Shown here piece by piece: positions 1-32,181 of a stretch of DNA of 32,181 nt. The translations under genes were made by a program, and so were the position numbers. The stretch is from IMG/VR virus record IMGVR_UViG_3300029286_000165, positions 1-32,181 of that record; one strand, written 5' to 3'. Each line of letters begins with the position of its first letter. The stretch's first letter is position 1. The notes under the pieces were generated by a model. It was not told the DNA's origin. It made no database searches and saw only the letters and a list, made by a program, of their open reading frames with translations. Source of the stretch: a virus.

Positions 1-87
1 AATTGATAATATAATATAAAATAAATAAAAAAAAAAATAAAATTCTGGGTCATCTGGTAAAAGTCTTCATGTTTTATAGATTATTTT

Positions 88-1359
88 TTAGTTATTTTTT
101 TGGTACTCTTTTTTTGATAAGTTCGGCGTTTCAAATAAAAATTCAGCGCCTACAAAAGTCGCATCTATTTCTTCTGGTTCATCTTTTAAATTCAATTGTT
201 CGTATAATTTATTTAGTTCTTCGTTCCATATTGGCTCAATTAATTTAGAATATTTATTATCGAAATAAATAGAATCATGACAGGTTAATAATTTAACTCC
301 AGGAACTTCATTATAAATTCTGGAGCAAATTATATTGAATATAAAATCACTCTCTTTAATTGAAAGAGTGTGAAACATTATTCCTTTTTGAGTTTTATTT
401 TTCGTTACAACTTCTAATAATTCTGGATAATATCTTTCAAAAACATAATTAATATCATCATTTTTTACTTTTCCATTTTTATGTACATTAATACCGTTAA
501 TCCATTTTTGAAATTCTATTTTTGTTTGTTCTTTAGAGTAAAATGGCTTTTCAGTTTCAGTTCCTTTTAAGTCAGTATCTTTAACTTTATTTAATTTAAA
601 ACATAAATGACTATAAAATTTACCATTTATTAAACCTTCTGTAAAATCTTTTAATTCGTATAAATCTTTTGAAACTCCATTCTCAATAAACCATAAAGAT
701 AAGAATAAAGGAAATGAACTTCTTATATCAAGATTAGTTAATTTAGAATTTTTATTAAAGAAGCAATTTTCAATTTTAATGTTTGAACTCAAGTAGCAAA
801 AAGGAGTATATAATCTACCATGTGTTTTCCATTTATAGAAAGAACAATTCTTATCAATCTTAGTTAAATTGGCTATATTATGAATATAAGAATTGAAGTC
901 ATATATTGGAGCTCCGTCTTTCATAAAAAGTTTTTTCTTTTGAACATGTTTCATATCAACAAGTAAATCATTATAATCTTTAGCTATTTTTCTTTTAATT
1001 ACACTATCAATACCTAAATAACTATCTTCAAAACTTTCATCTTTTTTTTCACAAAGAATTTCTAATATTTTAGCATGTTCTTTAAAGTATTCTGTAAAAC
1101 AATATCTACGACTATGTTCTCCTACTTCATAAGAATAATCAATTAGAATTATCTTTTGTTTTCTTAAATATTCAATATATGGTTTATAATCATGTATTAT
1201 ATTATGAAACTCATTAGCCATAATAGAAACCCATTCACTACTTTCTTTATTATAAATATATCTATTTGTTATATAAGATAATATTGTTTGAAGTGTTTTA
1301 ATATTCAAAGGTTCATAATATTCGTCAATAAAATCTTTTATATTAAATTTATACTTCAT
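88..1359 (-). CDS. Family-A-like palm-domain nucleic acid polymerase
   Basis: This 423-aa protein has the order of motifs of the DNA polymerase A / T7 RNA polymerase superfamily. GRLYTP lies at residues 181-186. A motif-A-like DIRSSFP follows at 211-217 with D211 as candidate catalytic Asp. A Lys/Phe-rich helix at about 277-290 ends in NG and resembles the O-helix. LSIKES at 332-337 and CHDSIYF at 360-366 look like motif C, with H361-D362. No 3'-5' exonuclease domain is visible and the protein is shorter than cellular Pol I. The frame extends upstream to a TTG at 1428, but that part overlaps the 55-aa gene at 1349-1516. The ATG at 1359, sitting in an 11-base overlap with that gene's stop, is the better start. 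A role in replication or repair is inferred. Confidence 0.6.
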   Translation of the reverse strand: MKYKFNIKDFIDEYYEPLNIKTLQTILSYITNRYIYNKESSEWVSIMANEFHNIIHDYKPYIEYLRKQKIILIDYSYEVGEHSRRYCFTEYFKEHAKILEILCEKKDESFEDSYLGIDSVIKRKIAKDYNDLLVDMKHVQKKKLFMKDGAPIYDFNSYIHNIANLTKIDKNCSFYKWKTHGRLYTPFCYLSSNIKIENCFFNKNSKLTNLDIRSSFPLFLSLWFIENGVSKDLYELKDFTEGLINGKFYSHLCFKLNKVKDTDLKGTETEKPFYSKEQTKIEFQKWINGINVHKNGKVKNDDINYVFERYYPELLEVVTKNKTQKGIMFHTLSIKESDFIFNIICSRIYNEVPGVKLLTCHDSIYFDNKYSKLIEPIWNEELNKLYEQLNLKDEPEEIDATFVGAEFLFETPNLSKKEYQKNN

Positions 1360-1516
1360 ATTTCTTGAAATATTTTTTAAAATCGTCGTTAAATTTAACT
1401 CCGTAAGTAAATTCCTTGTCTCCAACAAAATCTCTTGTCAAGTAATAAATAATACCTTCCTTGAATTTATTGGGTCCGACTTTAACACTCTTAATACAGA
1501 TAACTTTTGTAGCCAT
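1349..1516 (-). CDS. Small hypothetical protein (55 aa)
   Basis: A 55-aa frame starts at ATG 1516 (N-terminus MATKVICIKS) and stops at TAA 1351-1349, overlapping the polymerase start by 11 bases. The arrangement suggests translational coupling. The middle (VKVGPNKFKEGIIYYL) has the look of small phage beta-barrel proteins with a K-x-F-K-x-G-x-x-Y pattern, but I cannot assign a function. A TTTTAATATATA motif lies 24 bases upstream on the same strand, which supports this as the first gene of a leftward unit. Codon use and the A-rich leader match neighbouring genes. Confidence 0.6.
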   Translation of the reverse strand: MATKVICIKSVKVGPNKFKEGIIYYLTRDFVGDKEFTYGVKFNDDFKKYFKKYEV

Positions 1517-1539
1517 AAAACTATTTTTTATTTATATAT

Positions 1540-1551
1540 TATATATTAAAA
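1540..1551 (-). promoter_or_regulatory. Candidate phage promoter motif, copy 1
   Basis: Read on the minus strand this is TTTTAATATATA, followed by ATATATAAATAAAAAATAG and the ATG of the 55-aa gene at 1516. The same 12-mer occurs at 1906, 5848, 21565 and 25554. It resembles an extended A+T-rich -10 element such as the T4 late TATAAATA box. Promoter function is inferred. Confidence 0.45.
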
Positions 1552-1552
1552 C

Positions 1553-1759
1553 TCACTTTTTGTTTAATTTGAATAATAGATTGAATTTAAGATTGCTCAT
1601 TATAAAATTAAAATAATTCGAGAATTCTTCGTCTTCTTCAGTCAATGAAAATGATCCGTTGTCGTTATTTATTATGAAATATTCTTTATCTTGTATTATT
1701 TTAATTGATTTTTCGTTATGTCTTATGAACATGGTTTGTTGGGCTGTATATTTTTTCAT
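1553..1759 (-). CDS. Small acidic hypothetical protein (68 aa)
   Basis: A leftward frame of 68 aa from ATG 1759, which follows an A-rich leader. An in-frame ATG further upstream would add 14 residues without a better context. The sequence has an alternating beta-like region (EYFIINNDNGSFSL) followed by an acidic stretch (TEEDEEFSNYF). Its N-terminus is MKKYTAQQTM. No family recognised. It precedes the 55-aa gene by 36 bases on the same strand. A rightward 68-aa frame over the same bases is hydrophobic and looks like its shadow. Confidence 0.45.
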   Translation of the reverse strand: MKKYTAQQTMFIRHNEKSIKIIQDKEYFIINNDNGSFSLTEEDEEFSNYFNFIMSNLKFNLLFKLNKK

Positions 1760-1807
1760 AATCTTTAATTTGTGTAAAGGTATGAATTTTAAATTAAACA
1801 AAAAAAT

Positions 1808-1909
1808 AGACCTTTTATTTTTAGAAATTAAAATTTCATGCCGTTTTACAGTCTTTTTTCAATGACATAAAGTTCCTTTTTTTATGTCTAAAACAGACCT
1901 TTTATTTTT
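1808..1909 (+). repeat. 16-bp direct repeat around the divergent intergenic region
   Basis: The 16-mer AGACCTTTTATTTTTA occurs at 1808-1823 and 1894-1909, 86 bases apart. One copy lies in the spacer between the divergent gene sets and the other inside the first codons of the GIY-YIG-like gene, running into the TTTTAATATATA motif. It may be a duplicated regulatory segment or a protein-binding site. No function can be shown from sequence. Confidence 0.5.
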
Positions 1910-2582
1910 AATATATAATAATAAAGAAAGGAGGTATATTATCGGAGGCATAGGTTCTGGGTTTAACCCGAAGGTTAAGAAAAAAGGCACTTATAAAATA
2001 TTTGGTTTAAGAGAAAATAATTCTGATGAATATTTCTTTTATGGAGTTTCTAAAAATTTCTTATGTAAGATCAAATCTTATATTATTTGGGACGCCAAAA
2101 AGAATTATAATTTAAACAATAAGTTATATAATTTGTTAAGAGAATTAGATTTTAATTTCACGTTAGAACAATTGGAATCATTACCAGTTGATTTTACTAG
2201 AAAACAATCAAAGCTCTATCTTCAAGAACATTATATTGACGGTAGTTATAATTTATGTAATAAAAAGAATTTTTGTTATTGTCAGGCTGAAATTGCGGCT
2301 AACAGGAAACATCAATTAACAAAAGAAATTAAAGAAATTATATTAAATAAATATAATATAGGAATAACTTATAGACAAATATCTATTGAACTGAACATAT
2401 CTTATGACTCAATTAGATATACAGTCAATAAAGCAGGTGGAGGAAAGAAAATAATAATCAAAAAAATAGTACAGAGGCTTAATAACGGTGAAGATATTCA
2501 CGAAATAAATAAAGAATATAATTTAAAAAGTAGTCAATTGAATTATATTTTAAGTAAAAAAACAAATAACACAAATGCCTAA
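1884..2582 (+). CDS. GIY-YIG-like nuclease with C-terminal helix-turn-helix
   Basis: The 232-aa protein shows a GIY-YIG-type core: GTYKI at 35-39, FYGVSKN at 52-58, then K62 and Y66 at the spacing seen in UvrC (KN-x(3)-R-x(3)-Y), and QEHYI at 114-118 with E115 as the metal-binding Glu, followed by NLCNKK. The usual catalytic Arg appears to be Lys62, so activity may be altered. Residues 145-183 contain a helix-turn-helix (ITYRQISIELNISYDSIRY), as in many homing-type nucleases. It lies directly before the small terminase and overlaps it by 8 bases, a favoured place for phage free-standing nucleases. The only Met is the first residue, so the ATG at 1884 is chosen, although a promoter-like motif lies inside the N-terminal codons. 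Confidence 0.55.
   Translation: MSKTDLLFLIYNNKERRYIIGGIGSGFNPKVKKKGTYKIFGLRENNSDEYFFYGVSKNFLCKIKSYIIWDAKKNYNLNNKLYNLLRELDFNFTLEQLESLPVDFTRKQSKLYLQEHYIDGSYNLCNKKNFCYCQAEIAANRKHQLTKEIKEIILNKYNIGITYRQISIELNISYDSIRYTVNKAGGGKKIIIKKIVQRLNNGEDIHEINKEYNLKSSQLNYILSKKTNNTNA
1906..1917 (+). promoter_or_regulatory. Candidate phage promoter motif, copy 2
   Basis: Exact TTTTAATATATA, but located 22 bases inside the frame that starts at ATG 1884. A strong AAAGGAGG follows at 1927-1934, yet no ATG, GTG or TTG follows at a usable spacing; only ATT and ATC are there. Either the motif is not used here, or the downstream gene starts at a rare codon. Confidence 0.3.
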
Positions 2583-2982
2583 AATTCACAAGGAGACTAT
2601 TAAAGATCAAAAAACAATTTTTTTAAAAGCTTTAGCTAAATCTTTAGGAATACTTACTCCAGCTTTATCAGATTGTCATTTAGCTTACGCCACTTATAAA
2701 AAATGGTTTACAACAGATAAAAAATTTAGAGACGAATGTCTTGTTATAGATGGTATGTCATGTGATTATGTTGAATCACAACTCTATAAATTAATAAGTG
2801 AAGGGAATGTGACGGCCGTTATATTTTTCTTAAAATGCCGCAGGCATCAGAAGTGGAACGATAGAAATGTTATTGATATAAACGTAACTAATACTTCATT
2901 TCAAATTGGAGGAACTATTGAATCGGAAGATGTTAAATTCATTGATGTATCAGAAGATCAAAAATTAATTGATAATGAATGA
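2575..2982 (+). CDS. Terminase small subunit
   Basis: A 135-aa protein with the layout of helix-turn-helix small terminase subunits: an N-terminal helical region (FLKALAKSLGILTPA), a YATYKKWFTTDKKFRDEC segment matching the usual 'YxxWxxxDxxFxxx' pattern, then DYVESQLYKLISEGNVTAVIF. The last is typical of the oligomerisation part ('aEsxLxxxIxxGnxxAixFxLK'). LKCRRHQKWNDR follows as in relatives. It would bind packaging-site DNA and pass it to the large subunit encoded 41 bases downstream. Confidence 0.8.
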   Translation: MPKIHKETIKDQKTIFLKALAKSLGILTPALSDCHLAYATYKKWFTTDKKFRDECLVIDGMSCDYVESQLYKLISEGNVTAVIFFLKCRRHQKWNDRNVIDINVTNTSFQIGGTIESEDVKFIDVSEDQKLIDNE

Positions 2983-3023
2983 AAATTAAATGGAAGGAAT
3001 ACGTAAATAAATAATAAATAATA

Positions 3024-4244
3024 ATGGTAGTAAAAGGTATTAATTTATTTCCAAAACAAAAAGATATTATAGATTGTACATTAAAATCTAAATCTCGATA
3101 CGTGAGTATTTGTGCCAGCAGACAATTTTCTAAATCTACTATACTTGAAAATATATTAATGTATAGATCTTTAAATGAGAAAAAATGTAAATCACTTTAT
3201 ATCACTCCAACATACGGATTATCTAAATTAGTTATGAATAAATTATATTCAAATCTTATTGATGCTGGAGTAGTTAAATCGTTTAATAAATCAGATAATT
3301 TAATATCGTTTATAAATGGTTCTGAAATTTTTTTTAGATCTTCAACAAACCCAGATAATGTCAGAGGTTTAAGTGTTCATTATTGTTTTATAGATGAAGC
3401 AGCTTTTATGTCAGATGATATTTGGAATGTATCTAGACCAACACTTAATGTTATTGGAAAACAAATGATACTCACTTCTACTCCGAGAGGTAAGACTGGA
3501 TTTTTTTATTCTTCTTGCCAACAAGGTATATCTGGTAATGAAAATTATTTATATTTATTTGGACATTATTCAGACAACCCATTTTATAATAAGGATGAAG
3601 TAAAAGATGCACAATTGACATTACCTGAGAGTATTTTTCAACAAGAATATAATGCAATATTTCTTGATGGTGGAGGTTCAGTTTTTGGTAATATAACTTC
3701 TTGTGCAGATATTCATTCATTTAAAGGTTATGCTAATGAAGGACCATATAGTATTGGAATAGATTTAGGAAGACAATCAGATTTCACAGTAGTTACAGTC
3801 CTTAATAAAAATAGTGAAGTGGTTGAAATATTTAGAATAAATCAACAAGATTGGAACACTATAATTGAAAAAATTAATTCTACTATAAAGAAGTACCCGT
3901 CTGCTTCTGTACTCTGTGAAACTAATGGTATTGGCGATGTTGTTTTTGATATGCTTCGTAAATCTAATGGTAATATAAGACCTTTCCTAACTACTAATGA
4001 AAGTAAAAATGAAATAATCGAAGAACTTATACACGCTTTTCAAACCGGTGGTATTCATATACCTACTCAACAATTATTTCAGCCTTTACATAGCGAATTA
4101 AATACATACACTTTTCAGTATAGTCCTCGTACCAGAAGAATTATATATAATTCATTACCTGGTTTTCATGATGATTGTATTATGAGTTTAGCAATCTCTT
4201 TAAAATCTAAACAAAAACGAGGAGTTTCATTTAATATTGTTTAA
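3024..4244 (+). CDS. terL: Terminase large subunit (packaging ATPase and nuclease)
   Basis: The 406-aa protein has both terminase domains. The ATPase has a Walker-A-like ASRQFSKST at 31-39, Walker B FIDEAAF at 122-128 (D124, E125) and coupling motif TSTPRG at 151-156. The RNase H-like nuclease has GIDLGR with D247, LCETNG with E299, and HDDCIMS with D383/D384. The Walker A loop has Ser where Gly is usual before Lys-Ser (FSKS, not xGKS). The protein powers DNA translocation into the head and cuts the concatemer. It starts at ATG 3024 after an A-rich leader. Confidence 0.93.
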   Translation: MVVKGINLFPKQKDIIDCTLKSKSRYVSICASRQFSKSTILENILMYRSLNEKKCKSLYITPTYGLSKLVMNKLYSNLIDAGVVKSFNKSDNLISFINGSEIFFRSSTNPDNVRGLSVHYCFIDEAAFMSDDIWNVSRPTLNVIGKQMILTSTPRGKTGFFYSSCQQGISGNENYLYLFGHYSDNPFYNKDEVKDAQLTLPESIFQQEYNAIFLDGGGSVFGNITSCADIHSFKGYANEGPYSIGIDLGRQSDFTVVTVLNKNSEVVEIFRINQQDWNTIIEKINSTIKKYPSASVLCETNGIGDVVFDMLRKSNGNIRPFLTTNESKNEIIEELIHAFQTGGIHIPTQQLFQPLHSELNTYTFQYSPRTRRIIYNSLPGFHDDCIMSLAISLKSKQKRGVSFNIV

Positions 4245-4260
4245 AAATTAATTATAAAAT

Positions 4261-4692
4261 ATGAAGGTGTGTATTAATTTTAATTCAGATGATTATGCGG
4301 AAATTAATAGAATTATGTATGCTATTGATTATATTCACCCAGATAAATTTATTAGAATGGTTGTGGATGATTGGACTAGTAATTATAAAACTGATATTAA
4401 TAATAGATTATTAAACAAATTATTTAACCCGCCTAATGAATATGATTATACGGCAACAAAATATAATGAAGATAAGAAAAAAGATAGTGATTTCATAGAT
4501 TCTATAAGAAAAAATAATACTCAAAAGACTGAATATAAATATATTTATAAAAAAAAGAATGCATTTCATGCTTATTCACATGTTGGTAATAAGAACGTAT
4601 ACATTGGAAGGTATTTCGATATAGAAGATGCTTATAAGGCTCAACAAGAATTTGAAGAAAATTATATATATGATAATAAAAAAGTAATTTAA
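4261..4692 (+). CDS. AP2-domain DNA-binding protein
   Basis: A 143-aa protein. The C-terminal 50 residues follow the AP2/ERF-type three-strand-plus-helix pattern: YKYIYKKKNAFHAY, then VGNKNVYIGRYFDIEDAYKAQ. This corresponds to 'yrGVrxxxxxkwxAxIxxxgKxxxLGxFxtxEeAaxAy'. Such modules occur in bacteria and phages mostly in HNH homing endonucleases; no HNH motif is visible here. The N-terminal half has a helical segment (DKFIRMVVDDWTSNY) of unknown role. It lies between the terminase and a sigma-like gene, so it could be a regulator or a remnant of a mobile nuclease. Confidence 0.6.
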   Translation: MKVCINFNSDDYAEINRIMYAIDYIHPDKFIRMVVDDWTSNYKTDINNRLLNKLFNPPNEYDYTATKYNEDKKKDSDFIDSIRKNNTQKTEYKYIYKKKNAFHAYSHVGNKNVYIGRYFDIEDAYKAQQEFEENYIYDNKKVI

Positions 4693-4695
4693 TAT

Positions 4696-5283
4696 GTGGA
4701 TAATTGTGAAATTGTTGACATTGTATTCAAAGAATATAATATTAAAAAACTTATTAATAAACTCATTCAAAATGGAACAGGATTAGAAGACCTGGAACAA
4801 TTTATTTATATTATATTAATTGAAATGAATAATAATTTATTAAATAAATTATTCAAAACTGGACATTTAAAAAGATATATAACAAGAATAATTCTTAATC
4901 AAAGAAATTACCCTAAAAATGGAGGCACTTATAATAAAGAATTTAAAATAACTTCAGTAGATAGGATAGTAGAACAACCAGATGAAATATTACATGATTT
5001 TAGAATAGATTATTTATATTATGAATTAGAGCGAATACCTTTTGGTACAACAGGATTAACACAAACACAATTGAGGAAAATATTTGGTTATGCTATATTG
5101 GAACATTATATTAAAACTGGAGAATCTATGTTGAAAGTTTCAAAGAAATTTAACATATGTAGAAGCACAACTAGGACTTTAATAAACGAAGCTAAAAAAA
5201 ATATTAAGAAAGAATATGATAGAAATTTTAATAGTTGGATTGATGATTCTGGTTTCGATTGCCTGGGGGGTTTTGGTAGTTGA
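4696..5283 (+). CDS. Sigma-70-like protein (region 2 / region 4 layout)
   Basis: A 195-aa protein. The first half has the helix pattern of sigma region 2 (GLEDLEQFIYIILIEM, then GHLKRYITRIILNQ). The C-terminal part has a helix-turn-helix resembling region 4 (LKVSKKFNICRSTTRTLINEAKK). It starts at GTG 4696, directly after the preceding stop; the ATG two bases earlier is in another frame and ends early. Proteins of this type are common near phage terminase genes. It may direct host RNA polymerase or act as a DNA-binding structural regulator. It precedes a gp55-like gene, so two sigma-like factors sit together. Confidence 0.55.
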   Translation: MDNCEIVDIVFKEYNIKKLINKLIQNGTGLEDLEQFIYIILIEMNNNLLNKLFKTGHLKRYITRIILNQRNYPKNGGTYNKEFKITSVDRIVEQPDEILHDFRIDYLYYELERIPFGTTGLTQTQLRKIFGYAILEHYIKTGESMLKVSKKFNICRSTTRTLINEAKKNIKKEYDRNFNSWIDDSGFDCLGGFGS

Positions 5284-5491
5284 AGACATATTGAAAATAC
5301 CAAATAATACTACAAGTAATTATTGGTTAATTAGATTTTTCATTAAATTATTGTCTTGCCCATGTTGCGTAGCTAGCCATGTATTCTGGATTACTTATTT
5401 AATATATTTTGGTTCATTAATAGGGTTATGGTTATGTCCATTAGTTTTCTTTCTAACTTTCTTCGTTAAAAAATATACAAGTATTTTATGA
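5216..5491 (+). CDS. Small membrane protein with CPCC motif
   Basis: A 91-aa protein with about three hydrophobic segments: residues 3-23, about 38-65, and 67-85. It carries SCPCCVASHVFW at 47-58. A cysteine pair before a hydrophobic helix resembles DUF1360-like small membrane proteins ('LxCpxCxgfW'). It overlaps the end of the sigma-like gene by 68 bases from ATG 5216; an internal ATG at 5243 would shorten the overlap to 41 bases but cut into the first hydrophobic segment. It probably sits in the inner membrane; the role is unknown. Confidence 0.6.
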   Translation: MIEILIVGLMILVSIAWGVLVVEDILKIPNNTTSNYWLIRFFIKLLSCPCCVASHVFWITYLIYFGSLIGLWLCPLVFFLTFFVKKYTSIL

Positions 5492-5853
5492 ATTATGTAA
5501 ATGATAATGATTTAGTATATGAGATAATGTTATCGCAGGGCAAAGGTTTATTAACTAAGAAAGCTGAGAAAATGTTAATACTAATAGCTAAGAACGCTAT
5601 CTTAAAGAAGAGATCTTATTATCAAGAAACACAAGATTACGACGACTGTTATCAAGAAGGAGTTCTAATGTTATTATTAAATTGGAAAAAATTCAACCAT
5701 AAAAAATATTATTATGCCCTACCATACTTCACTGAAATATTTAAACGTGGACTAGCATTTGGTTATAATAAATCAGTTAATAAAAAAAATAGTGGAGTCA
5801 CACCTAGTTTTGTAAGATTAGATATTCTTGACCCAAAAAGTTCATCATTTTAA
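5488..5853 (+). CDS. Late sigma factor resembling T4 gp55
   Basis: This 121-aa protein resembles T4 gp55, the minimal late-transcription sigma factor, along its length. The N-terminus NYVNDNDLVYEI matches the gp55 'YVNNKELLxAI' start. After a helical segment comes DYDDCYQEGVLMLLLNWKKFN, like the gp55 'MIxDGIxxxIxxxxNFD' segment. YYALPYFTEIFKRGLAFGYNK corresponds to 'pxAYiTqaxfnAFxxRIKKE'. This is sigma region 2, which contacts the polymerase coiled coil and opens a TATAAATA-like -10. gp55-type factors usually work with a clamp-bound coactivator, and none is seen in this window. The comparison with gp55 is from memory. Confidence 0.65.
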   Translation: MNYVNDNDLVYEIMLSQGKGLLTKKAEKMLILIAKNAILKKRSYYQETQDYDDCYQEGVLMLLLNWKKFNHKKYYYALPYFTEIFKRGLAFGYNKSVNKKNSGVTPSFVRLDILDPKSSSF

Positions 5854-5859
5854 TATATA
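5848..5859 (+). promoter_or_regulatory. Candidate phage promoter motif, copy 3
   Basis: Exact TTTTAATATATA overlapping the stop codon of the gp55-like gene and lying 32 bases before the ATG of the 32-aa gene at 5892. The downstream bases TATAATTAGAGTATAAAAAATAA partly match copies 4 and 5. Confidence 0.5.
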
Positions 5860-5891
5860 TAATTAGAGTATAAAAAATAATCAATATTATT

Positions 5892-5990
5892 ATGCCGTTA
5901 AATAAAGAACCAGGTGAAGACAAAAATGCTTTTGTTGGTTGCTGTATTAAACATTATATAGATAAAGGTAGAGAACAGAATCAAAATTGA
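5892..5990 (+). CDS. 32-aa protein, possibly truncated
   Basis: A short frame beginning MPLNKEPGEDKNAF and ending DKGREQNQN. It resembles the start of a small phage protein seen in many genomes ('MPxPKxxxxExxxxFixrCixxxxxxxxxxdQxxAixxx'). The frame stops just where the conserved 'Q-A-I-A' part would follow. A second frame (IKIEDIKEFRKKCKKK) continues directly downstream, so a frameshift or decay is possible. It has a good promoter-like motif and A-rich leader, so it may still be translated. Confidence 0.45.
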   Translation: MPLNKEPGEDKNAFVGCCIKHYIDKGREQNQN

Positions 5991-6035
5991 AGATATTAAA
6001 GAGTTTAGAAAAAAATGTAAAAAGAAAATATAAAT

Positions 6036-6422
6036 ATGCGAGAAAATGAAATTGCGTTTATGAAGTTATTTGAGGAACAAATACTTCCAAATAGAAAAAA
6101 TGTTGGTATAGCCATACTTAAACAAGCAGCAGATTTAATTGGAATTGGAATTAACACTTCTTGTCGTTCTTGTGCTCAAAAATCAAGTATTGATTTACTT
6201 AATGCTTATAGTAGATTGACTCCAGCTTATAATATCTACAAAGATAATAAAAAAGAAGAAGTTCAATATACTCAAGTAGTTGAACCAAAACCAATTGATA
6301 ATGTAATGATAACTCAAACAACATATGATGTTGATATAAAAACTGGTGAGATTACTGAAACAGATGAAGTGATAATTAAAAGACCTATACCACCTGTTAA
6401 ATTGAAAAAAAATGAAATATGA
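6036..6422 (+). CDS. Hypothetical phage protein with CRSC motif
   Basis: A 128-aa protein from ATG 6036. Residues 1-65 are helical with CRSCAQKSSIDLLNAYSRL around positions 43-60. The pattern is familiar from Bacteroidetes phage genes between terminase and tail genes, but it has no function I can name. The C-terminal half is Pro/Ile/Val/Thr-rich and probably extended. The stop overlaps the next ATG (ATATGATG), indicating translational coupling with the frameshifted gene that follows. Confidence 0.6.
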   Translation: MRENEIAFMKLFEEQILPNRKNVGIAILKQAADLIGIGINTSCRSCAQKSSIDLLNAYSRLTPAYNIYKDNKKEEVQYTQVVEPKPIDNVMITQTTYDVDIKTGEITETDEVIIKRPIPPVKLKKNEI

Positions 6423-7140
6423 TGAAATTAAAGCACTATCAGTATATTAATACATTAGACGGTGGGAGTACTTTATACAACGATTATTTAATTAATTATT
6501 TTGAAGTTAGTAGAAACCAATCTTACGATAAAGTAATTGAAGATTTAAATAAAAAGATGTTTATTGAAATTAAAGATTTTAATAAAAATAAAGTAAAGGT
6601 TGGTGATAAAATGTTTATTGTTGAGAAAGATTTTTATGAATGTTCTTATGAGCAATTTTCTCGTCTTGATACTATATTAGCAGAAGAAAATAATACAGCC
6701 AATTTACATAAGTTAATTTCAATTTATTGTAGACCTAGAATATTTAACTGGAAGAAATTAAAATGGGACATAGAACCATTTAATTTAAAAAATCAGGAAG
6801 ATATTAGTGAATATCTGAAAGAGAATATGTTAATGGAAGATGCTCACGCTATTATGATTTTTTTTTGTCAAAACGTGAAACTATCTTTACAGAATATAAA
6901 TATTTATTGTTTGAACCAAAAGAAAAAGGACCAGACTTAGTATATCAAAAACAAATAGATGAAATAAATAAATTTTTTAGTTGGGACATATTAGCATTAA
7001 AAATGAGTAACGATAATCCTATATTAATGAGACAGATTTATGGCAGTAGGCTTAGAGATATATTAGATTTTATGGTAATTAATAAACAGAATAATAAATT
7101 AGAGGAGTGGAAAAATAGTAAAAACATAATAGCGATTTAA
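6419..7140 (+). CDS. Structural or chaperone-like protein made through an apparent -1 frameshift
   Basis: Two frames read as one 240-aa protein if the ribosome slips back one base at the run of nine T (6858-6866). The zero-frame codons ATT TTT TTT TGT contain a perfect T_TTT_TTT slippery heptamer at 6859-6865. After the slip the sequence continues IFFLSKRETIFTEYKYLL through to the stop at 7138-7140. Without slippage, a 173-aa product ends at 6940 with an unusual tail (CQNVKLSLQNINIYCLNQKK) that looks out of frame. The downstream frame has no ATG near its beginning, only TTG in the slip site. Programmed slippage is known for tail-assembly chaperones, but this gene is not next to the tape measure. 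A sequencing error or true mutation in the T run remains possible. Confidence 0.6.
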
Positions 7141-7637
7141 TGAGCGAAGTAGATAAGGTAATTATTAAATATGGAAATTCTGTTTCAGATGGAATGAAAT
7201 CTATTCTTATTGCTTATGATAAAGTAGCAACTGCCGATTTAGTTAGATCTATAAAAGTTAAATATAATTATAACACTAAAGAATTTGTTTGGCAGATGGC
7301 TAAACAAGGAGGTTATGTTTTAAGAGGTAGAAAGCCATATGGTTTGGGTACTAGAAATACTAAAAGAGGGGTTACTCAAATAAATAATAGATTCCCTAAT
7401 ATAACTGCTATTACAAACTGGATTAAAGTTAAAGGTATAGTACCCAAACCATTTGCTGGTAGTAAAAGAACAGTAACATTGAAACAATTGTCATATCTTA
7501 TAGCTAGGGGAATTGCTATTAAGGGAATAAAGCCTTTAGATTTTATATCAAAACCTATGCAGTTAGTCGATACTGAAAAATTTAGACAAGATATAGCAGA
7601 TGCGGCGGTTAAAGATTTAAAAAATAATTTAAAATAA
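7140..7637 (+). CDS. HK97-gp10-like head-tail / tail completion protein
   Basis: A 165-aa protein matching the gp10-like minor tail family by pattern: DLVRSIKVKYNYNTKEFVW, then KQGGYVLRGRKP, then ITNWIKVKGI, then SYLIARGIAIKGIKPLDFI. Relatives have 'sGRxPGxxPP…I..Wi..KGI…lAyxIaxxIhxkGix'. These proteins form the neck or tail-terminating ring. The start overlaps the preceding stop (TAATG). The next gene also overlaps by one base. Confidence 0.65.
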   Translation: MSEVDKVIIKYGNSVSDGMKSILIAYDKVATADLVRSIKVKYNYNTKEFVWQMAKQGGYVLRGRKPYGLGTRNTKRGVTQINNRFPNITAITNWIKVKGIVPKPFAGSKRTVTLKQLSYLIARGIAIKGIKPLDFISKPMQLVDTEKFRQDIADAAVKDLKNNLK

Positions 7638-8434
7638 TGGCTATTACATGTGTTGCTAAACCAAGTGAGTGGGCAAGAGTCTATGATTCTAATAGATGTA
7701 CTTATACTTTTAGTTCTGATAAATATACTGAATTAAATTATAATTTCTTAATAGAATTATATAAATATAAAACAGATGTTAGTGGCACAACAAGTGCAGC
7801 AAAAACATTAATTGGAACATTTAAAATGTACCCACTTGAAAATGGAACATGTGAATTTAACCCAACGTCAGTTTATAAAAATTATATATCATCAGATATT
7901 AATTTATCAGCAACCATATTAACGGACGCTGGAAATTCATTTGCTCAATTTGGAATGGTAGTGTATGATTATTATTCATCTGGTATAACATCTCCTGTTA
8001 AACAAGGAACACCTTATACCGAACCAGTTAGAGGAACTATTTATTATAATGGTTGTCAACAGGAAGTTCCATATGATTATGTACCATTAAATCATTTACA
8101 AGGTAATAATTTACAATGGGTAATGTCTGGAGATACTCAAACACTTGGTAACTTTTTAACTGATGCTACTGAATACAGATTAGATAATGAAGATGTAGCT
8201 TTTCTATATTTTTTATGTGAGTCTGGTAATCTACCAACAAAAATAAAATACACTTATTATTATTTACTTACTACTGGCGGTGTTCAAGTATCTATAGAAT
8301 CTGGAAATGATATAGATAGATTGATAGGGCTACCTAATGAATTCTTTAACGAAGAAAGTAGAGAAGCTTCAATGCCACAAACTAAAACATCACCAGCCAA
8401 TTATTCAGAAAGTGCGTCAATAGATTCAATATAA
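7637..8434 (+). CDS. Putative tail structural protein, beta-rich
   Basis: A 265-aa beta-rich protein, Tyr/Thr/Asn-rich without membrane segments. It begins MAITCVAKPSEWARVYDSN and includes LIGTFKMYPLENGTCEF and FAQFGMVVYDYY. The pattern recalls distal-tail or baseplate proteins of Bacteroidetes phages that are followed by a large 'Lxl-x-edexI' tail protein. Here it precedes two such genes. The last 25 residues are Ser/Ala-rich and polar. No catalytic motif is visible; the call rests mainly on position and composition. Confidence 0.45.
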   Translation: MAITCVAKPSEWARVYDSNRCTYTFSSDKYTELNYNFLIELYKYKTDVSGTTSAAKTLIGTFKMYPLENGTCEFNPTSVYKNYISSDINLSATILTDAGNSFAQFGMVVYDYYSSGITSPVKQGTPYTEPVRGTIYYNGCQQEVPYDYVPLNHLQGNNLQWVMSGDTQTLGNFLTDATEYRLDNEDVAFLYFLCESGNLPTKIKYTYYYLLTTGGVQVSIESGNDIDRLIGLPNEFFNEESREASMPQTKTSPANYSESASIDSI

Positions 8435-8448
8435 AATAATTAAAAATT

Positions 8449-9582
8449 ATGACATCAATACCACCAAAACCATTACCAATATTAGACAATGGTAAAAAAC
8501 AAATACCAGTTGTTTGGGTACCTCCAATTAGAACTTATGTTGCTTCAGGAGTTACACAAGATACTGAAATATCTTACGCCTACCCAGATACTAAAATGTG
8601 GTATTTCCCTATGTCTATGAGACATTTAAGAGAAACAGGATTAATTCCAACTGGAGTAACCTATGATAATTGGTTGTATTATAAGGTTGATTTAGTAGGT
8701 GGTGTTAATACACCTGAAATAAAAGATTATTGTCACATAGAAACAAACTACCCAGATTGGAACCCTTACTTACATTATAAAATATCAGAGTATGTTACTT
8801 ATCTGGGTTATGACTATTACACATTAATAGATTTACCTGGGACTAATTTATGTCCACCAGATTACCCTTTGTGGTGGAGATGGGTAGAAAATTCAGGCAC
8901 CCCTGTTTATATGTCAGGTGGCACTGCTTTATTCCAGGATCAGTATGGTGGTTGGGATTTAGTTTCAAGTGGCGGAACAGTTTTAAGTCAAGGTAATGTA
9001 CATAGAGATGGTTTAATATGGAGAGCTGAAATGATTGGGCTACCAGTTTATTATTCTATAAGCGCAGCCGCAGTTAATACGGAACATATATTAAATAACA
9101 AATCTTTTTATGTTTATCGAAAAGAAAAATGTGACCAATATAGTAAATGGCAATTATTTTGGTTAAACCCTCACGGTGGTTATGACAATTTTACGTTTGA
9201 TAAAAAAATTGATATTGATTATAAAATAGAAAGATCAACTTATAAACGAAGAACCCCTGTTGGAGGACCTACTAGTTTTAATAGTTATTTTGGTGGGGAA
9301 AATATATTCAACACTAATGTTAGAGAAGAAATAACATTGAGGACTAGTTTATTAACACAAAAAGAAAGTCAGTTGATGATTCAATTATGTCAATCTCCAA
9401 AGGTTTATGTAATGAAAGAATATCAATATGATACGTCAGACCCAAGTAATTTATATAAGTACGCGACCCCTTATATTATAGTGACTAATGAAATTAAATA
9501 TGAACAAAAACAGAATTCAAAGGAAGTATATTATGAAGTGAAAATTAGACCATCTAACGAAAAAATCATTCAAAGTTATTAA
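8449..9582 (+). CDS. Tail / baseplate protein with a CBM5/12-like module
   Basis: A 377-aa protein. Residues about 102-147 follow the chitin-binding type 5/12 pattern: PDWNPYLHYKISEYVTYLGYDYY, a Pro-containing loop, then PLWWRWV. This corresponds to 'WxxxxxYxxGdxVxyxGxxYxxxxxxxxxxPxxxxxxW'. The C-terminal part (FWLNPHGGYDNFTF, EEITLRTSLLTQKESQLMIQLCQSPKVYVM) resembles tail proteins of Bacteroidetes phages that end in a packed beta domain. It may contact host surface sugar while part of the tail tip. The 1573-aa gene begins at the overlapping stop codon (TAATG). Confidence 0.5.
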   Translation: MTSIPPKPLPILDNGKKQIPVVWVPPIRTYVASGVTQDTEISYAYPDTKMWYFPMSMRHLRETGLIPTGVTYDNWLYYKVDLVGGVNTPEIKDYCHIETNYPDWNPYLHYKISEYVTYLGYDYYTLIDLPGTNLCPPDYPLWWRWVENSGTPVYMSGGTALFQDQYGGWDLVSSGGTVLSQGNVHRDGLIWRAEMIGLPVYYSISAAAVNTEHILNNKSFYVYRKEKCDQYSKWQLFWLNPHGGYDNFTFDKKIDIDYKIERSTYKRRTPVGGPTSFNSYFGGENIFNTNVREEITLRTSLLTQKESQLMIQLCQSPKVYVMKEYQYDTSDPSNLYKYATPYIIVTNEIKYEQKQNSKEVYYEVKIRPSNEKIIQSY

Positions 9583-12500
9583 TGAAAAGTGAATTAAAAG
9601 TTTTATATAAACCTGAGATAGTTGTACAAAATTCTAATTTCAATCAGTACACGGATTATTGGACAAGCCAGATAACGGGCACTAGTACAGATTATACGAT
9701 ATTATCTGGTTGGACTTGGACAAACGGACAGATGTGGCATGATGTTGGAAACACTTATCAAATATGGCAAGTATTAAAGCCATCTAGTATACCAGAAAGA
9801 CAATATAAAATTGAATTTCAAGCAACCATTTTAACTGGTGGTATTATGTGTAATCTATTCGGAGAGACAGGTACATATTTTACAACATCAGGCTTTCATC
9901 AAGAAATAGTAACTATCACTACTTTATCGGGTGTATTAAGAGAAGATGAAATAGTCTTTACGCCTACTATAGATTTTAATGGGTGGATTACTAATATAAG
10001 AGTATTGAGTATAATAACAAAAGTAGATGTTTTAGATTTATATGAAGATGAAGATATATCTTTAACATTCCAAGTTAGTAATGGATTATCTAATATAAGT
10101 AGTTCTTATTCAAAAACTATAAAATTACCAGGTACAAATAGCAATAATAATATTATAAATAATTTAAATGTAGAAAGTAATTTTGTAGATACAACTAATT
10201 ATGCTGATAAAAATGTTATTTTTTTTAGTAAGAAATTAGATTGTATATTCTATAACGATAGTATTGAAGTATTAAGAGGGTATTTAATAATTGAAAATTG
10301 TAATAAGATAAATGGTTTAATAGAATATGAAGGAACTATTTATTCAAATAATAGAAATTTTGCTGATGTATTAGGAGATAAATTAATACGTGGAAATTAT
10401 GACTCTAATAATGATATTAAAACATTTGGAAAATATAATCACACTTTTAATTGGACTAATATAGAAAATAGTTGGAAATTAATATATGATACATGGGATC
10501 CAAATTATGGTTATCATGTAGATGATTATATTTCTTATAACGAGATAAACTATGTTTGTATTTTTGATGTCCCAGGACCTTATTTATACCCGAATATAAA
10601 TACTACTTATTGGGCAGTAACACAGGAAAATTATTATGATACTCACACAGGATATTATTACCCATTAATTGATCATTCTGGAATACCAAAAACAACTGAT
10701 TATATTCGTTTAGAAAATTTTAAACCATCATTCTATGCTAAAGAATTATGGGACGAAATATTTAACGCAGCAGGATTTTCATATACATCAACATTTTTAA
10801 ATAGTGTATCTTTCAAAAATTTAGTTATACCACACCCAAACGATATATTTATAAATGAAAACGAATATTATGATAAATTTAACGTAGGTTTAAATTCAGG
10901 AATAACTTTAAATAATGATATTAGCGGTTATAAAAATCAAGTAATAGATTTTAATAAATATGATGGCACATATTATTATAATGATAATAATGTTTATAAT
11001 GCTGGATACTGGACAGTAACTAGTTCAGGAGTATTTAATTTAAATTTTGAGATAAAATATTCACTCTATGTTAGTGGAACAACAACAGTAGGATCACCAG
11101 GTCCAGATCCATCATCATATCAAAATGATAGATTAATAAAAATATATTTACAATTAGCCAAAAGAAGAACTAACGGAGAATATGTTGTAATATCAAACGA
11201 TACTAAAGAAATAATATTCGATCAAAATACAATTAACACTTGGTTAATAACAGAAGACGATTTTATAGGAGTCGCTGAAAGCGTTAATCTATATAAAAAT
11301 GAACAAATTTTCTGTTATTTAGGATTTGAAACATTAAACACCAACTTATATGTTTATGTTAATGGCAGTTTAGCTAGTACGACTTGGTGGCATTTTGGAT
11401 TTGATATACTTCCATCAATAGACATATCTCAAGTTAATTCATGTTTTAATAATGAATTAGTTTCAGTTAATTATTATCTAGAAGATCAAACTGTATATGG
11501 AGAAAATATGCTACCAGTTGATATGGCTCAAATAGATTATATTAAATCTATATCTAATAAATTTAATTTAATATTTACTGAAAATCCAGATAAACCTAAT
11601 GATTTTATAATAGAACCATACGATATTTTCTATACAGGAACTACATATATCGACTGGAGTGATAAAATTAATAGAGCAAAAGAGATTAGAATAGAAAGAA
11701 TACCTTATTTAATTGATAGCGCAATAGAATTTTTATTCAAAGAAGATGGAAATGACGAACTATTAAGTAAATATTTAGAAAAAACAAGCCATAATTTTGG
11801 TGATTATTTAATTAAAAACCCATATTTGAGCGAGAAAACAGAGAAAATAAACGACGTTTTTTCATCAACTATGATGGACACTATAGCGAGTTCTCCATTT
11901 ATTTCATCAAAAATATATAATTTAAACGACGAATTTTGCGATAACCTACCAACAGACTCAGATTATAATACAAGAATATTATATAGAAAGGTTGTAAATA
12001 ATACTGGTGGAGTTTCATTACCTGTATTAGGGTTTGATCCTCTTTGGGACACTGGATTAACATTTACAGACAGTGGTAATACATTATATCTATGTGGAAT
12101 GATAAGTAAGAGCAGAGTACCTTATGCTGGTTATTTAGATGATCCAATTACTCCTACATTAGATTTAAATTATGGTTCTGTTAAGTATAATTATGTAGAT
12201 GTAACGACTCAAAATAATTTAACGTGGGTTTATTGGCGTAATAAATTATCTTTATATTTAAACCCGAACTCAAAGAAGATAACTTATTCGATAAGATTAA
12301 ATATTTCTGATATTAGTACAATTGATTTTAGAAAAAAAATAATGATTGATAATAATCTTTATTTAATAAGTAAAATAGTTGATTGGAATAATGGAATAGA
12401 TTGCAGGGTTGAAATGTTCCAATTAAATACTTATGTAGATTATGGTTTTTTCACGATAGATGAATGGAAAGTTCCAAGTACTTTAACACAAACAAATGAA

Positions 12501-14303
12501 AAAAAGGTACTTGACTTATATATAGATAATATAAGTTATAGTCCTTATCAATCTGGTTCTACAGTTAGAACTTCACAAAATTCTTTTCCACAGGGAGCAA
12601 AAGGTTTAGTAATTGGAAATTCTAATAATATGAACTCTTCTGATTTTGTTGTCATAGGAGCTGGTAATGAAATTTATGGTAGTAATAATATATTATTTGG
12701 GTCAAATAAGGTTAAGGTTGATGTATTGAGTGGAGGAACTATATATCAGGAAGGTATATTGGTTAGTGGATCTACTCAAGTGACGACTGGAATAACTTAT
12801 GATACTGATGTTATGGCTATTAACGTCGACAATCAAATTATTGACGAATATGGTTTATATGTTGGTGGGTTAACTTATAGCGGTCTTACCAAAGCAATAA
12901 CAATTGACGATAGAGGTAAATTGTATTATTCGTTTGTTAGTAATAATTTAATAGGCAATATTAGTGGTGACACTACAGTTGCTTATGGGTATAAAAATTA
13001 TAATTTATCACCAGCTTCACATTCTTTAAGCGGTGGAACATGGTACAGTTTAACTGGGTTAAGTTTGACTTGGGTTACAACAGGATTCACGGAAACTGAT
13101 GATGTTGCATTTTATTCAGGGAGAACCATTAATTGTAGATTTGACGCTAAGATTGATGGGCAGATAGACGGAGCAGATTATTTAGATTTGGAAATATACG
13201 ATAGGAAAAACGATACAATTATTTGCTCAGGTATAATGGAAAAACATGATATAGGAAGTATAGGTTGTTTTGGAGTTGGTCCAGTAACTGATGGTGAATA
13301 TATATTAAGGGTGAAGTGTGATGTTGACATGACGTTAGTTCTTTATAGGGTTTATTTTTTAATAGCCACATTAGGTAGTGATGGGAAATCAGGTAGTTCT
13401 GGTACATCTGGTAATTCAGGGTCATCTGGTAGCTCTGGTTGGAGCGGTGGTAGTTCAGGAACATCAGGTAGTTCAGGCACATCAGGTAGTTCTGGTAGTT
13501 CAGGCACATCAGGTAGTTCAGGCGCAACAGGTAGTTCTGGTAGTTCAGGCACATCAGGTAGCTCTGGTAGTTCAGGCACATCAGGTAGTTCTGGTTGGAG
13601 TGGTGGTAGTTCTGGTAGCTCTGGTTGGAGCGGTGGTAGCTCAGGTACATCAGGTTGGAGTGGTGGTAGCTCAGGTACATCAGGTTGGAGTGGCGGTAGC
13701 TCAGGTACATCAGGTTGGAGTGGTGGTAGCTCAGGTACATCAGGTGCGTCAGGCAGTTCTGGTGATAGCCCAGCATATACTATTGATGAAGTATTTTATT
13801 ATGTGGAAGGTCAGACAACTCTTTATGTTCCATATATTCAAACTAGTGGTATAACTATTTTAGGATCAGGAGTACCTGTTGGTATGACATCTGGTAGTTC
13901 AGGTGTAGGAGGGTCTTCAGGTATATCTGGTATATCAGGCAGTTCAGGTAAATCAGGATCTTCTGGTATAACTGGCACTTCTGGGAGTTCAGGTTTAACA
14001 GGTTCTTCAGGATATTCTGGGTCTTCCGGTATTAATGGTTCTTTTTTAGGTACACATGGTACATCTGGTAGTTCCGGAGTTACAGGAGCCAGTGGTTCTT
14101 CTGGACTAACAAATATAATACCACCAACATACGTATACGCTACACTTTATTATAATACAGGAACAACCACATTATATACACCAAATATTTCCATTTCAAC
14201 GGCTTTAGTTGGGACTAAAGTATATTATGTGGCTGATTCATCTGGTGGTACAGTAACTAGAAAATTAACTTTCACTAATGGAATTTTAACAGGAGAAACA
14301 TAA
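9582..14303 (+). CDS. Giant tail-tip protein with collagen-like stalks
   Basis: The 1573-aa protein begins with a jelly-roll-like region (about 15-145). A core typical of Bacteroidetes phage baseplate proteins follows: LDLYEDEDISLTFQVSN, SSYSKTIKLPGTNSNNNI, VLRGYLIIENC and NRNFADVLGDKLI. A second CBM5/12-like module lies at about 303-345 (WDPNYGYHVDDYISYNEINY … YWAV). After about residue 1265 come Gly-X-Y-like tracts (GSSGTS, GWSGGS) in two blocks, encoded at about 13378-13765 and 13888-14105. Each block is followed by a short beta motif with 'YY…TTTLY'. The protein probably anchors the tail tip and presents trimeric stalks. It lies upstream of DUF1566 and LamG-like adhesin genes. Confidence 0.65.
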   Translation: MKSELKVLYKPEIVVQNSNFNQYTDYWTSQITGTSTDYTILSGWTWTNGQMWHDVGNTYQIWQVLKPSSIPERQYKIEFQATILTGGIMCNLFGETGTYFTTSGFHQEIVTITTLSGVLREDEIVFTPTIDFNGWITNIRVLSIITKVDVLDLYEDEDISLTFQVSNGLSNISSSYSKTIKLPGTNSNNNIINNLNVESNFVDTTNYADKNVIFFSKKLDCIFYNDSIEVLRGYLIIENCNKINGLIEYEGTIYSNNRNFADVLGDKLIRGNYDSNNDIKTFGKYNHTFNWTNIENSWKLIYDTWDPNYGYHVDDYISYNEINYVCIFDVPGPYLYPNINTTYWAVTQENYYDTHTGYYYPLIDHSGIPKTTDYIRLENFKPSFYAKELWDEIFNAAGFSYTSTFLNSVSFKNLVIPHPNDIFINENEYYDKFNVGLNSGITLNNDISGYKNQVIDFNKYDGTYYYNDNNVYNAGYWTVTSSGVFNLNFEIKYSLYVSGTTTVGSPGPDPSSYQNDRLIKIYLQLAKRRTNGEYVVISNDTKEIIFDQNTINTWLITEDDFIGVAESVNLYKNEQIFCYLGFETLNTNLYVYVNGSLASTTWWHFGFDILPSIDISQVNSCFNNELVSVNYYLEDQTVYGENMLPVDMAQIDYIKSISNKFNLIFTENPDKPNDFIIEPYDIFYTGTTYIDWSDKINRAKEIRIERIPYLIDSAIEFLFKEDGNDELLSKYLEKTSHNFGDYLIKNPYLSEKTEKINDVFSSTMMDTIASSPFISSKIYNLNDEFCDNLPTDSDYNTRILYRKVVNNTGGVSLPVLGFDPLWDTGLTFTDSGNTLYLCGMISKSRVPYAGYLDDPITPTLDLNYGSVKYNYVDVTTQNNLTWVYWRNKLSLYLNPNSKKITYSIRLNISDISTIDFRKKIMIDNNLYLISKIVDWNNGIDCRVEMFQLNTYVDYGFFTIDEWKVPSTLTQTNEKKVLDLYIDNISYSPYQSGSTVRTSQNSFPQGAKGLVIGNSNNMNSSDFVVIGAGNEIYGSNNILFGSNKVKVDVLSGGTIYQEGILVSGSTQVTTGITYDTDVMAINVDNQIIDEYGLYVGGLTYSGLTKAITIDDRGKLYYSFVSNNLIGNISGDTTVAYGYKNYNLSPASHSLSGGTWYSLTGLSLTWVTTGFTETDDVAFYSGRTINCRFDAKIDGQIDGADYLDLEIYDRKNDTIICSGIMEKHDIGSIGCFGVGPVTDGEYILRVKCDVDMTLVLYRVYFLIATLGSDGKSGSSGTSGNSGSSGSSGWSGGSSGTSGSSGTSGSSGSSGTSGSSGATGSSGSSGTSGSSGSSGTSGSSGWSGGSSGSSGWSGGSSGTSGWSGGSSGTSGWSGGSSGTSGWSGGSSGTSGASGSSGDSPAYTIDEVFYYVEGQTTLYVPYIQTSGITILGSGVPVGMTSGSSGVGGSSGISGISGSSGKSGSSGITGTSGSSGLTGSSGYSGSSGINGSFLGTHGTSGSSGVTGASGSSGLTNIIPPTYVYATLYYNTGTTTLYTPNISISTALVGTKVYYVADSSGGTVTRKLTFTNGILTGET
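13623..13742 (+). repeat. Four 30-bp tandem repeats in the collagen-like segment
   Basis: Units starting at 13623, 13653, 13683 and 13713 encode GWSGGSSGTS. They differ by single silent changes (AGC/AGT, GGT/GGC). The extra Gly in each unit breaks strict Gly-X-Y phase, giving a regular interruption every ten residues. Tandem units like this can change copy number by slippage. Confidence 0.85.
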
Positions 14304-14315
14304 AAATAATAAAAT

Positions 14316-14843
14316 ATGTTAATAACAAACGGAATAGGAGAAATACATTTGAACTCAAACAATCAAATTTTAAATAGAGATGTTGGTTTGGGAGATTATT
14401 ATGGAGGAGGGTACGTAGTAATTACCGGAGACACCCTTTATATAATGTCACCATATGATTGCTTTTACATGTGGGGGTGTAATGGAGTTTCAACTTATGC
14501 TACTGGAACTACAATAGGATTAGGACAGATAAATACTAATTTAATTATTGCTGCTTGCGCAGATAGCGCAGCTAAAATTTGTGAAGATTACGAACTAGCT
14601 GGCTACGCTGACTGGTTTATGCCGTGTTATTATGAGATGAAATCTGCGTTCGAAATAACTACAAAAGAGGAAAATAAGTTTAATTTTAATTTAACTACAA
14701 CCCTTCGTTATTGGACTGCGAGTGAATATAGCAGTACAGTGGTACAGTCTCTTCGGACTGATGTATGGGGAGGTCAACTTAATGTTAGTAATAAAGGTAG
14801 AGAATTACTTTTTAGACCTTTTAGAAAAACAACAATTAATTGA
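14316..14843 (+). CDS. DUF1566 / Lcl-type C-type-lectin-like adhesin
   Basis: A 175-aa protein with the DUF1566 pattern: GGGYVVITGDTLYI at 30-43, MWGCNG at 52-57, IGLGQINTNLI at 67-77, C81 … C89, AGYADWFMP at 95-103 with EMKSAF after it, RYWTASEY at 131-138 and a closing LLFRPFRK. The fold is C-type-lectin-like and is used in phage tips as a receptor-binding domain. The N-terminus (NGIGEIHLNSNNQIL) resembles short tags on other fibre genes here. A second, more canonical copy lies at 31494-31988. Confidence 0.65.
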   Translation: MLITNGIGEIHLNSNNQILNRDVGLGDYYGGGYVVITGDTLYIMSPYDCFYMWGCNGVSTYATGTTIGLGQINTNLIIAACADSAAKICEDYELAGYADWFMPCYYEMKSAFEITTKEENKFNFNLTTTLRYWTASEYSSTVVQSLRTDVWGGQLNVSNKGRELLFRPFRKTTIN

Positions 14844-14858
14844 TGGGAGAATTTTAAT

Positions 14859-15956
14859 ATGGAAAACTGGCAATATGGTCCAACGGTCCCCAATAATGGA
14901 GGGGGAGTTATATTTGATAGTAATGGTAAGGTTGAAATAAAACCAGAAGAGGTGTATTATATACCAAGTGATATAAATTGCTGCTATAAAGTGAATGAAA
15001 AAACTTTAGTGTATTATAGATTTGATGGTGATTATAAAGATAGTGGGCCTTATAATTTTAATCTTATAAAAGGAAACGTATTTGATAATATTCCATTCAG
15101 TTCAGATAGCGTTTGTTCACTATCTCTAGACGTTCAGAATATACCTACTAATCATCTGAGTTATCTTTATAATAATATGACTCAAGTAATGACAGGATTT
15201 ACCACAGTTTCATTTTGGATTAAGTTTAACGACCCTTATATTGAAGTGCCAGACTTATACCCATTTGAAATATTCAGATTAACTAGTAGTTTCCCACACC
15301 CATTTTATGGTGGTTTATGTTATATGTTTGTATATTTATCTGTAGCTCACCCAGATGTTCTTTACTCTCGAACATCAGTTAATGGTTATCGTAATATATC
15401 TAATGATAAGGGTTGGAATAATATAGTAATTGTAGTAGAAGATGTATACCCGTTAACGACTAATTTTTATTTTAATGGTAATCTTTTTATACACAATACA
15501 TCTTTTTATTATCTTACCACACCGTTCACAGATACGTTAACCATATGTAAGGGTTTGAGTTATAATCATTATAATAATTGGCCTTTTAAAATGGACGATT
15601 TTGTAATTGAAAATGATCATTGGGATATTAATAAAATATGGTCTATGTATTTATGTGGAAATCCATATACTGGGGATAGAACAATTGACGGGTATGTTGA
15701 TGGAACAGAAGATGCAATATTTAATATTGTGGATATTGATGATTGGCATAATTCACATGTATTTACAGCTGTAGGTAAATTCGTTAATAGAATAGAATGG
15801 GTAATATTTGACACATCAATAAGAGTAAGTGAAATTGATAGAACTCCATATACAATTAGGTACCAAATTCAAAATGTTTACTCTGGATTATCACTAACAG
15901 TTAAATGTTATGATATAGATGGTAATTCAGTTACAGTTAAGGGAATATGCGTATAA
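14859..15956 (+). CDS. LamG-like (concanavalin A fold) tail fibre protein
   Basis: The 365-aa protein begins with a short tag (PNNGGGVIFDSNGKVEI) shared in outline with other fibre genes. A LamG / concanavalin-A-like jelly roll follows: LVYYRFDGDYKDSGPYNF at about 50, TVSFWIKF, GWNNIVIVVEDV, NFYFNGNLF, then MDDFVIENDHWDINKIWSMY, which marks the end of the lectin fold. The C-terminal 80 residues form a separate beta domain (NIVDIDDWHNSHVF … KCYDIDGN). It probably binds host glycans. It follows the DUF1566 gene by 15 bases. Confidence 0.6.
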   Translation: MENWQYGPTVPNNGGGVIFDSNGKVEIKPEEVYYIPSDINCCYKVNEKTLVYYRFDGDYKDSGPYNFNLIKGNVFDNIPFSSDSVCSLSLDVQNIPTNHLSYLYNNMTQVMTGFTTVSFWIKFNDPYIEVPDLYPFEIFRLTSSFPHPFYGGLCYMFVYLSVAHPDVLYSRTSVNGYRNISNDKGWNNIVIVVEDVYPLTTNFYFNGNLFIHNTSFYYLTTPFTDTLTICKGLSYNHYNNWPFKMDDFVIENDHWDINKIWSMYLCGNPYTGDRTIDGYVDGTEDAIFNIVDIDDWHNSHVFTAVGKFVNRIEWVIFDTSIRVSEIDRTPYTIRYQIQNVYSGLSLTVKCYDIDGNSVTVKGICV

Positions 15957-15974
15957 ATTAAAACAATATATATA

Positions 15975-16220
15975 ATGAAAGAACTAATAGATAATACCTT
16001 TAAGAATATAAGTGGAATTAAGAAAATAAAAAATCATACTTTAATTATTAATTCTGACGATATATATTATATGAAAGCTTATTATAGAAGAATAAAACAA
16101 TATATATCTTATAAGACTTGGGAAAATATTGTTATTAATTATTCAATAGAAACAATGGAAGATATATTTACATCAGGAGATATATTACTTGATGCGATAA
16201 TAAAAAAATATGAAAAATAA
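15975..16220 (+). CDS. Small hypothetical protein before the tape measure
   Basis: An 81-aa helical, Lys/Ile/Tyr-rich protein (MKELIDNTFKNISGIKKIKN … DAIIKKYEK). Its stop overlaps the tape-measure start (TAATGG). In other tailed phages the genes just before the tape measure encode tail-assembly chaperones, often with a frameshift; no second overlapping frame is seen here. The role is unknown. Confidence 0.5.
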   Translation: MKELIDNTFKNISGIKKIKNHTLIINSDDIYYMKAYYRRIKQYISYKTWENIVINYSIETMEDIFTSGDILLDAIIKKYEK

Positions 16221-19200
16221 TGGCTACATCATCAGATATTTACGCTAAACTTAAAATAGATACAAGAGAATTCGATGGATCTTTAAGAGGTATTAAGAAA
16301 GAAATGGCAACTCTTAAAGGTTTAATTGGTAGCAATATTATATCAAGAGAAGACGATTTACAATTAAAAGCCAGATTTGGTAATATAAAAGATCAATTTG
16401 ATGATATACGTTTATCTTCTCAAAATATAGCTGAAGAAGATGTATTTGGTAACGTTGCTAGATTCGCTGGTGTAGCATCACAGGCTGTCGCTGGTTTAAC
16501 AGCTACAATGTCTTTACTTGGAATAGAAAGTGAAAAAGTTGGTCAAGTTGAGAAATCAATACTTCAATTTATGGCTATTGGTAACGCTTTACAAGCATTA
16601 GCTGATAGTAGAAGATTAAAAGATTTAGCTTTAATTTATGCAGCTAGATTAAAAGATTGGATGTTTACTAAATCTACAGCAGTTGCTGATACATCGACCG
16701 GAGCTGGCGGTGGTGGCGGAACAGGAGGGACTAAAATATTAGACACTTCTGCTGTGGCTAACGCTAACGCTGCAGCTAACATATCGCAAGCATCGAGTAT
16801 TAATAATGTTTCTACCGCTATTGTAGCTCAAAATGAAATTATTACTCAAAATATAGTAGCTCAAGATGGACTTACAGTTTCAATTATGGGATTAGAATCT
16901 CAAATTAAAAAAGAAAATGTTTCTATAATCCAAACACAAATTGAATTAAAGCAATTAAATCTTATTATTACTGATGCTGCTACTACAAATGAAGTTTTGA
17001 ATAATTCTTTAGAAAGAGAAATATTATTAATTAATAGATTGGATGCTTCTATGGCTAGAAAAGCACAATTAACTAATACTGTAAATGAATTAAAAGCTGA
17101 ACAAATAGCAGTATCTAATGCTGAAGGAGCTACAATATCTAAAAATACAGGCTTAATTGCTGCTCAAACAGCTGCTCAAGGAACTAATGCAACAGTAACA
17201 ACTGCAGCATCAACTGCTTATAAAGGGTTTGTTACTTGGACTAACGCTGCTTCTGTGTCTATTATGAATTTTACAAAATCTTTATTATTAAACCCAATAT
17301 TTATATTTATTGGCACTTTAGCAGCAGTTGGTGTAGCTGCTTGGAAATTGGGTAAAGTGTTAGCAGGAACTGCAGATGATTTATACAAATATAGCAAGGG
17401 TATTAAATCTGCATCAGACGCAAATAAAGAATTTCAAAAATCTATTGAAGATATGCTAGGTGATATGGCTGGTGTTAATGATAAAATAGCAGTTATCACA
17501 GGAGGTATGAGTGAATCACAGGCTAAAAGAAATGAATTACATAGAAAATATTGGACTGAATACAAAAAAGATGAAGAAAAATTATTAAGCGAATTACGTG
17601 AATTAGAAAGAAAAAGACAATCTGGTGAAATTGAAAGCGATACAATTTTTTATGCTTTAAAAAATTCATTAAGAAAGAACTTTGATAACGCAGATGAAAT
17701 TAGAAGAAGACGTTTAGCAGATGAAGAAGCTTTATTGTTGGCTGAGGAAAAGAAAACTAAAGAAGAAAAAGCAAAAGCTGATGCTGTAAAAGCCAAAGAA
17801 GATTATAATAATAGGGTTAAAGTTGAAAAAGAAGTATTAGAAAAAATAATTCAATTAAGAAGAGAATCACAAAAAACTATTAGAGAATTAGAATCTTCTA
17901 CTATATCAACATCAACTAAAACTGGTAGATTAATAGAAGAAAGAAAATTGAATGCTCAATTAATTGAGATAGAAAAAGAATATATCGAAAAACAAGGCAA
18001 ACTTGTAACTAAAAAAGGAACAATGGAAGATTATACTAGTCTTATCAAAGTTAGAAAAGATTATTATAATGAAGTTAATAATATAATAACTGAACAAACA
18101 GTAGTAGAATTAAAAAAGGCTGATGATAAAAAAAGAGAAGATATAAAAGTATTAGAAAATACTTACATCGAAAGAAAAAATATCATAAAGAAAAATTTAG
18201 AAGAAACTGAATCTACCATTAAAAAAATAAAAAGTTCTTTAGAAACTACTACCAATAAAGAAGAAATTGTAGTTCTAAAGAAATCTTTAAGTGAATCTCA
18301 ATCAGTTAAAAAAGAATTAAATACACAATTAATAAAAGAACAAGAATCTTTTAATACTAGTTCTTTAAATATAACAGAAGATTTTGAAAATAAAAGAATT
18401 ATAATAAATAAAGATGCTGACATTAAAATAATAGAAAATACTACTAAATTCTATGACGAAATTTTAAATTTAGACGATTTAAGATTATCTAATGCTAAGA
18501 ATAATACTGAAATATTAATGAGGTTGAGAGAGAAGGAAACAGACCCATCAACAAGAAAACAATACTCAGAAGATATTATAAGTTCAATACAAATTCAAAG
18601 ACAAGAGTTAATTAAATTAAATAAAGACGAAACAAATAGAATTAATTTATTACCAGATAGCGAAGAAAAAGTATTGAAATTAACTGACGCTAATATTAAA
18701 TTAAAAATGAGTTTAATGGATTTGGATCAAACCATTAAATCTCTTAACGAAACTCCAATGCCTTTTTCAGATTGGATAAATAAAGAAAATTGGATTGATC
18801 CTATCAAAGGACTAATGGATAATTTAGGAGCTTTAACCCAACAAGCAGCAGACGGAATTATTACAATAATGAATTTAAATCTAGAATCTCAAAGAACTAT
18901 GTTAGATTCCTATATAAACGATATAGAAGACTCAACTGATGCTGCTTTATCTAACGTTGAAAAATTATACAAGTATAACTTTATAACCACTGAGCAATAT
19001 GAGAAGAAAAAAATACAATTAGAAGAACAAAAAAATAGTAAAATAAAAGCTGCTAGGGAAGAACAATTTAAAAAAGAACAAGAAGCAGCAGTTATAATGG
19101 CAGTTATACAAGGTGCGCTAGCAATTGTACAGGCATATGGTCAATTAGGACCAATTGCTGGAACTATTGCAGCATTATTAATTGCTGGAGTTACGATAGC

Positions 19201-20374
19201 CCAAATATCTACTATTCAATCTCAACCAGTTCCTGAATATGAAACTGGTGGTTTAATAGAAGGACCATCGCATAATCAAGGTGGAATAAAGATGAATGCT
19301 CCAAGTGGAAAAGTGGAATTAGAAGGCGGGGAATATATTATTAATAAAAATACAGTCAAACAACCTGGAGTCAAACAATTATTAGAAGATATAAATAATG
19401 ATAAAATAAATGCAGTAGATGCTAATAAAATTGTAGATAACATTAGCGAAACAAATAAAATAACAGATAATAAATCTCTAACTACGAGTGAAATAAATAA
19501 AGTTATAGACAATAAATCCTTAACGACTACGAATGAAATGAATAATATCGCAGATAATAAATCTCTAACTACGATCGAAACAAATAAAATAACAGATAAT
19601 AAATATCTAACTACGAGTGAAATAAACAATATAATTGAGAGTGTTAAAAATAATAAATCTTTAAAAGTAGAAGAGACAAATAAAATTGTTGATAGCATTA
19701 AAAATAATAAATCTTTAACTACTATTGAGATAAGTAAAGTTATAGATAGTGTTAAAAATAATGATATTATTAATAGAAATACTACTATACAAAATAATTT
19801 ATTATCTAGTGAAACGAATAAGATATTAGATAAAATTACTATTTTAGAAAATGGTGGTTATATCAAAGGACCATCTCATATTGAAGGTGGAGTGAAAGCT
19901 ACTACACCAGATAGAATAGTTGAATTAGAAGGTGGTGAATATATAATTAATAAAAATACAGTTAAAAAACCAGGTATTAAAACATTATTAGATAAAATTA
20001 ATAGAGATTATGTTTCTGAAAATAGTTTAAGAATTATTAATACAATTAAAAATAGTGAAATATCTAATAATAGATCTATTTTTGAAAATGGTGGTTATAT
20101 CTACGAACAAGGTGGAGTGATTGAAAATAAAAAAAGTGAAATTGTATATTATACTAATAGATTTGAAAATGGTGGTTTAATACCAGATGATATATATAAC
20201 AATATATCAAAACAACAAAGCACTATAATAAATAATTATACTACAACAATGGACGTCGAAGAATTAAAAGGAGTTATTAGGGAAGTTACAAGTATTCCAG
20301 TTACTGTTTTAGAAACTGATATTACAAGAACTCAAAAAAGAGTTGCTGTAATTGAACAAAAATCAAGTTGGTAA
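16220..20374 (+). CDS. Tail tape measure protein
   Basis: The 1384-aa protein has long helical, Lys/Glu-rich stretches, a hydrophobic segment at about 350-385 (NPIFIFIGTLAAVGVAAW) and a second at about 955-1000. The C-terminal region carries two copies of a module typical of tape-measure ends: GGLIEGPSHNQGGI … ELEGGEYIINKNTVKQPG near 1010-1060 and GGYIKGPSHIEGGV … EYIINKNTVKKPG near 1213-1260. Shorter FENGG repeats follow. At about 0.15 nm per helical residue the protein suggests a tail near 200 nm (a rule of thumb). Between the two modules lies a degenerate repeat built on NNKSLTT-E-NKI. It is chaperoned into the tail tube during assembly; the tail tube gene is 2.8 kb downstream. Confidence 0.85.
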   Translation: MATSSDIYAKLKIDTREFDGSLRGIKKEMATLKGLIGSNIISREDDLQLKARFGNIKDQFDDIRLSSQNIAEEDVFGNVARFAGVASQAVAGLTATMSLLGIESEKVGQVEKSILQFMAIGNALQALADSRRLKDLALIYAARLKDWMFTKSTAVADTSTGAGGGGGTGGTKILDTSAVANANAAANISQASSINNVSTAIVAQNEIITQNIVAQDGLTVSIMGLESQIKKENVSIIQTQIELKQLNLIITDAATTNEVLNNSLEREILLINRLDASMARKAQLTNTVNELKAEQIAVSNAEGATISKNTGLIAAQTAAQGTNATVTTAASTAYKGFVTWTNAASVSIMNFTKSLLLNPIFIFIGTLAAVGVAAWKLGKVLAGTADDLYKYSKGIKSASDANKEFQKSIEDMLGDMAGVNDKIAVITGGMSESQAKRNELHRKYWTEYKKDEEKLLSELRELERKRQSGEIESDTIFYALKNSLRKNFDNADEIRRRRLADEEALLLAEEKKTKEEKAKADAVKAKEDYNNRVKVEKEVLEKIIQLRRESQKTIRELESSTISTSTKTGRLIEERKLNAQLIEIEKEYIEKQGKLVTKKGTMEDYTSLIKVRKDYYNEVNNIITEQTVVELKKADDKKREDIKVLENTYIERKNIIKKNLEETESTIKKIKSSLETTTNKEEIVVLKKSLSESQSVKKELNTQLIKEQESFNTSSLNITEDFENKRIIINKDADIKIIENTTKFYDEILNLDDLRLSNAKNNTEILMRLREKETDPSTRKQYSEDIISSIQIQRQELIKLNKDETNRINLLPDSEEKVLKLTDANIKLKMSLMDLDQTIKSLNETPMPFSDWINKENWIDPIKGLMDNLGALTQQAADGIITIMNLNLESQRTMLDSYINDIEDSTDAALSNVEKLYKYNFITTEQYEKKKIQLEEQKNSKIKAAREEQFKKEQEAAVIMAVIQGALAIVQAYGQLGPIAGTIAALLIAGVTIAQISTIQSQPVPEYETGGLIEGPSHNQGGIKMNAPSGKVELEGGEYIINKNTVKQPGVKQLLEDINNDKINAVDANKIVDNISETNKITDNKSLTTSEINKVIDNKSLTTTNEMNNIADNKSLTTIETNKITDNKYLTTSEINNIIESVKNNKSLKVEETNKIVDSIKNNKSLTTIEISKVIDSVKNNDIINRNTTIQNNLLSSETNKILDKITILENGGYIKGPSHIEGGVKATTPDRIVELEGGEYIINKNTVKKPGIKTLLDKINRDYVSENSLRIINTIKNSEISNNRSIFENGGYIYEQGGVIENKKSEIVYYTNRFENGGLIPDDIYNNISKQQSTIINNYTTTMDVEELKGVIREVTSIPVTVLETDITRTQKRVAVIEQKSSW
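19440..19760 (+). repeat. Degenerate NKSLTT repeats in the tape measure
   Basis: About six imperfect units of roughly 60 bases encode variations of 'NKITDNKSLTTSEINKVI'. They lie between the two conserved C-terminal modules and look like a recently expanded, low-complexity linker. Such repeats could tune tail length or processing. Confidence 0.6.
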
Positions 20375-20391
20375 AAAATAATTTAATAAAC

Positions 20392-21198
20392 ATGTTAAAA
20401 AAACTACTCAAAATTAGGGAACTTAAAATAGACGATACAGAAGAAACTGGAGTTATCGCGATTAGTATGGTAGACGCTCCAGCTATCGAGGAAAATTTTA
20501 TATACTTTGCTAAACATAGACAAGAAATATGGAAACCATCTGATATAAAAGAAGATGATTTAGACGTGTTATATAACTGGACATTAGGTGATGACGAACA
20601 TTGTCCTTCTTGCATAGAGTGGGTGTCTAAAGGTCCAAAACCTTTGAGATATTGGATTAATAACGCTCTTCCGAGAGTTCCATATAGTGATAATATTATA
20701 TTAGCTGGCATTCCAGTTGGAAAGGGGTGGGTTGGAGAAATAAAAGAACCTGAAAATACTCCATATTATAACACTTTATGTAGAGATGCTTGTAAATGTC
20801 ATCTTACGGCAGCAGATACTAATATGAGATTGGATAAAAGAAATTTCAATGTAGAATTTAAAATAGAAAACGTTGAGAAGAAAGAGATAGTTGGATTAGT
20901 TTTGAGAAGTGGCCAAATGATATATCGTCACAACGTAGGAGATGGCTTCCCAGGTTATGTATATTTTTCTAGAGAAACAGTAAGAAATTCTTTTAGAAAA
21001 TTCGGATTCAATAGAAATATTACCTTTCAACATGTTCAAAATAAAACCGGTAGCGCAATTATGATGCAATCTTGGTTGGACGAAAGCGAAACAGAAACAA
21101 GATGGATGGTGAAATATAAAATCATAGATACTGACTTATGGGAACAAATTAAAAAAGGGGTAGTGAAAGGGTATTCAGTCGAGGCATCATTTCACTAA
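20392..21198 (+). CDS. XkdF-type capsid maturation protease with Cys-rich insert
   Basis: A 268-aa protein from ATG 20392; the frame extends to an upstream TTG, but the A-rich leader and ATG fit better. The N-terminus (GVIAISMVDAPAIEENFIYF) and C-terminal half (EKKEIVGLVLRSGQMIYR, YVYFSRETVR, NITFQHV with H214, ESETETRWMVKYKI, VKGYSVEASF with S262) fit XkdF-type proteases, with His and Ser as likely catalytic residues. Between them, residues 51-145 carry a block with five Cys (71, 74, 130, 134, 136; EHCPSCIEW … CRDACKCHLT). This resembles the tail of MuF/SPP1-gp7 minor head proteins. It lies between the tape measure and scaffold genes. Confidence 0.7.
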   Translation: MLKKLLKIRELKIDDTEETGVIAISMVDAPAIEENFIYFAKHRQEIWKPSDIKEDDLDVLYNWTLGDDEHCPSCIEWVSKGPKPLRYWINNALPRVPYSDNIILAGIPVGKGWVGEIKEPENTPYYNTLCRDACKCHLTAADTNMRLDKRNFNVEFKIENVEKKEIVGLVLRSGQMIYRHNVGDGFPGYVYFSRETVRNSFRKFGFNRNITFQHVQNKTGSAIMMQSWLDESETETRWMVKYKIIDTDLWEQIKKGVVKGYSVEASFH

Positions 21199-21246
21199 GA
21201 ATAATAGAGTGAACAAAAAATAAATTGGAGGGGAGTTTCATTTAAT

Positions 21247-21545
21247 ATGGCAACAAAAGATGTGTGTTTTGTAAATAATGGGGGAGTGATATTATACCCA
21301 GATAATAGTCAAATAGCGTTATATCTAGTTCTAATGTGAAATATTACATTGGAAACGAAAATGAATATTTAGGATTGATTCACAGTTGTAGCGGATCAAC
21401 TGAAAATAAAGTATCAAATAAAGATTTATGGGTTTATTTTCGTGATTATTATGGTGGAACATCAGCATATTTATCTGAATATAAAATATGGAGTGGTACA
21501 TGTTTGACACCACAAGAGGTGGAGAGTAATTATTATTTAACTTAA
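21247..21545 (+). pseudogene. Broken LamG-like fibre gene remnant
   Basis: The ATG at 21247 opens a 30-codon frame (CFVNNGGVILYPDNSQIA) that closes at TGA 21337-21339. Its start matches the N-terminal tags of the fibres at 14859 and 30040. A second frame (from about 21324, with GTG at 21336) then runs to TAA 21543-21545. It encodes a LamG end (YYIGNENEYLGLI … AYLSEYKIWSGTCLTPQEVE) with its typical 'xExRIWxxxLTxxEV' closing strand. The two pieces represent the ends of a fibre gene with its centre deleted and the reading frame shifted. It sits between near-identical 20-bp repeats. Confidence 0.65.
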
Positions 21546-21564
21546 TTTTAACCATTTATATTCA

Positions 21565-21587
21565 TTTTAATATATATAGATAGTAGA
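21565..21587 (+). promoter_or_regulatory. Candidate phage promoter motif, copy 4
   Basis: TTTTAATATATATAGATAGTAGA, identical over 23 bases to the sequence at 25554-25576. It lies 50 bases before the scaffold start. It would drive the scaffold, capsid and tail-tube genes up to the terminator at 23749-23775. Confidence 0.6.
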
Positions 21588-21614
21588 ATGAACAAAAAAT
21601 AAATAATAAAATTT

Positions 21615-22223
21615 ATGATTAATAAACTTTTGAAAATTCTTAAAATTAAGTTTATTGGCGAAGTAATTTTAAAAGATGGAACTCCTTGCGTTTTAGATGG
21701 AGATCTAGCAATTGGAGTAGGTATAAAAGTGCAGACTCCAGATGGAATGATAGATTTACCAGATGGGAATTATGAATTAGAAACTGGTCAAATTATTTCA
21801 GTTGAAAATGGAAAGATAGTGGATATAACAGATCAAATTGACACAGAAGAAATACCAGACGATGATTCATTAATACCTACCGATATGAAACAAGATGTAC
21901 CAGTAGAAGAAATACCTATTGTGGAAACAGAAGTAAAAGATGAGATAGTTAAGACCATTGAACTCGTTGAAAACTTGGAACCTATTATAGAAACTAACCC
22001 ATATGATATTCTTTTAGAAAAAATTACATCAATAGAAACTAAATTAGAAAATCTACCGACCTATACGGACGAATTAACAAAACTGAAAGGTGATGTTGAT
22101 TTTATTTTAGGAAAAATGACATTATCAACTGAGTTGAAAAAGTCAAAACCTATTGATGAGTCTACCTCTATTGTTGATTCAAGAATAGAACTTATCAAGA
22201 GTATTAGAAATACTAAAAAATAA
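21615..22223 (+). CDS. Scaffold-like protein
   Basis: A 202-aa acidic protein. The N-terminus has a beta domain with DGTPCVLDGDLAIGVGIKV and LPDGNYELETGQIISVENGKI, seen in proteins preceding the capsid gene of many Bacteroidetes phages. The middle (about 75-125) is Glu/Asp/Pro/Val-rich and extended. The last 65 residues are predicted helical with SIETKLENLPTYTDELTKL. Position directly before the capsid gene, size and charge fit scaffold. The protease two genes upstream would remove it during maturation. Confidence 0.65.
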   Translation: MINKLLKILKIKFIGEVILKDGTPCVLDGDLAIGVGIKVQTPDGMIDLPDGNYELETGQIISVENGKIVDITDQIDTEEIPDDDSLIPTDMKQDVPVEEIPIVETEVKDEIVKTIELVENLEPIIETNPYDILLEKITSIETKLENLPTYTDELTKLKGDVDFILGKMTLSTELKKSKPIDESTSIVDSRIELIKSIRNTKK

Positions 22224-22233
22224 TTAAAAAATT

Positions 22234-23142
22234 ATGGCATTCAATGTAAGCGCATTAACAGGATGGGTAAACGAAAATAGTCAAACGCTTTTGACCCAGG
22301 CTTTATTGGGAAACCAAACGGCTCAGTTGATTACAATTTTACCAGGAGTGAAATACAAACAAACACTCAAATATCTTGATACTGATTTGCTTTTACAAGC
22401 AGGTGGTTGCGGATACGCAACAAGTGGAACAACTACTCTTTCAGATAAAGAGGTTTCAGTGGTTTCATTAAAAGTTCAAGAAACACTTTGTCCAGAAGAT
22501 TTGAATACTACTTCAATGCAGTTATCAATGAAACCTGGTTATAACACATCTATTCCATTCGAACAACAATGGAGTGATAGAAAAGTAAAACAGCTTCAAA
22601 CAAAAGTTGAAAATATGATTTGGAGTACTACTACAAGTTCATCTCTTAAATGTGAAGGTTTAATTCACGCAATGGAAGACGATTCTACTGTAAATGATTA
22701 TACTTTTAATCCATGTGCAACTGGTTTAACATATTCAAATTGGTTAACAGCTGTTTATGGTATGTTTAATCTTCTTTCCCCAGAGGCTAAATCAAAAACA
22801 GATTTAACTTTATTTGTTGGATTTGATACATTTAGTTTAATAGTTCAAGCGTTAGTAGTTGGTAATTTATATCATATTGATATGAGTGGAAATTCAGGAG
22901 TTGCTCCTTTTATATTCCCAGGCACATCAATAAAAGTGACTCCAATTAAAGCCCTTGACGCTAGTTGTCATATGGTGCTTTCACCAGCAAGCAATCTTAT
23001 TTTAGTTACTGATTTACTTTCAGAAGAAGATAGAATGAAAATTTGGTGGAGTGAAGATAATCAAGAAGTTAGATCAACTATTGATTTTAAAATTGGTACC
23101 TCATATTACTGGGGAAATGAAATTGTGCTCGCACAAGCATAA
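22234..23142 (+). CDS. Major capsid protein
   Basis: The 302-aa protein begins VSALTGWVNENSQTLLTQAL, then LPGVKYKQTLKYLDTDLLLQ, GGCGYATSGTTTLSDKEVSV and VQETLCPEDLN, which follows the usual start of Bacteroidetes phage capsid proteins. The remainder has the mixed alpha/beta composition expected of an HK97-like fold, with FPGTSIKVTPIKAL and NLILVTDL near the end. It lies 10 bases after the scaffold-like gene and 22 before the tail tube gene. G+C and codon use are higher than in neighbours, consistent with strong expression. Confidence 0.75.
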   Translation: MAFNVSALTGWVNENSQTLLTQALLGNQTAQLITILPGVKYKQTLKYLDTDLLLQAGGCGYATSGTTTLSDKEVSVVSLKVQETLCPEDLNTTSMQLSMKPGYNTSIPFEQQWSDRKVKQLQTKVENMIWSTTTSSSLKCEGLIHAMEDDSTVNDYTFNPCATGLTYSNWLTAVYGMFNLLSPEAKSKTDLTLFVGFDTFSLIVQALVVGNLYHIDMSGNSGVAPFIFPGTSIKVTPIKALDASCHMVLSPASNLILVTDLLSEEDRMKIWWSEDNQEVRSTIDFKIGTSYYWGNEIVLAQA

Positions 23143-23164
23143 TAAAAAAATAATAATATAAATT

Positions 23165-23701
23165 ATGGCATGTTTAAGATTTAGTACAACAATAGCAGAT
23201 GCATGTAGAGACGCTCAACCAGGACTTACCAAGATATTCTTGGCTAATTACAGTGATTTGGTATCTTATGAATTAAATGCAGCTGGTACAGCAATAACTG
23301 GTCTCACAATGAGTGGGACAACTGGAACTAACGCAGCTTTTTACGAAGTATCACTTAACAAGCAAGTTGGTTCAGTGCTAGATACACCAACAATCAATAT
23401 AGCTAATGGGGTTGCAGTTTCTAAACCAAAGATTAGCGGTTTTGTCCAAGGTATGGATGAAGATGTTATGTTGATGTATAAGTCCCTATTACAAGCTGAT
23501 GTAGTCGGGGTAGTAAAAACAATCAATGGTAGATATTACGCTGTTGGTTTTGATAATGGATTAACTATGATTGCTGGTTCTTATGGAACTGAAGCAGCTA
23601 GTGATGGTAAAGCTGGTTTTACTTTCGAACTCGAAGGTATTGAATCAAAACCATTGGTAGAAATTACTGGTTTAGCTTTTGAAGCTACATACGTAGTCTA
23701 A
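23165..23701 (+). CDS. Major tail tube protein
   Basis: A 178-aa protein starting with a Cys-containing N-terminus (FSTTIADACRDAQPGLTKIFLANYSDL). This is followed by alternating beta segments (ITGLTMSGT, FYEVSLNKQVGS, TPTINIANGVAVSKPKI), a central helix (MDEDVMLMYKSLLQA) and a final sheet with KTINGRYYAVGFDNGLTMIAGS and GFTFELEGIESKPL. The order fits tail tube proteins of Bacteroidetes siphophages. It ends just before a strong terminator, the normal end of a highly expressed head-tail operon. Confidence 0.65.
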   Translation: MACLRFSTTIADACRDAQPGLTKIFLANYSDLVSYELNAAGTAITGLTMSGTTGTNAAFYEVSLNKQVGSVLDTPTINIANGVAVSKPKISGFVQGMDEDVMLMYKSLLQADVVGVVKTINGRYYAVGFDNGLTMIAGSYGTEAASDGKAGFTFELEGIESKPLVEITGLAFEATYVV

Positions 23702-23748
23702 GCACACAATCCCTAACGGGAACTTCCATATAAATTCGTTTTTTTTTT

Positions 23749-23775
23749 AAAAGGCCGCTTATTAGCGGCCTTTTT
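23749..23775 (+). terminator. Rho-independent terminator after the tail tube gene
   Basis: A perfect 11-bp stem, AAAAGGCCGCT (23749-23759) and AGCGGCCTTTT (23764-23774), with loop TATT and a short T run. It would stop rightward transcription and, with a weaker T tract, could also end the leftward RNA from 23887. Confidence 0.88.
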
Positions 23776-23882
23776 CATATGGTCTTCCTGTTGGTATTTT
23801 TCAGTAGGCTGTTGCCCGTCGATTATACAATTTTCATTGTAACGCTAAGGTCCTGTCCTTTCAAACCATTCTATAAATTGAT
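23749..23882 (-). ncRNA. Candidate small RNA (about 130 nt)
   Basis: A good Bacteroidetes-type promoter (23887-23918) points leftward into a gene-free stretch that ends at the terminator hairpin. The predicted RNA has a 7-bp closing stem: AUGGUUU (minus strand of 23863-23869) with AGACCAU (23779-23785). Inside is a hairpin ACAAU-GAAA-AUUGU (23827-23840) with a GNRA loop, and a short GGGC-AACA-GCCU helix (about 23806-23817). The only frame of note is a 21-codon basic one beginning at the ATATG in the 3' part. No known RNA family was recognised. Confidence 0.45.
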
Positions 23883-23886
23883 AAAA

Positions 23887-23918
23887 CAAAGATATAACAA
23901 TTTTTTGAATCTAACAAA
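23887..23918 (-). promoter_or_regulatory. Bacteroidetes-type promoter for the small RNA
   Basis: On the minus strand: TTTG (23918-23915), a 20-base spacer, then TATCTTTG (23894-23887). This fits the known Bacteroides -33 TTTG / -7 TAnnTTTG promoter. Nothing but the gene-free segment lies downstream before the terminator. Confidence 0.6.
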
Positions 23919-23934
23919 TGTATGTTAATATTTT

Positions 23935-24171
23935 TTACATTATAAATAAAACATACATCGATAAAAGAAAACCAACTCCAGTTAATATTAAATATAAGGC
24001 TCCGGTAGTAGCGTTGAATCCAGTAGGAGCTAATTGTTGATTTAGAGTTTGATCAAATGGTTTATCATCAATTTTAAAACTTCCACCGCACACATGACAT
24101 TTATAAGTTCCGCCAAAATTTAAGCCTGTGTGTAAAGTTTTACAACTTGGGCAATTTACATTAGCTAACAT
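23935..24171 (-). CDS. Zinc-ribbon membrane protein
   Basis: A 78-aa protein. The first 35 residues form a zinc ribbon with CPSC (7-10) and CHVC (25-28). A linker follows, then a hydrophobic helix near the C-terminus (about 57-77, TGALYLILTGVGFLLSMYVLF). This suggests a membrane-anchored metal-binding protein. Unusually for this window, a full AGGAGG lies nine bases before the ATG, and a TATCTTTG promoter box lies 47 bases upstream. Cellular function unknown; it is part of the leftward cassette. Confidence 0.65.
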   Translation of the reverse strand: MLANVNCPSCKTLHTGLNFGGTYKCHVCGGSFKIDDKPFDQTLNQQLAPTGFNATTGALYLILTGVGFLLSMYVLFIM

Positions 24172-24180
24172 AATTTGTTT

Positions 24181-24186
24181 CCTCCT
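24181..24186 (-). promoter_or_regulatory. Strong Shine-Dalgarno site (AGGAGG)
   Basis: Minus-strand AGGAGG, nine bases before ATG 24171. Most genes in the window have no Shine-Dalgarno sequence, so this marks the zinc-ribbon gene as having a different translation style or origin. Confidence 0.7.
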
Positions 24187-24218
24187 ATTTTTTAAGTTTA
24201 TTTATCGATTTTGTCTTA

Positions 24219-24265
24219 CAAAGATACTACCTTTTATCGAAATAAAAAAATTTTAGACCAACAAA
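24219..24265 (-). promoter_or_regulatory. 47-bp repeat A with leftward TATCTTTG promoter box
   Basis: Matches 25499-25545 at 46 of 47 bases (C at 24238 versus A at 25518). Read leftward it ends with TATCTTTG (24226-24219), the Bacteroidetes -7 box; the -33 region is a T run rather than TTTG. It lies upstream of the zinc-ribbon gene. Confidence 0.65.
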
Positions 24266-24269
24266 GCAG

Positions 24270-24800
24270 CTAATTAGCTCCCTTTTCGTTTTTATATAGA
24301 TCACGTGGATCTTGATTAAATAAGTGTATCATTATATTTTTAGGTAGGAAATTATTACAAACATACCAACATGTGAAATTAGGTCTATTACCATTAAAGC
24401 TTACTCTTTTATCCATTATTATAAATTGTACATCAAATTTATTAAATATATTTATTGTTTCTATAGAATTTAACATAGTCATTGGTAACAATAAAGCGAA
24501 CGGCTTGTTATAAGTTAAACATTTTAATATTGTTTCATTTTTAATACTAAACGCAGGGTTCGTTATTATACAATCAAAATTAAAATCTGGAATATAAGTT
24601 AAGAAATCTTCTCCATTATTTATATGAGTATAATGTACAGTATGTCCTAACTCTATAAATTTTTTAACATAATTACTTTTTTTTGTATCAAATGGACACC
24701 ATATAATAGATTTTTTTTTTAAATAAGGAACGATAATTTCTACTGCATATAATGGAGTATAATATTCATCTTGTGTGCTGTGTGAAAATTTTGTTCTCAA
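24270..24800 (-). CDS. N6-adenine methyltransferase-like protein
   Basis: A 176-aa protein. DEYYTP at 11-16 and IIWCPFDTKKSNYVKKF at 32-48 are typical of phage adenine methyltransferases that start 'DexxTPxxxxxxixxyl … iwcPFd'. CIITNPAFS at 77-85 is the motif-IV equivalent (NPPF/NPPY variant, here NPAF). PFALLLPMTML follows, then NFTCWYVCNNFLP. The frame opens at TTG 24800, overlapping the preceding gene by 35 bases; no in-frame ATG fits. It may modify phage or host DNA against restriction. The Ala in NPAF could weaken activity. Confidence 0.6.
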   Translation of the reverse strand: MRTKFSHSTQDEYYTPLYAVEIIVPYLKKKSIIWCPFDTKKSNYVKKFIELGHTVHYTHINNGEDFLTYIPDFNFDCIITNPAFSIKNETILKCLTYNKPFALLLPMTMLNSIETINIFNKFDVQFIIMDKRVSFNGNRPNFTCWYVCNNFLPKNIMIHLFNQDPRDLYKNEKGAN

Positions 24801-25494
24801 ATTTAAATACTATCATTTTTTGAATTCTACTGGTGTAAGTTTTAATATCAATTAAATTAAAATTATACATCGAATCAGTTATATATTTAATTAAATTATT
24901 GTTACAATATTTATTATTAATATTTTGAACTGTTATGAAAAAATTATTTATTTTGCTTATATTGGTTAGTATTAAATCCTTTTCGATGTTTTTACAAAAA
25001 TAAGAACAAGAATCATAAAAAACTATATCAAAATCTAAATTAATTTTATTATATTTTACGCATATATTCTTGCTTTTATATTTTAATTCTTCGTAAGTGT
25101 TTAATATTTTCCGATTCTTATCAACGCATGTTATATCAATATAATTATTATCTATTAGCCATTTCACATCATTACCACAATATCCACAGAATGTTAATAT
25201 TTTACTATTTTTATTTAATTTATTAAATAACCATTCGTATATAAAATCTTTATTGAAAGATATAATTTTATCAAATTTCTCTTTTATTATTCTAGACGGT
25301 TTCCCTGTGCCGTTTGAAATATATTTATAATTATTAAAAAACCAATCTGGTAAATTTTCAATATGCCTAAATGTATTACACCTACAACTCTCATATGTAT
25401 ATCCAGTATCCGAAGATATTAATTTAATAAGATCCTTAGTTACCCATTCATCATTTTCTACAATTCTATTTTTTAAAGATTCATTTATAGTCAT
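24766..25494 (-). CDS. SAM-dependent methyltransferase-like protein
   Basis: A 242-aa protein. About 90 residues of basic/aromatic N-terminal region (ENDEWVTKDLIKLISSDTGY … GKPSRIIKEKF) with a possible DNA-binding helix pair precede a Rossmann-like part. This part has KILTFCGYCGNDVKWLI (motif I), ITCVDKNRKIL (motif II, acidic end) and FDIVFYDSC (motif IV position). The glycine pattern of motif I is irregular. The ATG at 25494 lies only four bases from a TATCTTTG promoter box, so the mRNA may be leaderless. The gene overlaps the adenine methyltransferase-like gene, forming a likely pair. Confidence 0.5.
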   Translation of the reverse strand: MTINESLKNRIVENDEWVTKDLIKLISSDTGYTYESCRCNTFRHIENLPDWFFNNYKYISNGTGKPSRIIKEKFDKIISFNKDFIYEWLFNKLNKNSKILTFCGYCGNDVKWLIDNNYIDITCVDKNRKILNTYEELKYKSKNICVKYNKINLDFDIVFYDSCSYFCKNIEKDLILTNISKINNFFITVQNINNKYCNNNLIKYITDSMYNFNLIDIKTYTSRIQKMIVFKFENKIFTQHTR

Positions 25495-25498
25495 ACGT

Positions 25499-25545
25499 CA
25501 AAGATACTACCTTTTATAGAAATAAAAAAATTTTAGACCAACAAA
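25499..25545 (-). promoter_or_regulatory. 47-bp repeat B with leftward TATCTTTG promoter box
   Basis: Second copy of the 47-bp repeat (see 24219). TATCTTTG lies at 25506-25499 on the minus strand, and the methyltransferase-like gene starts at 25494. In Bacteroidetes the transcript begins a few bases after this box, so it would begin at or next to the ATG. Confidence 0.65.
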
Positions 25546-25553
25546 CTTGTCAA

Positions 25554-25576
25554 TTTTAATATATATAGATAGTAGA
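25554..25576 (+). promoter_or_regulatory. Candidate phage promoter motif, copy 5
   Basis: TTTTAATATATATAGATAGTAGA, identical to 21565-21587. It lies 42 bases before the portal start and would restart rightward transcription after the leftward cassette. Confidence 0.6.
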
Positions 25577-25595
25577 TAAAAAGTAATTAAATGAT

Positions 25596-26690
25596 ATGGA
25601 GATGAACAATTATTCCACAAAGATATCTAGCAAACCACTTTCAATAAATTTTAGACAACAAGAAATACCAATATTCAAAGAAGTATGGAGTAATACTTAT
25701 AGATATTTTTTGGCTGGCGAACAAAATAAATGGTTTCAGGATTTATTAGATTTATATTATGGCTCAGCAATACATGCTGCCATTATAAATACATTAAAAC
25801 AAAAGATTACAAAAGGTTTTGAGAGTGATGATATATATGGGAAAATAACCTTGGACTATCTTATTTTTGGTGGTTTCGCGATAGAAGTTATATGGAATGT
25901 TTCTCATACATCTATTGTTAAAATTAATCATTTAGATTTTTCTAAAGTTAGAAGTGGAAAGCCAGATGATCAAGATAAAGTTCTATTCTATTATTATTCA
26001 AATGACTGGTTAAAATATTCAAATAGAGAAATACAAACATTACAAGGGTACAATGAAAACACACAATTCGATGATCATCAAATTTATTATTATAAGAGGT
26101 ATAACCCAGGAGAAGATGTTTACCCAAAGCCATATTACTTTAGTTCCTTAAAATGGATTGTAACAGATATTGAGCTTGAAAATTATTATGCCAACCTTGT
26201 TGCTAATAATTTCGTAGCCAATACATTAATTTCAGTTAACTCATATTACGATGAAGATAAACAAATGGAATTCGAAAAAGCTTTAAAACGCAATTTTACT
26301 GGTTCTGATAATGCTGGTAAGATGTTAGTAATGTATTCAGAAGATAAAGAACACGCTCCAACACTTGAGAAATTTAATAATGACCAAGATGACACAAGAT
26401 ATAAATTTATAAGCGAACAAATAACTGGTAATATATCAGTTGGTCATCAATTACCAGTTCAACTTTTGGGGATCCTTGTTCCAGGCAAGCTAGGCAATTC
26501 TACTGAAATACCAACCTTTGAAGCAATCTATGATGAAACAGTGGTTAAACCAACAAGAAGAGAAATTATAACTGGAATACAACCAATATATGAAAAGATG
26601 TTATCTAAAACAATAATTCCTACTTTAGAAATTCCAGTTAAACAAACATTACCAATACCAATTACAGAAAAAATAATACCAGCCGTATGA
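25596..26690 (+). CDS. Portal protein
   Basis: A 364-aa protein with the pattern of PBSX/HK97-type portals: LDLYYGSAIHAAIINTLKQKI, then YLIFGGFAIEVIWN, YYYKRYNPGEDVYPKPYYFSSLKWI, LVANNFVANTLISVNS, and GNISVGHQLPVQLLGI … GNSTEIPTFEAIYDETVV. Twelve copies would form the DNA entry ring at one vertex. The length is shorter than many portals. ATG 25596 is used; the ATG at 25591 is out of frame and soon stops. Here the portal lies 21 kb downstream of the terminase and after the capsid gene. Confidence 0.75.
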   Translation: MEMNNYSTKISSKPLSINFRQQEIPIFKEVWSNTYRYFLAGEQNKWFQDLLDLYYGSAIHAAIINTLKQKITKGFESDDIYGKITLDYLIFGGFAIEVIWNVSHTSIVKINHLDFSKVRSGKPDDQDKVLFYYYSNDWLKYSNREIQTLQGYNENTQFDDHQIYYYKRYNPGEDVYPKPYYFSSLKWIVTDIELENYYANLVANNFVANTLISVNSYYDEDKQMEFEKALKRNFTGSDNAGKMLVMYSEDKEHAPTLEKFNNDQDDTRYKFISEQITGNISVGHQLPVQLLGILVPGKLGNSTEIPTFEAIYDETVVKPTRREIITGIQPIYEKMLSKTIIPTLEIPVKQTLPIPITEKIIPAV

Positions 26691-27238
26691 GCACATATAT
26701 AATGACTTCAACGGAAGTTAAAACATTGATACCCCAAATAAATAGTACTATAGAAGAAGTATTAATTAACTCTACGATGCTATTTACACAAGACACTTTA
26801 ATTAAAAATTCTATAGGCCAGCAATGGTATGAAGAAATTATTTTACAAATATCTGGTGGAACAACTACGGCTGAGAATTTAATTATTATAAATAATTATC
26901 TGAAATCTATATTGGCTTTTGGAACATGGCAAAATTTAATTATAAATCTGTCACTTCAAACCAACGATGCGGGTTTAAGAATTAAATTATCTGAACATAG
27001 TCAAGCAGCAGAAAGCAAAGATTTATCTTTTATGAGAGATTATATACAAGATTTTATAGATTCTAAAAGGAAAGAAATGTATAGATATATTAAAAATAAT
27101 CAATCGTCATATACGTTATATTATAATGATAAGTATGGCGATAAACCTATAAATAATATATATGATTTTAAGATAGGCGGTGTGCCAAGATTAAATAATA
27201 ATTTGCATATGAATAGGAATTATAATAACAAAGTGTAA
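26687..27238 (+). CDS. Head-tail adaptor-like protein (DUF6712-like)
   Basis: A 183-aa helical protein. It has an N-terminal segment (TSTEVKTLIPQINSTIEEVLI), then DTLIKNSIGQQWYEEII, ENLIIINNYLKSILAFGTW, NDAGLRIKLSEHSQAAESKDLSFMRDY and a Tyr/Lys-rich RKEMYRYIKNN. The order fits adaptor proteins that follow the portal in Bacteroidetes phages. It overlaps the portal stop by four bases (GTATGAG), showing tight coupling. It probably forms a ring beneath the portal; function by position and pattern only. Confidence 0.5.
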   Translation: MSTYIMTSTEVKTLIPQINSTIEEVLINSTMLFTQDTLIKNSIGQQWYEEIILQISGGTTTAENLIIINNYLKSILAFGTWQNLIINLSLQTNDAGLRIKLSEHSQAAESKDLSFMRDYIQDFIDSKRKEMYRYIKNNQSSYTLYYNDKYGDKPINNIYDFKIGGVPRLNNNLHMNRNYNNKV

Positions 27239-27256
27239 AAATAAATATAATAAATT

Positions 27257-27613
27257 ATGATTGGGACTATACTAACAGATGAAATTGTGCTTGGAGTAAT
27301 AGGTTCGTTGATAACATTACTTATTGGCGTGGTTGGTTTTTTTATAAACAGATGGATGAATCAAACTGACGATAGAGAAAATCGCAGCATAGTATTAATA
27401 GAAAAAACTAATGATACACTTTGTAATTTAGATACTACTATGGACAAAATAAATACTAATCTATTAACATATCAAGCGACTATGGACGAAACAGTTAAAA
27501 ATGTAAAAGAAAAATTAAATTGTGTAGATAAAACTATGGTTGATCATCGTTCAGATTTAAGAGATCATGAAGTGAGAATTGTTGTACTGGAAAAAACAAA
27601 TGGTAAAAAATGA
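27257..27613 (+). CDS. Membrane-anchored coiled-coil protein (holin / XhlA-like)
   Basis: A 118-aa protein with one hydrophobic helix at about 10-32 (VLGVIGSLITLLIGVVGFFI), followed by a polar helical tail with heptad-like repeats (NDTLCNLDTTMDKINTNLL … DHRSDLRDHEVRIVVLE). The layout resembles phage XhlA-like or holin-associated proteins that have a single membrane helix and coiled coil. It is followed by a receiver-domain gene whose ATG overlaps its stop. It may act in lysis or at the membrane during infection; the exact role is not known. Confidence 0.45.
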   Translation: MIGTILTDEIVLGVIGSLITLLIGVVGFFINRWMNQTDDRENRSIVLIEKTNDTLCNLDTTMDKINTNLLTYQATMDETVKNVKEKLNCVDKTMVDHRSDLRDHEVRIVVLEKTNGKK

Positions 27614-27948
27614 ATTTACTTATCGTAGATGATGATATTAACTATATTAATTTATTTAGAGAATGGTTATATCAAACAGAATATAATTTTAATGTAGTTA
27701 ACAATGGGTTTGAATGTATTAATTTTTTACAAAATCATAGATATGACTATGTTATCATAGATATTTTTATGCCAGAAATGAGCGGCTTGAAATTATATGA
27801 GTTTGTAGAAAGTAATTTCAATGTTAATTTAGTAATAATGTCTAGTTCTAGAGATTACATTAATTATAAATTACCACATATTACAAATAAATTTATTAAG
27901 CCAACTACATTTGAAGAATTTAATGATATGATGGCTAAATTACAATAA
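27610..27948 (+). CDS. CheY-like response regulator receiver protein
   Basis: A 112-aa stand-alone receiver domain. Acidic residues D7/D8 lie in LLIVDDDINY. The phospho-acceptor Asp is D51 in DYVIIDIFMPEMSG. The Ser/Thr position lies in LVIMSSSRD (about S79), and the conserved Lys is K97 in KFIKPTT. All key receiver residues are therefore present, so phosphorylation is plausible. No output domain is attached and no histidine kinase is in the window. It overlaps the stop of the membrane coiled-coil gene by four bases (AAATGA), suggesting joint translation. It may intercept host signalling or sense the membrane state through its partner. Confidence 0.8.
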   Translation: MNLLIVDDDINYINLFREWLYQTEYNFNVVNNGFECINFLQNHRYDYVIIDIFMPEMSGLKLYEFVESNFNVNLVIMSSSRDYINYKLPHITNKFIKPTTFEEFNDMMAKLQ

Positions 27949-27961
27949 AATAACCAATAAC

Positions 27962-30040
27962 ATGACTTATACTACATTATTACAATATTTAAAAAATTGG
28001 ATCGAAACTTCTACTATAAACGGTAAATCTGTTTATTGTCAAGTTTTACTTGAAGACGAAATTGAGTTGAACCCATTGACTACTTACCCAGCAGCTTTCA
28101 TATGTCCAATTCCATTTACAATGACTTCTAGTTATATGAATAAATTTTCAGTTAGAATATATTTAGCTAATGGTACTACATATGCGCCTAATCACTCTAC
28201 TGGGACTCAATTGACTAATAGAATGAATGTATTCAACGAAATGATTGTTTATGCTGAAGGTTTGGTTAAATCATTGCCTGATGATATGAATGAGAATTTC
28301 CCAATAACATTCACACCAGTATTATTGTGGGACGGTAATGTAGATGGAATTTATTTTGATTTAAGTATTGATACTGGGATATTATGCAATGAAGTTATAT
28401 TAAGTGGAATTACTGGATCTACATGGGTTATAATAAATGGAACTTCAGGCACATCAGGTAGAGATGGAACTTCTGGTAAAAATGGGTCATCTGGGAAAGA
28501 TGGAACATCTGGTGTTAGTGGGTCATCTGGGAAAGATGGACCTACAGGACAAGGAGGAACTAGTGGCATAAATGGAACTTCAGGCAAATCAGGTACATCT
28601 GGTACATCTAGTGATGGGACTTCTGGTAAATCTGGTTCTTCAGGTATTAGTGGAACATCTGGTGAATCAGGTACATCAGGTACATCAAGTGATGGAACAT
28701 CTGGTTCTTCTGGTAAAGATGGTGGTATTGGAACATCTGGTGAATCAGGAACATCTGGTGAATCTGGCACATCAGGGACATCAAGCGATGGAACTTCTGG
28801 TTCTTCTGGTAAAGATGGACCTATTGGACCGTATGGGGGTGGAGGATCATCAGGAACATCAGGTGTAAGTGGGTCTTCAGGAACATCAGGTGAATCTGGG
28901 ACTTCAGGTATTAATGGAGCTGATGGAACATCAGGTATTAGTGGATCTTCAGGAACATCTGGAGAATCAGGAGAATCAGGAACATCAGGTATTAATGGAG
29001 TTGATGGGACTTCAGGTATTAGTGGATCTTCAGGAACATCAGGTGAATCTGGGACTTCAGGTATTAATGGAGCTGATGGAACATCAGGTATTAGTGGATC
29101 TTCAGGAACATCGGGAGAATCAGGAGAATCAGGAACATCAGGTATTAATGGAGTTGATGGGACTTCAGGTATTAGTGGATCTTCAGGAACATCAGGTATT
29201 AATGGAGTTGATGGAACTTCTGGTGAATCTGGTTCTTCAGGAACATCAGGTGAATCTGGGACTTCAGGTATTAATGGAGCTGATGGAACATCAGGTATTA
29301 GTGGATCTTCAGGAACATCTGGAGAATCAGGAGAATCAGGAACATCAGGTATTAATGGAGTTGATGGGACTTCAGGTATTAGTGGATCTTCAGGAACATC
29401 AGGTGAATCTGGGACTTCAGGTATTAATGGAGCTGATGGAACATCAGGTATTAGTGGATCTTCAGGAACATCGGGAGAATCAGGAGAATCAGGAACATCA
29501 GGTATTAATGGAGTTGATGGGACTTCAGGTATTAGTGGATCTTCAGGAACATCAGGTATTAATGGAGTTGATGGAACTTCTGGTGAATCTGGTTCTTCAG
29601 GAGCAACAGGTAGTTCAGGTTTATCTAATTTATATACATACACACCAACTTTATATTATAGTGGTACTACTTTATATTCTCCAAATGTTAATTTAACTTC
29701 TAATGGTTTAGTTGGTATAATTGAAACAATAGATTTTGAATTTAGAGGATTGGCTACAGCGACAGGTGAAACATTTATTCTTGATTTATCTGCTGAATAT
29801 CCTTATACTATTAATAGCGTGAAATTACAAGGTGATACTGGTACAGGAACAACTACATTCTATATTAATACTACTGCAATAACTGGTTTAACTGGTAAAA
29901 CATTTATATCAGCTATACAAACACATACAGCTACAGGCGCTAATAGTGTAGTGGCTACTAATCAAGTTAAATTTATTATAACAGGATTATCAAGTTCTCC
30001 AACATTGGTTAGAGGAAAATTAAAAGTAACTAGAACATAA
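27962..30040 (+). CDS. Tail-terminator-like domain fused to a collagen-like stalk
   Basis: The 692-aa protein has an N-terminal domain (about 1-155) resembling small tail-terminator or completion proteins: TYPAAFICPIPF, FSVRIYLANGTTY, LTNRMNVFNEMIVYAEGLVK, ITFTPVLLWDGNVDGIYFDLSI. About 395 residues of Gly-X-Y-like repeats follow (GTSGINGADGTSGISGSSG units), then a C-terminal beta domain (YTPTLYYSGTTLYSPNV … KLKVTRT). It appears to mount a fibrous stalk on a neck or tail-completion ring. The fusion is unusual. The first 155 residues match the position where a tail-terminator gene would stand. Confidence 0.55.
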   Translation: MTYTTLLQYLKNWIETSTINGKSVYCQVLLEDEIELNPLTTYPAAFICPIPFTMTSSYMNKFSVRIYLANGTTYAPNHSTGTQLTNRMNVFNEMIVYAEGLVKSLPDDMNENFPITFTPVLLWDGNVDGIYFDLSIDTGILCNEVILSGITGSTWVIINGTSGTSGRDGTSGKNGSSGKDGTSGVSGSSGKDGPTGQGGTSGINGTSGKSGTSGTSSDGTSGKSGSSGISGTSGESGTSGTSSDGTSGSSGKDGGIGTSGESGTSGESGTSGTSSDGTSGSSGKDGPIGPYGGGGSSGTSGVSGSSGTSGESGTSGINGADGTSGISGSSGTSGESGESGTSGINGVDGTSGISGSSGTSGESGTSGINGADGTSGISGSSGTSGESGESGTSGINGVDGTSGISGSSGTSGINGVDGTSGESGSSGTSGESGTSGINGADGTSGISGSSGTSGESGESGTSGINGVDGTSGISGSSGTSGESGTSGINGADGTSGISGSSGTSGESGESGTSGINGVDGTSGISGSSGTSGINGVDGTSGESGSSGATGSSGLSNLYTYTPTLYYSGTTLYSPNVNLTSNGLVGIIETIDFEFRGLATATGETFILDLSAEYPYTINSVKLQGDTGTGTTTFYINTTAITGLTGKTFISAIQTHTATGANSVVATNQVKFIITGLSSSPTLVRGKLKVTRT
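28874..29602 (+). repeat. 369-bp perfect direct repeat in the collagen-like region
   Basis: Bases 28874-29242 equal 29234-29602 (360-bp period with a 9-bp overlap). Synonymous positions are also identical. Inside each copy are 153-base sub-repeats (about 51 codons). The perfect identity points to a recent duplication or to active homogenisation, and the copy number may be uncertain in an assembly. Confidence 0.85.
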
Positions 30041-31491
30041 TGAATGAACTAATTTATTTAAATAACGGTGGACAAATTGGTTTAGCTGATAATGGTTGGA
30101 TAACTGAACGACGTAATAATTTAGTAAATTATGTAAGTTGGGCTACAGGTCAAACAGTAACATATGGTAATTTACAACAATGGGTGTTAAATGGTCTAAC
30201 TACTATAATTAATGGCACAGGTCCTTATGGAGACACAATTAAATTAGCAGAAGGAACTATTTCAGTTGATAAAGGATATGCTGGGTGGAGACCATGGCTT
30301 CCATCAATCATAATAGATCCAACGAAGTCATATAGATTTTCAGTTTGGGTGAAAAGAGTAGTTAAAAGTTCAAAAGGTTGGTTTTACTTTGGTTTATATG
30401 CGTATAACAGTGTTGTTACACTTACGGGTGTTACGTCTCTTACTACAGATGTTTATAACACTAATCCTTATTTTGTGACATGTAGTTATGATAATTCTGA
30501 AACATATATACCAGAAGGCAATTGGCGTTTATGTGTGTCTGTTTTAAGACCTTATACTTGGACTGGAACTACTAATAGTGATGATAGTTATATTTACGAT
30601 ATAAATGGTAATAAGCTAACTAATTTGATTGATTATAAGTGGCATCAATTAACTGGTTTTGCTGGACATCGTGTATTAAGTCCATATCAGTCAGGAGTAG
30701 ACGGTGTTAATCATACAGCATATCCACGAATAGACCTAATGGACGGAACAGAACCATCAATCGGAGAACTTTTAGGTAGGAGACCTATTGAAATATTACC
30801 AGACGGAACATTCACTCCAGGATCTGATACTATTGGTTATTGGAAATGTAATAATAATTTATTAGATAGTGGTCCTTTGAATAATAGTGGTACAACAACC
30901 GGAACTCAATATGTATATGTTAATGGTGTTTATGATTATGCTTTATATACAACAGGTTCAACATCAAGTGTTGGCTTAATCACAAGTAGAGATTCATGGA
31001 AACCAGCAACAACTGGATTAACTTGTAGTTTGTGGGTTAAGAATACTGCAAGTAACATAACAGGAATAACATATAGAGGTTGGTTCGGTCCAGCCGTTAA
31101 TACAACCAGCGCTTCATGTATAATTGGATATTCTGGTGGTTACGCAAGTTGGTATGTTGGCGTAAGCGGAGGTTATGGTTTGAAAAATATTTTAGCCTAC
31201 GACTTGGTTCCAAACTGGAATAATTGGAATAATATAATTGGAACATACGATGGAACTAAAATTAATATCTATGTTAATGGTGTTATTTCATCTCAAACAA
31301 CGCCATTAACAGGCTCGACTAATACAATTGCCGATGGAAATACACAAGATTATAAAATCGGAACTTGGAATTGGGTTAGTAATGGCTGGGAAGGTTATAT
31401 AGACGAAGTTATTTTAGAAAAAAGAGCATGGAGTGCATCTGAAATAAAAAATTATTATGATTATGCATCATTCCATATAAGGGGATATTAA
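30040..31491 (+). CDS. LamG-like tail fibre protein
   Basis: The 483-aa protein begins with a short tag (YLNNGGQIGLADNG). A beta-rich region (about 20-240) containing AGWRPWLPSIIIDP and YRFSVWVKRV resembles a jelly-roll carbohydrate-binding module. A linker (LLGRRPIEILPDGTFTPGS) leads to a LamG fold (about 265-475): GYWKCNNNLLDSGPLNN, LTCSLWVKN, NNIIGTYDGTKINIYVNG and GYIDEVILEKRAWSASEIK. It probably binds surface glycans. It is expressed directly after the collagen fusion, with start and stop codons overlapping, and is followed by the DUF1566 gene three bases on. Confidence 0.7.
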   Translation: MNELIYLNNGGQIGLADNGWITERRNNLVNYVSWATGQTVTYGNLQQWVLNGLTTIINGTGPYGDTIKLAEGTISVDKGYAGWRPWLPSIIIDPTKSYRFSVWVKRVVKSSKGWFYFGLYAYNSVVTLTGVTSLTTDVYNTNPYFVTCSYDNSETYIPEGNWRLCVSVLRPYTWTGTTNSDDSYIYDINGNKLTNLIDYKWHQLTGFAGHRVLSPYQSGVDGVNHTAYPRIDLMDGTEPSIGELLGRRPIEILPDGTFTPGSDTIGYWKCNNNLLDSGPLNNSGTTTGTQYVYVNGVYDYALYTTGSTSSVGLITSRDSWKPATTGLTCSLWVKNTASNITGITYRGWFGPAVNTTSASCIIGYSGGYASWYVGVSGGYGLKNILAYDLVPNWNNWNNIIGTYDGTKINIYVNGVISSQTTPLTGSTNTIADGNTQDYKIGTWNWVSNGWEGYIDEVILEKRAWSASEIKNYYDYASFHIRGY

Positions 31492-31493
31492 TT

Positions 31494-31988
31494 ATGGCAA
31501 GTAGAAGAATTTTATATTATACTAATCCATTAAAAATAGGAGACACTTATTTAGGTGGTAAAATAGCTTATTTAGACGGTACCGGTATTCACGGATTTAT
31601 AGCCCAAACATCAGATTTAACATCTATAGAAGAGTGGGGATGCAGAGGAACAGGTATTCCAGGAGCTGATGGTATAAATATAGGAACTGGTAAACAAAAT
31701 ACAACAGATATATGTAATGGGTGTGCTGGTGCTCAAGCATCTAGGAGTTGTGTTAGTTCTACTGTTGGTGGCTATAATGACTGGTTTCTACCAAGTAAAA
31801 ATGAAATGAATGAATTATATAAAAATAGGGTTATTTTAGGAGGGTTTGTTACGTACGATGGGTATTACTATTGGTGTTCATCAGAATATGATGATTATTC
31901 AGCTTGGTATTTTCATATGTATGGTAATAATTGGTCTTACGGAAGCAAATACGCTCATCTGGGTGTTAGAGCTATTAGAAATTTTTAA
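31494..31988 (+). CDS. DUF1566 / Lcl-type adhesin, canonical form
   Basis: A 164-aa protein matching the family closely: YLGGKIAYLDGTGIHGFIAQ (19-38), EEWGCRGTGI (47-56), IGTGKQNTTDIC (63-74), a Cys-rich stretch (74-86), GGYNDWFLPSKNEMNELY (92-109), YYWCSSEYDDYSAWYFHMYG (125-144) and closing VRAIRNF (158-164). The fold is C-type-lectin-like and used as a ligand-binding tip. The C-terminal 'YWxSSE…AW…VRAxR' part is the segment that is varied in related proteins of diversity-generating systems. No such system is seen here. Confidence 0.75.
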   Translation: MASRRILYYTNPLKIGDTYLGGKIAYLDGTGIHGFIAQTSDLTSIEEWGCRGTGIPGADGINIGTGKQNTTDICNGCAGAQASRSCVSSTVGGYNDWFLPSKNEMNELYKNRVILGGFVTYDGYYYWCSSEYDDYSAWYFHMYGNNWSYGSKYAHLGVRAIRNF

Positions 31989-32020
31989 CGATATATAATA
32001 ATTTAAAAAATTGAATAATT

Positions 32021-32181
32021 ATGATACAAACAAATATAAATGGTAAATTAGAAGTTAATAATATAGGACAACTATACGATTATACAACCATAACACCGCC
32101 TTCGGATTTAATTGCTAAAATTTTAATTGTTGGAGGAGGAGGAGGAGGTTCTACGGTTCTAAAGGTGGTTCAGGAGTTGTT
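32021..32181 (+). CDS. Partial Gly-rich fibre protein at window end, probable frameshift
   Basis: ATG 32021 opens MIQTNINGKLEVNNIG, then LIAKILIVGGGGGGS, a typical start of Gly-rich phage fibres ('LIVxGGGGGGSxGGGG'). After GGGGGGS the frame continues TVLKVVQEL, which does not fit. In the +1 alternative the same bases read YGSKGGSGVV, which does. A one-base loss near 32151-32155 is likely. The gene runs off the window. Confidence 0.5.
   Translation, partial: MIQTNINGKLEVNNIGQLYDYTTITPPSDLIAKILIVGGGGGGSTVLKVVQEL

Follow-up and report, generated by a model that had tools for sequence, protein, structure and literature searches.

Does the window, that is the whole 32,181-nt stretch of viral DNA analyzed here (IMGVR_UViG_3300029286_000165), code for a gp55-like late sigma factor together with the promoters that it reads? 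In T4, gp55 is a small sigma factor with region 2 only, and the late promoter is a single -10-like A+T-rich element with no -35 counterpart (available sections of PMC2988020 and PMC7892883). The original prediction held that a recurrent 12-mer, TTTTAATATATA, and a protein resembling gp55 may form a late-transcription system of a Bacteroidetes phage. The evidence below supports this, with direct recognition of the motif by the factor and late timing being inferred. The first component is the following gene:

5488..5853, + strand: gp55-family late sigma factor of the sigma region 2 type, 121 aa (family profile and predicted structure)

A profile of 12 relatives searched against the PDB recovered T4 gp55 (7d7c_F, E 2.6e-8) as the sole strong match, and 10 of the 12 family members match PHROG_234 (late sigma factor), the window member by itself matching no family. 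The model of the protein has a pLDDT of 83, and gp55 is its best structural match in the PDB (Z 13.3, rmsd 1.9, 100 residues), followed at Z 10.1 by another sigma region 2; in Foldseek, the PDB matches had weak E-values, 0.02 at best, and the Z-score of 13.3 comes from a re-examination of the same match list. Thus, the predicted resemblance to gp55 is borne out by the family profile, by the PHROG family of the relatives and by the structural comparison that had been proposed as a check. There is no region 4: four helices end at residue 102 and are followed by a low-confidence tail. The gp55 family is characterized by a hydrophobic and acidic motif at the C-terminus that binds the sliding clamp. 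In the relatives, the C-terminus carries a conserved SLDSxNDGxGxHN[IF]-like tail; the window protein ends in LDILDPKSSSF, without a GxxHN[IF]-like motif, and its tethering to a clamp may therefore be lost.

The closest named relatives of this protein (44–53% identical) come from the 634–735 kb Bacteroidetes "Mahaphages", which, including LR756501 and its kin, carry a gp55-like sigma (PMC7162821, in part). In the tree, the window sigma falls within the LR756501 clade (support 100/99; LR756501 protein 53% identical), where it joins L158; both are long branches, and this pairing may be false. A scan of IMG/VR with the window protein alone yielded nothing; the 12 aligned rows diverged too far to serve as a query, and closer alignments worked. 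Scanning bacterial and archaeal genomes turned up no relative and thus provides no host link.

The second component is the 12-mer, all five predicted copies of which are present:

1540..1551, - strand: candidate late promoter core, 23 bases before the ATG of a 55-aa ORF at 1516; leftward unit 1516–88
1906..1917, + strand: fifth copy, within ORF 1884–2582, just past its start codon
5848..5859, + strand: candidate late promoter core, 32 bases before the ATG of a 32-aa ORF at 5892; tail-gene unit 5892–21198
21565..21576, + strand: candidate late promoter core, 38 bases before the ATG; capsid unit 21615–23701
25554..25565, + strand: candidate late promoter core, 30 bases before the ATG; portal unit 25596–31988 (portal by family match)

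Four of the five copies end within a zone lying 2–45 bases upstream of a same-strand start codon, which makes up 2.5% of strand positions, in line with the predicted placement, and the 1906 copy is probably a coincidence. In 100 dinucleotide shuffles of the window the word occurs 0.25 times on average (predicted chance expectation about 0.2) and at most three times, none reaching five. When only the 1257 intergenic bases (79% A+T, against 71% for the window) are modeled as a second-order Markov chain, the mean is 0.06, and none of 2000 simulations reaches the observed three wholly intergenic copies. With one mismatch allowed, the window holds eight copies, as many as are attained by 18 of 100 shuffles; the signal is thus the exact 12-mer. 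The reversed 12-mer, identical in composition and used as the control throughout, occurs twice, neither copy being intergenic. The 21565 and 25554 copies, reported as identical over 23 bases, share 24 (23 from the motif start and one base before it). Scans for sigma-70 promoters and for terminators were no richer than in shuffles.

The sigma gene's stop codon shares bases with the 5848 copy. A promoter directly 3' of the sigma gene is found in the relatives at only 4 of 30 and 2 of 46 loci, so the layout is not general and the arrangement in the window may be coincidental. As a separate matter, ORF 88–1428 was considered as a polymerase, on motifs judged by eye, and found no support from Pfam, PHROG or the PDB.

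LR756501 carries 64 copies of the 12-mer against 7 of the control; 57 are intergenic, where 6.9% of the bases lie, the other seven are not, and 54 precede a start by no more than 100 bases. The 460 kb covered of LR745206 hold 36 copies, of which 33 are intergenic and 31 precede starts. By position before ATG, TTTTAATATATA ranks first among 1602 and 1495 A/T-only 12-mers in two Mahaphages. Thus, as the original prediction had proposed to examine, the word in the relatives avoids gene interiors and precedes start codons. Copies outnumber the control in four Mahaphages (64:7, 48:6, 46:1 and 30:6) and in five sigma-bearing IMG/VR contigs (10:1, 12:2, 7:1, 12:3 and 15:1). Among the 78 of 154 sigma loci left after redundancy removal, those of the window-like clade hold 33 copies, 21 of them before an ATG (control 9 and 1), and the remainder hold 35, with 30 before an ATG (control 10 and 2). 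The word occurs 0–1 times in crAss001, phi14:2, phi10:1, RAP44 and T4, 0–2 times in the distant gp55 carriers PAU, pT24, XacN1 and two Chryseobacterium phages, and not at all in any of the 10 records with window-like virion genes. The enrichment of the 12-mer is therefore one that tracks the sigma clade. The genes headed by it in Mahaphages include head, tail and terminase genes, with virion genes unrelated to those of the window, and also UvsX, a helicase-loader-like protein, Nudix proteins and PhoH, so that the sets are not purely virion ones.

In 81–96% of the sites of the sigma relatives, an A is conserved at +5 to +7 past the element, a fixed position that fits a start site rather than an operator; we infer that it is the transcription start, which in the window would place starts at 5865, 21582 and 25571 for the 5848, 21565 and 25554 copies. 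The element of the relatives thereby ends about 6 bases before the putative start, as in a T4-type late promoter. No -33 signal was found at 102 and 88 12-mer sites, and LR756501 shows a weak TGA 11–13 bases upstream of the 10-mer. Many Mahaphage copies lie only 4–5 bases before the ATG, unlike in T4, which would imply leaderless transcripts. Late 5' ends in phages of the sigma clade are accordingly predicted 5–7 bases past TTAATATATA, and at the ATG itself for the leaderless class.

The T4 late promoter has the consensus TATAAATA. The core AATATATA, placed at -13 to -6 in the leaderless-start register, departs from it twice; of these two differences, the A at -13 is among the listed variants of T4. 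The window clade departs from T4 in its T at -9 and its added TTTT flank, and the window phage further in its probable Bacteroidetes host and as a siphovirus-like carrier. The T4 consensus itself is not concentrated before genes, ranking 84 and 67 of 256 in LR756501 and LR745206. Lak phages provide a further comparison: their gp55-like protein is 35% identical over 93 residues, and their AATAAATA clusters upstream of genes, followed by A at +5 and +6, but the -9 base of their core is the A of T4, and TTTTAATATATA is not enriched (5 copies vs 9–10 of the control). No homologue of the gp45 clamp or the gp33 coactivator was recognized in the window, which may be a fragment, by PF02916 and PF16805, models that matched only T4 among 10 records and also missed distant T4-like phages. 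By its virion genes, the window resembles Nonlabens phage P12024S (Inhavirus; portal 24% and major capsid 22% identical), which has a sigma-70 region 2 protein of its own, missed by the gp55-like profile, and no 12-mer. The window phage is probably a small, siphovirus-like phage of a Bacteroidetes host.

A distinct promoter type lies on the opposite strand between the capsid and portal units:

24219..24226, - strand: host-type -7 element (TATCTTTG) upstream of leftward gene 23935–24171
25499..25506, - strand: host-type -7 element (TATCTTTG) separated by 4 bases from the ATG of leftward gene 24766–25494

The 30 bases upstream of these two copies are nearly identical. Bacteroidetes host promoters combine a -33 TTTG with a -7 TAnnTTTG (PMC6847099, in part). 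The 12-mer shares with these the short spacing of 4–5 bases to the start site but departs from the sigma-ABfr pattern, its -7 sequence being different and the sites of the relatives having no -33 element. In the Mahaphage genomes, the TAnnTTTG sites do carry the TTTG -33 element, and the genes headed by the two types scarcely overlap (76 and 31 genes with one in common; 57 and 53 with none). These opposite-strand promoters, the link to Mahaphages, the candidate leaderless transcripts and a sister phage with no detectable gp55 gene all go beyond the original prediction.

That sister, the closest relative by virion genes, is IMG/VR 3300029286_000138 (35 kb, portal 57% identical), in which the method that finds gp55 in the window and in PAU detects none. 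It has no copy of TTTTAATATATA, but of its 16 gene starts preceded by an intergenic gap, 8 bear ATATATA elements, in some cases followed by a similar TAGATAG; such elements precede genes homologous to those of the window. Thus, part of the element predates the sigma or does not need it, and an older regulator stays a rival:

4696..5283, + strand: possible additional transcription factor, HTH-like near its C-terminus, conserved in the sister

Taken together, it is likely that the window holds a gp55-family sigma with single-element late promoters, a pair conserved in Mahaphages. The sigma would bind the host RNA polymerase core and direct it to -10-like TTTT-AATATATA promoters, transcription beginning at the A about 5–7 bases past the element without a -33 element. 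One copy would head each rightward virion unit (tail, capsid and portal) and another the leftward unit ending at 88, the opposite-strand genes between capsid and portal would use host-type TAnnTTTG promoters, and the pair would have been acquired by the window phage from the Mahaphage pool.

The main competitor, which we regard as unlikely, has ORF 4696–5283 reading the late promoter in the window phage, with the gp55-like gene as a recent passenger or helper. The sister keeps a homologue (33–34% identical) alongside its ATATATA elements. The protein, however, has no firm sigma family match: its profile was negative against gp55 and the P12024S sigma, the solved-structure search was weak, related-sequence searches were empty, and its single-sequence model (pLDDT 40) is not usable. 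Moreover, Mahaphages have the exact 12-mer with gp55, but a 4696 homologue was undetected in LR756501 and in the examined tiles of three other huge phages, and the TTTTA flank of Mahaphages is present at all four window promoters.

Considerably less probable is an element independent of the phage sigma, serving as a promoter for the host sigma or as an A+T-rich operator or UP-like sequence. The word is pure A/T, the intergenic DNA is A+T-rich, and early phage genes must be transcribed by host RNA polymerase; yet in the same genomes the host-type elements stand before other genes, A+T-rich phages lacking a window-type sigma have few or no copies of the 12-mer, and the fixed A speaks for a start site. 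Chance recurrence of an A/T word, for which the ordinary one-mismatch count and the two reversed copies might speak, is scarcely credible given the shuffle and Markov statistics, and is refuted by the same 12-mer being independently the top word in two Mahaphages.

Beyond the favored reading of a sigma with its own late promoters, a more speculative proposal, which we hold only tentatively, is that sigma and promoter code travel together as a portable module, the -9 base and TTTT flank following the sigma clade (A in T4 and Lak; T with TTTT in the Mahaphage clade). A small siphovirus-like phage might have adopted it, extending its ancestral ATATATA promoters by the TTTT flank, and might run it without a phage sliding clamp, i.e., uncoupled from replication.

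The openly accessible journal papers searched, judged from their listings and from selected passages, offered no description of this promoter class, nor did the available sections of PMC7162821 describe one for Mahaphages; late-gene timing in the largest known phages and in Bacteroidetes phages is largely undescribed in the literature found. A promoter class tied to a sigma clade would allow late genes to be read from genomes, and natural sigma/promoter pairs differing at one base offer a means of testing how gp55 reads DNA. The sigma-promoter pair occurs here outside T4-like virions, and leaderless late transcripts, if true, would bear on translation in a bacterial group without Shine-Dalgarno sites.

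The 12-mer TTTTAATATATA occurs in five exact copies in the window, as originally noted, where 0.25 copies are expected and none of 100 shuffles reaches five; likewise, four of the five copies lie ahead of genes, ending 2–45 bases before a same-strand start codon, a zone comprising 2.5% of strand positions. Intergenic composition alone does not explain them, since none of 2000 simulations under a Markov model of the window's intergenic DNA alone reached three copies. The copy at 1906 lies within ORF 1884–2582, and the reversed control word occurs twice, never intergenically. Each rightward virion unit (tail, capsid, portal) carries the 12-mer.

The resemblance to T4 gp55 claimed for the product of ORF 5488–5853 is supported through its relatives, found by tblastn in 28 phage records and encoded by at least 331 IMG/VR stretches. 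Alone, this sigma matches Pfam sigma region 2 with an E of 8e-4, a score that falls short of Pfam's cut-off, and nothing in PHROG. A profile of 12 relatives retrieves gp55 (7d7c_F) as best match (E 2.6e-8; next 0.31), and 10 of the 12 members match PHROG_234, late sigma transcription factor. The predicted structure (pLDDT 83, from a 40-row alignment) agrees, with gp55 as top match (Z 13.3, rmsd 1.9, 100 residues); the next matches, at Z 10.1 and below, are further sigma region 2 domains. Identity to the window sigma is 53% in the Mahaphage LR756501, within whose clade the tree places the window (support 100/99), 44–50% in the Mahaphages LR756502, LR745206 and LR756504, 38% in LR756500, 34–36% in Lak phages and 26–33% in pT24, PAU, two Chryseobacterium phages and XacN1, these last five having the homologue annotated as late transcription sigma factor.

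Copies of the 12-mer and its reversed control number 64:7 in LR756501, 48:6 in LR756502, 46:1 in LR745206 and 30:6 in LR756504; 8:3 in LR756500, 5:10 in Lak-C1, 5:9 in Lak-A1 and 2:1 in pT24; and 0:0 in PAU, MA9V-1, XacN1 and MA9V-2. Five sigma-carrying IMG/VR contigs, chosen by size, give 10:1, 12:2, 7:1, 12:3 and 15:1; five other phages give 1:0 (phi14:2) and 0:0 (crAss001, phi10:1, T4, RAP44). The 12-mer is absent from all 10 records chosen for window-like portal or terminase genes, Nonlabens phage P12024S among them. PMC7162821 places the five genomes above 634 kb in the Mahaphage clade, with Bacteroidetes as predicted hosts. Copies overlapping on both strands (LR756502, 79800; LR756504, 229193; LR756500, 77822) are possible single-site bidirectional promoters. 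GTAAATATAATA, with 29 copies in LR756500 (25 intergenic), mostly points away from genes, 22 copies preceding opposite-strand starts, and is possibly a further promoter class there. In P12024S, a TTCCGTTAATA-like word recurs directly before the ATG of several virion-side genes:

Upstream of 3031, 5412, 23961 and 25201 (P12024S): TTCCGTTAATA-like words

In relatives, the location upstream of genes is confirmed: 57 of 64 copies in LR756501 are intergenic (intergenic share of bases, 6.9%) and 54 have a same-strand start within 100 bases downstream, the figures for LR745206 (460 kb) being 33 and 31 of 36. Among A/T-only 12-mers, it ranks first before starts in both (49/64 copies, 1602 words; 29/36 copies, 1495 words). 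At the 78 of 154 IMG/VR sigma loci retained once overlaps were removed, it ends at most 60 bases from an ATG in 21/33 cases in the window-like sigma clade and 30/35 at other loci (reversed control, 1/9 and 2/10). Distances to starts are two-peaked, at 4–8 and about 14–33 bases, a pattern not found for control A/T 8-mers. Among sites 14–45 bases from a start codon, 87% of those in LR756501 have A at +6 and 91% have it at +7 (n=102); A at +5 is seen in 81% for LR745206 (n=69), 96% for LR756500 (n=31) and 90% for Lak-A1 (core AATAAATA, n=66). This conserved A occupies the expected place of the start site and would mark it; in Flavobacterium johnsoniae, the -7 element lies 4–5 bases from the start site (PMC6847099). 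The ATG of the 4–5-base class sits at this very position, so those mRNAs would be leaderless.

A second class of promoter resembles that of the host (-7 TAnnTTTG with -33 TTTG). In LR745206, host-type TATATTTG sites are preceded by TTTG with -33 spacing, an element not found at 102 and 88 TTAATATATA sites; the TTAATATATA sites of LR756501 show a weak TGA 11–13 bases upstream. The motif-headed and host-type gene sets share one gene in one comparison (76 vs 31) and none in the other (57 vs 53). In PHROG scans that took in 51/76, 40/57 and 47/84 genes, leaving out short or tile-edge-crossing ones, the matches listed (no more than 25 families per table) include terminase, baseplate wedge, tail fibre, tail protein, peptidase and PhoH for motif-headed genes of LR756501; head decoration, peptidase, UvsX, Nudix and a helicase-loader-like protein for those of LR745206; and DNA ligases, RNase H, polynucleotide kinase, phosphoesterases, two peptidases and endolysin for host-type genes. 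The virion-gene skew of the motif-headed set is clear in LR756501 and weaker in LR745206. The window's leftward genes at 23935–25494 carry TATCTTTG elements, and before leftward genes lie two host-type promoters, one only 4 bases from its gene's ATG:

24219–24256 and 25499–25536, minus strand: host-type promoters, nearly identical over about 38 bases

The window is a complete IMG/VR record of 32,181 bases; because it is classed with no end repeats found, it may be a genome fragment. Large terminase, portal and serine protease are recognised families; P12024S encodes distant relatives of the portal (24% identity) and the major capsid (22%), and within IMG/VR the portals of 3300029286_000138 and 3300028581_000303 (57%) come closest. 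When 32 window proteins (residues 1–1139 only for the longest; repeat protein 27962–30040 excluded) were compared with LR756501, LR745206 (460 kb), LR756500 (400 kb) and Lak-A1 (400 kb), only the sigma, two further proteins and, weakly, the terminase (24–25%, in LR756500 and Lak-A1) were matched. On this comparison, therefore, the sigma is common to the window and huge phages, the virion genes not. The two further proteins are:

88–1428, minus strand: ORF that matches no family, with 27% identity to ORFs of LR756501 (525561–526610) and LR745206
27610–27948, plus strand: receiver domain of a response regulator (Pfam E 3e-14), standing alone within a virion unit, with a 26% relative in LR756500

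The former's unit is headed by one 12-mer copy, and its LDIRSSFP and HDSIYF are motifs we take, by eye, to be polymerase-like. Collagen-like GTSG/GSSG repeat genes lie at 12000–14000 and 28000–30000; GGAACATCAG, a 10-mer typical of such repeats, has 17 copies in the window and 215 in LR756501.

Near the terminase, 4696–5283 (plus strand) is a conserved regulator-like gene with an HTH-like C-terminus, kept in the sister phage (3300029286_000138, 35 kb). The sister contig has homologues of 4696–5283 and 5216–5491 adjacent, and one of 6036–6422; in between, where the window has its sigma, it carries an ORF of 58 aa together with a phage lysozyme gene (Pfam E 5e-35). Of its 16 gene starts that follow an intergenic gap, 8 have ATATATA elements; the exact 12-mer is absent, and a profile search of the contig found no gp55. 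Thus, either its promoters may go back to an ancestor and have a reader other than gp55 in that phage, or its own gp55 may lie beyond the contig. For the window, the gp55-like protein is favoured as reader, since the Mahaphage flank is present at all four promoters and the Mahaphages share gp55, the 4696 gene not being found in them as far as searched. No clamp or coactivator was recognised, with models that also missed other T4-like phages. Of the late system originally proposed, the 12-mer is very likely a promoter element of phages carrying this sigma clade, and the gp55-like protein likely reads the window's copies; late timing and the start sites we infer.

Of the cores compared, AATATATA is the best placed in LR756501 (185/290 intergenic) and LR745206 (161/231), ahead of AATAAATA and TATAAATA; in Lak-A1 it is AATAAATA (87/150, vs 81/346 for AATATATA). 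In the register set by the leaderless class, the core spans -13 to -6. The T4 late promoter consensus is TATAAATA. Variants with A(-13) are described in PMC2988020. In this register the Lak core is the A(-13) variant, from which the core of the Mahaphages departs solely at -9. The sigma and the 12-mer together would be the T4 late system in a new form.

Follow-up and report, generated by a model that had tools for sequence, protein, structure and literature searches.

Stand-alone receivers paired with small membrane coil proteins in phage late regions suggest a phosphorylation switch at the membrane, perhaps timing host lysis

What is the role of a CheY-like receiver domain encoded in the late region of a phage, directly behind a gene for a small membrane protein? 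The question is raised by an IMG/VR virus record of 32,181 bases (the window, analysed here as the whole record), which is classed as linear and is possibly a fragment. A first-pass annotation of this DNA placed a receiver in a structural operon and proposed that it could siphon phosphate from a host kinase or link membrane state to lysis or adhesion timing. The timing of lysis is a key life-history trait of phages, for which the accumulation of holin and the action of antiholins are the usual explanation, and phage receivers as such are already known (PHROG 731 and others). The evidence assembled here points to a switch, worked by phosphorylation at the membrane, that some phages may employ in late infection and that perhaps times the lysis of the host.

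Table 1. Features at and around the receiver locus (positions in the window).
Feature	Position	Strand	Description	Basis
Portal gene	25596-26690		Upstream of the DUF6712 gene	Pfam and PHROGs
DUF6712 gene	26687-27238	+	Upstream flank	Pfam and PHROGs
Small membrane partner	27257-27613	+	118 aa; N-terminal TM (10-30); the remaining 88 aa predicted to form a cytoplasmic helix	Hydropathy, positive-inside rule, AlphaFold
ATGA stop/start overlap	27610-27613	+	Overlap of partner and receiver genes	Sequence
Stand-alone receiver domain	27610-27948	+	112 aa	PF00072, modelled fold, PDB matches, invariant residues
Collagen-like repeat (fibre-type) gene	27962-30040	+	Downstream flank	ORF, repeat sequence

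The open reading frame was recovered at the position and in the frame first described (Table 1), and its identification as a complete receiver domain with canonical fold and active site is well supported, D51 being its putative phosphorylation site. A Pfam profile search matched PF00072 at 53.6 bits (E 2.9e-14; cut-off 30.2), and a record-wide search found exactly one receiver in the window. The AlphaFold model (pLDDT 94.5) has the canonical (beta-alpha)5 fold, and its PDB matches include solved receivers such as TrrA (TM-score 0.83) and PorX, the latter being 26% identical to the window receiver and showing no special similarity to it over other receivers. Alignment places the catalytic positions at D7, D8, D51, S78 and K97, with P98 following the lysine; the aspartates and the lysine are thus as annotated, whereas the conserved Ser/Thr position, previously given as Ser79, falls at S78 within a stretch where residues 78-80 are all Ser. 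The protein ends with alpha5 and has no output domain, as is characteristic of a single-domain response regulator. In most receivers alpha4 is part of the output face, and a short alpha4 (residues 81-87) is the sole unusual structural trait of the window receiver.

The stop codon (TGA) of the preceding gene overlaps the ATG of the receiver, so that the two genes may be translationally coupled. The product of the preceding gene was annotated as a membrane coiled-coil protein, and this description holds, with one TM segment and, in a single-sequence AlphaFold model (mean pLDDT 78.5), one continuous helix from residue 3 to 116. By hydropathy and the positive-inside rule the coil was predicted to be cytoplasmic in all of the partner proteins considered here (11/11), including the reversed ones of the PB15 type, and Rz spanins taken as controls from the same cassettes gave the opposite topology prediction. 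In the window pair, the receiver is immediately preceded by a small TM gene whose coil is predicted to be cytoplasmic. Homologue searches with the membrane protein returned two weak, coil-only matches in viral contigs and none in phages. Among candidate identities, an i-spanin (Rz-like protein) was rejected for the window partner as its C-side is predicted to be cytoplasmic and not periplasmic (N-in/C-out), an XhlA/hemolysin-like protein was rejected on topology and on finding no match to phrog_937 or related profiles, and phrog_1009 was rejected as the family since this profile mostly matches coils inside larger proteins.

On this phage contig of Bacteroidota type the pair is flanked by portal/neck genes on one side and tail-fibre genes on the other, and the structural operon of the first-pass annotation is borne out by the portal and DUF6712 genes upstream and the collagen-like fibre gene downstream. 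The relatives of the window portal among genomes are two Bacteroidetes MAGs, and a Bacteroidota host is therefore likely. In two portal relatives (L002 and L003, 57% identical), the DUF6712 gene is directly followed by a fibre-type gene with no pair, and none of 24 records related to the window carries the receiver; we therefore regard the receiver and its partner as an accessory cassette. Absence from the nearest relatives would also be expected of passing cargo, that is, a recently acquired host gene with no function for the phage, and searches of viral and genome contigs found no close homologue of the receiver. We consider this very improbable, because the frame and active site are intact, the gene overlaps that of its partner, its GC3 (0.177) is like that of the remainder of the contig, the best Bacteroidota receivers in the sample searched are only ~35% identical, and the pair recurs elsewhere. 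More distant relatives carry small TM genes after the DUF6712 gene and one of them (L010) also carries an Amidase_2 endolysin there; the window itself yielded neither an endolysin nor a holin to the searches, and a link to lysis for the window itself is accordingly indirect.

Stand-alone receivers directly behind a small TM/coil gene were found in independent marine phages of Alteromonas, comprising sipho-, myo-, podo- and schitoviruses. The TM-coil gene immediately precedes the receiver in R9Y1, R8W, H4/4, PB15, XX1924, V22, A5 and PT11-V19, and the 4-nt ATGA overlap of the window is present in R9Y1, R8W, H4/4, XX1924 and, with a corrected start, PB15. The annotated start of the PB15 receiver (L060:3989-4387) is too late, and an in-frame upstream ATG (L060:3989) restores both the full acidic motif and the overlap. 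Lysis genes adjoin the pair in R9Y1, R8W, PB15/XX1924, V22 and A5. In R9Y1, gp13 (TM plus coil) overlaps gp12 (the receiver), which in turn overlaps a GH108 lysozyme gene, and R8W and H4/4 (Autographiviridae) have the same order behind a class II holin. The partner in PB15 and XX1924 is a coil-TM protein, with an XhlA/hemolysin-like profile match in XX1924; the pair is followed by an M15 peptidase gene in PB15 and by a DUF5675 gene in XX1924, which also has a 3TM holin. Rz-like and holin-like genes come after the pair in the myovirus V22 and the schitovirus A5, with an annotated endolysin in A5, and in IMG/VR relatives (L074-L077) a lipoprotein-like, Rz1-like frame overlaps the end of the Rz gene. 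These neighbours lend positional support to the earlier proposal of a link between membrane state and lysis; its alternative, adhesion timing, has no specific support beyond the adjacent fibre genes. A conserved neighbourhood was one of the two checks set by the first-pass annotation, and its proposal withstood both: the membrane-protein neighbour recurs in unrelated phages, though not in the nearest relatives of the window, and the active-site residues are conserved as described below. A viral contig (L071:3974-5134) has a stand-alone receiver a short distance ahead of a GH108-like lysozyme ORF, with no TM-coil gene in front of the receiver, and no further members of the PB15 branch were found in viral contigs. 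Many nominally phage receiver matches were left out, since they appear to be bacterial sequence from unverified records; of those inspected, most sit among bacterial genes (kinases, chemotaxis, transporter).

Conservation of D51 and K97 had been set beforehand as a check on the receiver, and the DD/D/S/K active site proved invariant in nine aligned phage receivers, which share only 16-29% identity with that of the window, PT11-V19 apart. In PT11-V19, gp10 (L059:3998-4450) is a degenerate receiver that lacks the phospho-Asp and scores slightly under the Pfam cut-off, yet is still coupled to a TM-coil gene. Phosphorylation is thus not always needed, and this retention of the pair is what a phosphorylation-independent scaffold or virion-associated factor, with the receiver fold serving only as an adaptor, would predict; given the invariance in all nine of the other receivers, we think such a role quite improbable.

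The pairing was compared with the background of small TM genes. Across five tabulated genomes (V22 covered in part only), a small TM gene lies upstream in 18 of 246 same-strand pairs, and the 4-nt overlap is seen in 7/246, a figure that is overstated as the seven include the receiver pairs themselves; the overlap is present in all four phages counted there (window, R9Y1, R8W and XX1924). In a Bacteroidota control, none of 14 stand-alone receivers lies behind a convincing small TM gene, one spurious-looking 85-aa frame being discounted. The p-values are indicative only, because the phages do not all count as independent cases (the pairs of R9Y1 and R8W are homologous, with receivers 47% identical) and the 5/6 figure for phages uses a hydropathy cut-off that the weaker V22 and A5 segments fail. 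Most of the recurrences come from phages that infect a single host genus, Alteromonas.

Several of these proteins have been described under other labels, and the earlier view that reports of receivers in the late regions of phages are rare holds only in part, as several Alteromonas phages carry one there. The CheY-like V22 gp30 and A5 gp11 are filed as class II AMGs in a host-recognition module (PMC7289586, PMC10579305). Like the window protein, they are stand-alone receivers directly after a TM/coil gene in the late region, with no kinase annotated or found, but they are ~30 aa longer at the C terminus, are separated from the partner by a 2-nt or 1-nt gap instead of an overlap, and are followed by spanin, holin and endolysin genes. 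The V22 protein (ORF30, L064:3992-4441, 149 aa) is annotated as a hybrid histidine kinase and is too short for extra domains; R8W gp48 (L057:4001-4462, 153 aa) is labelled PhoB (PMC8228385), a DNA-binding annotation for which it is likewise too short. R8W gp48, H4/4 gp44 and R9Y1 gp12 share with the window the ATGA overlap and the intact DD/D/S/K residues and differ in their length (150-153 aa) and in the adjoining holin or lysozyme genes, while the 'response regulators' of PB15 and XX1924 share the overlap and late position and differ in a partner that is XhlA/hemolysin-like and has a C-terminal TM. Cellular single-domain response regulators (CheY, Spo0F, DivK) and the receiver of PorX, which acts on a membrane protein, have the same fold and active site; the window receiver differs from them in being phage-encoded with its own membrane partner and in its shortened alpha4. 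The cREC domains of jumbo phages are also receiver-like and outside two-component systems, yet they are divergent and linked to NAD/ADP-ribose enzymes, whereas the window receiver is of the canonical kind and goes with a membrane coil (PMC7824862). No paper placing a receiver in a lysis cassette was found in the open full-text literature, a search that largely leaves subscription papers uncovered. What is new here is the membrane-coil pairing across phage groups, its position in lysis cassettes and its occurrence in a Bacteroidota-type phage.

The two overlapping genes can be read as one late module, which is well supported as such along with the chemistry of its receiver: a protein with one TM and a long coil, predicted to be cytoplasmic, together with an orphan receiver of the CheY type. 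Each of ten records (the window, possibly incomplete, and nine comparison records) has exactly one receiver and none has a HATPase_c kinase ATPase domain, so that the window lacks the cognate kinase of a complete two-component system and phosphate would have to be supplied by a histidine kinase of the host or by a small donor such as acetyl phosphate. As a cytoplasmic receiver and a membrane-anchored coil predicted to be cytoplasmic are encoded by overlapping genes, docking of one on the other is suggested. The phosphorylated and unphosphorylated receiver would bind the coil differently, coupling the physiological state of the host to a late membrane event, most likely holin or anchor behaviour and hence the timing of lysis. 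A cellular precedent favours this reading, together with the topology and the missing kinase: the receiver of PorX, either with its native Asp54 or as D54E, binds GldL, a membrane motor protein, and the D54A form does not (PMC10951265). The same precedent, and the presence of PorX among the structural matches, could instead point to a mimic of a host receiver acting on a host machine: in Bacteroidota, like PorX, on GldL of the gliding/type IX secretion motor, or in Alteromonas, like CheY, on the flagellar switch. We judge such mimicry improbable, since the window receiver is not specially PorX-like, the phage brings its own membrane partner, and Alteromonas phages with the same arrangement would need another target.

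A phosphate sink or decoy, the other proposal of the first-pass annotation, would drain or occupy host histidine kinases and so blunt or reprogram the host response, the partner merely positioning the receiver beside membrane kinases. An intact active site with neither an output domain nor a phage kinase is consistent with this, and the phage protein PIT4 is described as altering host two-component systems (PMC10714779). It leaves unexplained the recurrent, dedicated cytoplasmic membrane partner and the placement among late lysis genes, when little time is left to change host expression, and we hold it to be rather unlikely. Our tentative preference, at slightly under an even chance, is for an orphan phospho-switch that docks on its own membrane anchor and tunes a late membrane event, with lysis timing as the likeliest output. 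Against it count the lack of an identified lysis gene in the window, the absence of the pair in its nearest relatives, the degenerate receiver retained in the PT11-V19 pair, the concentration of the recurrences in one host genus, and the partners, the window and Alteromonas proteins having no detectable sequence homology (by tblastn the window partner could not be aligned with those of R8W, H4/4 and R9Y1). A broader proposal is that a lysis or membrane switch gated by phosphorylation has arisen in several unrelated phage groups, that of the window among them, in which an orphan receiver docked on its own membrane coil would read the state of host kinases or acetyl phosphate and so set the moment of lysis; we regard this as less likely than not. 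If true, a phospho-receiver in a lysis cassette would provide phages with a direct route to read host signalling, and the claim is immediately testable in the isolated Alteromonas phages R9Y1, R8W, V22 and A5, all of which have the pair. Records and papers that use the labels 'PhoB', 'hybrid histidine kinase' or 'host-recognition module AMG' for proteins that are receiver-only and lie among lysis genes would also be corrected.

Several minor features of the window were also observed. Two overlapping minus-strand genes (24270-25494) break the plus-strand late operon between the capsid-region and portal genes, and one (24270-24800), with a match to part of a DNA methyltransferase family (phrog_799), may stem from a methyltransferase gene that has been split or has decayed. 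Long collagen-like G-T-S-G-S-S-G repeats occur in two plus-strand tail or fibre genes (9582-14303 and 27962-30040) and create long spurious ORFs in other frames or on the other strand, for example at 28351-29643 (minus). After the repeat/fibre genes lie plus-strand genes for two proteins with Lcl_C-type C-terminal domains (14316-14843 and 31494-31988), and near the terminase genes a small plus-strand protein (5488-5853) weakly resembles sigma-70 region 2 (E 8e-4, below the cut-off).
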